Shown in pieces: positions 1 through 64,000 of a stretch of 64,000 nucleotides of DNA. The stretch comes from Xestospongia muta (Eukaryota > Porifera > Demospongiae > Haplosclerida > Petrosiidae), in contig OY848919.1 of NCBI GenBank assembly GCA_963693285.1, positions 10,659,461-10,723,460 on the forward strand, written 5' to 3'. Positions within the stretch are counted from its first letter, which is position 1; the number at the start of each line of letters is the position of its first letter. Position numbers and translations under genes: made by a program. The notes under the pieces are model-generated. The model searched no databases, was not told the origin of the DNA, and saw nothing but the letters and a program-made list of their open reading frames with translations.

Positions 1-239
1 AAGTTGCACCCAAAGCATAATAACACTTTCTTATATAAAGTCTTTATACTACATACTTTCGTTTATTATGTAGGCAGTCCCATGAGCCAGACACAACCCC
101 TATGGTGAACGAGTGACTATCACATAGGTGGGTCTGGCTCGAGATACTATATTAATAGTATGGGTTGATTAAAGCATATTTAACTATTGGACATTATATA
201 TATAGCTTGAATAATTACTTACCTTCCATTAAAGCTGTT
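1..239 (-). CDS. DSP-0: 5' end of a dispanin copy running off the left edge
   Basis: The complement of 233-239 reads ATGGAAG followed by a GTAAGT donor. This is the 7-nt first coding exon shared by every dispanin copy further right. Positions 1-232 match the first intron of those copies, including the inverted-repeat element near 78-150, and the upstream box CCACGCCC is present near 342-349. The remaining exons would lie left of position 1, so product and intactness cannot be judged. It could equally be an orphan 5' fragment like the one at 18.6-19.1 kb. Confidence 0.45.
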
Positions 240-338
240 GTGAGAATAACAAGATGGAAGATTAGTCTCAAATTTATTATGGATCAGTAAATGCCCGACA
301 ACACGTAATTTGTAAACGCAGCAATTTTATACAGACAG

Positions 339-351
339 CCACGCCCCATAC
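339..351 (-). promoter_or_regulatory. Conserved CCACGCCC box upstream of DSP-0
   Basis: The + strand shows AGCCACGCCCC about 105 bp upstream of the DSP-0 start. The same word sits roughly 105-135 bp upstream of the first exons of DSP-1, 2, 3, 4, 5, 6 and 11. It resembles a GC/KLF-type box and is likely a promoter element; function is inferred only from position and conservation. Confidence 0.4.
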
Positions 352-499
352 TTACATCAGACCCTGTGTAAATATAGCATGTAGTATGCAGAGTCATCCA
401 ATATCCAAAATAGTTTACTTTTATTAATGATAGGTTATACCACAACAACTATAGCAATTTATCTTTCTACATTGTTTTGAGTATAAACTTTGGTAGAAA

Positions 500-706
500 G
501 CATGCATCTAAATAAATACACAATAGTTAAAAATCAAATTTACGTTTTGGTGACACTCCAGCAACACATCAAGTATGTATCACACTAAAACAATGTAACA
601 ATAATTTTTTGTTGAATATTAATAATAACTTATTGCATCAACATTAATAATGAACACCAAATTGCTGATTATCAAGTTATTAGTAAGACGAGTTTGTAAC
701 CTTCAC
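500..706 (-). pseudogene. Dead copy of the small secreted-peptide gene
   Basis: This stretch matches both exons of the intact gene at 19,510-19,744 on the same strand. The start codon position reads GTG (704-706), an in-frame TAA interrupts the signal-peptide region, and the donor is changed from GTAAGT to ATAAGT. The second-exon match begins near 561. It is a decayed paralogue; the third copy, at 15.26-15.32 kb, is dead too. Confidence 0.55.
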
Positions 707-765
707 TTTGTTCTTTAAGTTGTCACAGTAACAAGAGAGCTTAATAAAGTGAACAAGATATCTTG

Positions 766-833
766 AAATAAAGGGCCATGCAGCCATATGAGAGAGCAGT
801 ATTAACATCACCTCTTTTATAGGCATGACAGGA
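766..833 (-). pseudogene. Orphan dispanin exon fragment (loop before second TM)
   Basis: The complement from 833 reads as the start of the last dispanin exon: an AG acceptor at 834-835, then a peptide containing AYKRGDVNTALSY. It breaks off after the residues matching ALHFN, where it joins sequence flanking the secreted-peptide copy. No matching exon for the first hydrophobic segment lies nearby, so this is a rearranged fragment. Confidence 0.6.
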
Positions 834-892
834 CTATGAAAAAATCGAATGTCAAACGTGTCACTTGCATTTATTAAAAGATTTATTTTTAA

Positions 893-1050
893 ACCAACTC
901 TTTGATGATAAACCCTATTGGAAGATTAATATGATGATTACATGGGATTATGATGAAACACTATAACAGGATAATAGAGTTTAATTAATTAATTAATAGA
1001 TAATTCAGATGATGATTAAAATGTTATTGTATAATAGTTACACTTTATAT
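893..1050 (+). pseudogene. Fragment of Rhesus exon 8 and its intron
   Basis: The segment around 899-925 is a diverged copy of Rhesus exon 8 (encoding [12 protein letters not shown] in the intact gene), and the next 120 bp match the fragment at 9,830-9,990. Shared downstream sequence shows both debris copies came from one duplicated piece. Not translatable. Confidence 0.5.
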
Positions 1051-3100
1051 ACACATAATAGTTGTACAAAAACATTTGAAGCTTTAATATAACAATCTTA
1101 GTATATTGCAAGTAACTCTACCTTTAACAGTCGTACTAAACATGATCAGTGCTTGTGTCAGCATTTCAAACCTATAAAATAATCATAAAAATTAAAAAAT
1201 TAGTATTAACAAATACTAAGACCATTTTACAGACTAATGTTTAATTACAGCTCACAATAGTAGCAAAAAAATGGCAGGAATATCATAAACAAGCAACATC
1301 TATCCTTGACATATGATACAAAGTGCATTAACTTTATGTAATGGTGCATGGTTCAAGAGCAATCTTCCATAGTGTTTACTATATCTTTCATCCATTTAGT
1401 GCTTGCATATCTATAAAAAAAGTATAACAGTAATGTTATATAACACACACAAAGTAAACTCAAAAAGTTATTGTGAAGTCTTTTAAATTGTATAACTGTT
1501 TAGCATAAGAAGCAGAAACAAGAAAAGTTTGCAAAATAATGTACATTTGTGCTGTTGTAGTACTGGATAATAACCACCTCCAAATGAATGCAGTTGATTT
1601 AGAAAGCAATAAAAGTTACATGAAATTTGCAAGCAGTAATGAATATATTTATAAATTAATAGCAACAATAACAACAACAACAACAATAATAATAATAATA
1701 ATAATAATAACAATGAATATATTTATAAATATATATATATATATTTATTTAAAAAACTGTTAAGGGCACAAACAAACATTAATTCTACTATAGAGAAAAT
1801 ATCTTATATTTTGTTAATGGTGGAGATAATGTGTATGGAAGTCATATGTTAGCACATAACTATAATTGTAGATTACATAACAGCTTAGTATCTTAATTGC
1901 CTATAACTACCAGTTAACATTAATCATAGCCTCTCATGTTAAGAAAGTAACTATGAATGACATTATAAGGGTCAAATTAACATCATCATTGCAACACTAT
2001 CTTATCTTGTTAATTAGTTTATAGATTCTTCCTATATGATAAAAATAAATGGTAATATTGCAAGCTTACAAACAATAATGATTCAAAGAAAAAGCTGTAT
2101 TAAACTATACGACTAGTACTAGTGTACCTCTATCGCCCCTTACCGTTTTAACCTGCATCCTATAGTAGATTAACAGAGTATATCACTTTCTGGGGTAGGT
2201 TATCTTCACTGCATTTGTCAGTATAGATGTTCATTAAATAATTTAATGTGAGGCGAGCCTAAGCGAGCTCCCGTACCTATCATACGTCATAAATGACGTG
2301 CAAAGCGTACGTCATTCTGCAGTGTTTTAATTTAGCATTAAGTATTTTTTATTATAACACGTGCTTTTTTCGTATCAGCATGTGTAGTCTTAAAAGAAGA
2401 TAGATAGAAAGTGCAATGCTAAGTAAAAAAGAAAGAGAGGCAATTACATTTACACGAAGAAGACGAGACAGTTCGAGCCTTTAAAAGCTACAGGGATAAG
2501 GTTTGTGGAATGGCACATAATTGGCAAACTTGGACACTCCCATCATAGATAAGGTTGGAATATTTTATTATTGTTGTTTTCGTTATTGACATTTCTGTAA
2601 AAGGATATATTAGGTAGAATATAGGCTTTTCGAAATTATAACTTAATCTTGTTAAGATTAAGATTGATTAATATACTAAAATGTAGTAATAAAATAAGCA
2701 ATAAAAACTATTTTAATTACAGACACTTTTATTCTTCACTTAATTACCAGGTGAAAAACAAGTATTATTAGTTATGAATTATTATGTAACCAACATGAAA
2801 TATATTTTTTGAATGTAGCATGTATGATTATATGACACTTGTAGACAGCTTCACATAATTACTGTTATATATTATATCATTCACTGGTGTTGTCCAGAGC
2901 TGATTTATAATCTATGAAAACCCAATATTACATATTTTTAGGGATCAGTATTAAATATATCAATCTCAGACTGTGTCACTGGGCTTCCATATTAATTTTT
3001 TAGTATTCTCTAGTACATAACAAGTGATATGCATGGGTGACAACTGATATGCAGAAACTCAGGATCACTCCACGAAGGTCTGTACTACCTTATATCTAAT
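1051..3100. other. No gene recognised; AT-rich spacer
   Basis: I see no coding exon here. Simple sequence occupies about 1,670-1,745 (AAC/AAT trinucleotides then AT dinucleotides). Around 2,283-2,316 three TGACGT/ACGTCA words lie close together in an otherwise AT-rich stretch, which could be a promoter-like cluster or the end of an unrecognised element. Confidence 0.4.
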
Positions 3101-3104
3101 TATA

Positions 3105-3640
3105 ATAAAAACTACTTGTGTAAACAACTGCCATAAAGAGAAAGGGCTACCTCATAGTGCCCTACATTTAACCTATTATGTAATTTGAATAAAGTTTACT
3201 GTATAAACAATTGTAATAAAAAGAAAGGGCTGCCCAAAAGCGCCCCACATTTAGCCTAGTATGTAATTTTAATAAAATGTACTGTGTAAACAATTGTTAT
3301 AAGGGAGAAGGGCTGCCCCAATAGTGCCCTACATTTAACCTATTATGTAATTTGAATAAAGTTTACTGTATAAACAATTGTAATAAAAAGAAAGGGCTGC
3401 CCAAAAGCGCCCCACATTTAGCCTAGTATGTAATTTTAATAAAATGTACTGTGTAAACAATTGCTATAAGGGAGAAGGGCTGCCCCAATAGTGCCCCACA
3501 TTTAGCCTAGTGTGTAATTTTAATAAAAGCACTGTTTAAACAATTGTCAAAAGGAGGAAGGCCTCTATTCATTATGTCCTGCATTTAGCTAATATCATTT
3601 TAATAAAAAGTACTTGTTTACATAAACAGTTATCAAATGG
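3105..3640. repeat. 83-bp minisatellite, about six units
   Basis: Units of about 83 bp each contain TAAACAATTG, AGAAAGGGCTGCCC, a CACATTTAGCCTA-like stretch and TGTAATTTTAATAAA. Units 2 and 4 (near 3,201 and 3,368) are almost identical, as are units 1 and 3, giving a two-unit higher-order period of about 167 bp. The last unit is degenerate. Confidence 0.8.
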
Positions 3641-4184
3641 AGAAAGACTAATTAAAATCATCATTACAACACTACTTTTCTTATTTAGTAGTTTCTAACT
3701 TGATAAACATTTCAATGTATGTTTCCAGAGCCATTCATACAGCACAAGTAATATACCTAATCATGAAAATACCTAATTATAAAAATATTTGAGAGTTTGA
3801 AGATGGGACTAAACTGATGTGCATACTGAAATGTAATACACACACAAAAAACAATGAAACTACTTAATTGAGACACTTTACTCTTCAATTTTGATAATCA
3901 GGTGACTACGTAACTAACATGAAATCTGAATGAACATGTATGAACAAACCTATGAGTGTCGTAGACAGTTTCTTATAATTATATTTTAGCATCATTCGTT
4001 GGCATGCATTCTAAGCTGACTTATAACCTATGGATGCTCAATGGGACAGTCTGAATCTTCGCCACATGCTTTTAATGCTTAATAATTAAGGTTTAAGGAA
4101 TAGGTATCAGTATTAAAATATACTGATCTCAGATAAACCACTGGGTCTCCATACTAAACTTTCAGTAGTCTGTAGTACCTATCT

Positions 4185-4560
4185 AATTCAACTTTGTGAA
4201 GCAGAAGCTCCAGAATGCCACACAATGCCCTGCTTTTTGGTTATGTATGAAATTTTATAAAAAGTACATGTGTAAACAGCTATTAAAAGGAAGAAAGGCT
4301 CTTCTTATATGTCCTGCATTTAACCTATATATATTTTTAATATTAAAAAACTTATGTAAACAATTTTCAATAGGAGAAAATGCTGCCCCATAATGGCCTT
4401 CATTTAGCCTACTATGTAATTTTAATAAAGAGCATTTGTGGGATGGATTGTCTAAAATAGAAAGAGCTCGCCCTACAATGCCTTGCAATAATCTAGAATG
4501 TAATTTTAATAAAAGTGCTTGTATAAACAACTGATAAAGAAGGATAGGCTTGCAACATGT
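4185..4560. repeat. Second block of the 83-bp minisatellite
   Basis: Four more diverged units of the 3.1-kb minisatellite, again with the TGTAATTTTAATAAA core and TAAACA spacer. The block ends about 65 bp before the Rhesus start codon, so it lies in the presumed promoter region. Confidence 0.7.
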
Positions 4561-4570
4561 AAATGTTAAT

Positions 4571-4578
4571 TATAAAAA
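4571..4578 (+). promoter_or_regulatory. Candidate TATA box of the Rhesus gene
   Basis: TATAAAAA lies 48 bp upstream of the ATG at 4,626, just after the minisatellite block. Position suits a short 5' leader. Evidence is sequence similarity only. Confidence 0.4.
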
Positions 4579-4625
4579 GCAGCCAAAATTTTTTGATGTA
4601 CAAGAAATTGTCCTAACATCAAAAA

Positions 4626-7600
4626 ATGCAGCAATTGTTTTGTCGTGATAATCAAGGCCAAGATAACAAAGATCTGGCCACAAAATGGCCTAAGTTAGAG
4701 AAGTACTTGCTTCCTAGTTTCCTCTTGTTTGTTGAGATCATTTTCTTCGTTATTTATGCGGTGCTAGTTGAATATGATGAAGGAGGCTTACCAGGTCATG
4801 AGTATGAAGTAGCATTGTCATTGGCCAATACCAGTGATGATATAAATTTTCAGAGAGCTCAAGATTATCTCCTCCATTTGCAGTCGACTAGATCAACTAC
4901 AAAAGTATATTCTCGTGAGTAATACATCATAGATTATTCATCAGCACTCTGTAGATAAGATTAAGTTATTTATTGAGATAGATAATTAAATTGTACTTCA
5001 ATAATAAGGGTTTGTTATGCAATAGTAATTGTAGTATGGTCTAACTTGAGAACATTTATGCTCTAGTGTGATCTGGCTACCCTTTGCTCCTTCAAAAGTG
5101 GCAATGATGTGCTTCTCTCCTTCTCCTGTTTTTACTTCAGGCACTCTTACGTTTACCATTATTAACCTCGCTGTGCGTGGGCGCATAGCGAGGGTACTGT
5201 ATTCTGTTTGTGTGTGTGTGTGTGCGTGTGTGTGTGTGTGTGTCTGTTACCAGAGTTGTTTTTTTGAACTGCTATAACTTGGCAACCGAAGCATTAGCAG
5301 CTACCAACGTTTAGCAACGAATAGAAAAACATGTGGACTTTACAACAGTATTATCAAGAACATCGTCAAGGAAAAAAGAAGCTTAAAACTAGCAAAAGAA
5401 TTTTCAGGCTGCAGAGGTCAAGTGCCGTTTCTCGAAAAGTAAAAAACTTAACGTGGAGATTTTTTAATATGTTGTAAACAATCTCAGAGGAATACGGATC
5501 AGCAAGACAGAAGGCCCTTGGTCGAAGTAATCGTTAGAAAAGTTCTGAAAAATGTTTTGTGGACTTGGAGCGAAGTAACGCATTCAGGAAACGTCTCCAA
5601 GCACTGAAAAGACTGCTACTAATAGATAATATATCGATTTATATTTGTACTACGGGACGTTTCCAAAGAACGTTTCATCTTCAAGTAACAATAAATTTTG
5701 TATATGAAATATTGATACATTTTAAAGGGCCATGTAAAGACTCAGAGAAACTTTTCATCACGAAATTAGCACTTAATCTTGCTTGGGAATTGAAAGATAC
5801 TATCACTTACTCAGTTGCTGCTTCACAAACATGGCAAAGCTAGAAATCAAGCAACAATTAATGAGCATATACAGAATGACAAAGCTTACCATTTTATAAC
5901 CACACCTTCTGGAATGTTAAAAAATTTTCTTGCAATAACAACATCATAGCTGGGCCTAAGCTGGCATAGAATTTATAAATAACTTAGAAGCTACAGCGAG
6001 GTTCGGCACTTTAGTGCCCTTCATTTACGTGTGTACTTCCTAATTTTATTCCAAAATTTTATTGTTACAGAATTGTAAAATAATGACATTAACCTATGAG
6101 TCCAAAATGTAAATATTTGGAGTCTGGGGATTTAACTAAACTGTTAAATATACTGAAACATTGCACAATAAATCAATGAAACTATTTTAATCAAAGGCAC
6201 AAAAGCATATAATTTTTACTAGTTATATTATGTAAATAAACTAAAGTAATATATATATTGTTTGTCTTGCAGTTTTTCAAGATGTCCATGTTATGATCTT
6301 CATTGGTTTTGGTTTTCTCATGACATTCCTACGTCGCTATGGTTTCAGTAGTGTAGCATACAATATGATGTTGGCTGCTTTTGCAATCCAATGGTCCATT
6401 ATTACTATTGGTGTGTTGGGATTCATTGGACAAGCTCAAGATGGTGAGACCATGTTTCGCATTAGTGTAGGATTAGAAAGGTAATCTTTGAAATGTCTGT
6501 CATGTTCATGTTTATAAAACTGATGATGCACATCAAAGCTTCTATAAATATTTTCAAAACATTTCTCTTTCAAACACACACACATACACACATAAATATA
6601 GCTTGGTACTATCTGATTTTGCTGCTGCTGCTGTCCTAATTACATTTGGTTCTCTATTGGGACAAGCTAGTCCATTCCAACTTTTTGTAATAGCATTTTT
6701 TGAAGTTATTTTTTATTCTTTAAATGAGGCTCTTAATGTCTATGTATTTAAAGCTGCTGATGTTGGTGGATCAATGTTAATACATACATTTGGTGCTTAC
6801 TTCGGCCTGGCATGTTCTGTGTGGCTCCGTCCTAAGAAGACAATTGATCCTCCTCGATATGATAGTGTATATCATTCTGACATATTTGCAATGATTGGTG
6901 AGGATTTTGTTATCATTATTATTACTTATCATTTCAAAGGTACTCTATTTCTCTGGGTGTTCTGGCCAAGTTTCAATGGAGCATTAGCAGCTGGTAGTGG
7001 TCAATATCGTGCTATAATTAACACGTATCTTTCAATGACAGGAAGTGTTATTGCTACTTTTATATTCAGTATATTCTTTGGTGAAGAAAATAAACTAAAA
7101 ATGGTATGTGTATTATATATTGTATGTTTGTACATATAAAGTAATTAACCTCGCTGAGTGTACCGCATAGCAAGGATACTGTAGTCTGTAAGTGCGTATG
7201 TGTGTGTGTCTGTTACTGCGCAAATGGCTTTAAACCGCTTTAACTCAACAAACACGGCACTGGTAGCATGCAAACTATAGTGGACGGTAGCAAAACCTCT
7301 GTACTTCTTAAGAATACTAATAAAAGGGGCATCAAACAAACAAAAAGCTTTAAAGTCCGAAAAACCTTTGAAAAAGCACAGCTTTCAGTGAAGACTCGAG
7401 AATTCAGAAAAAGCTACTGCGTATAGCTTATGACATCTTCCAACTTTTGAAGGTGAGAACTTTTGCAAAATTTTTGTACTTCTTAAGAATACTGCTAAAA
7501 GGAGCATCAAATGAACAAAAAGCTTTAAAAGTCTGAAAAACTTTGAAAAACAGGCAAACTCGCCTTGACACTACTTTTGTAATGTACATCATGTGATCCA

Positions 7601-8943
7601 TCAATTTGACCCCACCTTGTGGAAAGTTAAATCTACATGTACATGCACTCTGCAATATAGATCTACACTGCACACTGCAGCGAGGTTAAGCACTTTAGTA
7701 CATTTTTTTACATATTGTCTTGCTTGGTTTGTTTTAAGTCATATAGAGAACTATATACTTAAAACTATTATTGATAGTATTTAAGGCTTATGCTAAAGAA
7801 TGCTGGTCAATGTGGTCATGTCATTGTGGTTTTGTTATAGACATATATACAGAATGCTACTTTAGCTGGGGGTGTGGCTGTTGGCTCAATTGCTGATATG
7901 ATAATTCGTCCATGGGCAGGGTTGTTTATAGGTTTTGTTGCTGGTATTATATCTGTTGCTGGCTACAGGTTTTTGTCAGTAAGTTTGCTCTTGCAATAAT
8001 ATTTATATATTCTCTTTACATAGCCATTGATAAATGACAGTATATATGTTCAAGATACTTCTGGCGTTCATAACTTACATGGTACTCCTGGTATATTGTC
8101 CGCTATAGCCTCTGCTGTTGCTGCAGGAATAGCTACTAATGTTACTGCTCCTGCTAGAACTGATTACGAAACCAGGTATGGCATACCAAATAAAGCTGCA
8201 ATAATTATCTGTTTCTTATTCACTAACTGTTTTCGTAGCTTGTATTTAGTATTTCCTGCTCGTGCTCCCAGTGAAAATTTAACAGATGTAGAGATGTTAC
8301 TTGGTATTGAACCTGGAGAAGGCAGAAGTGCTGCTCAACAAGCTGGCTTCCAAATAGCACTTCTAGCATCTACATTAGTTTTAGCTATCATTGGAGGTCT
8401 TTTAACTGGTGAGTTACAATTTTTATTTAAGATTTGGCAATAAAACTTTGTGTTTCTTTTGAAGGAGCAATTGTAAGTTGTTGTCTCAAATTCAGGCATC
8501 TAAATGATGACTCCCTCTTTGATGATGATCCTTATTGGAAGGTTATTATTATTAGTACAATTATAAAGCACAAACTGTTTAATTAGCTGAATGATTGATA
8601 ACTTTGAGATTAATTAAATATGCGGATGGTATGTAGTAGTTACATTTCATTTTCTTAGCTCCCTGATGATGCTGACAGTTATAAACCAGTGACAAATGAA
8701 CAAGAAAGTCCTTCCAGCAATTTAAATGAACAAGGTATATAATAGTTACGTTTCATTTTCTTAGCTTCTTAATGACAATAATTAACTGACAATAATTCAC
8801 CAGTACCACACAAACAAGAGCCACCAAATAAGAACCAGGAAAGTCCTACGTGTTTATATGAACAAGGTTCCCCTGGAGACACTGGTATTTCAAATCATGA
8901 AGGCAAAGACAAAGACAAAACTATGAAAGAATCTAGCATCTAA
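4626..8943 (+). CDS. Rhesus-type ammonium/ammonia channel (Rh glycoprotein), ten exons
   Basis: Integral membrane channel of the Amt/Rh family, expected to conduct ammonia/ammonium (and perhaps CO2) across the plasma membrane. Exons by my model: 4626-4914, 6273-6480, 6602-6897, 6940-7103, 7841-7978, 8024-8175, 8239-8408, 8465-8541, 8659-8734, 8804-8943. They sum to 1,710 nt and stay in frame (569 aa). Family signatures: [24 protein letters not shown] after the first loop, [18 protein letters not shown] with Asp219 and His227, [23 protein letters not shown], and [13 protein letters not shown] with the second pore His381. An NTS sequon lies in the first extracellular loop. The C-terminal cytosolic tail is Lys/Glu-rich. 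Length is near that of other animal Rh proteins but with a longer tail. Introns at 6,898-6,939 and 8,176-8,238 are tiny, multiples of three and lack stops. No defect seen. Confidence 0.93.
5160..6022 (+). mobile_element. Non-autonomous inverted-repeat element in Rhesus intron 1
   Basis: It starts TTAACCTCGCTGTGCG, followed by a GTGTGTG tract, and ends with AGCGAGGTTCGGCACTTTAGTG. The terminal words AACCTCGCT and AGCGAGGTT are inverted copies. Related elements lie at 7,142-7,704 and, reversed, at 40,181-40,911. No transposase is visible, so it is MITE-like. Exact ends are approximate. Confidence 0.6.
7142..7704 (+). mobile_element. Second copy of the AACCTCGCT element, Rhesus intron 4
   Basis: It begins ATTAACCTCGCTGAG with a GTGTGTGTGTCTGTTAC tract and ends GCAGCGAGGTTAAGCACTTTAGT. 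The interior contains two direct copies of a stretch around TACTTCTTAAGAATACT. It is shorter than the first copy and, in reverse, closely similar to 40.2-40.9 kb. It sits wholly inside an intron. Confidence 0.65.
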
Positions 8944-9270
8944 AGTTTTTTATATTTAAGACAATAGGTTTAAGTGTGAACTTCCTTTTTTTCTTGTTTA
9001 CTTAGCATTGCACCCCTTAACCTATCTGTCAATTTAGCTTTCTTTCTTTCAATTTAGCTTTATTAAAAACAACACTACTGATATATAATAATTTCAGTAT
9101 TATATAGTATTATATATTGTGTCATAAGACATTCAAATGCTATCAGTTTCACATGAAATAACAACAGCAAAAAGTGATATGACTATTAAAACAAGGTCGT
9201 GACAGCAGCAATGTTTCTAACAAAGGCAATAAACCAATGAGAGTGAGTAGTATCATCATCGCCTTTTGCA

Positions 9271-9310
<40 letters not shown>

Positions 9311-9550
9311 GCCTTCTCCTGTGATTGAGATAGAATAACAAGTTGCTCGTAATCTGGTGCTGATAGATTGTTAGCTATATAGTATCAGACTTCTAACAGT
9401 ATAGCATATCTCTGAACTGTTGTGTTGTAGTATATAATGATTATGACTACTTGAAGAAATATATTTCTTGAAATGTTAACAGTTTGAACATTATCCAAAG
9501 CATATTACATTTTCTTATATAAAGCTATTATATTACATACTTGAGTTTAT
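8944..9550. other. 3' flank of Rhesus gene with (TA)n tract
   Basis: Presumed 3' UTR and spacer. No coding exon is seen. A pure TA dinucleotide tract of about 32 bp occupies 9,274-9,306. AATAAA near 9,225 is a possible poly(A) signal but AT-richness makes this weak. Confidence 0.4.
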
Positions 9551-10830
9551 AGTGTGTTATTGCTACCTTTATATTCAGTATATTTATTCGTTGATTATAA
9601 AAAATTCTAAATAATCATAATTTTGACTTTGTCCCACAAGTGCCAAACACTAAAAATTTGAAAGTGTAAGAATGAGAGCTGATGAATATTTTCATAACAT
9701 TTTTCTATTTAAAATACCAGGTAAAAGATAATTATTATTATCACTATAAAAATGATACATTGTGGTACTTGTTCTAGGAATAATTATGAGTTGTTTTCTC
9801 ATGTTCTAATGTCTAGTTGATGACCACTCATTTGATGATAAACTCTATTGGAAGGTTAATATTATTACATGGAATTATGATGAGACACTATAACAGGATA
9901 ATAGGTTGAAAAATCTTTTAATTAATTAGTTAATGGATAATTCAGATGACGATTAAATATTATGGTGTAATAGTTGCACTTTATTCATGAAATAAAGATG
10001 ATCATTTGTGCCCAGAAATTATCCAATGTCTCAGAAATTTAACGAGAATTCAAGGCATGGAAAGGAGTTTGAAGTGAAAAGAGGAAGGAGAGGTGACATG
10101 TAGGTGAGCTCCAGTTGCATATGTCAATGAAAATGAAAGTTTAAAGAATTGTAATGTTTAAAACAAAAGCTTTGAGTAACACAAATACATCTATTTAACT
10201 GTACCTGTAGTTTATAAACACAAGCATTGTCTCTTTATTGTAATCTTGCCTCTCTTTTTTGCTTACTCAGCATTAATACAGTTATAACAAAATACCTTTT
10301 ACATAATCATTCAACTTTTAATAAAATATGCTAACTTTAATTAATGTTTAATAACTAAATATTATACTGACAACCAAATTCTTAACTGGAGTGTAAATTT
10401 ATAAAAATTTTAATCAAACAGTCAAGTTATTATTGATAACACATCACACATGACAATACACTAACTTTTCAATGATTGAAAGTGTTTTTGCTACATTTAT
10501 ATTCAATATATTCATTGATGCATTGATGGAACAGGAAGACTATAAATATAATAGATATATAATAACTCACTGTCTATCTTTTATAATACAAGATATTCTA
10601 AATAATCATAATTTTTGACTTTGTCCCACAAGTGCCAAGCACTAAAAATTGGAAAGTGTAGGAATAAGAGCTCATATAAAAACAATAAAAACAATAAACT
10701 AGGTTTAATTAAACATGCTTGGTGTATAATTTACTGAATAATTAAATGTGTGAGTTGTATGTAATAGATATGTTCCCTTCCTGATGATGTTGAAAATTAA
10801 TTGCCAGTACCAACTAAACAACCAAACATT
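9551..10830 (+). pseudogene. Exploded partial duplicate of the Rhesus 3' half
   Basis: Short diverged pieces occur in gene order: exon 4-like sequence (TATTGCTACCTTTATATTCA near 9,558 and a second copy at 10,480-10,520), exon 8-like sequence ending TCTATTGGAAGG at 9,777-9,856, and exon 9-like sequence CCTGATGATGTTGAAA near 10,779. None keeps an open frame with splice sites. A near-identical exon 4-type block recurs at 13.28 kb and the exon 8 block at 0.9 kb, so the fragment itself was copied later. Confidence 0.55.
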
Positions 10831-11319
10831 AAGGCATACCTGTGAACCATTGAGATATGTGCTAGTGCTATCTCAAAGAAAAAAGGAAAAAAGAAAGTTC
10901 ACATGTATAGAGATGAAGAAGGTGTTAATAAAGAATAAGAGGAAACTCGTGAACACAGAGTTGTGAATGAAAATAAAACAATATATATAACATATATGTG
11001 GTTTTGAGTGACAAATTACATATATTTAGCTGGTAGTGATCCTGGATAATATTATGATCAATTAAAAGAGGAAATTTCTTTATATATCAACATTGATTAG
11101 AAATATATTATTTAGTTAAAGTAATTGAAGATACACACATCAATGCCTTTTCGACTTTGCAATTGCAAGCTTACTGTAAATTTCCATTAAGAATATGTGT
11201 GTGTAATACTGTGAACAAGCAACAATAAAAAAGTAGCAAAAATAATTTACAGTATGGCAATAATTTTAGAAATATCCTTCAAATTGATGTACTAATTGAC
11301 TTGAGAATATGGCTTGCCA

Positions 11320-11410
11320 TGACAAAGTTGTACCTGCAATTTTGTTCATGGACTGCCACACCCCATGTTAACAACAGTAATTATTACCTTGTGTAAATAT
11401 AGAATCTATT
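11320..11410 (-). pseudogene. Orphan remnant of a dispanin promoter
   Basis: GCAATTTTGTTCATGGACTG, then CCACACCCCATG, then CTTGTGTAAATATAG, is a degraded copy of the block upstream of DSP-1 and DSP-2 first exons. No ATGGAAG exon follows it. Confidence 0.4.
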
Positions 11411-11517
11411 TTTATTGATGTAATAGGTATAAACGTTGAGAAATTATTTTAGTAAATAGTATATCATGCAACAAGACAAGACAACAAACGTTTTAGAAAA
11501 ATATTGAAAAATTAAAA

Positions 11518-12760
11518 TTAGTAGTTACTATTCACAGCTAGTTTAACAAATGCGGTAACACATATAGAAGCAATGATGAGAACACCCACAATCCAAGACA
11601 ATATAGCAGCAATGTTGAAATGAAGGGCCATGCGGGCATATGAGCGAGCAGTATTAACATGACCTCGTTTATAGGCATCATGGGACTATTAAAAAGCAAA
11701 ATTCAATAAGATAATAACAAGTGTAGACACATTTTATATTATGCATTATAAAGCAACGTACCATAGAGGATAAGACGACGGCAGGAACTGTGCATATAAG
11801 ACTGAATGCTCCACATAGTATACACAGTAATGTGAGTGTAATAGACATAGTCAAGTAATGGTCAACAAAAGGACGAGATGTTGTAGTTGTAGCAGAAGGT
11901 TGCTCCTGGATTACAATTATATTGTCATAGGTATGTTGATTATCATCTATTGTGATGTAGTAAAGATCATTTTATTATGTTTATGGGATACCAATGATAT
12001 TTTGTGGTGCTGGATAATATCCACCTTCTCTCGGAGGATATAGAGATCCCTATAGATATTGTATTTGATATAATGACGACAATTATTAATACATTCTCAC
12101 ATGTAATGTAAACATATATATATACACACACAAATGCACATGTTTATATTTCATATTACTTACAGATGTTGTTAATGATGGATTAGCAATACCTGAGGAA
12201 AAAAGACAAAGGACTTCATTAACTATACATGCACTTTTGTTTGTGTCATTATAATTACGTATATACTATAATTGGTGTTCAATTTTAACAATGTTATGCA
12301 TGCATTTGTGTAAACAAACTATGCACTATTATCATGTTTGATTTAACAAAGTAATATATATGGCACGATTTAAACTGTTAATAATGATTTTTTCAAACAA
12401 ACAGACATATTTTCATTTGAAATACAATCATTTCATAGGACATCAGTAATCAAAACAAAATTATGTTTACTTTCAGTTTGGTACATAAAATCTGTATAAC
12501 CATATATATATTTGCTAAATTAACAAATCAGTTTGTATAGCGTAATTACAGAGCCTTCTATCTAAATTGTACCAAAACCATATTAACACTTCTATTGTTT
12601 ATATTATATATCTGCATTTATAGTGTAGGTAGTCCCACGAGCTGGACACAGTTACAGAGGTAGGTCTGTTTCGTGAGACTATATTTATAGTAGGGTCGAT
12701 TATAGCATATCTAACTATTGGATATTTTCTATTAAACATGAATAATTACTTACCCTCCAT
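11518..12760 (-). CDS. DSP-1: dispanin/CD225-domain small membrane protein, type I
   Basis: Five exons on the complement: 12754-12760, 12164-12192, 11992-12049, 11762-11946, 11518-11685; 447 nt, 148 aa, open throughout. The N-terminal third is Pro/Tyr/Gln-rich (GGYYPAPQ). Residues about 65-93 form the first hydrophobic segment after DHYLTM; the last exon starts SHDAYKRGH, continues ARMALHFN and gives a second hydrophobic segment about 117-140. The loop between the two segments matches the family signature (SRD..K..GD in IFITMs). Known dispanins have a cytosolic N terminus and sit in plasma or endosomal membranes; function here is unknown. In DSP-1 and DSP-2 the linker and first-TM exon are fused, unlike DSP-3 to 6. 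Start: ATGGAGG plus GTAAG, with CCACGCCC upstream. Confidence 0.85.
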
Positions 12761-12867
12761 TAATACTGCTGTCAGAATAATAAGATGCGAGGTTAGTCTT
12801 AAATTTCCTTTGGATCTGTAAACGGCCGATAGTACGTAATCTGTAAACGCTGCGATTTTGTCCACGG

Positions 12868-12880
12868 ACAGCCACGCCCC
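12868..12880 (-). promoter_or_regulatory. CCACGCCC box upstream of DSP-1
   Basis: AGCCACGCCCC on the + strand, about 110 bp upstream of the DSP-1 ATG. Same word and spacing as other copies; probably part of the shared promoter. Confidence 0.4.
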
Positions 12881-13204
12881 ATCCTTTCATCGGACCTGGC
12901 GTGAATATAGGATGTAATATGCTTAGTCATCCAATATCCAAACAATTCACTATTATTAATGGTATCTCATACAAACTCTATATATTTAAAAATTACAATC
13001 AAAATGTTGCTTCTTTTAATAAAATATGCTAACTTTAATTAATGTTTAATGACTAAATATTATATTAAAAACCAAATTCTTAACTAAAGTATAAATTTAT
13101 AAAAATTTGAATCAAACAGAATTAAACAGTCAAGTTATTGATAACACATGATGATACTTGCATAAAATAAAACAAAAATAATACATTCATAAATATATCT
13201 GTTG

Positions 13205-13252
<48 letters not shown>

Positions 13253-13274
13253 CAACACTTACTTTTCAATAATT

Positions 13275-13320
13275 TGAAGTGTTTTTGCTACCTTTATATT
13301 CAGTATATTCATTAATGCAT
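13275..13320 (+). pseudogene. Rhesus exon 4 fragment
   Basis: Short match to the Rhesus exon encoding [12 protein letters not shown], nearly identical with the debris at 10,480-10,520 and followed by the same non-coding flank. It lies just right of a long AT tract (13,207-13,250) and within the spacer between DSP-1 and DSP-2. Confidence 0.5.
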
Positions 13321-13570
13321 TGATGGAACAGGAAGACTATAAATATAATAGATATATAATAACTCTCAGTCTATCTTTTATAATACAAAATATTCTAAAC
13401 AATCATAATTTTGACTGTCCCACAAGTGCCAATCACTAAAAATTGGAAAGTGTAGGAAAAGTATACTAATAAATATACCAATACAAAAACAATAAAAACA
13501 ATGAACTGCTTTAATTAAACATACTTGGTATAACAACAAACGTTTTAGAAAAATATTGAAAAATAAAAAA

Positions 13571-14857
13571 TTAGTAGTTATTATCCTCAGCTTGTTTAAC
13601 AAATGTGGTAACATATATAGAAGCAATGATGAGAACACCCACAATCCAAGTCAATATAGCAGCAATGTTGAAATGAAGGGCCATGCGGCCATATGAGAGA
13701 GCAGCATTAACATCACCTCTTTCATAGGCATAGCGGGACTATGAAAAGCAAAATTCAATAAGATAACAAGTGTAGACACATGATACATTCTACATATAAA
13801 GCTGTGTACCTTAGAGGAATAGAAGAGGGCAGGAAGTGTACATATAAGACCGAACATTCCACATATCATACTAAGTCCTGTGAGTGCAGCAGACAATGTG
13901 AAGTAATGGTCACCAACAGCACGATATGTCATGGTTGTAGCAGTAGGTTGCACCTGGACTGCAGTTATATTGTTATAGGTATAATTATGTTGATTATCAT
14001 CTATTGTTTTTTAGTAAAAATCATTTTATTATTATGTTTATGGGGCATACTGTTGAAATTTTGTGGTGCAGGATAATATCCACCTGTTGAAGGAGGTAGA
14101 GATCCCTGTATAAATATCATATTCTATATAACTGTTAATACATTCTCATATGTAATGTAAACATATATATTATTTATACACACACAAACACATTTGTTTA
14201 TATTTCATATTACTTACAGATGTTGTTGATGATGGATTATCAATACCTGAGGAAAATGTCATTAACAAAAAATACATACACTTTTTGTTTGTGTCATTAT
14301 AATAAAAGAATTATGTATATACTATACTTGGTGTTATTCAATTTTAACAGTGCATTTGTATAAACAAACTATACACTGTAAAAACTGAATGATTGATTTA
14401 ACCATACAAATTATGGTTATACAGATTGTATATTATGATTCAAACTGATTCAAAGAAGCAGAAAGATATTTATTTGAAAAACAATCATTTTATAAGACAA
14501 TAGTAATCAAAACAGTATTATGTTTACTTTCAGTTTGCTATATACAATTTGTATAACCATTTATAGGTTAAATCAACCAATCAGTTAGTACAGTGCACTT
14601 ATAGAGTTCTTCTATCTAAATTGTACCCAAAGCATGTCAACACTTTCTTATATATATATAAGGCCTTTATATTGCATATTCTCGCTTATAGTGTAGATAC
14701 TCTCACGAGCCAGACAAAACCCCTATATGGTGAACGAATGACAGTCACAGAGGTAGTTGGGTCTAGCTCGCGAGACTATATTTATAGTGTGGGTCGATTA
14801 AAGCATTTCTAACTATTGGACATTTCTATATAACATGAATAATTACTTACCTTCCAT
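13571..14857 (-). CDS. DSP-2: dispanin/CD225-domain protein, type I
   Basis: Exons 14851-14857, 14218-14246, 14051-14105, 13810-14000 and 13571-13738 give 450 nt, 149 aa, with all junctions in frame. Architecture as DSP-1: GGYYPAPQ in the Pro-rich part, VGDHYFTLS before the first hydrophobic segment (about residues 65-94), then SRYAYERGDVNAA and the second hydrophobic segment ending TTFVKQAEDNNY. This copy restores the GD of the loop that DSP-1 has changed to GH. The close match to DSP-1, introns included, marks a recent tandem duplication. Confidence 0.85.
14697..14785. repeat. Inverted-repeat element in DSP first introns (DSP-2 copy)
   Basis: TCTCACGAGCCAGAC at the left is mirrored by GTCTAGCTCGCGAGA at the right, so the segment can fold into a hairpin. 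Related blocks occur near 78-150, 12,629-12,690, 18,045-18,130, 18,960-19,030, 22,735-22,810, 27,160-27,225 and 42,045-42,075, always within a few hundred bp of a first exon. It is either an element inherited by duplication or a conserved intronic or regulatory hairpin. Confidence 0.55.
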
Positions 14858-14965
14858 TAAGGCTGCTGTCAGAATAACAAGATGCAAGGTTAGTCTTAAA
14901 TTTCCTATGGATCTCTAAACGCCCGACGATAATTTATCTGTAAACGCTGCAATTTTGTTCACGGA

Positions 14966-14978
14966 CAGCCACGCCCCA
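14966..14978 (-). promoter_or_regulatory. CCACGCCC box upstream of DSP-2
   Basis: AGCCACGCCCC about 115 bp upstream of the DSP-2 ATG; same context as upstream of DSP-1. Confidence 0.4.
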
Positions 14979-15257
14979 TACTTTCATCAGACCCTGCGAG
15001 AATATAGGATATAATATGCTTAGTCATCCAATATCCAAATAGTTCACTTTTATTAACCATATCTCATGCCAATTTTATTAACCATATCTCATGCCAAAAT
15101 GTTGCTTCTTTTAATAAAATAGACTAACTTAATTAATGTGTCAATGACTAAACATTATACTGACAACCAAGGTCTTAAGTGAACTAGAAGTTTATAGAAT
15201 TATTGATTAAACAGAATTAAACAATCAATTCTTGGCTGAATATTAATAATAACGTAC

Positions 15258-15323
15258 TAGATCAGCATTAACAATGAACACGATACTACTGATTATCAGA
15301 AAGATCAGAGGTGTGATCTTCTT
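15258..15323 (-). pseudogene. Dead copy of the secreted-peptide signal exon
   Basis: Matches the signal-peptide exon at 19,667-19,744, keeping LIFLI, SSIVFI and a GTACGT donor. The start codon is changed to AAG and a few codons are missing. No second-exon match was found to its left. It lies in a segment (about 15.2-16.5 kb) duplicated at 19.5-21.3 kb. Confidence 0.55.
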
Positions 15324-16356
15324 TTTGTGCTTTAAATTAACAGTAATGAGAGAGCTTATTGAAGTCAACAAGATATCTTGCAGTATATGATTAATCTAGA
15401 GTGCTCTCAGTAGATTAATAATACTGAGGTATACAGATCAATTGAAGTGATATATATGAACATCATTTCAATATCTTTATATAATATTTAAGTTTTCATG
15501 TATCTGCACATGTTGTCATAGCAATATTATTGTCCAGCACAAATGACTGTCACATTATGTTTGACAGATGTTTGCATATCACCATCACAGCATAAGATAA
15601 TAAATGTACACAATAATCAATTATTATAAAAATTAACAATGAAAGAAAGATTGAAATAGATGACAGTCAATCAATGTAGAGCTTCACCTTAATATTATAT
15701 GTTCTATCATAGATTACTGTATGACTTCACTTGTGCATTGACAGCAAGCAGTAGATGTCGACAATGCAATTGTATTAAAGAACACTACAAACCATATACT
15801 CTACATGTTATTTGAATAAGAAATAACTATCACAAAAATCAATTTATATCAACCTTTAATATATTGCATTTAACTGGAAGAGTTATTTTTATGATAGACA
15901 TACAATGTATATCACTTATATCTTATTAAATTTGTAAGAGCTTTCTATAAATGCTACATGTATTTATTGCATCTTCACAAAATTGCTATACAATAATAAT
16001 AGATAACTTTATAAATCTTTGATTGCTACATATTTGATCACTTTATAAATATAATATACACTAATAAATAATAATCACACAGTGTACTAACTACTATCAT
16101 TTATGTTATATACCTTCACCAGTAAATTCCGACATTACGTAAGTAATTGTAACGTTTTCTTGATATTATATAAATGTCACTTATTTTTTTAGATTTAATT
16201 TTAAGTATATAAAAACACTCAGAATTATTTTAATAAATGATATACCATACAAAAAGACAAAACAACAGATGTATAAGCAAAATATCAAAAAAATATTTTT
16301 AAAAAATAATTTGTTATATTTTATACACAATTTCCCTTCTTTCTTAGAAGTTTTAG

Positions 16357-18208
16357 TTATCCCTCAAGGACAACAAATATAATAAGAAGGATGGCAAAGG
16401 CTACAACCCAAGTCACCATAGCACCAATGTTGAAACGAAGGGCAATGCGACCATAGGTGATAGCAGTTGCAGTATCACCTCTTTTATAAGCATCACGGGA
16501 CTATGATAAATCAAAATTCAATGACATAATACAAATGGAGGAACATATTTTATATGATTCTAAATGAACATACCAAAATGGAAAAGATGAGGGCAGGAAT
16601 TGTACAAATAAGACTATATGTCCCAAATAGTATACTCATTGTTGTCAGTGCAATAGACATTGTCAAGTAGTGATCACCAACAGCACGAGATATTGTGATT
16701 GTAGCGGTAGGTTGCGCCTGAATTGCAGCTGTGTTGCCCTTTGACGAAACAAGGAAACATTTAACTCTTTGTTGTGAGGATTATAGTTTATACCTGTTGT
16801 TGAGGATTATAAGCAAGAGCTAGCTGGTGATAATATGCACCATGTGGATTATCTATTGTGAAATTAATAAACATTATTTGTGACCTTATTTGGGAAAAGG
16901 GACTACTTCTATTCAAATATCTCAAAACATGATGCATGTGTTGTGTACACAATCATACATTTTTTCAATGAATGTTTACTAAAAAATTTTAATGTTTAAA
17001 AACACTTAGATAACTTGAATGCAAAATTTAGTTGGCATTCTATTTAAAAAATTGCTTAAGTTTATGCTAATGTCTTAATGGTTTGATAGTAGTGGCCAAT
17101 ATTGGAAATCAGTCTACATTTATTAGAATGTTTATGGACATACAATTGAAATGTTGTGGTGCAGGATAATATCCCACTGGTGTTAGTGGAGGTAGAGATC
17201 CCTATATAAATATTATATTTGATATAATGACACAACCTATTATTGCATCCTCACGTACATACAATGTACACATATATAATTTATGCAAACACACATGCAT
17301 ACATTTGTATTTAATATCACTTACAGAATTTGTTGACGGTGGATTAGAAATACCTGAGAAAAATGGCTTATTTAACAGTAACCGTATGCATCTATTGTTT
17401 GTGCCATTGTAATTATACAATACAATATTTGTGAGCTGATTTGGGAAAAAGGACCACTTCTGTTAAAATATCTCCAAAACATTCTGTTGTTACGTACACA
17501 ACCATATGTTTTCATTGAATGTTTACTAAGTTATATCTCAGTTTAAAAACAATACATAACTTGAAATGTAAAATTTAGTAAGCATTTTATGTTTAAAAAT
17601 GTTTACGTACAGTCAAGTATTTATCAAGGTTTAATAGAAGTGGTCCCTTTTTGCAAATCAAGTCACATTTAGTGAAATTTTGTTTTGACAGTGATATGCA
17701 TACATTTTTGTAAACAAATTATGTTTTGTACATGCACCTTTTTGGCTAATTGTAGTGTAGTACATTAGAAAAATAAGCTGTTTATCAAAACAATTCCTAG
17801 AAGTAAAAGTGAATACAATTTCTAGCTTTGTCACTAAAGGCGTAAACAAGGCAACAAGCAGGACGTTTAATTCCTGTAATACAACTAGCATTTTTATCAG
17901 TACTTCAGCATCAAAAGCTACTAAATTTAATAATCATATACTCAATAGTAAAACAAATTTATAGAATCTTTTAGCTAAATTATACTCAATGCATATACAT
18001 AGTTTCTTAAATAAAACCATAATATTTTATACTTGTGTTTATATCGTATTCTCACGAGGCAGACACAACCCCTATGGTTAAACAAAGGACAGTCTATCAT
18101 TCTATCTATCTATCATAGTGTTTAGGGATTGATATATATAGTGAATAGATTAAAGCATATCCAATTATATGAAAAATTTATACGTAATTTGAATTACTTA
18201 CCTTCCAT
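16357..18208 (-). CDS. DSP-3: dispanin/CD225-domain protein, type I
   Basis: Six exons: 18202-18208, 17325-17353, 17144-17201, 16794-16852, 16574-16738, 16357-16500; 462 nt, 153 aa, in frame. The Pro-rich N terminus contains PVGYYPAPQ, and the separate linker exon encodes NPHGAYYHQLALAY with a YHQL (YxxL-type) motif. VGDHYLTMS precedes the first hydrophobic segment; the last exon starts SRDAYKRGDTATAITYGRIALRFN, the best match here to the IFITM loop, and leads into the second hydrophobic segment, ending VVLEG. Introns 2 and 3 each hold a copy of the GTGACCTGATTTG MITE. It is the longest intact type I copy. Confidence 0.88.
16879..17118. mobile_element. MITE with TGTGACCTGATTTG termini, DSP-3 copy a
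   Basis: Left end TGTGACCTTATTTGGGAAAAGGGAC is mirrored by an inverted, diverged right end near 17,085-17,118. Related copies are at 17,430, 21,613, 22,240, 34,354 and 48,157. No coding capacity. Confidence 0.55.
17430..17667. mobile_element. MITE with TGTGACCTGATTTG termini, DSP-3 copy b
   Basis: TGTGAGCTGATTTGGGAAAA begins it, and AGTGGTCCCTTTTTGCAAATC followed by a TCACA end forms the inverted terminus. About 238 bp. It lies in the intron between exons 1 and 2. Confidence 0.65.
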
Positions 18209-18323
18209 TGAAGTTGCTGGGATGATAACAAGACGCGAGGTTAGTCTTAAATTTGCTATTAATCTGTAGTCGCCTGAATATACTATGATGTATTCTGTAA
18301 ACGATGAAAATACCTCCAAAAAG

Positions 18324-18336
18324 AGCCACGCCCCTG
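18324..18336 (-). promoter_or_regulatory. CCACGCCC box upstream of DSP-3
   Basis: AGCCACGCCCC about 120 bp upstream of the DSP-3 ATG; shared promoter word. Confidence 0.4.
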
Positions 18337-18564
18337 ACTTACCCCATAAGAACGTAGTAATCTTTACTCTGTGAATATTTTTTATAGGATGTATTACTAT
18401 TGATGTAAACTGAATAGTCAGTTTTATTAATCGTTATAAAAAATAGATCATAATATAATGTATGACTTTAGAAATTATTTAAAAGCATCAAGTATGATAT
18501 AATATAAGTATGATATACGTATATACACACACAAATGCACGTGTTCATGTTTCATATTAATTAC

Positions 18565-19112
18565 ACACGCTGTTGATGAAAAATTAGCAATACCTGAGAA
18601 AAAAGACAAAGAACTTCAATAATAGTAAGTGCATGCACTCAATTTTAACAGTGATAAGCATGCAATTGTATAAACAAAGTTGACACAGTAAAACTGATTG
18701 GTTGATTTAGTATACCACGTTGTGTGATAATGTTCGAACTAATAATATTTTTTTAAGAAATAAAAAAAATTAATTCGAAAAACAATCAATTCTTACGACA
18801 ATAGTATTCAAAACGGTTACTTTTAGTTTGTTACATACAATCTGTATAACCATATAATAGTTAAATCAACCAGTCAGTTTGTACAGTTTATTTAAAGAAT
18901 CTTCTATTTAATTTGTAACAAAAGCATCTTAACACTTTGTTACATAAATATAATGTAGGTAGTCTCAGACTCCTATGGTTAAACGAATGACTGTCCTTCG
19001 TTTATCAGAGTTGGGTCTGGCCCGCGAGACTGTATTTATAGTATAGGTAAAATAAAGTATAACCATTGGAAATTTCATATATAAAATGAATAATTACTTA
19101 CAGTCAATTAAA
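18565..19112 (-). pseudogene. 5' fragment of a type I dispanin copy
   Basis: An intact second exon (18,565-18,593; residues IANFSSTA) and a first-exon position near 19,105 where ATGGAAG has become TTGACTG next to TAAG. No 3' exons follow before DSP-3 begins, so only the 5' third was duplicated and its start codon is lost. Confidence 0.6.
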
Positions 19113-19339
19113 GCTGTTGTGAGAATAACAAGATCCAAGGCTAGTCTTAATTTTCTTATAGATCAGTAATTGACTAACAATATGTAATTTGTAAACTTTG
19201 AAATTTTGCAAACAAGTTTTTAATTGAATTATAAGTTTATAAAATGTTTTAATATCAAGCAGAATAAACAGTCACATTATTGAAAACACATGATGCTATT
19301 TGCATAAAATGAAACCAAATATTATATGCATATTTAAGT

Positions 19340-19345
19340 TATATA

Positions 19346-19390
<45 letters not shown>
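19340..19390. repeat. (TA)n tract
   Basis: TGTGTGTG then a pure TA dinucleotide run of about 40 bp. A similar tract at 13,207-13,250 lies in the matching duplicated spacer. Confidence 0.85.
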
Positions 19391-19509
19391 TTCTGAACTC
19401 AATTGTGTTGTTTCTCATTCTTCTTAGCAAAATTCGTCTATGCAATCTTCACATTCTAAACAAATAAATTATACCACAACAATTATAGCAATTATCTTAA
19501 TGCATTGCA

Positions 19510-19744
19510 TTAAGTAAATTCTTTGATTGATGCATATAAATTAATACACAATTTCTTAAATATCAAATTTACGTTTTGGTGACATTCCTGAAATACACCC
19601 AAGTCTGCATGCACCACACTAAAAAAAGGAACAATAATTTGTTGGTGAATATTAATAATAACTTACTGGATCAGCATTAGCAATAAACACAATACTACTG
19701 ATTAGCAAGTATATTATCAGAAAGATCAGAGCCGTAAACTTCAT
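19510..19744 (-). CDS. Small secreted Cys-containing peptide, two exons
   Basis: Exon 1 (19,667-19,744) encodes 26 residues starting MKFTALIFLIIYLL and ending NADP; this is a typical signal peptide with likely cleavage after ANA. A GTAAGT donor follows. Exon 2 (19,510-19,587) has a TTTCAG acceptor and adds 25 residues with two cysteines (ECHQ and KKLCIN) before TAA. Total 51 aa; the mature part would be about 27 aa. Both exons are exactly 78 nt and phase 0. I do not recognise the family. Two dead paralogues lie at 0.5-0.7 and 15.26-15.32 kb. It may instead be the first exons of a longer gene. Coding status rests on the signal peptide, splice sites and absence of stops. Confidence 0.42.
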
Positions 19745-21092
19745 TTTCTGCTTTAGATTCTCACAGTAACAAGAGAGCTTGTTAAAGTCAACAAGAATTC
19801 TTCCAGAATATGATTAATCCCGAGTGTTCTGTATATATAGTTTTATAATACAGGATCAATTTAAATGACATGTGTGAACATAATTTAATTTCCTTATGTT
19901 TATATATTTTAGTTTTCATGTTCCTGCACATGTTATCATAGCAGTATTATTTGTCCAGTCAAGTACACAAATTGATTGTCTTCACATCAAAAAATATGTT
20001 TGAGAGTTGTTTGCATATCACTATCACTATCAAGTAATACACGTGCACAATAACCAGTTATTATTAGAATTATCACTGAAGGCATAGATATTAGAATAGT
20101 CTATAATATCTATGCTGGAGATTGAAGTGGATGACAGTCAATTGCTGTAGAGTTTTTGCCTTAGTATAATATGTTCTATCATAGATTACTGGATGACATT
20201 ACATTTATTAAAGATATAGATTAAAGTAAATCCATGAACTGCACCCAATAGATGATAGTGTCTTTGTAAATTAACCAGTGAACACTACAAGACTATTTAC
20301 TCTGCATGTTCAAATAAGAAATAATTATCACAATCATTTGAAGACTTGTATTACTCAATTGAACATTGGTTATTATATATTATTAACTTTAGAATAACAA
20401 TTCAAGCTGACAAGTCTAATTGATCATGCTTACAAGTCACATAGTAGGTTATTTGTCTGCTGAATAAGAAATAACTATTACAATTATTTTAACACTTGTG
20501 TTATTCAATTGAACATTAGTTATTGTATATTATTAACCTATAAGTGAGGAAAAACAACAATTCACTTGAAAGGCTAATAAATGCAGACAGACATATATTT
20601 TATATATGAGCCTTTAGTACATTGTATTTAACTGGAAATAGTTATTTTTATTATTGACTTACAAGGTATATATATCATTTTTATCTTATTTAAATTGTAA
20701 GAGCGTTCAATAAATGTTGCATGTATTCCACTGTTACTCTACAAAATTGATATACAATAATAATAGTACACTTTATAAATTTTTGATCTCTACATATTTG
20801 ATCATTTTATGAATATAGTATACACACATTTAAATAATAATCACACAGTGTACTAACTACTATCATTTATGTTATGTATCTTCGCCTGTATAAACTGACA
20901 TTAACACGAGTAACTGTCCTTTTTTCCTGATATTATATAAATGTCACTTATATATTTTCTAGAAGATTAATAAAAAAGTAAGAACACTCGAAATTATTTT
21001 AGCAAATGGCTTTAGCAAAATATTTTACAATATATGTTGTTATGTTTTATAGACTGTTTCCGTTCTTTCTTAGTGCAGCAGAAACAGAAGTT

Positions 21093-22890
21093 TTAGTTAT
21101 AAATTATTTGGACAAAATATACAGTAAAAATGATGACAAAGGCTACAATCCAAGTCACCATAGCGCTAATGTTGAAATGAAGGGCAATGCGACCATAGGA
21201 GATAGCAGTTATAGTATCACCTCTTTTATATGCATCATGTGACTATGAAAAATGAAAATTCAATGACATAATGACAAGTGAAGACACACATTTATATGCA
21301 TTAGGAATAAGCATACCTTAATGGAAAAGATGAGGGCAGGAACTGTACAAATAAGACTGTATGTCCCAAATAGTATACTCAGTGTTGTGAGTGCAATAGA
21401 CATTGTCAAGTAATGATCACCAACAGCAGGAGATGTAACAGTAGGTTGCTGCTGAATTACAATTATGTTGCCCTTTGATAAAAATAAGAAAAATTTAGCT
21501 CTTTGTTGCCAGGGATTATAGTTTATACCTGTTGTTGAGGATAATAAGCAGGACCTAGCTGGTGATAATTTACACCATGTGGATTATCTATTGTAATTTA
21601 GTAAATATTATTTGTGACCTGATTTGCGAAAAGGAACTACTTCTATTCAAACATCTCAAAAATATGCTGTTGTTGTGTACACAACATACATTCTTCAATG
21701 GATGTTTACTAAAATAACTTGAATGCAAAATTTAATAGGTATTCTATTAACAAATTGCTTACGGACACGCAAGTGTTTTAATTTTTTGATAGAATGGCCC
21801 TTATTGCAAATCAGGCTACATTTTATTGTAATGTTTGTGGTGTTGGATAATACCCACCTGTTGTTAGAGGAGGTAGAGATCCCTATATAAATATTATATT
21901 TGATATAATGATATAATGGATCCTCATATACACAAACATACATACAATGCACACATATATTATTAATACACATACAAAATGTACATGTTTGTATTTAATA
22001 TTACTTACAGAATTTGTTGACAATGGATTAGCAGTACCTGTAAAAAAAGAAAAAAACTCAGTTATTTAACGGTAACTGTATACACTTTTGTTTGTGTCAT
22101 TATAATTATGTAAATACTATATTTGGTGACTGTGATATGCATGCATTTGTATAAACAATTTATGTTTTCTACATGTGCCTCTTTGTAAGGTATAATCTTA
22201 CTTATCACATTTGCAAAATAAACTGGTTGTTAGTATAATTGTGATCTGATTTGCAATAAAGGAACAACTTCTGTCAAAACATTTATGACCTAATTTGTAA
22301 AAAGGGACCACTTTTAAAACATCCCCCAAAAACTTTTGTATATATATAGTTGCTATATATACACAGTTGTTCACGGCAGCTGTATCTATACGAAACTGTT
22401 TTTGAAGTGTTTTAACAGTGGTCCCTTTTCATAAATCAGGTCACAAAAGTTTGACAGAAGTGGTTGTTTCTTACAAATTAGATCATAATTCATAGGAAAA
22501 TATAATGATTACAATTTCTAGCTTTATCAATAAAGGTGTAAACAAGAAAACAAGCAGGAAGTTTAATTCCTGTAATACAACCACACTTTTTACCAGTACA
22601 TCAGCATCAAATGTTAACAATTATATACTCAACTGTTAAACAAAATTCACAGAATCTTCTATCTAAATTATACCAAAGCATATTGCTCCTTTCTTATATA
22701 AAGCCATTATATTTCATATTGTGTTTATATTGTAGTCTCACGAGCCAGACAAAACCCCTATGGTTAAACAAAAGACAGTCTATCGTTCAATCATTGGGTT
22801 TAGGTCTGGATATATATAATGTGAGTTAATTGAAGCATAGCAACTATTTACAAATTTTAAATGTAATATAAATAATTACTTACCTTCCAT
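21093..22890 (-). CDS. DSP-4: dispanin/CD225-domain protein, type I, damaged third exon
   Basis: Exons 22884-22890, 22009-22037, about 21874-21898, 21529-21587, 21317-21472, 21093-21242. Linker has NYHQLGPAYYPQQQ (YHQL), then VGDHYLTMS and the first hydrophobic segment, then SHDAYKRGDTITAISYGRIALHFN and the second. The third exon has lost about 20 bp at its usual donor, so normal reading hits TAA after GGYYPTPQTLQ. A good internal donor (ACAACAG then GTGGGT) shortens the exon to 25 nt and keeps phase 1, giving 141 aa. It is coding only if that donor is used; otherwise a pseudogene. First intron carries MITE copies. Confidence 0.65.
21613..21820. mobile_element. MITE with TGTGACCTGATTTG termini, DSP-4 copy a
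   Basis: Begins TGTGACCTGATTTGCGAAAAGG and ends with an inverted AATGGCCCTTATTGCAAATC stretch and GGCTACA. About 208 bp, in the intron between third and fourth exons, adjoining the damage to the third-exon donor. Confidence 0.65.
22240..22497. mobile_element. Nested pair of TGTGACCTGATTTG MITEs, DSP-4 copy b
   Basis: Outer ends: TTGTGATCTGATTTGCAATAAAGG and AAATTAGATCATA. Inside is a second inverted pair (ATGACCTAATTTGTAAAAAG at 22,283 and CTTTTCATAAATCAGGTCAC at about 22,426-22,445) around a TATA-rich loop. This looks like one copy inserted in another. Confidence 0.65.
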
Positions 22891-23015
22891 TAAAGCTGCT
22901 GCGACGATAACAAGATGCAAAGTTAGTCTCAAGTTTGCTATGGACCTGTAAACTCCCGACTATACTATGATATATTATGTAAACGATGCTAATTATGTAC
23001 ATCTTTCTCAAAAAC

Positions 23016-23028
23016 AGCCACGCCCCGT
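23016..23028 (-). promoter_or_regulatory. CCACGCCC box upstream of DSP-4
   Basis: AGCCACGCCCC about 130 bp upstream of the DSP-4 ATG; shared promoter word. Confidence 0.4.
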
Positions 23029-23089
23029 AATGATTGGTGCTCAATGAACCAGTCACCATATTATTAAAATGTTAGAAACAGGTCAAAAT

Positions 23090-25440
23090 ACATAGGAGGC
23101 TGAAGGGGGGGGGGCTGGTTGGGCTAGAGCCCCCTCAATATTTAGAAAGAGGGGGCTCAGCCCCCCAAAATTTTTATTGCTTTATACATATCCCACAAAA
23201 AGAACATAAGTTAATCTTATTGGTGTTGATGAAACTGTCAAAGGTTTTGACATATTTGCAGGCCACAATGATGGAAAAATGGCTTAACAATTGTCTGGTC
23301 CTTCATATACACAAATGCATAAATAATGAGTGTTGTTAACACTAGAGTTTTCTATTATACTATATAACAGTACCTGACTACATATAATATGTATAATATA
23401 CAATAGGGGTGAAAGTTAAATTAGAACTATGATGCAACAGTACTGTTTTCATCATAACACAGTCCTAATTAAGAGGACTATCAATGTCCTTTTTGAGTAC
23501 TAGTGTTTGTAAAAATATTAACAATTGTTATGTCAGTGGAAATACAAATAATCTAATCACAAAGTGTCAATGAAATCAAGAAACACTGAAAAACACTTCT
23601 ATGATGAGAACTATTTTGTATTTTAACAATTGTGTGGGCTGGGACATTCACACTCATCCTTTTCTTAATTAATTTGTATCAATACATAGGATGTGTGTAA
23701 ACACAAGATTGGACAGTTTGATTTAACGGATCTTTAATTATTAATATGAATGAAGGTTGCTATCAGAATCAAGTTCTGCTACAATTTGCATTTCAAAATC
23801 TTGTATAACTTCTTAATTTTATGTCCTTGCTTTTCTATGTTGATCTAATTAATATAAACTTTACCATATTTGGTAATATTTTGTCATCATCAATTACATT
23901 AACATAGTATTGTTATATTGTTACATAGGTTTGTAGCCTTATATAATAAAGAGGACATCCTGATTGTTAAACACATCCATAAATGATACATGAATTGATT
24001 ATAATTATTACTTTGACATTTTTGCTATTTTCATTTAATATGCTACTGTATTTGATGTAGGCCACCATCAATTTTCTAAACATGCCTAATTTCCTGTCCT
24101 ATGTATTTTTCTTTATTTTAAACTAAATTAAAGTGAAGAAAGTATCTTGTCCTGGTTTCTTTGAATTCACAATAACCGTAGATTTGAGATCCTTCATCAC
24201 ACTAGTGTTATTATAATGTTTCAAATTGTATGATACAATACCTTTGTATATTTATTGGAAAATCAGTGTATGCATTGGTCATTGATTGTTTTGCTATAGT
24301 TTTGATAAAATGTCCTGTCATAGCTGCTATGAGTGTAGTTATGATAATAAACAAAGTAATGTTGTGACATGTGTACACTCCCTCTCACATATACACTAGT
24401 ATATAATAATGTATTAATGTATTATTTTAGCCTTACATTAACTTCAGTTGATTTCTATATTGTATATATAAAAACAGACTCAATTTATTTAGATGTAAAC
24501 ATCATATACTCTAATTTATGAAGGAGGATACACTATCCATACTGTTCATAGTGTTGATTTGTTTATTATCATAATTTAACTCACTAATCAGCTGTTGTGA
24601 TGATTATAATATGTATGCATACTTAGCATACATTATTGGTTAATTTTAGTAAAATCATTTTAGCAATTACAACACAATATGTTAATAATAGAGGAAAGTT
24701 TATTTTTATAGTTTGTTAATATTCAATTGATGTAGTAAATATAATATAATTATATAGATATAGTGATTATTACATTATGAGAGTCTTACTAATACATCCA
24801 TGTAAACACTGCCATATTTGGTAATCCCCAGTTTTGTTATATATTATGTCATGTCTCTCTCTTTTTTCTCTCTCTGCATCTCTATCTTTCTATGTCTCTC
24901 TCTCACACCAGATTTGGTGTCTTTTATACAGTTGTTACTAGTATTATATAGATATAATATGACTCAAAAGATTCCAATTCACTGAGCAAACATATTTAGT
25001 CAGGCCATTTCATATAGTGTGTGGTTTTACTCATTTCTTAATAATTGTTTTGTTTTGTTCTGTTGTTATTTATTTCTTTTTTCTACTGACAGTATTGAGT
25101 GTAGCATTTGGTTACTGATCTGTAATAATGTTCTTGTGTTAGCACAATTAATAAATATTACACTTACTGTATTTTAAGTGTTAGGTGTAACATACTTTAA
25201 GGATAATTATTATAGAGGAGAAGGTAGTTTGAATTTGCTTCATCCTCTAAGACTAAACTGGATGTCATATCTGACGCTTTTGACCTTAAAGCAAATTGAT
25301 AATGTTCTCAGTGTTAATATATATCAGTCAGGTATATATAAATACTGACCTTGACTCAGACTGCATTATCAATATTCATATCTTTTTATCTTTTGTAGTT
25401 TGTCATTTACATCACTTACATTCCATTCCTTTATAAATTT
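23090..25440. other. 2.3-kb insertion-like block without genes
   Basis: The flanks belong to the array, but this block has no counterpart in the other units. Its left end carries a run of eleven G, then GGGCTAGAGCCCCC and GGGGGCTCAGCCCCCC around TAAATATTGA-type sequence, a G/C-rich inverted repeat in AT-rich DNA. A pyrimidine tract lies at 24,846-24,905. No transposase or ORF is recognised. It may be a decayed transposon or unique spacer. Confidence 0.4.
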
Positions 25441-26028
25441 AAGAGTATTACATAATTAAGGAAAGAATCATCAATTCATTTAAAGAGCTATATAATAAAT
25501 AGAGACAGACATATCTTTTATATTTGAGTCTTAAATAAATTGTATTTAACTGAACAGGAGTTATCTCTTTTGATAGACTTACAACACACATCATTTTTAT
25601 GTTATTTCAATATTAAAAGCTTTCTATATATGCTGGATACCTTTAATTGTTACTGTGCAAAAATTACATGCAATGAAAAAGCGAGCGTTCTAAATCTCAG
25701 ATTTATTTAATCACTATAAATACAATATATTCTAATAAATAATAATCACAAAGTGTAATGAGTACTATGTTATGTACCTTCACATGTAAATTCTGCCATT
25801 AACATGAGTAAACTGTACTTTTTGTGGTGTATGATATATATATTTCTATTGAATTTTCTAAAAGATTTGTTTTTAAGAACTAAAACTCTACATAATTATC
25901 TAGTAAATAGTGTATCATGCAACGAGACATAATAAGAGATATTTAAGCAAAATATTAAAAAGTAAAATATGATAAATTTTCATAAATTATTTCATTTCTT
26001 TCTTTTCTAGTGCAGTAGAAATAGATGT

Positions 26029-27300
26029 TTATGTAAGTACAGTATAAAAATAAGCAAAAACAAGGATAACAAAAACTACAACCCAAGTCACCATAGCACC
26101 AATGTTGAAACGAAGGGCAATGCGACCATAGGAGATAGCAGTTTTAGCATCATGTCTTTTATAGGCATTATGGGACTATGAAAAATAAAAATTTAATGAC
26201 ATAAAACAAGTGAAGACACACATTTTATATGCATTATAAATGAGCATACTATAATGGAAAAAATGAGGGCAGGAAATGTACAAACAAGACTGTATGTCCC
26301 AAACAGTATACTCAGCATTGTGAGAGCAATAGACATTGTCAAGTAGTGATCACCAACAGCACGAGATTTTATGATTGTAATAGTAGGCTGCTCCTGAATT
26401 GCAGTTATGTTGCCCTTTAATTAAAATAAGAAAAATTTAGCTCTTTGTTGCCAAGAATTATAGTTTATACCTGTTGTTGAGGATTATAAGAAGGACCTAG
26501 CTGGTCATAATTTACACCATGTGGATTATCTATTGTAATTTAGTAAAAATTACTTTTTATTGTAAAGTTCATACTTTTGAAATGTTGTGTTGCTGATGTT
26601 AGAGGAGGTAAAGGTCCCTATATCAATATTATATTTGATATAACAACAAGTCACATACACACACATACATACAATGTATGTACTTTAATATTATTTATCC
26701 ACACATGCACAAATGTATATAATTATAAACAGTATTACTTACAGATTTTGTTGACAATACATTAGCAGTACCTGAGAAAATATGGCTTATTTAACAGTAA
26801 GTGTATACATTTTGTTTGTGTTATTATAATTATACAAATACTATATTTAATGAAATTCCATTGACAGTGGTATGCATGTATTTGTATAAACAAATTGTTT
26901 TGAGCCTCTTTATTATAGTTTAGTAACATTATATACAATTTTCTAGCTTCCTCACTAAAGGTGTAAATAAGGAAACAAGCAAAAAGTTTAATTCCTGTAA
27001 TACAACTAGGCCTTTTTTACCAGTACATCTGTATCAAATGTTACTAAAGTTAAATAATCATATACTCAATAGTAAAAGAAAATCTATAGAATCTTCTATC
27101 TAAATTATATCAAAGCATATTGCTTCTTTTCCGTTATATTTTATCTTGTGTTTATATTGTAGTCTCATGAGCCAGACACAACCACAAGGACGGTCTATCA
27201 TTCAATCATAGGGTTTAGATCTAGATTTATAGCGTGGGTTGATTAAATCATAACTATATGAAAATTTTATATGTAACATGAGTAATTACTTACCTTCCAT
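26029..27300 (-). CDS. DSP-5: dispanin/CD225-domain protein, type I
   Basis: Exons 27294-27300, 26743-26771, 26575-26617, 26471-26529, 26250-26414, 26029-26175; 450 nt, 149 aa, open. The third exon is 15 nt shorter than in DSP-1/3 and lacks the GGYYP block, yet keeps phase 1. Linker has NYDQLGPSYNPQQQ (YDQL). VGDHYLTMS leads to the first hydrophobic segment; the last exon begins SHNAYKRHDAKTAISYGRIALRFN, so the loop GD is HD. It ends FYTVLT. The donor after the first-TM exon is ATA then GTATGC. DSP-11 re-uses a copy of this gene's first three exons. Confidence 0.82.
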
Positions 27301-27413
27301 TCAAGTAGCTGCAAGGATAACAAGAAGCAAAGTAGTCTCAAATTTGCTAAGAATCTGTAATCGCCCGATATACTATAATGTAATCTGTAAACGGTGCAAA
27401 TTCCTTAAAAAAA

Positions 27414-27426
27414 TAGCCACGCCCCG
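27414..27426 (-). promoter_or_regulatory. CCACGCCC box upstream of DSP-5
   Basis: AGCCACGCCCC about 118 bp upstream of the DSP-5 ATG. Confidence 0.4.
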
Positions 27427-27479
27427 AACTTACCCATCACAACGTAGTAACTTTATTCTATGTGAATATTTTTTTATAT

Positions 27480-28430
27480 GAATATTTATTGATATAAGAT
27501 AAATAGTCATCCATTATATAAATTAGTTCAGTTTTATTAAATGTTATATGATAGATTATAACATAACATATTACTTATAGATAAGATTTAATGCTACAAT
27601 ATACTATTCTAGGATAGCAATTTTTTAAGCATCAAGTATGACACTTTAATAATATATATATAGTTTTGTCAGTTAATTGGTTGACTGTGGTCTATCTTCC
27701 TTATTTAATAAAAAATTATTCTTTGCCATTTAAAACATAAATACCCTATCACTACATGAGACAAAACTAAAAAAATATACATATTGCTTGAGACTTCCTT
27801 ACATTTAACAATCATATAAATAATTTAACTTTTTCTTTTTTATTATATCATAGATTTATGGGTTTAGCTTTTTTTTAATTTTTACAAAGATTATCAAGCT
27901 ATTAACACTTTGACTTTTTATATTTAATATGAGTCTTAAATAAATTGTATTTAACTGAACAGGAGTTATCTCTTTTGATAGACTTACAAGACACATTATT
28001 TTTATGTTATTTCAATAGTAAGAGCTTTCTATATATGCTGGATATCTTTAATTGTTACTCTACAAAAATTACTTACAATGAAAAAGTAAACTTTCTAAAT
28101 TTTAGATTTGTTTAATCACTATGAATACAATATATTCTAATAAATAATGTAACAGTGTAATGAGTACTATGTTATGTACCTTTACTGGTAAATTCAGGAA
28201 TAAACATGAGTAACAGTAAATTTTTTCGGTGTATTATATATATATTTCACTTGAAGTTACTGAAAGATTTTTAAAGTTTTTAAAGAACTAAAAACACTAC
28301 ATATCTAGTAAATAATGTATCATGCAATAACACATAATAACAGACATTTTAGCAGAATATTAAAAAGTACAAAATTAATAAATTTTAAAAATTGTTTCAT
28401 TTCTTTCTTTTTAATTACAGCAGAAATATA
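27480..28430. other. Spacer between DSP-5 and DSP-6
   Basis: AT-rich; no exon recognised. From about 27,930 it matches the downstream flank of DSP-5 (from about 25,490), locating one boundary of the tandem duplication unit. Confidence 0.5.
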
Positions 28431-28441
28431 TGTTTTAGTAA

Positions 28442-29808
28442 CTACAGTATAAAATACGCAACAACAAGGATGACAAAAGCTACAATCCAAGTCACCATAG
28501 CACCAATGTTTAAACGAAGGGCAATGCGACCATAGGAGATAGCAGTTTTAGCATCACCTCTTTTATAGGCATCATGGGACTATTAAAAATCAAACTTGAA
28601 GACACACATTTTAAATGCATTATAAATCAACATACCTTAATGGAAAAGATGAGGGCAGGAACTGTACAAATAAGACTATATGTCCCAAATAGTATACTCA
28701 GTGCTGTGAGTGCAATAGACATTGTCAAGTAATGATCACCAACAGCACGAGATGTTGTGATTGTAGCAGTAGGTTGCTCCTGAATTGCAGTTATTTTGCC
28801 CTTTGATTAAAATAAGTAAATGTTAGGTCTTTGTTGTCAGGGATTCATGTTTATACCTGTTGTTGAGGATTATAAGCAAGCTGGTCATAATTTACACCAT
28901 GTGGATTATCTATTGTAACTTAGTAAAAGTTACTCATATTATAAAGTTCATGAAGCGTACCTTTCAAATGTTGTAGTGCTGGATAATATCAACCTGCTTT
29001 TAGAGGAGGTAGAGGTCCCTATATCAATATTATATTTGATATAACGACATATCACCTACACACACATACATACAATGTCCACATATATTATTTATGCACA
29101 CACAAATGCACGTGATTATAAATAGTATTACTTACAGATTTTGTTGACAATGCATTAGCAGAACCTGAAATAAAAATGGCTTATTCAATAGTAAGTGTAT
29201 ACATTTTGTTTGTGCCATTATAATTATGTAAAAAACTATATTTAATAAAATTCCATTTTGACAGTGGTATGCATGCTTTTGTATAAACAAATTATGTTTT
29301 AAGCCTCTCTGTTTGTTATAGTCTAGTAACATTAGCAAAATAACTGTTTGTTAATAGAATTCATTTAATACTCAAAATGGAAAATAGTGAATATAATTTC
29401 TAGCTTTGTCACTAAAGGTGTAAACTAGGAAACAAGCAGGAAGTTTAATTCCTGTAATACAACTAGCCTTTTTACGAGTACATCAGCATCAAATTTTACT
29501 AATCATATCCTCAACATTAAAACAGAATTTACTGAATCTTCTATCTAAATTTAACCAAAGCATATTGCTCCTTTCTTATATAAAAACATTATATGTCTAT
29601 ATACTTATATATATTATATGTCATTATAATTGCGTTTATTTTACAGTGTCACTACCCAGACACAAACCCTGTGGTTAAACAAAGGACAGTCTATCATTCT
29701 ATTATAGGGTTTAGGTCTGGATATATATATAATGTGATTTGATTAAAGCATCCATATCTAACTACGTGAAACTTTTATATATAACATGAATAATTACTTA
29801 CCTTCCAT
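28442..29808 (-). pseudogene. DSP-6: type I dispanin with nonsense codon in third exon
   Basis: Exons 29802-29808, 29136-29164, 28961-29018, 28857-28909, 28636-28800, 28442-28579. All splice signals and later exons are sound (NYDQLAYNP linker, VGDHYLTMS, SHDAYKRGDAKTAISYGRIALRLN, ending VAYFIL), but the third exon reads AG-stop-YYP: the Gly codon GGA of GGYYP became TGA. As in DSP-4, an internal donor (AAAGCAG then GTTGAT) would trim the exon to 25 nt, skip the stop and keep the frame, giving 138 aa. I call it pseudogene by default; transcript evidence could overturn that. Closest relative is DSP-5. Confidence 0.6.
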
Positions 29809-29912
29809 TAAAGCAGTTGCGAGGATAATAAGACGCAAGAGTAGTCTCAAAAATGCTATGGAACTGTAAACGCCCGACTATATTCTGTAAAGGATGTTTA
29901 TTTCTCCAAAAA

Positions 29913-29923
29913 CAGCCACGCCC
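29913..29923 (-). promoter_or_regulatory. CCACGCCC box upstream of DSP-6
   Basis: AGCCACGCCCA about 107 bp upstream of the DSP-6 ATG; one base differs after the core. Confidence 0.35.
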
Positions 29924-30755
29924 AGGGCTTACCCATGACAACGTAATCGTCATTACCGTATGTGAATATGTTTATAGATGTATTCCTATTGAGAGATAAA
30001 CAGTCATCCAAAAATTAAATCAGTTCAGTTTTATTAATAGTAAGTATCTTATATCAATGTTTATTGTACTGGGCAATTAAAAGCAGCGTTTAAACTATGA
30101 TCAAAATGTTGCTGTTTTCATTATATTCATGATTATTATATTGATGAACAGGTTGGGTGTGACTGAGCTAGAAGCTTACAACATTTCGTTATCTCATTTA
30201 AATTGGTTACATTTTTTTGGTTTCTGTTAGAGAAAGAATGAACAGATTAAAAGTAAAATATATATTTCCTTTGTTAAATATAAGATGAATTATGTTTATT
30301 CACTAAAAACATAAATACAATTTTATAACAAATAAAATGTTATATTAATTAGTATTTGTCATAACAATTAATCCCTGCTAGTAATAAACAAATATGAGTA
30401 TTCTACAAACTTATCATATGATATATTGACCAGTTTCTGATTTTCAATAATACACTAACTGGTTTCTGACACTCAAAATATATTGAACGGTCTCCAGCCC
30501 TCATACTTTAAGTAATATCAGTACTTAAAGTATCTAATACCATTCACTACTATATATATATATATATATATATCAAAAGTATAATCATTTTAAATTACTC
30601 ACATTAAATGGATGTCAAAAGTAATTTTTATTATATTGTATTCAATAAAATTTTAAGAATGTACATATGAAATTGTTTAATGAATTTCACGACTGACTTT
30701 TATTACTTTACTTGTAATTCATAACAATAATTACATGTATTATATAGTCATTTGA

Positions 30756-32291
30756 TTAACAATTTCTTCTTTCTACAGAAGCGACAAAAGCAACAGCAAT
30801 AATAATGCCAACAAAAACAAACTTTTCATTTCTAACAGTGCAGACAACTAAACCAACCATGTTGAGACCAAGGGCAATACGACCAAGAGCACGAGCAGCT
30901 TCACGATTGCCTAGTACATCAGCATCTTGAGCCTATATGAAACAAAATATAAAAATCTTTCAAAAATAATGAAAAAATTGCTAATTTTTGAGTACATCAT
31001 TCAAATTAATTGCTTCATATTATAATAAATATTATTATTTTTATTCCATATAGAAGTTTATACATGTAATTTAAGCTTTGACTTTTCATAAGTTCTATAT
31101 TAATTACCTATAACAAGAGTACTAAATAGTTTCTGTTGCAGAAAATGTAGTTTAAAAATATTAAGCCACATTTTCTTTGTTAAATATGACATACATTTTT
31201 AATTATAATATTACCATTGTAGAAAAGATGATGGCTGGAATAGAATAAAGAAGTGAGTGCTGTGTTCCACAGAGGACACTTAAGATTGTGAGAACAATAC
31301 CCAATGTCATATAATGATTACCAATTGAACGATACATAATTGCAATCACAGGAGGCTGACTCTGAACTACATCTGCATTAGAACTTGACTACAAAAATAA
31401 AATTAGGATTAAACAGACACAACAGCCGTTTAAACCATAACCATTTAGTGAATATGACCTAATTTGTTAAACTTGTCACTTCTCACCTGCTGTTGGGCTT
31501 GTGAAGCAAGAGCAGATTGCCCAAAATATTGTGGTTGGTCATTATTAGCTACAATGAGTGAAGTATAATATATATGATAATAATATAGGATATTGAAAGT
31601 GTAAATCATATAAAACATATATAATGAACATTTCTAGCCCTGGATATCAAGTACAACACAGTTTATCACCATTACAGATACTTACAAGATGAGTTGATGG
31701 TGGATAAGCAGCACTTTAAAAATATAAATTTAAAGAACATTTCTAGAAATTTGAAAGTTACAATAATACTATAATATTATCACGCATTATATTCATAGAA
31801 TATTATAGCTTGTTGACAAACACCTTTATATCCCAGTAATAACATTCATAGTTGTCACTATTATTTGGTTCAGGGAATTTTATGCATGAATATTTTGATA
31901 TCTTAAGAAAATATGCTAAATTGCTTGTACATTTAACAAATTAGTATTATTAAGTTGCTTTTATAGCACAGTGACTATTATAAATCTACATAATTAGGTT
32001 TACAGTTGACATTAAAATGATTTATATTAATTATATTGATTATGTTAAAAATTCAACTATATAGATATTCCAATTGCTTAAAAGGACAAAAATGTAGGTA
32101 TTATTTTATTCAACAAGATAGCATACCTGTGGAAAGCATTACATGTGCCTCTGCTTTTTAAAGCTGCTTATATCAAACTTTAAAGCCATGAACTTAAATA
32201 TTGAACATATTATCTCTAAAGCAATAATATCATCAGTTCATGGACAAACATGACTGATATAAAAGCTACATCTATATTTTTAACCTTCCAT
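30756..32291 (-). CDS. DSP-7: dispanin/CD225-domain protein, type II, decayed second and third exons
   Basis: First exon 32285-32291 (donor GTTAAA). The second exon (31686-31713) is one base short at its acceptor, shifting the frame, and the third is degenerate near 31,620-31,665. Later exons are clean: linker 31487-31548 (ANNDQPQYFGQSALASQAQQQ), first-TM 31215-31388 (IGNHYMTLG start), last exon 30756-30932 (AQDADVLGNREAARALGRIALGLN). Joining exon 1 directly to the linker keeps the frame and gives 139 aa. The second hydrophobic stretch contains a charged RNEKF insert, also in DSP-12. Either an exon-skipping gene or an early pseudogene. Confidence 0.55.
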
Positions 32292-32639
32292 CTGCGATGT
32301 TGCAAGCATGAATAAGACACCTCCAAATTAAGATAAATTTCAAATTGTGAAAAGAAACCTCTTTGATCTGCTCACGCCCAATATTATTAATGGGAACGCT
32401 GCACTATTTCAAACAATCCGATTGGTCAATTAACGATCACGTGCAGATTACAATCGAAAACGTTGTGGGTGGCAACAGCGATAAAATTATTACTTTTTAT
32501 ATATACTAATCTCTCATAATTATGACTTCAAAATACATAGCGTTCAACACTGGATTTAAAGATAGTTTAGTATACAATAAAACTATTAGTATTTACATAT
32601 CAAATTGTTTTAGGAGTTTCATGACTGCTTTTTATTCTG

Positions 32640-33317
32640 TTACTTGTAACAGTAATAACTGTATGTGTGGCCAGAAGAGTTACTTCCATAGCAAACATTG
32701 CTTCTGCTAGAAAAAGCAGTAAGAGCAATAACAATAATGATACCGACAATAAAAAGCACCCAGGCAACTAAACCACCAAAGTTAAGAGCAAGGGCAATAC
32801 GACCATTACTACGAGCAGCTTCATTGTCACCTCGTGCATCAGCATCTCGAGCCTATATGAGACCAAAAAAACACTTCATAAATACTCCAAATTACATTTA
32901 GCAATTATGTAGATGTAAAGCATTTGTAAGTGATACTAATAGGCATTTTTAATTAGGCTTTCACAAGTTCTATATTAATATAGCATAACATGAGTACTGA
33001 GCAGTTTCCATTAGAAAAAGAATGAACAGATTAAAAGTACAAATTACATTTCCTTTGTTAAATATAGCATACATTATTAATTATGATGTTACCATTGTAG
33101 AAAATATGATGGCTGGAATAGTACAAAGGAGAGAGTGCCATGTTCCAAAGAAGACACATAAGATTGTGAGCACAATACCCAATGTTAGATAATTGTCACT
33201 GACTGGATGAAAGGGAGTTGCGATCACAAAAGGCTGAGTCTGCACTACATCTACACTGTTATTTGGCTAAAAAATAGTGTTCAAGTGATATAACATGCTC
33301 TTAAGAAGCCATACACT

Positions 33318-33388
<71 letters not shown>

Positions 33389-34749
33389 AAGATTTCAATT
33401 ATGCATCACCGTCAAGTGTACTTTCCATAATACAATATTATATGTTACAAATGTATATGATGTACTTCATTAAGGTTATCATATTTTACCTGCCATTGGG
33501 CCTGCGGAAGTGGAGCATGTTGCCCAAAATATGGTGGTGGGACATCATTAGCTAAAATGATTACAGTGAAGGATAATACATATGACTTCTATTAATGACA
33601 ATAACATAAAATGTTGAAAATCTTAATCAATGTTTTAATAACTATATGTACTGTATATCTGTATATTTTCTGTCAACTACATATAGTATATCTATATACT
33701 TACAACCTTTCTATCGCACTCTTATTGGTGGTAGGTTCTGAATGTTTGTAAACACTCTCTGTGGAGCACATGTATTAGAATAACTTTAATGTTGTATTAA
33801 GGATCTAGTAACAATCTTGTATGAGTATTGCCATATTTAAATTGATTCATTAATAGGGAGAATTTGATAACAATTTTTGTAAATGTTGTTAATATTAAGT
33901 GTCAGTGAAGTAAAAAGATATGTTATTGTGACCTCAATTATTGAAAGAATTACTACAAATACATAATACTGTATTAATTATCTAACAATTACATCATGTT
34001 ATAATATATTACATTATGTCTAGACTAATTGGGTAAAGTATTCATGTTGGGAAATTTATTTGGGACATTACAGGAAACACTCAAATCACAGTAATAAACA
34101 TGTCTATGGCATCTGTTATGACAAACCCATAAACTTTAAAGTTATGTGATATTAATTAAATTCATGCATTTTATTATTAAGAAAAGATGGTCATGTATTG
34201 CATTGACTATATACTAAATGAAGTCAAATTAATCATTATTATGATAGTATATACATAATACACAAAGAGACTGATCTCTTTATTTAAAATATATACATGT
34301 TCTATGATTCTAATAACCACTTATGAGCTTGATCACAAAAACATTTATTTATATGTGACCTGATAAGGGACCACTTCTGTCAAAACATTTGTGACTTAGC
34401 TGATTTGTGAAAAGGGACCACTGTTAAAACACCTTTTGTATATGAATAGTTGTGCACATATAGCAACTGTATGTATACAAAACTGTTTTTGAGGAGTTTT
34501 AACTATGCTCACTTTTCACAAATTTGCCAAAAGTGGTCTCTTATTGCAAACATGTTCACATATGTTCATTTATATTATATATACATACATACACACAAAC
34601 ATACATGCACACACATATATATATGTATATATATATTGTTAGTAACTAAAAATTCGATGCCATTTTTACGCTATACAACAATTTAGCCTATACATGTATA
34701 GTGCACAGTTAAAAATAAAGAATAAAATTATACACTTGTTACCTTCCAT
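32640..34749 (-). CDS. DSP-8: dispanin/CD225-domain protein, type II, four exons
   Basis: Exons 34743-34749, 33490-33551, 33093-33266, 32640-32852; 456 nt, 151 aa, open. Relative to DSP-13 a deletion near 33,630 removed both short Pro/Tyr exons, but the first exon (phase 1) joins the linker in frame (MEANDVPPPPYFGQ). The linker carries PPPY, a PPxY-type motif. After SDNYLTLG comes the first hydrophobic segment, then ARDADARGDNEAARSNGRIALALN and the second, then a Tyr/Cys-rich tail with GHTYSYYCYK. An AT dinucleotide tract of about 60 bp lies in the intron (33,317-33,387). Absence of stops across 151 codons supports function. Confidence 0.8.
33317..33387. repeat. (AT)n tract in DSP-8
   Basis: Pure AT/TA dinucleotides. 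The equivalent position of DSP-13 has a longer tract (46,590-46,675). Confidence 0.9.
34354..34560. mobile_element. MITE with TGTGACCTGAT termini in DSP-8 first intron
   Basis: TGTGACCTGATAAGGGACC, an internal GACTTAGCTGATTTGTGAAA copy, and an inverted right half (GTTTTAACTATGCTCACTTT and on). Its twin at 48,157-48,369 in DSP-13 shares the same internal structure, so both descend from one insertion before the segment duplicated. Confidence 0.6.
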
Positions 34750-35443
34750 TGTAGTCTTTGATAGCTTTTATCGAGAAGCGATCACCACAGCTTGAGTTTA
34801 TCTTGACAAGGTCCTTGTACAGTGAATGTGTATAGGCGGTAATATTTTATAACTAAAATAAATCACGTGTGGTATATAGTATTTACGCGAGAGGGCCGGA
34901 ACATAACGTGCTGTTTATTCACAAAAATTTGAATAACTCACGTGAAAGTTTATATTATCCTTCTCTGATCTCATTGATCCTATTTTCCTATCACAAAGTT
35001 CAGTACAAGACTATGGTTGTTCTAATCATTGCCAGGATCTTTGTAAACGATTTGGGACACTGAGTCAGAGAGTGTTCTGGAGAGTAGAAATACTATACCT
35101 TTTTCTCCAGAGTCTATCTGTCACAGTACAGGAAGGAAATACAATAATGCTGCTGGGTACCATTAATGAAACCACTAATACCAAAACACCTTTTTTATGT
35201 AGATTATGGTTTTAGGTTTGCTTATTACTCTTAACTTTACTTTATCTATTACATCATGTCTTCATTTACTCATTTATTTTAATCACTATTCATTTTATTT
35301 ATATTATATTTACATATTTGATTTGATTTGCAAGAGCTTTAATCAGTAGTTATTAACTTTGGTTATTTTATTTATTCTTTATTATAATATAATAATTGTA
35401 TTCAGCACAATATAACACTATTACATTTGTACTGTAGTTACCA

Positions 35444-35555
35444 AATAAAAATGATAATTGATAAAATAGCACGAAAGAGAGAATGCTACGTTCCTAATGG
35501 TATTCAAATGACTTAAGAATAATACCCAATGTTAAGTAGTGATTTCCAACAGGAC
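35444..35555 (-). pseudogene. Degenerate first-TM dispanin exon
   Basis: The complement reads VGNHYLTLGIILKSFEYH then a stop, a decayed copy of the first-TM exon. Its flanks match 49.2-49.4 kb, where a sister fragment lies, and short scraps recur near 35,845 and 50,800. Confidence 0.6.
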
Positions 35556-35581
35556 CCACACACATATAGATTCACACATCA

Positions 35582-35616
<35 letters not shown>

Positions 35617-36032
35617 GCATCTTTGTAAATAAATGATTTGGGACACTGAGTCAGAGAGTGTTCTGGAGAGTTAAAAAAAATACTATACCTTTTATCCAGA
35701 GTCTATATGTCACAATACAGGAAGGAAATGCAATAATTATGCTGGGTACCATTAATGATACCACTAATACAAAAACACCTTTTGGTGTATGTTATTGCTT
35801 TAGGTTTGCCTATTACATATTGTTACTTTTACACAAATGACTTAACCCAATGTGAAGTAGTGAACTCCAACAAGACCCAGACACATATAGACTCACACAC
35901 ATGCTGGGTACCAATATATTAGTTAGATTTTAAATTAGTAAAAGATATTAAACAGGAAGTGGCATGTAAAATAAATTATTTAAAAATATTCTTAAGTGTG
36001 GTTGTACAAAAGTGTTCTTTGTTTTAAAAATA

Positions 36033-36581
36033 TTATACATAAATAATAACAATAATCACGACTGCCAAAATGATAGGCCAAGACCCTATAGCACTAATGT
36101 TTAAACCAAGGGCAATACGACTATGATTTGTAGCAGTTGCATCATCACCTCTTGCATCAGCATCACGTGCCTACAAGATAAATTAATTATGAAGATAAAA
36201 GGGGCATATGTTAAATAAAATTAAGGAAGAAAGACAATTAGAGATATAGGTTTTAGTGGTGCAGTTTGATTTGAAACAGCTCCAATACTCATTATTCATT
36301 ACTTCATAATTATGTTTTGTTATTTTATTTATTTTATTTTTTATGATGAAACCATTGTACACTGTACAATATAAGTCCATAATATATGTACTGCAATTAC
36401 CATAGTGAGAAAAGATGATTGCTGGAATAGTACAGAGGAGAGCAAACCATGTTCCAAAGAGTAAACAAATGCCTGTGAGTACCATACCCAATGTCAAATA
36501 GTGATCTCCAACATAACGTATAGGAGTATTTATAACAGTGGCCCGAGGTTGTTGCTGTACCACAATTACTCTGACAGGTTG
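36033..36581 (-). pseudogene. DSP-9: type II dispanin remnant (last two exons)
   Basis: The first-TM exon (36,401-36,581) is 181 nt rather than the 180 of its near twin DSP-15: one inserted base near its end shifts the frame out of the final exon. The last exon (36,033-36,170) is still open (ARDADARGDDATATNHSRIALGLN ... IIYV). Upstream, sequence similarity to DSP-15 stops just beyond 36,590 and jumps to the far side of that gene, so exons 1-4 were deleted. Confidence 0.75.
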
Positions 36582-37744
36582 CTATATATATACAAATAAG
36601 TTCAAATTATCTTCGTGTGGGAATGACAATTAATGAAGATCAGTAAACACACTTTGTGATGTAAGCTCTCTACTCTTTTTTTAATTACATTTGTATTTCA
36701 GGTCATAATTTCAGCATTTATTATCTTAATTTATATTCCATGTATTATTGCCCTAATTCTGATTTATTCAGATGCTTTGTAGTCAATAAACAAACCCATG
36801 TTAAAGATGATGTACAATTAATATTAGTGAATACACACATTATTGCCAGTAAAGTAGTGAAAGGTAGAGACAAAATCAACTACCAAATTGACAATGATAT
36901 TCTTAAATTTTATTAATTGAAATATGTACAACTAACAAATAATAGCTATACACAATGTCACAATTAATTTTATCAGGACCTCACATGTTCCTGATTTTAT
37001 TAATATATGAGTGTATTTGAATTTACAAAGCTCAACAATTAGCATGCACATGATAATAATATAAGCTACATAAAGCACTAATTGATTTGTTCATTTACTT
37101 TATTACACAAATAGCTTTTTAGGCTAAAATATTTTATAGCAATTTTAATTACTTCAGCATTATATACATAATTATATATATAGTTTTGACTGAATGCAAA
37201 AGAAAAATCTTATTGTAACTCCCTAAAAGTCATTCAACATAATTCTGTAGTAGCAATTTGATGAACACTGGGTATGACACTTAAATCATTTATAGTGGTG
37301 TCTGTTAATTAATTGACTGTAGTCTTTTCTTTCTCTTTAGAAATAATTTGTTTCCACTAAAAAATGCCATTTTGCTTAAAAATTTATTATCTTGTATCTG
37401 ACATAACAATGAATACCTACCAATTAATCCATAAACATAAATATTCTGCAACCTTATAATATAAATTGTTAACCATTTTCTGACCTTCAATGAAACATTG
37501 ACTAGTCTCTCACGCTCAAAGATGTGTTGATTGTTTTTTAACCCTCATACTCAAGTAATATCAGTACCAAGTAACTAAACCATACAATCATTACTGATTT
37601 TAAAAATCACATCAATAAGTATAATAATTGTAAAATATTAAATTTATTGGGTGACAAATTTAATACTACATTGTATACAATAAGCTAAAAAATCTATACA
37701 TCAAATTGTTTCATAAGTTTCATAACTGGCTTATATCCTATACT

Positions 37745-37932
37745 TGAAATAGTAATAACTGTACGTATACCCATCATGATTGTCGTATCTCTAACAAAAA
37801 GATGCCAATGAGACTGATAAAAAACAACACCCCAAAAACTAAGCCAACAATGTTAAGATCAAGGACAATATGACCAAGAGTGCTAGCAGCTTTATATAGT
37901 ATGCTCTCGTTTATCAGCATCTATTGCCCATA
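37745..37932 (-). pseudogene. DSP-10: solitary decayed last exon
   Basis: The complement resembles the ADARGD exon (AIDADKRE, then stops, then LGHIVLDLN). The acceptor AG is mutated. A near copy is at 53.2-53.4 kb. Confidence 0.65.
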
Positions 37933-39116
37933 TGAGACAAAAAAATGAACATTTTCAAAGTGTCAAGTTTAGGCTATCTCCAGCTAGATCAAAAATAAAT
38001 GAAATGCAATAATGACACTTAGTAATGTATCTTCTCAGCTCAGTTTAAGAAAACATTCATATTTCAAGTCATAATTTCTACATTTATTATCTTAATATAA
38101 ATTTCATAAATTATTGATCTATTTCTGATTTTTTTAGATGCTATATAGTCAATGTAGTCCATTGAACTAAACTCATCCTGATCGTGATGCACAGTTACAA
38201 TTAGGAAGCACACACATTAAAGCTTGAGTAAATTTTCAGTAAAGAAGTGAGTAAAATAGTAAGGTAACCAACTACCACATTGACAAAAACATTATAAAAT
38301 TTATCATTTAAGTATGTAGATATTTAAAAGTAACAGATACAAGCTATACACAATAACTTTACCAGGAACTCATGTGTTCTTGATTTATTAATACATAAAT
38401 GAATTTGAAGTTAGAATTAAGCCACAGCAACCAGCATGCATATTGCAGATATAAGCAAAATAAAGCTCAACTTGATTCATTCACTCACTTTATTATGCAC
38501 ATAACAAGTTAAATTATTTTTAAGCATATGTTAACTACTTCAACCATATATAATTATTATATAAATTAACTGACTCCAAACTAACTTGTTATAGTAGCTC
38601 ACAAAATCTCATTCAACATATTACATTAATAGAGGAAAGTTTTAATATTGTAATAAATTATATATTTAATAGCAATATTTAAAAATGTAAAGTTTAATTA
38701 TATTCAGGTTTGCCAGTTAATTAGTTGACTGTGGTTAATATTTATTAGAAATTATTTAGTTCCACTAAAAGGAAAATACCATTTTATTAGAAATATCAAA
38801 TTATTTGGCATGGTTATAACAATGTATCCTTAAGATACACAAGCATGAATATTCTGCAACTTATCATATGATATGTTGACTAATTTCCAACCCTCAATGA
38901 TTATGTTGACTGGTTTCTGATCCTCAAAATTAAAATAATATCAGTTCTTAATTAAAGCATACAATCATTATGAAACATATCAAAAAAAGTGTATAATTGT
39001 AATTTATCACATTAACTGGGTGAAAAAATGAATTTCTACTACATTGCATAAAATAAAACTAGACACATCTACATATCAAATTGTTCCATAAGTTTCATGA
39101 CTGGCTTACTATTACT

Positions 39117-42100
39117 TTATTTGTAACAGTAATAACTGTATGTATGGCCATGATGATAACCATATTCGTTTTCATATCTGTAGCAAATTCTGTCACTGGT
39201 TAAAGGAACAACAACAGCAACAGCAATAATAATAAGAACAATAACAAATATCCAGGCAACTAAACTACCAATGTTAAGACCAAGAGCAATACGACCACGA
39301 GTGCGAGCAGCTACAGTGTTACCTCGTGCTTCAGCATCTCGAGCCTATTTGAAACAAAAACAATAAATACTCCAAAATTACATTTAGCACAATGATGTAG
39401 TTGTTTAAAGCATTAATATTTTTGATTACATCATTACATTTGCTGCTTCATTACAAGTTCTATAACAATTATATTTAACAATGGTGCTAAACAGTTTCCA
39501 TTACAGAAGTCATTTAAATTATAAAGTATATTTGTTTTATTAAGTATAACATGTATTGTTAATAATAATATTACCATTATAGAAAAGATGATGGCTGGAA
39601 CAGTACAAAGGAGAGAGTGCCACATTCCACAAAGAGCACACAAGATTGTGAGCACAATACCCAATGTCAGATAATGATCTTGAGTTGATTGAAAGTGAGA
39701 TCTAATCACAGAAGATTGATTCTGCACTACAACTACATTGGAACTTGACTAAAAAAATCAGTACCAAAATAATATATCATGAATATAAAAATTAAGCTGT
39801 ACAATTAAATATAATATATGTATATATATATGAGCAAATTATAAGTGTCAAATTCAATCTGTGTAATACTATGCATAGCTAATGTTATATGATACAGATG
39901 CATATAATGTATTTGTTAAAGTTATCACTTCTTACATGCTGTTGGGCTTGTGGAGAAGGAGCAGAATGTTCAATATATGGTGATGGGGAAACATTAGCTA
40001 CATTGAATAAAATGAAGTATAATATACATAATTTCTTTTAATGACTATCATATAGAATATTTGAGGTGTAAAAGATATATAACTTACTATTGAACTTTTG
40101 TGGTCCTGGATAATAGTCACTATCAATTGCATGAGGATGCCCCTGATAACAGGAATTAATTATTAAAGTGAATACATAGACAACGAAATGCACTAAAGTG
40201 CTTAGCCTTGCTATGGTGGATCTATACTGCAAACTCTAGAGTGTATGTACATTTAACATTCCACAAGCTTAAAGGTATGGTAAATTATCAGCCTTACTCT
40301 GACAACAGTCAACTTACTGGCCAAAGTGCAAACTAATTGACCATTAGGCACTACCAAGAAAATGTCTTTATTCTTTTTAGCCTCTTAAGTGAAGTATACC
40401 ACAGAATACAGACAAGAGATATCTCATGTGATGAGACTACTGGGTACTTTGCACTTCAATTGACAAAAGGTCTAATATTTTCCGACTTCTTAGTAAAAGT
40501 TAGTGATTCTCCAATGACAGCTATGGTGGTAGTATTTTTAGTTTGTGCTCAATGTCTCGACAAAGATAACTGCAAAAATTAGTAAATATTTGCAAAAATT
40601 CTCACTTTAAAAACTTGTAATATGTCATAAGCTCTATGCAGGAGGTTTTTATTGAGTTCTCGAGTTTTCACTGAAATTGGGCTTTTTTCAAAGCTTTTTC
40701 AGACTTTTAAAGCTTTTTGTTCATTTGACGCTTCTTTCAGCAGTATTCTTAGAAGTACAGAAGTTTTGCTACCTTAACATATAGTTTGGTGGTTACCAGT
40801 GTCATGTCTGCCGAGTTAAAGCAGTTCAAAACCATTTGCCCAAGTAACAGACCCACACACACACACTAACAGACTAAAGTACCCTCGGCTTTGCACCCAC
40901 ACACAGCAAGGTTAATTACATTACAAATAGGTTTATTACCATTACATATACTTACAGGTTGAGTTGATGGTGGATAAGCAGCACCTAATAACAAAAGGTC
41001 ATAAATGTATAAACAATTTTAACAGTTACAAAGTATATTTTTAATTGATTTTAAGTCCACAAGAAAAATATGTAATGGTTTAATGGAAAGTAAACATAAT
41101 ACTGTTTTGAGTACTAATGCACTAATGTTTATTTTATAAATAATCAAAATAGTTATCAAATATTTAAAGAAATCAGTTATCTCAACATACTACATTATAT
41201 CTAGACTAATTGGGTAAAGTATTTATTTTGAAAAATTTATTCAGGGGCTTTACAAGAAACAATCAAATCTCAGTAATAGATATGTCAATGGCATCAGTTA
41301 TGATAAACTCATGAAACCCATGAAACTTAAAGCAATGTGACATTAATTAAATTCATGACTATAATAAATTTAATATTTTAAATACATGCTCATTGATTAT
41401 ATAGAAAGTGAATTTAAATTAATTGATGATATATAGATGGATAGATGGATGGATGGATGGATGAATATACCTTTGAAATGTTGTGATGCTGATGTTAGAG
41501 GAGGTAGAGGTCCCTATATCAATATTATATTTGATATAACAACATATCACATACACACACATACATACAATGTACACATATATTATTTATGCACACACTA
41601 ATGCACATGATTATAAATAGTATTACTTACAGATATTGTTGACAATACATTAGCAGTACCTGAGAAAAAGTGTTAAATAAATGTATACATTTTGTTTGTG
41701 TCATTGTAATTATACAAATACTATATTTAATAAAGTTCCATGGACAGGGGAATGCATGTATTTGTATAAACAAATTGTTTTGAGCCTCTTTATTATAGTG
41801 TAGTAACATTATATACAATTTTCTAGCTTCCTCACTAAAGGTATAAACAAGGAGACAAGCAGGAAGTTTAATTCCTGTAATACAAGTAGCCTTTTCTACC
41901 AGTACATCAAATGTTACTAAAGTTAAATAATCATACACTCAATAGTACAACAAAATCTACAGAATCTTTTATCGAAATTACATCCAAAGCATATTGCTCC
42001 TTTCTTATACAAAGCCGTTATATTTCATACTTGTGTTTATATTGTAGTCTCATGAGCGGGACACAACCTCTTTGGTTAAACAAAGGGCAGTGTCTACAGG

Positions 42101-42342
42101 TCCGGTAGAAAAAAGCCATCCTTTAATGTGAAATTAATACTATACCTGGACCCTACACCCTAAACACTAGACCCTAAATGTATTAACTTCACATTAAAGT
42201 ATGGCTTATTTCTACTGGACCTGTACAAAGGACGGTCTATCATTCAATCATAGGGTTTAGGTCTAGATTTATGGTGTGGGTTGATTAATTCATAACTATA
42301 TGAAAATTTTATATGCAACATGAATGATTACTTACCTTCCAT
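39117..42342 (-). CDS. DSP-11: chimeric dispanin, type I 5' exons joined to a type II body
   Basis: Eight exons: 42336-42342, 41631-41659, 41471-41513 (type I, near-copies of DSP-5 exons 1-3), then 40956-40984, 40088-40142, 39936-39997, 39575-39748, 39117-39344 (type II). Phases fit throughout: 627 nt, 208 aa, the longest copy. Reading order: MEGTANVLST, PPLTSASQHFK, AAYPPSTQP, DSDYYPGPQKF, linker SPSPYIEHSAP, TQDHYLTLG plus first hydrophobic segment, ARDAEARGNTVAARTRGRIALGLN plus second, and a long Tyr-rich tail ending GHTYSYYCYK. The type II part has no first exon of its own nearby. An inverted AACCTCGCT element fills the intron at 40.2-40.9 kb. Whether one transcript spans both halves needs RNA data. 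Confidence 0.72.
40181..40911 (-). mobile_element. AACCTCGCT inverted-repeat element in DSP-11
   Basis: Reverse-oriented relative of the two Rhesus-intron elements: CACTAAAGTGCTTAGCCTTGCT at one end, then ACACACACACTAACAGAC and AGCAAGGTTAATT at the other. DSP-17 lacks it at the same place, which exposes the insertion: sequence resumes as ACATTACA on the right. No transposase. Confidence 0.7.
41435..41466. repeat. (GGAT)n microsatellite
   Basis: Tandem GATGGATA/GATG tetranucleotides immediately 3' of the transplanted third exon of DSP-11, close to the junction between type I-derived and type II-derived sequence. Confidence 0.8.
42097..42223. mobile_element. 127-bp palindromic MITE flanked by TA
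   Basis: CAGGTCCGGTAGAAAAAAGC at the left and its diverged inverse GCTTATTTCTACTGGACCTG at the right, about 43 bp each, with TA on both sides. This suits a Tc1/mariner-type deletion derivative. It interrupts the first intron of DSP-11; DSP-5 and DSP-6 lack it at that place. Confidence 0.8.
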
Positions 42343-42456
42343 TCAAGTAGCTGCAAGGATAACAAGACGCGAGATTAGTCTCAAATTTGCTACGAATCAG
42401 TAATCGCCGAATATACTATGATGTAATCTGTAAACGAATGCAAATTCCTTAAAAAA

Positions 42457-42467
42457 TAGCCACGCCC
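42457..42467 (-). promoter_or_regulatory. CCACGCCC box upstream of DSP-11
   Basis: AGCCACGCCCG about 117 bp upstream of the DSP-11 ATG, copied with the type I 5' end. The chimera therefore probably has a type I promoter. Confidence 0.4.
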
Positions 42468-43623
42468 GGAACTTACCATCCCAACGTAGTAACTTTACTC
42501 TATGTGAATATTTTTTTAATATGAATTATTATTGATGTAAAATAAATAGTCATCCAATATATAAATTAGTTCAGTTTTATTAAATGTTATATGATAGATT
42601 ATAACATAACAAATGACTTATAGAAGAGATTTAATGCAAAGTTTCTAAAAAATACCAAAGTGTTGTTGTACAAAAATGTTTTTATTTGAAAAATGCTATG
42701 CACATATGACAATAATCAGGACAGCCAAAATGATAAAAAAGAATACAACAGATACAAACTATACACAATAACAAGTAATTTTACCAGGACATTGTTTGTT
42801 CCTGATTTTAATAAAATATGCGTAGATTTGAACTTACAAGGCCCATCCACCAACATACCTATACGAGACAAAATATAAAACACTAAATAAATATTCCAAA
42901 ATTATATATATAACAATTATTTAGATGTTTAAATGATTTATAATTTAAATTACATAATATAAATTTGTTGCTTTATTATTATAAACATTTTAAATTTGAC
43001 TCATAAGTTCTATATAAATTTAGTATAACATGAGTAATAAGCAGTTTCTGTTAGAGAAAGAATGAACAGATTAAAAAGTAAAAATATATTTCCTTTGTTA
43101 AATATAAGATGAATTATTTTTGTTCACTAAAAACATAAATACATTTTTATAACAAATAAAAAGTTATATTAATTAGTATTTGTTATAAAAATTAATCCCT
43201 GCTAGTAATAAACAAATATGAGTATTCTACAAACTTATCATATGATATATTGACCAGTTTCTGATTTTCAATAATACACTGAGTGGTTTCTGACACTCAA
43301 TAATATATTGAACGGTCTCCAGTTGCTGACACTCAATAATATATTGAATGGTCTCCAGTCCTTGTACTTTAAGTAATATCAGTACTTAAAGTATCTAATA
43401 TCATTTGATCACTACTATATATATATATATATATATATGTCAAAAGTATAATGATTTTAAATTATTCACATTAGATGGATGTCAAAGGTAATTTTTTATT
43501 ACATTGTATTCAATAAAATTTGAAGAATGTACATATGAAATTGGTTCATGAATTTCACGACTGACTTTTATTACTTTACTTGTAATTCATAACAATAATT
43601 ACATGTATTATATAGTCATTTGA

Positions 43624-44300
43624 TTAACAATTTCTTCTTTCTACAGAAGCAACAAAAGCAACAGCAATAATAATGCCAACAAAAACAAACTTTTCATTTC
43701 TAACAGTGCAGACACCTAAACCAACCATGTTAAGACCAAGGGCAATACGACCAAGAGCACGAGCAGCTTCACTATTGCCTAGTGCATCAGCATCTTGAGC
43801 CTATATGAAAGAAAATATAAAAATCTTTCATAAATAATTAAAAAATTGCTAGTTGAACTTTTATACATTTAACAAAGACATAGATTTTTACAGCATTAAT
43901 ATTTTTTAGTCCATCATTCAAATTAATTGCTTCATAATATAATAAATATTATTATTTTTATTCCATATAGAAGTTTATACATGTAATTTAAGCTTTGACT
44001 TTTCATAAGTTCTATATTAATTACCTTTAACAAGAGTACTAAATAGTTTTTGTTACAAGAAATGTAGTTTAAAAATATTAAAGTGCACTTTCTTTGTTAA
44101 ATATAACATACATTATTAATTATAATATTACCATTGTAGAAAAGATGATGGCTGGAATAGTATAAAGAAGCGAGTGCTGTGTTCCATAGAGGACACTTAA
44201 GATTGTGAGAACAATACCCAATATCATATAATGATCACCAATTGAACGATACATAATTGCAATCACAGGAGGCTGACTCTGAACTACATCTACATTAGAA
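43624..44300 (-). pseudogene. DSP-12: truncated duplicate of DSP-7
   Basis: The last exon (43,624-43,800; AQDADALGNSEAARALGRIALGLN with the RNEKF insert, ending SVERRNC) and first-TM exon (44,132-44,300) are open and almost identical to DSP-7. Just past 44,300 the sequence jumps into what is the upstream flank of DSP-7 (near 32,430), so exons 1-4 are deleted and no start remains. Confidence 0.75.
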
Positions 44301-44845
44301 CTATAGTCAATTAACGATCACGTGCAGAGTACAATCGAAAACGTTGTGGGTGGCAACAGCGATTTTTATATATACTAATCTCTCATAATTATGACTTCAA
44401 AATACATGGCGTTCACGTTGAATTTAATGATAGTTTAGTATACAATAGAACTATTAGTATTTACATATCAAATTGTTTTAGGAGTTTCATGACTGGCTTT
44501 TATTCTGTTACTTGTAATAGTAATAACTATGTATAGCCAGAAAAGTAACTTGCATACCGAACATTGCTTCTGCTAAAAGAAGCAGCAACAGCAATACCAA
44601 TAATGAAACCAACAATAAAAAGCACCCAGGCAACTAAACCACAATTGTTAAGACGAAGGGCAATAAGACCATGAGTATGAGCAGCTTCATTGTCACCTCG
44701 TGCATCAGCATCTCGAGCCTATATGAGACAAAAAACACTTCATAGATACTCCAAAATTACATTTAACAATTATGTAGCTGTAAAGTATTTATAACTCATA
44801 ATAATAGACATTTTTAATTAGGCTTTCACAAGTTCTATATAAATA

Positions 44846-46334
44846 CAGTGGCCCTCAAAAGAGTTCGGCCACTCACGTGTTTCTTATTAAAAATAGTACT
44901 TAAGCTTATTTACTTAGACAATGCGCAGTACTTAACAGAACATCTTACAGCTGCTCAGTTACGTGTATCAACAGTTCTATACACAAAAGCAATTAGAGCA
45001 GCAGTTATGAACTCGTTTAAAGTGCTTGACTTGAAGACAAGTTTCTGAAAACAATTAGTAAATAGCTGACCACAACATGCCCAGAGGAAAACCCACCAGT
45101 GAGTTCTAGAGAGGTCAAATTATAGCTTCGCACCAGCTTAAACTGCCATCTAGAGCTATATCAAAATAATTAAAAATACTAAAGAGTACAATAAATGACA
45201 TCATGAAAAAAATACAATATAAATAAGTCAGTAACTGATGAACTACGACCTGGACATCCCAAATTGTCTTCAAAACGAGAAGATAGAAGTCTCGTGTTAA
45301 AGTCAATCAGAGATTGTAAACTAACAGCACCTCTTCTGAAAAATATATGGAAGGAGGAAGATAATGTCATGGCTTCCTCAAGTACAGTGAAGAGAAGACT
45401 GATAGATGCTGGATTAAATAGTAGAATATCAAGAAGGAAACCATTGTTACTGCCAAGACACAAACAACAACGTCTCCAATGGGCAAAAGATCACAGGGAC
45501 TGGACAGAGGATATGTGGAAGAAAGTTGTATGGTCTGACGATTCCAAGTTTAATCTCTTCCATAGTGATGGTCGAACGTACATAAGACGTAGACTATCAG
45601 TAGAATTTAACGAGGACTGTATACAGGGCACAGAAAAGCATGGTGGCGGTAGTGTAGTGGGGATGCATCTGTGGCAATGAAAAGGGTATGTTAGTACAAG
45701 TCAAAGGCAAGATGGATAGATTTCAGTATTTAGAAATACTAGAAAATGCAATGATTCCATCAGCCTGGTCAATAGGTTGTTTGGACTACATCTTCATGCC
45801 TTTGCCACAAGGCTCATCTAATAACAGATTGGATGGACGAAAACGGTGTTAATTGTACTACATGGCCAGCACAATCTCCAGACTTAAACCCAATAGAAAA
45901 CTTATGGGACTATTTAGAGAGGAAACTGGAGGTATTGCCAACAACAACTCTCTCTCAATTATGGGACACCCTAAGTGATCTTTAGGAGAATATACCAACA
46001 GAAATAATAGAAAACCTGGTCTCGTCGATGCCACGAAGAATTGAGGCTGTTATTAAAGCAAGGGGTGGGCACACAAAGTACTAGATATCTTAACTTACAT
46101 AAGATATTATTTTATTTGTTTTTGCCATAAAACACGGTAATAAACATCATCCCTTGTTTAAACACAGACGTTACTTACGCTAACTTTTCTCCAACTTCTA
46201 ATGTAATTGTAACAGACTCCATACCACCTCCTGTTAAGCCTTCTCTTGAAAGATAGCTCAGAAACACTACACGTGTAACTGTGGTTAATAATGCAACTTC
46301 CGCGTGGGTGGCCGAACTCTTTTGAACGCCACGG
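44846..46334 (+). mobile_element. Degenerate Tc1/mariner transposon
   Basis: Inverted termini CAGTGGCCCTCAAAAGAGTT and, at the right, AACTCTTTTGAACGCCACGG, with TA on both sides. The + strand encodes a broken Tc1-type transposase: HTH-like start near 45,077 (MPRGKPT, then a stop), an open stretch at 45,264-45,680 with TVKRRLIDAGLNSR and VVWSDDSKFNLF (first catalytic Asp), then a frameshift, CHKAHLITDWMDENGVN, and WPAQSPDLNPIENLWDYLE with the last acidic residue. The segment that should hold the middle Asp (normally DNDP before the CHKAHL stretch) reads TTSSCL. Several stops make it inactive. Removing it restores the DSP-8-like intron. Confidence 0.9.
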
Positions 46335-46589
46335 TATAGCATAACATGAGTACTGAGCAGTTTCCATTAGAGAAAGAATGAACAGATTTAAAAGTACAAA
46401 TTATATTTACTTTGTTAAATATGACATACATTATTAATTATGATATTACCATTGTAGAAAAGATGATGGCTGGAATAGTACAAAGGAGAGTGCCATGTTC
46501 CACAGAAGACACATAAGATTGTGAGCACAATACCCAATGTTAAATAATGGATAATGGTGATATAACATGCTCTTAAGAAGCCATACACT

Positions 46590-46662
<73 letters not shown>

Positions 46663-46675
46663 ATATATATATATA
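46590..46675. repeat. (AT)n tract in DSP-13
   Basis: Long AT/TA dinucleotide run with a TATGTATG interruption, homologous in position to the tract in DSP-8. Confidence 0.9.
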
Positions 46676-47539
46676 TAAACATTTCAATTATGCATCACCG
46701 TCAAGTGTACTTTTCATAATACAATTTTATATGTTACAGATGCGTATGATGTACTTCATTAAGGTTTACCTGCTGTTGGGCCTGCGGAAGTGGAGCAGGT
46801 TGCCCAAAATATGGTGGTGGGACATCATTAGCTAAAATGATTACAGTAAAGGATAATATATATGACTTCTATTAATGACAATGACATAAAATGTTGAAAA
46901 TGTTAATCAAATATAACTTACTACTGAGTTTTTTCAGTCCTGGATGATAACCACTACCAGTTGGATTAGGATGTTTCTAAATGATAATTATTAATTGTGA
47001 AAGTGGATGCATGTACATGTACGTTACAGATAATTTATTACCAGTACCAGTACAGTACTTACAGGTTGAATTGATGGTGGATAAGCAGCACCTAAGAACA
47101 AAACAACATAAATAAACCTTTAAGTACATTTAGTTTTATTGACTTATATCCATAAGAAAAAAATGCAATGGTTTAATAACTATATGTACTGTATATTGCC
47201 ATTTTCTGTCAACTACATGTAGTATACTTGCAACCTTCTATCAAACTTAGTGGAGCACATGTACTAGAATTACTTTAATGTTTTATTAAGGATCTAGTAA
47301 CAATCTTGTATGACTATTGCCATATTTAAATTGATTTATGAATAGGGAGAACTTGATATCATTTCTTGTAAATGTTATTAATATTAAGTGTCAGCAAAGT
47401 AGAATGATATTTTTTGTGACCTCAATTATTGAAAAAATTACTACAAATATATAGTACTATATTAATTATTTAACAATTACATCATGTTATAATATATTAC
47501 ATTGTGTCTAGACTAATTGTCTTACATTGCATTGACTAT

Positions 47540-48150
47540 AATTATAGTAAATGGAGTCAAATTAACCATTACAAAATAGCATTTGTCATTTCAACCATTG
47601 TCTTTTTTTTTACTTTACTTTACCTTAATTTTGTCAATATGACATAAACCCAATATTGAGTTGCCACAAAGACAAAACTGGTCTAACTGTATAAAGTCAA
47701 CTAGGAGCCAAAAGGTCCTCTTTGTAGTTTATGTCTAATAAATGAAGCCATGAGCAAGAGATAGATACTATTTCAACTTAACTAATTAGATTGGGAACAG
47801 TTGTAATAGAATCTGCTTTTATCTTCAATTGAAGCCATGATTCAATTACTATAGCAATGTAAATGTAAACGAAATGTGGTTGTAGTTGCAAATTGGCTTT
47901 ATACATATTGAGATACACTATAGTTGGCCTTGTAGCAACTTAGAATGGGTTTACATCATATTGATGAAACTATGGTAACGAATACCTCAGTTAGAATGAC
48001 AAAATGCTTTTTTCAGTGTATTATGAATGATATAGTATATATATAATACACACACAGACGAATCCCTTTATTTAAAACACATGTACAAACAATATATACA
48101 CATTCTCTGATTCTAATAACCATTTATGAGCTTGATCACAAAAACATTTA
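47540..48150. other. Unassigned stretch in DSP-13 first intron
   Basis: About 500 bp (47,580-48,040) absent from the matching DSP-8 intron. No ORF or clear terminal repeat is seen; a T-rich run lies at 47,608. It is probably an old insertion. Confidence 0.35.
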
Positions 48151-48156
48151 TTTATG

Positions 48157-48369
48157 TGTGACCTGATAAGGGACCACTTCTGTGAAAACATTTTGACCTA
48201 GCTGATTTGTGAAAAGGGACCACTGTTAAAACACCTTTTGTGTACATACAGTTACCATGAATGCATATATAGCAATTGTATGTATACAAAACTGTTTTTG
48301 AGGTGTTTTAACTAGGGTCACTCTCAACAAATTGGCCAGAAGTAGTTTCTTATTGCAAACATGTTCACA
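48157..48369. mobile_element. MITE with TGTGACCTGAT termini in DSP-13
   Basis: Twin of the element at 34,354-34,560: TGTGACCTGATAAGGGACC, an internal GCTGATTTGTGAAAAGGGAC and an inverted right half. Confidence 0.6.
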
Positions 48370-48415
48370 TATGTTTATTTATATTATATATATTATACAT
48401 ACATACATACATGTA

Positions 48416-48460
<45 letters not shown>

Positions 48461-49295
48461 CTAGTAACTAAAAATTCAATGCCATTTTTACACTATACAA
48501 CAATTTAGTCTACACATGTATAGTGCACAGTTAAAAATAAAGAATAGAATTATACACTTGTTACCTTCCATTGTAGTCGTTGATAGCTTTTAACGAGAAG
48601 TGATCAACACAGCTTGAATTTATCCCGACAAGATCCCCCCTGTACTGTGAATGTGTATAGGCGGTGATATTATATATAGGCGGTGATATTTTATAAACAA
48701 AATGAATCACGTGTGCTAGTCTATATAGTATTTATGCGAGAGGGCCGGAACATAACGTGCTGTTTATTCACAAAAATATGACTAACTCACGTGAACGTTT
48801 ATATTATCCTTCTCTGATCTCATTGATCCTATCTTCCTATCACAAAGTTCAGTACAAGACTATGATTGTTCTAATCATTGCCAGGATCTTCGTAAACGAT
48901 TTGGGACACTGAGTCAGAGAGTGTTCTGGAGAGTAGAAATACTATACCTTTTTCTCCAGAGTCTATCTGTCACAGTACAGGAAGGAAATACAATAATGCT
49001 GCTGGATACCATTAATGAAACCACTAATACCAAAACACCTTTTTGTATAGGTTATTGTTTTAGGTTTACTTATTATTTTTACCTTTACTTTTATCTATTA
49101 TATCATGTTTTCAATATATTTACTCACTTATTTTAATCACTATTCATTTTATTTATATTATATTTACATATTTGATTTGATTTGCAATAGCTTCAATCAG
49201 TACTTATTAACTTTGGTTATTTTATTTATTCTTTATTGTAATATAATAATTATATTCAGCACAATATAAGTCTATTATATTTGTACTGTAGTTAC

Positions 49296-49410
49296 CAAAA
49301 TAAAAATGACAATTGATAGAATAGCACAGAAGAGAGAAACCCATGTTCCCAAGGGTACACAAATGACTTAAGTATAATATCCAATGTGAAGTAGTGATTT
49401 CCAACAGGAT
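49296..49410 (-). pseudogene. Degenerate first-TM dispanin exon
   Basis: The complement starts VGNHYFTLDIILKSFV and then needs a frame change to continue GNMGFSLLCYS. It is a sister of the fragment at 35.4 kb within the duplicated 34.9-35.6 / 48.7-49.4 kb segment. Confidence 0.6.
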
Positions 49411-49575
49411 CCACACACTTATAGATTCACACAGATGCTGGGTGCCAATATTTAATCAACTCATTGATAATTGGTTAGATTTTAAAGTGTGTAAAAATAT
49501 TAAAAAGCAAGTAGCATGTAAGCTAAATTATTTAAAAATATTTCAAAGTATGGTTGTACAAAAGTGCTAAACACA

Positions 49576-50582
49576 CTATGCATAAAAAATGATAATAATC
49601 AAGACAGGCAAAATGATAGGCCAAGACACTACAGCACCAATATTTAAACCAAGGGCAATACGACCGTGATTTTTAGCAGTTGCATTATCACCTCTTGCAT
49701 CAGCTTCACGTGCCTACAAGATAAAATTAAAGGAGTATATGCTAAATAATTAAAGACAATTAGAAATATAGGCTTCAGTGGTGCAGTTTGATTTAAAAAG
49801 TTTCAATACTTATTATTCATTACTTAATAATTATGTTTTATAATTTTAATTTCCTGCTTCCTTATAATAAGCATTTTTAATTTGACTTTCACAAGTTCTA
49901 TGACAATATATATATAACAAAAATGCTAAACAGTTTCCATTACAGAAGAAGTACTTTAAAAGTATAAAGTATATTTGCTTTGTTTAATATATATAAAATA
50001 CATTGTTAATTATATTGTTACCAGTATAGAAAAGATGATGGCTGGAATAGTACAAAGGAGAGACTGCCATGTTCCAAAGATAATACAGACAACTATGAGC
50101 ATAACACCCAATGTCAGATAATGATCTTGAATTGGACGAAAAGTAGTTGCAATCACAGAAGGCTGACTCTGCACTACAACTACATTGGAACTTGACTAAA
50201 AAAACAACACCCAAATGATATTTCATGAATTTTAAATTTAAGCCGTATAATTAAATATATACATATGAGCATTTAAATTATAAGAGTCAAATTAAATTTG
50301 TGTAATGCAATGCACAGCTAATGTTATATGCTGCAGATGCATATAACATATTTTGTTAAAGTTATAGCTTCTCACATGCTGTTGGGCTTGTAGAGCAGGA
50401 GCAGGATGGTCAAAATATGGTGATGGTGAAACATTACCTACATTGAGTATAATGAAGTATAATACATGTGATTTCTTTTAATGAAAATGATATAGAATGT
50501 TTAAAGTATAAACCATATATAACTTACTACTGAACTTTTGTGGTCTTGGATAGTAGCCACTACCAGTTGTGTGAGGATACCC
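49576..50582 (-). pseudogene. DSP-14: type II dispanin lacking its first two exons
   Basis: Four clean exons: 50528-50582 (YPHTTGSGYYPRPQKF), 50376-50437 (SNVSPSPYFDHPAP), 50022-50195 (IQDHYLTLG and first hydrophobic segment), 49576-49713 (AREADARGDNATAKNHGRIALGLN and second segment). All splice sites and phases fit. Upstream, sequence matching the DSP-8/13 first intron reaches the expected first exon near 50,770, but the ATGGAAG is replaced (complement reads CAGTACGTAATAAG) and the second exon is absent. No start codon is evident. It may be used with a start or 5' exon I cannot see. The last exon resembles DSP-15, the others DSP-11/17, suggesting recombination. Confidence 0.6.
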
Positions 50583-51015
50583 CTGATGACAGTTACATAT
50601 GTTTGCTTATATTATATACACATACATACATACATACATACATGTATACATATACATATATATATATAATATAGCTAGTAACTATAATTCAATGCCATTT
50701 TTTTCGGTAAACATCAATTTAGAATATATAGTGCACAGTTAAAAATAAAGAAAAGAATTATACACTTATTACGTACTGTTACTTTTACACAAATGACTTA
50801 AGTATAATACCCAATGTGAAGTAGTGAAGTCCAACAAGACCCAGACACATATAGACTCACACACATGCTGGGTACCAATATTTAATCAGCTCATTGATAA
50901 TAAGTTAGATTTTAAATCAGTAAAAGATATTAAACAGGAAGTAGCATGTAAAATAAATTATTTAAAAATATTCTTAAGTGTGGTTGTACAAAAGTGTTCT
51001 TTGTTTTAAAAAATA

Positions 51016-52601
51016 CTATACATAAATAATAACAATAATCACGACTGCCAAAATGATAGGCCAAGACCCTATAGCACTAATGTTTAAACCAAGGGCAATA
51101 CGACCATGATTTGTAGCAGTTGCATCATCACCTCTTGCATCAGCATTACGTGCCTACAAGATAAATTAATTGTGAAGATAAAAGGGGGATATGTTAAATA
51201 AAATTAAGGAAAAAAGACAATTAGAGATATAGGCTTTAGTGGTGCAGTTTGATTTGAAACAGCTCCAATACTTATTATTCATTACTTCATAATTATGTTT
51301 TGTAATTTTATTTATTTTATTTGTTATGATGAAACCATTGTACATTGTACAATATAAGTCCATAATACATGTACTGAAATTACCATAGTAGAAAAGATGA
51401 TTGCTGGAATAGTACAGAGGAGAGCAAACCATGTTCCAAAGAGTAAACAAATACCTGTGAGTACCAAACCCAATGTCAAATAGTGATCTCCAACATAACG
51501 TATAGGAGTATTTATAACAGTGGCCCGAGGTGGTTGCTGCACCACAATTATTCTGACAGGTTGCTATATATACACAAATAAGGAAAAAATAAAAATAGCT
51601 TGTAATTATCAAAAATTCTAGATGTCATAGGGTTAAAAATATGTTAATTTGCCAGTTACTTAGATGTTATGTTAAACAATTGTTTTTAACCTGCTGTTGA
51701 GGATAAGGACCTCGAGTATAGGTACTTTCATTGTAATATGGAGGAGGTGGGGTATCAGCTACAATGAGAACATAATTCTTCATTAATAATTATTATAGAT
51801 ACATTAGTTTTTCATTCATTTAAATATAATATGACATACTTTTAAATTGTTGTGGCGCTGGATAATACCTTTCACTATTTATAGGAGGACAACCCTGTAC
51901 GTGTAGACATATATGTACAATGAAGTTTATAATTTATTATACCATAAAATAATCAATAACTAAAAGGACCTTATTATAATAAAGTAACTTGTACTTACAG
52001 ATTGAGTTGATGGTGGATGACCAACACCTTAAGAAAACATAAATTTAACATAAACGTCTGTAGCTACAAATATGTACAATTATAATAATATGATAATAAT
52101 TATTGAGAATGATATTCACAGGATATTGTCAAACACTTTCTATGCCAGTATTCATAGTTATTTCCTTCATTATTAAAGGAAATGTTATGTATGAATATTG
52201 TTAGTGTCTTAAGTTCATAGACAATATGTTAAACTATTTGTACATTTAACAAGTACTATTAAGTTGCAATTATAATACATTGAGTATAATAAATTTTAAT
52301 TTGGTTTACAGTGAGAGTTTAAGTTGATTTGTCATAATGATAAAGTCAAAAATGCAATTATATATAGATATTGTAATTATTAGAAAGAAAATAATTAGAA
52401 CTATTATTTTATTTAACAAAGCAGTATACCTGCAGAAAGCATTTCTTGTGCCTACACACTTTTGTTTATTAAGCTACTTATATCAACCATTGAAAAGTTA
52501 CGTACTTATATATATGACCAGATTACCACAAAACAAAAATATATTAGCTCACGGACAAAAAGAACTGTTATAAAACATAAATCTATAAGTTTACCTTCCA
52601 T
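51016..52601 (-). CDS. DSP-15: dispanin/CD225-domain protein, type II
   Basis: Exons 52595-52601, 51999-52027, 51840-51894, 51691-51758, 51384-51563, 51016-51153; 477 nt, 158 aa, fully open. The N-terminal part reads VGHPPSTQS, SERYYPAPQQF and the linker ADTPPPPYYNESTYTRGPYPQQQ, which holds PPPY. VGDHYLTLG leads into the first hydrophobic segment (ending IIFSTM); the last exon has ARNADARGDDATATNHGRIALGLN and a hydrophobic run to IIYV with no Tyr/Cys tail. It is the parent type of DSP-9. First-exon donor is GTAAAC. No CCACGCCC box is evident upstream, unlike type I. Confidence 0.87.
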
Positions 52602-53224
52602 CTGTGACTTTGCAAGTTTGAACAAGACACCTACAAAGTAATGTAAGTTTCAAATTAGGAAAAGAAACCTCTTTGGATTTGCTAACGCCCAATATTATAA
52701 ATGCTAACGCAGCACTATCTCAGAAGCAATCTGATTGGCCAATTACGTCACGTGCAGAGTATAATAAAAACATAGTGGGTGGTAACAGTGATAAAATTAC
52801 TTTTTGCTAATAAGCTCTCACAATTATGATGACAAACTATTTAAACTACATGACAATCATTGCTGGATTAAATCATAAATTAACAATTTATTTTCAAGGT
52901 GTCAAGTTCAGACTCTCTTCGTGTGGGAATAAAATTAATGAAGATCAGTAATAATGACACTGCGATGTAAGCTCTCTACTCCCTTTTAATATAACATTTA
53001 TATTTCAGGTCATAATTTTTACATTTATTATCTTAATTTATATTGTATGAATTATTGCCCTTATTCTGATTTTTTCAGATGCTTTGTACTCAAAAAACTA
53101 AACCCATGTTAAAGAGGTTGTACAATTAAAATTAGTGAACACATACTACATTGTATACAATAAGCTAAAAAATCTACACGTCAAATTGTTTCATAAGTTA
53201 CATAACTGGCTTATATTCCTTTAT

Positions 53225-53409
53225 TTGTAATATTAACTGTATGCTAGCATGTATAGCCATCATGATCATCGTATCTCTAGCAAAGAGATGCCAATAAGAC
53301 TGATAAGAAACAACACCCCAAAGATTAAACTAACAATGTTAAGACCAAGGGCAATATGACCAAGAGTGCTAGCAGCTTTGGTGTGCCCTCATTTATCAGC
53401 ATCTTTTGC
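53225..53409 (-). pseudogene. DSP-16: solitary decayed last exon
   Basis: After an intact AG acceptor the complement reads AKDADK, a stop, then AASTLGHIALGLN and a hydrophobic run, ending LLEIR. Near copy of the fragment at 37.7 kb; no partner exons. Confidence 0.7.
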
Positions 53410-53419
53410 CTATATGAGA

Positions 53420-55200
53420 CAAAAAAATGAAATGAAATAATGACACTTAGTAATGTAACTTCCTTCAGTTTAACAAAACATTTGTATTTCAAGTCATAAT
53501 ATCTACATTTATTATCTTAATATAAATTTCATGAATCATTACTCTATTTCTGATTTTTTTAGATGCTATATAGTCAATTGAACTAAACCCATCCTAATCA
53601 TGATGCACTGTTACAATTAGGAAGCACACATATACAATTAAGAAGCTCTAATAAATTTTCAGTAAAGAAGTGAAATGGGAATATAATCAACTACCACATT
53701 GACAAAGACATTATAAAATTTATCATTTAAATTTGTAGGTATTTAAAAGTAACAGATACAAGCTATACACAATAATTTTACCAGGAACACATGTGTTCCT
53801 AATTTATTAATTTATAAGTGAATTTGAAACTTACAAAGCTCAGTAAACATTGTGTATACTTCAGATATAAGCAAAATAAAACAAAATTTGATTCATCCAC
53901 TCACTTTATTATACACATAACAAGTTTTAAACTATTTTTTAAGCTTATGCTAACTACTTCAACCATGTAAAATTATTATATAAACTAACTAACTTCAAAC
54001 TAACTTGTTATAGTAGCTCACTAAATCTCATTCAACATAATTACTAGAGGAAAGTTTTAATATTGTAATAAATTATGTATTTAATAGCAATATTTAAAAA
54101 TTTTAAGTTTAATTATATTCAGGTTTGCTAATTAATTAGTTGACTGTGGTTAGTATTTATTTGAAATTATTCAGTTCCACTAAAAGCGAAATATAATTTT
54201 ACTACAAATATTATATTTATTTGGCATTTGTTATATCAATGTATCCTTAAGATACACTAGCATGAATATTCTGCAACTTATCATATGATATGTTGACCAG
54301 TTTCCAATCCTCAACTTTCTGATCCTCAAACTTCAGGTCATCTTAATCTGATCTTAAAATTAATAAAGGTTAGTAATGTAAATTAGTGATCTAAGTTCTC
54401 AGTTCTGGTTTAGTAAAACATGGGTCATAATTTCTACATTCATTATCTTATTCAATAAAGCACTATTGCCTTAATTGAGATGTTAAGTCAATTAAACTAA
54501 AACCATGTTAAATATGGTGCTCATTTAAAATTAAAACCACATATATAAAGAGGCAAAATATACAGATTAAATTAGCTACAACATTGACAAAGGATATTCT
54601 TAAATTCTATCATTTTAATAGGAAGTTATGTACAATAACACATACAAACTACACAAGACAAGAAGTAATATTACCAGCACTTTGATTGTTCCTTATTATA
54701 TTAATATAAAAGTGTACTTGAACTTACAAGACTCAGCAACCAGGATGCAAACCTGAGATATAAGCTCCATAAAACACAAATAGATTCACTCACTCACTTT
54801 GTGATGCCAAAAGCAAGTTAAATTAATATTAAATCAACATTAACTACATCAGCCATACATAATTATTATGTAAATTAACTAATTCCTGCAAACAATTTAT
54901 AGTCGCTTCCTAAAACTCATTCAACATAACATAACATATGGCAACCTATATATATATATATATATGATATATTGAACAGCTTATAACCCTCAATAATATA
55001 TTGACTGATATCTGAGCCACATAATTGAAGAAATATCAATACTTAATTAAATAAACAATCATTATGAAACATATCAAAAAAGCTTAATAATTATTATATC
55101 ACATTAACTGGATAAGTTTCTATTACATTGTATGCAGTAAACAAGACACACATCAGCATATAAAATGTTTCTTGAGTATCATGACTGCAGCTGGCTTTAT
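53420..55200. other. Spacer between DSP-16 and DSP-17
   Basis: Repeats of the same spacer type as 37.9-39.0 kb. It contains one or two copies of the GACCAGTTTCCAA-type minisatellite word near 54,290 and an AT tract near 54,945-54,965. No exon recognised. Confidence 0.45.
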
Positions 55201-55216
55201 TACTTTATTTGTAACG

Positions 55217-56962
55217 TTAGCAGTAATAACTGTATGTATACCCATTATAGTTTTCTTCGTAACAAAGACTCTCACTGGTTGAAGAAACAGCAACAGCAAC
55301 AGCAATAATGACACCAACAATAACAAGCACGCAAGTAACTAAACCACCAATGTTAAGACCTAAGGCAATACGACCATGAGTGAGAGCAGCTTCAGTGTCA
55401 CCTCGTGCATCAGCATCTCGAGCCTATTTGAAACCAAAAAGTTAAACATTTTATAAATACTTCAATTACGTTAATTACTTTTAGCAATAATGTAGATGTT
55501 TAAACTAGTAATACTTTTCATTACATGACATAATTTTCCCCTTCATTATAATAAACATTTTAATTTGCATTTCTATAACAATTATATATAACAAAAATAC
55601 TAAAAAACTTTCTATTACAGAAGGAGAAATTATAAGTATAAAGTACATTGGTTTTGCTAAATATAACATTGTTAATCATTACCATTAGAGAAAAGATGAT
55701 TGCTGGAATAGTACAAAAGAGCACAAACCATGTTCCAAAGAGAGCACAGAAAACTGTGAGCATAATACCCAATGTCAGATAATGATCTCGAATTGGCCGA
55801 AAGGTAGATGTAATCACAGAGGGTTGACTCTGCACTACAACTACATTGGAACTTGACTAAAAAATCAATACCCAAGTGATATTTCATGCCTTTAAGTATT
55901 AAGCCATGCACTTAAATATACACATTTAAATTATGTACAAGCGTCAGATTTTATTTGTGTAATACTAAGCATAGCTATTGTTATATGCTACAGCGCATAT
56001 ACTGCATTTTGTTAAAGTTAATTTTCTCACTTGCTGTTGGGCCTGTGGAACAGGAACAGAATAGCCAATATATGGTGGTGGTGAATCATTACCTACATTG
56101 AGTATAATGAAGTAAAATATATATAATTTTTTTAAACAAGAATAATATAGAATGTTTCAAGTATAACCTATATATAACTTACTATTGAACGTTTGTGGTC
56201 CTGGATAATAACCACTATAAGGTGTGTGAGGATGTCCCTGATGATAGCAATTAATTAGTAAAATGGATACATAGACAGTTACATTACAGATATTTTTATT
56301 ACCACCAATATATACTTACAGGTTGAGTTGATGGATATCCAAAACCTAAGAACAAAACATCATAAGTAAACAATGTTAACAGTTACTAAGTATATTTTAA
56401 ATTGATTTTTAGTCAATAAGGAGAAAGTGTAATATTTTAATGGCTCACTGTAAAAATTGACTGGTTAATTTAACCAGTATATTGTGATAGAGAGTGTATG
56501 CACATGTAGTAAACTTATTGTGATGCAAGAAAGTAAACAATACTGTTTTGATTACTAATGCACTAATGTTTATTGTATTAGTAATCAAATCAGTATTATG
56601 TTTACTTTTTTGCATCCTGTATTAAATATCTAGTAAAAATCTTATTAAATATTGCTATACATGAATTTATTTATTAATAGGGAAAGTTTGCTAACTTCAT
56701 TTGTAGATATTAAGTGTCAGCAAAGTAAACAGATAAATTTTGTGGTTTTAATTACTAAAATATCTTATAGCATGTTAGGTTATGTCTAGACTATTAGTGT
56801 TACATAAGTATGTAGAGAATTTATTCAGAGAAATAAATGAAATGCTCAAACTGCAGTAATAGACTAGTGTATAGCATTTGTTATCATAAAGCCACAAACC
56901 ATAAAGTAATGTGACACTATTTGAATTTGACCATGACACACATTTACACACACACACACACA

Positions 56963-56998
<36 letters not shown>

Positions 56999-57326
56999 TG
57001 TATGTATGTATGTATGTATGTATGTATGTATGTATGTATGTATGTATATATGTATATATATGCATGCAAATAAACTGTAAAGTGTGGTTAAGTAAATTCT
57101 AACAGATGTAGCAGTCATATATGTAGTGTTAAGGAAAATAACATCACTACATCCTAAAATTTGTTAATAACTTCCTCACAATCTTTATAGAATATATTGT
57201 AACAGTGTATTAGTTAGTGACTGAAACCAATACAATTTTTATGGTATATATCAACTAAACATACATATACTTGTATATTGTACATTAAAGCATAGAGAAA
57301 ACAATCATACATTTGTCACCTTCCAT
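55217..57326 (-). CDS. DSP-17: dispanin/CD225-domain protein, type II, with Tyr/Cys tail
   Basis: Exons 57320-57326, 56320-56345, 56183-56237, 56031-56092, 55683-55856, 55217-55423; 531 nt, 176 aa, open. N-terminal modules: FGYPSTQP, YSGYYPGPQTF and the linker SNDSPPPYIGYSVPVPQAQQQ with PPPY. IRDHYLTLG starts the first hydrophobic region (to IIFSLM); then ARDADARGDTEAALTHGRIALGLN and a second hydrophobic segment, then a tail with SESLCYEE and TYSYYC. The first-exon donor is GTGACA. The second exon is 3 nt shorter than in other copies but in frame. It is the cleanest type II copy of the full six-exon form. Confidence 0.87.
56971..57060. repeat. (TATG)n microsatellite
   Basis: About 19 TGTA/TATG tetranucleotides in the first intron of DSP-17, preceded by a CA run. 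Open frames on both strands here are artefacts of the repeat. Confidence 0.95.
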
Positions 57327-57329
57327 TAC

Positions 57330-58480
57330 AGCCGTTGAGAGTATTTACTTTAGAGCGTACACCACGCGTAACGGGTTGAGTCTATCTCGACAAGGATTCT
57401 CCTCTGTGAATGCGAATAGGTGGTGATATTTTATAAGTAAAATGGCACACCTGTGCTATTTTGTATTCACGTGAGAAGCCGGAGTGTGGCGTGATATCTG
57501 TTGATATAAATAGTTATGTATAAGTTATCTCACGGGAAAGTGTATATTATCTCGTATATGGCGAGGCGTTCTTAAGAATATGTTCAGTTTAGAGGAGGAG
57601 ATTAATATTTTAGGATAAAATTGAAAAAGGCTGATAGGTGGATCCAGAGAACCGTACTGTGTAATGTATGATTTCTTTCTTTATGTTTTAACATGTGAGT
57701 GTAAATTATAAACAGAAAGTACACATATACAAGTATGAACAATACACTTATAAAACAAGATAAATCTCAAATTGTGAAAAAGAAACGTCTTTGAAAGTCA
57801 AAAGTTTCTCTTTTGATTATTTCTTGCCATTACCCCAGAAGACGTCATGGCATAGCAAAAGTACAGTGGTTATATTTATCATAATTATAACTTATGGCAA
57901 CATTTATATTACCACAAGCTCATGTATTCCAGACTTCATTAATATAAAATCTTATATCTTGCATCTTACAAGACTCAGGAACTAGCATACATATAAAACA
58001 AACTTCTTATAATAAAACTGTAATGTATGATATTAATTTTGCTCTGTGGTTTTCCTGTATGTTAATTTACTTTTAGTGTGCTGTATAAATATTGATTTTT
58101 TTGTATTTATGATCAGTTAGTTAGTTAGTGTGTGCAACTGTGAAAGTTATCTCGAGTGATAAAACTTAAGATATAACAAAAAATTCTTATAATATTTCCC
58201 TAAATCTCATTCAACGTGATATATGACTTAGTTATAGGATAGTTTTAATATTGAAATATATTATTTTTAAATAGCAATATTTGAAAAGCATAAAGTTTAA
58301 TTATCTATATGCTTGACAGTTAATTAGTTGACTCTGGTTAATATTTATTAGAAATTTTTCAGTTCCACTTAAAACAAAATACCATTTTATTACAAATATC
58401 ATATTATTTGGCATCTGTTATATTAATGTATCCTTAAGATACACAAGTATGAATATTCTGCAAATTATCATATGACCAGT
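57330..58480. other. Upstream flank of DSP-17
   Basis: Presumed promoter, including a block near 57,410-57,560 that resembles the regions upstream of DSP-8 and DSP-13 (TGAATG then ATAGG then GGTGATATTTTATAA). No exon recognised. Confidence 0.4.
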
Positions 58481-58640
58481 TTCCAACCTTCAATAAAAAG
58501 TCAACCACTTCACAATCTTCAATCATATGTTGACCATTTTCCAACCCTCAATTATATCTTGACCATTTTCCAACCTTCAATGATATCTTGACCAGTTTCT
58601 AACCCTCAATGATACATTGACTGGTTTCTGATCCTATAAC
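58480..58640. repeat. Tandem repeat of about 32 bp
   Basis: Four to five units built on TTGACCATTTTCCAACC followed by CTCAATGATATC-type sequence. One- or two-unit relatives occur near 30,430, 37,470, 38,880, 43,250 and 54,290, always in the downstream spacer of type II copies. Confidence 0.75.
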
Positions 58641-58809
58641 TTAAAATAATATCAATACTTAATTAAAGCATACAATTATTATGAAACATATCAAAATGTG
58701 TATAATGATTGTAATTTATCACATTAACTGGGTGAATAAAATTAATTTGTACTGTATGATATATAATAAAACCACACACATCTACATATCAAATTGTTCT
58801 GTTATTAGT

Positions 58810-59200
58810 TAAATTGTAACAGTATGTATAGCCATCATCATAGCCATATCTTTTGTCATATCTATGGCAAACACTGTCACTGGTTGCAGAAGTAACTATA
58901 GCAATAGCATTAATGATACCAACAACAACAAAGATCCAGGTATCTAAATCACCAATGTTAGTATCTTTAGCCTATTTGAAACAAAAATAATGAAGACTTT
59001 ATTTTTTTAGAGTTAAAACATATGCATTGTACTGAGAACTGAAGTTTTATGGACCTGGATAATAACCATTACTACTTGTGTGAGGATACCTTGATGACAG
59101 CAATTAATTATTAAGTTGGATACATAGACAATTACATTACAGATAGCTTTATTACAACTACATATACTTACAAGTTGAGTTGATGGTGGATAAGCACCAA
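58810..59200 (-). pseudogene. DSP-18: collapsed type II dispanin copy
   Basis: A last exon with its centre deleted (58,810-58,971: AKDTNIGDLDTWIFVVVGII and a tail with GYTYCYN), a third exon at 59,037-59,089 (SSNGYYPGP, then a stop) and a shortened second exon near 59,171-59,195. Linker and first-TM exons are absent. It marks the right end of the array. Confidence 0.7.
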
Positions 59201-59803
59201 AGAACAAAATATCATAATAAACAATATTAATAGTTACTAAGTACATTTTTAATTGATTTTTAGTCCACAAGAAAAATGTGTAATGATCTCAAAACTCACT
59301 GTTAGAATTGATTGAATAATTTTACCAATATATTGTTATAAAGAATGAATGCGGATGTAGCAGACATATTATAATGGAAGAAAGTAAACATAATACTCTT
59401 TCATTACTAATGCACTATTGTATTAGTAACAACTAAAACAGCGTTATGTTTATTTTTGTATTAATTTCTTTCCTTTAATTGTTTTTACAACCATGGCCTG
59501 AGGATGTACTAGAACTACAAAAGCCTTTAAGAAGCCTTGAATAGACACTTGTTCACATTTACTTGATGGCAAAGCCTCCAACATTCAGAGTTCGTTGGCT
59601 TACAACAAAACATACTGACTGCAGTAATGTGTAATACACGTGGATAAGGGCAATACGCTATTAATAACATTATTATTAGTTATTAGCTTGATATAAATGC
59701 AAAAAAATTGGTAGCAGGGAAACTTAGCACAATTAGCATAAAAAATAAACAAAGCAGGCTTAGTGGTTCAGAGTTCTTTACTTTTATCTTCGTTAACAGT
59801 TAC

Positions 59804-62339
59804 TCAGCGAAGATGTTGATCATCCTAAAATACACAATAATATAACACTTTATATTAAATAAATGAACTAGTTCTAACTAAACAAAATTAAGTGTATGAA
59901 ATGCTACTAAATATGACTCTTCATGCCTCTCATAACCAAGTAAATGTCTTGGCAAGAATATAGGTACTCAAATGATACAGTTCCAACAATATTAGGCAAA
60001 TTTGAACTAAATTATAACTCAAAATAAACAAAATCCCTAGTATCAAAACAAACCCCACAGATATGCCCCATAACAAGATTGTAAGTTTTGACAGGAACAT
60101 ATTTACATGACATGACATTTCATGTAGTACAGTACATGATATGGTGGAAAGAAAACCTATTAACTAACGACAATTACAATTATTATTATGGAAGCTATAA
60201 ATACAAGTCAATGTACACAATGATACAAGTGTCTAGCACATCATTACCTTATTTGGGTGATGTGCTTCTATTAGGAACCAGTAAAAAAAGGCAGCTAGTG
60301 CAGCTCCAAACATTGGAGCTATTATCGGTACCCACCACCAATGTCGAATATTTCCACAGAAATCGCAACTAAAGTATTAAATTAAGTCCAAATTGATATT
60401 GAAACATATTCTTACACAAAGACTTGTTTTCCCCATCCTGCCATGGCTGTGAATACACGTGGACCAAAATCCCTGGCAGGATTCATAGCATAGCCAGTAT
60501 TCATTCCGAATGATAAACCGATGGCCCACAGAATGACTCCAATAAGAAAAGGTTTAAGTCCTGCTTTGACTTCAGAGTTTTTACTGTCAGTGACAGCAAA
60601 AACTCCAATCAATAGCACAAAGGTTGCAAACAACTATGAAAGAACTTTGTGAAACAACCACAATGTATGCTTCTTTTTACCTGGTCTAGAAACGCATTAC
60701 CTATTGTGAGATAGGTTTGAGGGTATGTAGCAAATATACCTGCAGTTAGATTAGTTTTACCTCCGGCATTATTGATAGCATCTACAAAATGATACAATGC
60801 ATATAGAGAGGCTACCTATCACTAACCAACATATAATCCATAGACAACAGGTGCTGAAAAAAATGCTCCTAATGTTTGAGCTATCCAGAATGGAACAACC
60901 TAGTCATGAAATGGGCCATTACATTGTAAATAAGTGTATTTATTAAAGTACTTCATTTTACTGATCCTAGCTACATACCATTAGCCAGCTCATCTTTCCT
61001 CGTAATGCCATTGCAAAAGAGACAGCTGGATTCAGATGACCACCAGATACACCAATTGAGACATGTAGAGCAATAACCAGACCCAGTGCATAACCAATAA
61101 CCATAGATTGAAATGTTCCATATTCCTTTTCACCTGCATAGTCTGTTAAGACAAATTGAGCAATTGCCCCATTACCAATTGTCTAGTGAAGAAGAATTAA
61201 TGTAGAAAATTACAACATGACATTTTTTATGAAAAGAAAAATAACAAATATGGCTGAGCATCTTAACACAAAGGATTTAAAAACATTGTGAGTATACACA
61301 AAGTATATACTAAAATTAATACCTAATTATAGACCTGCTCAATTATAAGGTATTTAAAAGACAGAAATGCAAAATATGTTATAATTTTTCTCCAAGATCT
61401 TGTGACATTATAGTTTCAAATGTTGGGAAATAAGCTGGCAGAACAGCACTGGGAGTAATTTACTGTTCATCTCTTATATAAAAGTCAAGCGTCATAGAAA
61501 CAACCCTTTTAGTACATTATGATATATAGTTTAGTAGTCTGATGGTAAGCAATTTATAACCATTTCCACATCGATACTTATGATGCTATTTAAAACAGTC
61601 ATACATTATTACAGTTCAGTTTTAGGCTGTTAGAGGTTATAATTGATCTCAACATAGGAATACATTTAGCTTGATGTCTTATAATGGCTAACAACATACC
61701 ATTGTAAGAAAAGTTTCAGTGTAAATGAGTCTGCGTATGGGCAATCACAGAAATTACACAACCCTTTATTGAAAGAACTTCATTAGACAAACCTCATGAT
61801 GGACATCTGAAGGTGTAAGGTGTAGGGTGTGGCAATGAGGGTAATACCAACAACACTGAACCACTGTTTATGATGACATCATAATGATACGACACATAGT
61901 CATGTCATCATTATATGAAGACATCACCTAAACCCTAAACCATACCTAACATTATTGACACTATAACATATGGTGAGGTCATCATAGGATATGTTGTTGC
62001 ATCATCAGTAAAATTACACCAAGAAGTACCCCAAACACATCACCAATTACAGTATTAATAGTAAATAAAAATTAGTATAGACTACAACAAGCTCACCACT
62101 AAAAGAAAGGTTCCAAAGAACTCTGATAGACATTGCCTAGCGTGAGTTTTCTTGATAATCAAGACCCAAGTGTTGATTGCCTTCTCTACCCATTTGTTAA
62201 ATAGAGTCCTGTACTTCCCTCCAACTTCTGTTGCCAATTTTTGGTGAAATGGACTAAAGGTTGATGAATCAGCATAGTCTCTGTAGATAGAACTTAATTG
62301 TTTGTAACCATGAAGGCTTTCCATTGCTGCTGTAGTCAT
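59804..62339 (-). CDS. Aquaglyceroporin, seven exons
   Basis: Membrane channel of the MIP/aquaporin family, predicted to pass water and small uncharged solutes such as glycerol. Exons: 62097-62339, 60979-61182, 60827-60899, 60681-60781, 60416-60633, 60248-60368, 59804-59824; 981 nt, 326 aa, all phases consistent. An about 70-residue cytosolic N terminus precedes CLSEFFGTFLLV in TM1. First NPA: SGGHLNPAVS, exon 2. Second: GYAMNPARDFGPR, exon 5; Asp after NPAR is the hallmark of glycerol-type channels. Exon 4 encodes the extended loop typical of that branch (GIFATYP). The last exon adds only DDQHLR; relative to the neighbour a 4-nt loss in this exon changes the tail. Exon-intron layout matches the adjacent copy. 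Confidence 0.92.
61185..62090. other. First intron of the aquaglyceroporin with inverted repeats
   Basis: No exon recognised. Between about 61,815 and 61,990 GTGTAGGGTGTGG and ACCCTAAACCATACC face each other around ATGATGACATCATAATGAT-type palindromic sequence, suggesting a small inverted-repeat element. Confidence 0.4.
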
Positions 62340-62899
62340 GGCATTGTATGGAAGGATTTGCTCCAGTTTGAACTTGTAAACAGACTAATAGTCACTAATA
62401 CTACCCTGTATACATTTTACCAATATATTGTTATAAAGAATAATTGCGCATGTATCAGACATACTATAATAGAAGAAAGTAAACATAATACTGTTTTGAT
62501 TACTAATGCATTATTGTTTATTGTATTAGTAATTAAAACAGTAGTATGTTTATTTTTGCAATAATTTTATTCCTTTTTTTGTTTCTTTACAACCATGGCC
62601 TGAGCTAGGAAGTACTACAACTACAAAAGCCTTCAGAAAGCCTTGAATAGTTAATCATTCGTGTTTATTTGGTACAAAAACTTCTACCATTCAGAGTTTG
62701 TTGGCTCACACCAAAACATACTGACTGCAACTATGTGTAATACACGTGGGTAAGGGCAATACACTATTAATAACATTATTATTAGTTTATTAGCTTGATA
62801 TAAATGCAAAAAAATAGATAGCAGAGAAACTTAGCACAATCAGCATCAAAAATAAACTAAGTAGGCTTAGCGGTTCAGGGTTCTTTACTTTCATCTTCT

Positions 62900-64000
62900 T
62901 TAGCAGTTACTCTCCGAAGATGTTGATTGATCATCCTAAAATATACAATAATATAACACTTTATATTAAATAATTGAACTCGTTCTAACTAAACAAAATT
63001 AAGTGTATGAAATGCTACAAGATATCACTCTTTGTACCACTCATAACCAAGAAATGTCTTGGCAAGAATATAGGTACTGAAATAATACATTTCCAACAAT
63101 ATTATGCAAATTTGAATTAAATTATAACTCAAAATAAACAAAATCCCTAGTATCAGAACAAACCCCACAGACATGCCCCATAACAAAATTGTAAGTTTGA
63201 CAAGAACATATTTACGTGACATGACATTTCGTGTAGTACAGTACAAGATATGGTGGAAAGAAAACCTATTAACTAACGACAACTACAATTAGTATTAAGG
63301 AACTATAAATACAAGTCAATGTACACAATGATACAAGTGTCTGCACATCATTACCTTATTTGGGTGATGTATTTCTATTAGAAACCAGTAAAAAAAAGCA
63401 GCTAGTGCAGCTCCAAACATTGGAGCTATTATCGGTATCCACCACCAATGTCGAATATTCCCACAAAAATCGCAACTAAAGTGTTAAAATTAAGTGCAAA
63501 ATGATATTGAAACATATTCTTACACAAAGACTTGTTTTCCCCATCCTGCCATGGCTGTGAATACACGTGGACCAAAATCTCTGGCAGGATTCATAGCATA
63601 GCCAGCATTCATTCCGAATGATAAACCAATGGCCCACAGAATGACTCCGATAAGAAAAGGTTTAAGTCCAGCTTTGACTTCAGAGTTTTTACTGTCAGTG
63701 ACAGCAAAAATTCCAATCAATAGCACAAAGGTTGCAAACAACTATAAGAAAACTTTGTGAAACACCCACGATGTATGCTTCTTTTTTACCTGGTCTAGAA
63801 ATGCATTACCTATCGTGAGATAGGTTTGAGGGTATGTAGCAAATATACCTGCAGTTAGATTAGTTTTACCTCCGGCATTATTGATAGCATCTACAAAACG
63901 ATGCAATGCACATATAGAGAGCCTACCTATCACTAACCAACATATACTCCATAAACAATAGTTGATGAAAAAAATGCTCCTAATGTTTGAGCTATCCAGA
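62900..64000 (-). CDS. Second aquaglyceroporin, 5' part beyond the right edge
   Basis: Tandem paralogue about 3.1 kb from the first. Exons seen: 63938-64000 (cut by the window; WIAQTLGAFFSSTIVYGVYV), 63790-63890, 63524-63741, 63355-63475, 62900-62935. Exon 5 holds GYAMNPARDFGPR with an alanine before GYAMNPA where the first copy has threonine. The last exon encodes DDQSTSSESNC, a longer Ser-rich tail than the neighbour's. Coding and intron sequences are highly similar to the first copy, marking a recent duplication. The first NPA motif and N terminus lie off the window. Its stop codon is 561 bp from the neighbour's start, and both read leftwards. Confidence 0.9.

Follow-up and report, generated by a model that had tools for sequence, protein, structure and literature searches.

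A probable birth-and-death tandem array of sponge-type CD225 (dispanin) genes in a sponge genome

Within the 64,000-nt stretch of DNA that we analysed (the window), a series of minus-strand genes very probably forms a tandem array that evolves by birth and death and encodes CD225 (dispanin) membrane proteins of a sponge-type sub-family; "sponge-type CD225" is a label introduced in this analysis. Fifteen minus-strand units with a paired first (E5) and second (E6) hydrophobic exon lie between positions 11,518 and 57,326, and six damaged fragments accompany them within 11,518-59,200 (Table 1), figures that agree with the "about 18 copies and fragments" given for this range by a first-pass annotation. 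A complete open reading frame, from the 7-nt exon 1 to the stop codon, is present in ten of the 15 units (U1-U6, U8, U14, U15, and the chimera U10), and five (U7, U9, U11, U12, and U13) are interrupted or incomplete; the birth-and-death cluster that had been proposed is supported. The tandem CD225 array described in the annotation is thus real, but it is bigger than was stated, since it runs past both window borders and occupies C3:10,630,981-10,765,083. This interval of about 134 kb holds 33 first-hydrophobic-exon places, of which 14 fall inside the window.

Six exons are typical of a unit, with five found in U1 and U2 and four in U8. As had been noted from the sequence, a 7-nt first exon is shared by the units: 12 minus-strand ATGGAAG exons, each followed by GT, are present in the window, and the first exon of U1 is the variant ATGGAGG, then GT. 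The Pro/Tyr-rich short exons, E5, and E6 were located where the annotation had placed them, and E6 starts with SRDAYKRGD, ARDADARGD, or a variant thereof. Introns follow the GT-AG rule and have compatible phases in all ten open models (splicing was read from sequence and homology). The similarity of E6 from unit to unit reaches a tblastn E-value of 9e-25, far past chance level, and the array copies are evidently of common descent; U9 is nearly a copy of U14 (93.6% over 817 columns). U10 consists of a group-A promoter (type A) and E1 joined onto group-B exons and is, as this composition indicates, a promoter-swap chimera.

Table 1. CD225 units, fragments, and an inserted transposase frame in the window (E1-E6, exons 1 to 6; bits, CD225 profile score unless stated otherwise).
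Feature	Group	Position	Strand	Description	Bits
Le exon 1	A	223..229	-	remaining Le exons beyond the left edge of the window	
E6 fragment	A	759..824	-	left of the 11,518-59,200 range	
U1	A	11518..12760	-	open, 148 aa; exons 12760-12754, 12192-12164, 12049-11992, fused E4/E5 11946-11762, E6 11685-11518	36.9
U2	A	13571..14857	-	open, 149 aa; fused E4/E5 14000-13810	41.7
U3	A	16357..18208	-	open, 153 aa, six exons; loop SRDAYKRGD	38
U4	A	21093..22890	-	open given an earlier exon-3 donor (21882-21858), 141 aa	40.2
U5	A	26029..27300	-	open, 149 aa	33.5
U6	A	28442..29808	-	open given an earlier exon-3 donor (29018-28994), 138 aa	39.8
U7	B	30756..32291	-	damaged; phase of E2 does not match, no E3 found; E4-E6 present; in-frame insertion of five residues in E6	37.6 (E5+E6)
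U8	B	32640..34749	-	open, 151 aa, four exons (without E2/E3); exon-4 PPPY; Tyr-rich tail	39
E5 fragment		35506..35553	-		
U9	B	36033..36578	-	5' exons not found; 1-nt insertion near E5 3' end	
E6 fragment		37752..37893	-	dead; Tyr-rich tail remnant	
U10	chimera	39117..42342	-	open, 184 aa (short form); optional group-A exons 41659-41631, 41513-41471	38.7
U11	B	43624..44302	-	E5+E6 alone; E2-E4 not found; sister of U7	
U12	B	44527..48571	-	damaged; E5 frameshift (46549-46450); last intron enlarged by insertion	
Tc3-type transposase ORF (PF01498)		45207..45680	+	within last intron of U12	58.9 (PF01498; cut-off 31.5)
E5 fragment		49296..49405	-	two frames, stop present	
U13	B	49576..50582	-	E3-E6 open; E1/E2 unrecognisable	30 (E5+E6)
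E5 fragment		50800..50835	-	12 codons	
U14	B	51016..52601	-	open, 158 aa, six exons; exon-4 PPPPYY; without Tyr-rich tail	30.9
E6 fragment		53275..53409	-	dead; stop in frame	
U15	B	55217..57326	-	open, 176 aa, six exons; PPPY; Tyr-rich C-terminal tail	39
Dead unit		58816..59192	-	E2 (59192), E3 with stop (59064), E6 remnant (58959-58816)	

Assignment to the CD225 family relied on the Pfam profile PF04505, whose curated cut-off of 27.1 bits applies over both halves of the domain. The profile check of the joined last exons, set beforehand as a refuting test, found all ten open models above this cut-off (30.9-41.7 bits); the damaged units U7, U9, and U13 also exceed it at the domain level (U11 and U12 were not entered). 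Two hydrophobic stretches and the short loop joining them are visible in the alignments. All ten open window copies possess a long first segment that ends with CT(I/V/L/F)PA and is followed by a loop of the form A/S-R/H-D/N-A, from which U2 deviates with SRYA. A PPxY motif is present in three of the ten open proteins (U8, U14, and U15) and missing in the other seven, including all six of group A. Among solved structures, the sole CD225 match recovered by sequence search was PRRT1, and it was weak (E 0.018). An AlphaFold2 model of the Amphimedon protein P0001, built from seven rows, was poor (mean pLDDT 57.8) and was discarded, as a fold search of the PDB gave no match at E <= 0.001.

Going by the nearest named proteins, the early-branching animal suspected in the annotation is a sponge. 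These relatives are CD225 proteins of Amphimedon queenslandica, annotated by others, in which the pieces occur in the same order. LOC100639982, LOC109581060, and LOC109581061 are 43-49% identical to U15 over 68-76% of its length, and LOC105312676 is 60% identical over 37%; all four share the CD225 domain and have CTIPAI in a long first hydrophobic segment, and several of the Amphimedon proteins share the GYxPxPQxF piece, PPPY, the ARDA(D/E) loop, and a Tyr/Cys-rich tail. Unlike the window copies, LOC105312676 has a Cys pair, and sponge relatives with such a pair in the first segment are P0005, P0006, and P0020, so that its absence is not general. The sponge-type segment and loop also occur in Amphimedon P0001, P0002, P0004, P0005, and P0008, and the segment alone in Ephydatia P0027. 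For P0001, P0002, and P0004 an identical length of the longest contig (359,445) is listed, and the genes may therefore be clustered in Amphimedon too. In a midpoint-rooted tree of 47 domains, which left out U12, Re, Rd, Rg, and other copies and had no vertebrate rows, the 19 rows from C3 fall together (90/83), the Amphimedon rows adjoin them (99/98), and group A is a single clade (100/99). Since the Amphimedon proteins stand outside the array copies, the latter multiplied after the split. Canonical copies with CC..P.GIIAL sit elsewhere in the genome, at C10:6.37 Mb, in an array that also consists of tandem CD225 genes but has a CCFWPIG segment missing from the window copies. No description of a sponge CD225 array was found in the accessible text of the literature searched, which was mostly open-access; the dispanin classification published in 2012 uses neither the word "sponge" nor "Amphimedon" in its main text.

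The promoters have been duplicated together with the genes and fall into at least three classes with conserved blocks. We scanned 400 nt in front of 13 window copies (U1-U8, U10, U12, U14, U15, and Le; U9, U11, and U13 are without E1 and were excluded). An exact ISRE was found in none of these 13 promoters and in two of six flank promoters (La and one unassigned), and the short pattern AANNGAAA in four of the 13 (U1, U7, U14, and U15); both scans were run without a shuffle control.

In the first-pass annotation, the SRD/ARD..GD loop had been likened to that of vertebrate IFITM proteins in particular. This likeness was not borne out, as the loop is general to CD225: the same columns read TRDANRMGD in a fish IFITM2-like and AREANHAGD in a fish SynDIG1-like protein, and a profile search reaches the two at much the same E-value (2.8e-12 and 1.3e-11, respectively). 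With IFITM1-3 (Dispanin A), the window copies have in common the CD225 domain, the arrangement in tandem birth-and-death clusters, and, in some copies, PPxY. They differ from them in a first segment that is 7-8 residues longer, in the Tyr-rich tail of most of group B, and in window promoters without ISRE. A published account describes adjacent palmitoylated cysteines (C71/C72) in the first segment of IFITM3, the docking of NEDD4 by the PPxY of IFITM2/3, and tandem birth-and-death with positive selection for IFITM1-3 (PMC13194588). None of the ten open window proteins has an adjacent Cys pair in the first segment. An amphipathic signature at the place aligned to the IFITM3 helix (residues 59-68) is missing in all seven window copies tested, their moment being 0.03-0.14 vs. 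0.31-0.33 in three canonical stretches (from fish IFITM2-like, fish SynDIG1-like, and one of this genome's canonical copies), with 11-mers hand-picked from the alignment. At the aligned positions, the window copies thus lack features that are said to be needed for IFITM3 activity. Other amphipathic 11-mers occur in the loop or immediately before the first segment, as in U14 and U15 (moment 0.63-0.70) and in Amphimedon P0001 (0.57); these upstream stretches contain Pro, and their mean hydrophobicity is near zero. The PRRT1/SynDIG1-like proteins resemble the window copies in their Pro-rich N-terminus and CD225 domain, but fish SynDIG1-like has the canonical CC..P.GI segment and is without the Tyr-rich tail.

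Selection was assessed with a codon model (F3x4) in code written for this analysis, which was tried out on simulated data (three omegas, 12 replicates apiece) and whose estimates replace pairwise Nei-Gojobori values. The pooled omega (dN/dS) of group A (nine copies) is 0.97 (0.70-1.40), not different from 1, and that of group B (six copies) is 0.48; two other arrays of the genome gave 0.34 (C1 array, seven copies) and 0.36 (C10 array, five copies). Among close copies the pooled difference between group A and group B becomes smaller, because omega is not uniform: it is 0.70 for U3-U6/Lc/Ld, 0.65 for four close group-B copies, and 0.18 for Lc/Ld. An omega near 1 in group A can mean relaxed constraint. 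All nine group-A E5+E6 pairs of a 104-kb stretch are without a stop, an outcome matched by 30 of 2000 neutral simulations (0.015) that left out truncated fragments such as 759-824. Site tests on group A give no firm support for positive selection. An M7/M8 comparison trimmed to 95 codons of nine copies yielded a likelihood ratio (LRT) of 4.78 (P 0.09); by exon, P is 0.04 for E5 and 0.63 for E6, and without one strong site it is 0.63. A first test over 104 codons (LRT 29) was dropped, since most of its sites lay in the badly aligned C-terminal tail, and P 0.001 for a window-only subset of six copies was discounted, since it rests essentially on the same strong site. Between U1 and U2, dN (0.22) exceeds both dS (0.11) and the intron divergence (0.12-0.14), though not significantly (LRT 2.74). 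In three pairs (U3/U4, U5/U6, U3/U6), the introns have diverged further (0.14-0.34) than the coding sequence (JC 0.10-0.14), and low dS, more than high dN, may therefore raise omega there.

That the copies are mostly dead, with open frames that are chance survivors or artefacts of the gene models, is most improbable: five broken units and several fragments would fit, but ten of 15 units keep an open frame through four, five, or six exons whose splice sites are canonical, independently annotated Amphimedon homologues share the layout, and promoter blocks are conserved. It is also improbable, if less so, that the array corresponds in sponges to the antiviral IFITM genes of vertebrates, induced by infection and blocking virus-host membrane fusion through an amphipathic helix and palmitoylated cysteines. 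The Pfam domain in common, the tandem birth-and-death and positive selection likewise described for IFITM1-3, a PPxY of the NEDD4-docking type in U8, U14, and U15, the reach of the profile to the fish IFITM2-like protein, the amphipathic 11-mers in front of the first segment of U14, U15, and P0001, and the Cys pairs of P0005, P0006, and P0020 all favour such a counterpart. They are set against the missing Cys pair in the ten open proteins, low helix-aligned moments in all seven copies tested, Pro and near-zero hydrophobicity in the upstream stretches, 13 window promoters without an exact ISRE, and the position of the canonical CC..P.GIIAL copies at C10:6.37 Mb instead. Because the window copies are without key IFITM features, an antiviral role for them is a possible but unproven hypothesis.

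There is a considerable, if less than even, chance that the array encodes trafficking or receptor-accessory dispanins of the PRRT/SynDIG-like kind, with a drifting copy number and with relaxed constraint on the faster copies. PRRT1 as the best, albeit weak, solved-structure match, the about equal scores of SynDIG1-like and IFITM2-like, a group-A omega indistinguishable from 1, the weak site tests, and coding divergence under intron divergence in three pairs are consistent with this. The nine open group-A frames, unlikely under plain neutrality, the non-significant excess of dN in U1/U2, and the clear constraint on the two further arrays argue the other way. Rather unlikely, in our estimate, is a diversifying membrane effector set, directed against microbes or acting in self/non-self contact: a sponge CD225 sub-family of its own (with a long first segment, joined in many of its members by a far-side tail rich in Tyr and Cys) that would make up most of the about a hundred loci here, would be independent of the vertebrate IFITM cluster, and would have the C3 group A among its fastest-changing branches.

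We therefore retain the birth-and-death array of sponge-type CD225 genes as the best explanation; it appears to turn over fast, and its products are probably endomembrane proteins, whose function is inferred. Each product would be small, with an N-terminus rich in Pro and Tyr that lies in the cytosol, followed by two hydrophobic segments that the short CD225 loop connects; most of group B would also have a short tail, rich in Tyr and Cys, on the far side of the membrane. The PPxY of some copies may dock WW-domain ubiquitin ligases and so route the protein via endosomes, and the proteins would assemble in a membrane and so alter how it fuses or is trafficked, a mode of action also proposed for other CD225 proteins. 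The size and rapid change of the set would best suit a role at the surface or the endosome facing microbes, viruses, or particles; this proposal is tentative, with the balance of probability against it, and the evidence that points to it consists of turnover and omega.

Sponges are not known to have an interferon, and yet the family that supplies the vertebrate IFITM restriction factors is present in this genome. About 103 first-hydrophobic-exon places, dead and weak ones counted, occur in this sponge genome vs. 14 dispanin genes reported for humans (PMC3282796). Whether a rapid turnover of CD225 genes accompanies defence outside vertebrates, without the IFITM helix, is a question that can be tested here. 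An Rfam scan of the window returned nothing at gathering score. A C1-protease cluster was checked for a silicatein signature as a sponge marker, and its single active-site match retains Cys. The window also contains an Rh-type ammonium transporter, for which a 90% identical protein was found as a match.

The tandem array of CD225/dispanin copies is a real, large and still-changing set of members of a known family, present here in a sponge-type variant. The assignment to CD225 made in the first-pass annotation was borne out, since all ten open gene models of the window passed the Pfam CD225 cut-off. The test also took in the damaged units U7, U9 and U13 (U11 and U12 were left out), and these lay above the cut-off at the domain level; the U9 sequence used spans a frameshift, and its score is uninformative on the U9 frame. 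When 5.8 billion proteins were searched, the named matches with E < 1e-20 came from two sponges, Amphimedon queenslandica and Ephydatia muelleri, and the remaining matches were nameless. Tyr makes up 22-47% of the C-terminal tails of group-B, other-cluster and Amphimedon proteins (12 hand-picked tails of 19-32 residues), each of which also has one or two Cys; such Tyr-rich tails are absent from group A and from U9, U13 and U14.

A whole-genome protein search extended the array over about 134 kb of contig C3 (C3:10,630,981-10,765,083), with at least 33 places resembling E5, the exon for the first hydrophobic segment, 14 of which fall inside the window. The C3 places among the matches listed are on the minus strand throughout. 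Genome-wide, at least about 103 E5-type places were found over six contigs, a rough figure, as dead copies are counted in it along with some matches as weak as E 0.05; further arrays are present on contigs C1 and C10 (see table). No description of a sponge CD225 array was found in the literature searched. Dispanin expansions are mentioned for lophotrochozoans (PMC5620054). Dispanin C has been followed back to ctenophores, and the sponge O. carmela may have one member (PMC7653359).

The minus strand carries all units of the window. Six exons make up an intact group-B gene (U15, for instance). E1 is seven bases long (ATGGAAG, phase 1); E2 has 9-10 codons and E3 about 18, the latter ending in phase 1; a PPPY motif is found in E4 of some copies; E5 encodes the first hydrophobic segment, and E6 the CD225 loop together with the second one. 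This plan is identical in the group-A units U3-U6, while E4 and E5 are fused into a single exon in U1, U2 and the flank copies Lc, Ld and Le; in U8, E1 joins E4 directly in compatible phases. Every intron of the ten open models starts with GT and ends with AG, and the predicted splicing is independently supported by an alignment in which Amphimedon proteins have the same order of pieces as the spliced models.

An open frame runs from the start codon to the stop in ten of the 15 window units that pair E5 with E6 (U1, U2, U3, U4, U5, U6, U8, U10, U14 and U15), in U4 and U6 only with a donor 25 nt into E3; U7, U9, U11, U12 and U13 lack one. Judged from its sequence, U10 is a promoter-swap chimera, with a group-A promoter, E1 and two optional group-A exons ahead of a group-B body, and it is open with or without the optional exons. 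The last intron of U12 contains a Tc3-type transposase ORF (58.9 bits).

In a 47-row, midpoint-rooted tree, the 19 C3 rows grouped together (support 90/83) and were joined with the five Amphimedon rows at 99/98, while the C1 and C10 array rows entered fell apart from this group, save for one (L033). Group A, at the end of a long branch, formed one clade (100/99); the flank copy La fell with it (89/63), not with group B. The deeper joins are unsafe because several long branches meet elsewhere in the tree.

Using a codon model (F3x4) on E5 plus E6, we estimated omega at 0.97 (0.70-1.40) for nine group-A copies, 0.48 (0.40-0.60) for six group-B copies with La included, 0.34 (0.25-0.50) for seven C1 copies and 0.36 (0.20-0.65) for five C10 copies. 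Group A differs less clearly from group B once close copies are compared, omega being 0.70 for U3-U6, Lc and Ld versus 0.65 for four close group-B copies; its contrast with the C1 array persists (0.16 for close C1 copies). Within group A, Le, U1 and U2 yielded 1.93, not different from 1, and Lc and Ld 0.18. Constraint is present, because exons had diverged less than introns in three of four group-A pairs and in all three group-B pairs. When 95 codons evolved neutrally in a simulation that allowed substitutions only, all nine domains stayed stop-free in 30 of 2000 runs. Site tests did not establish positive selection.

Blocks upstream of the genes were duplicated along with them. The box GGGCGTGGCT is common to all ten group-A-type promoters (Lc, Ld, Le, U1-U6 and U10), and CACGTGA occurs in those of U8, U12, the right-flank copies Rb and Re, U7 and U14 but is absent from that of U15; these boxes may be KLF/Sp or E-box sites. 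The U7 and U14 promoters have a further type in common. Exact ISRE patterns were found in none of the 13 window promoters and in two of six flank promoters, and the short pattern AANNGAAA in those of U1, U7, U14 and U15, both as raw pattern matches without a shuffle control.

The likeness to vertebrate IFITM proteins drawn in the first-pass annotation fared less well. The aligned first segment reads HYLTLGIMLTVFCALFGTWFVLFCTIPAIIFS in U15 and DYLWYSIFTMLCCLPLGIAALIYS in a fish IFITM2-like protein. The IFITM Cys pair is present in none of the ten open window proteins, whereas the sponge relatives P0005, P0006 and P0020 possess it. The hydrophobic moment of the aligned stretch is 0.03-0.14 in seven window copies versus 0.31-0.33 in three canonical sequences; however, more amphipathic 11-mers lie just upstream in U14 and U15 (0.63-0.70) and likewise in Amphimedon P0001 (0.57). 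A review names the amphipathic helix as the key driver of IFITM activity and palmitoylation at C71/C72/C105 as crucial for it (PMC13194588). If any copies are IFITM counterparts, the CCFWPIG-bearing ones at C10:6.37 Mb of the same genome are the better candidates. An antiviral defence role of the array is a reasonable hypothesis on which the evidence is mixed. A CD225 gene that bears the annotation proline-rich transmembrane protein 1 shows raised expression in symbiotic Hydra (PMC6019070).

Features in and around the array and CD225 loci elsewhere in the genome (bare coordinates refer to the window)
Feature	Position	Strand	Remark
Rh-type ammonium transporter gene	6492-8443	+	PF00909; lies within the CD225 array to the left of U1
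Transporter ORF	6492-7139	+	PF00909, 76.9 bits
Transporter ORF	8024-8443	+	PF00909, 20.6 bits, under cut-off 23.2
Inverted repeat pair	7137-7473/40584-40923		~345 columns, 80.6% identity; one arm adjoins transporter ORF, other within U10
Palindromic inverted repeats	22234-22494, 56522-56616		perhaps small transposable elements
CD225 fragment	759-824		
CD225 fragment	35506-35553		
CD225 fragment	37752-37893		
CD225 fragment	49296-49405		
CD225 fragment	50800-50835		
CD225 fragment	53275-53409		
CD225 fragment	58816-59192		
Tandem duplication	59313-60889, 62407-64000		1.6 kb, 90.7% identity, spaced ~3.1 kb, beyond the last window copy on the right; two ORFs tried lack Pfam domains
Tandem duplication (L043, L044)	right flank		~8.7 kb; carries near-identical group-B Rb, Re and neighbours
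Other CD225 arrays	C1 0.36-0.40, 1.75-1.78, 1.94-2.00 Mb		
Other CD225 arrays	C10 4.51-4.54, 4.64-4.69, 5.11, 5.33-5.37, 6.37-6.43 Mb		
Tandem array L021	C10:6.37 Mb		five or more CD225 genes carrying CCFWPIG; top-scoring CD225 exons of genome search
Cathepsin-like exon cluster	C11:4.506-4.521 Mb		PF00112; L040 in part
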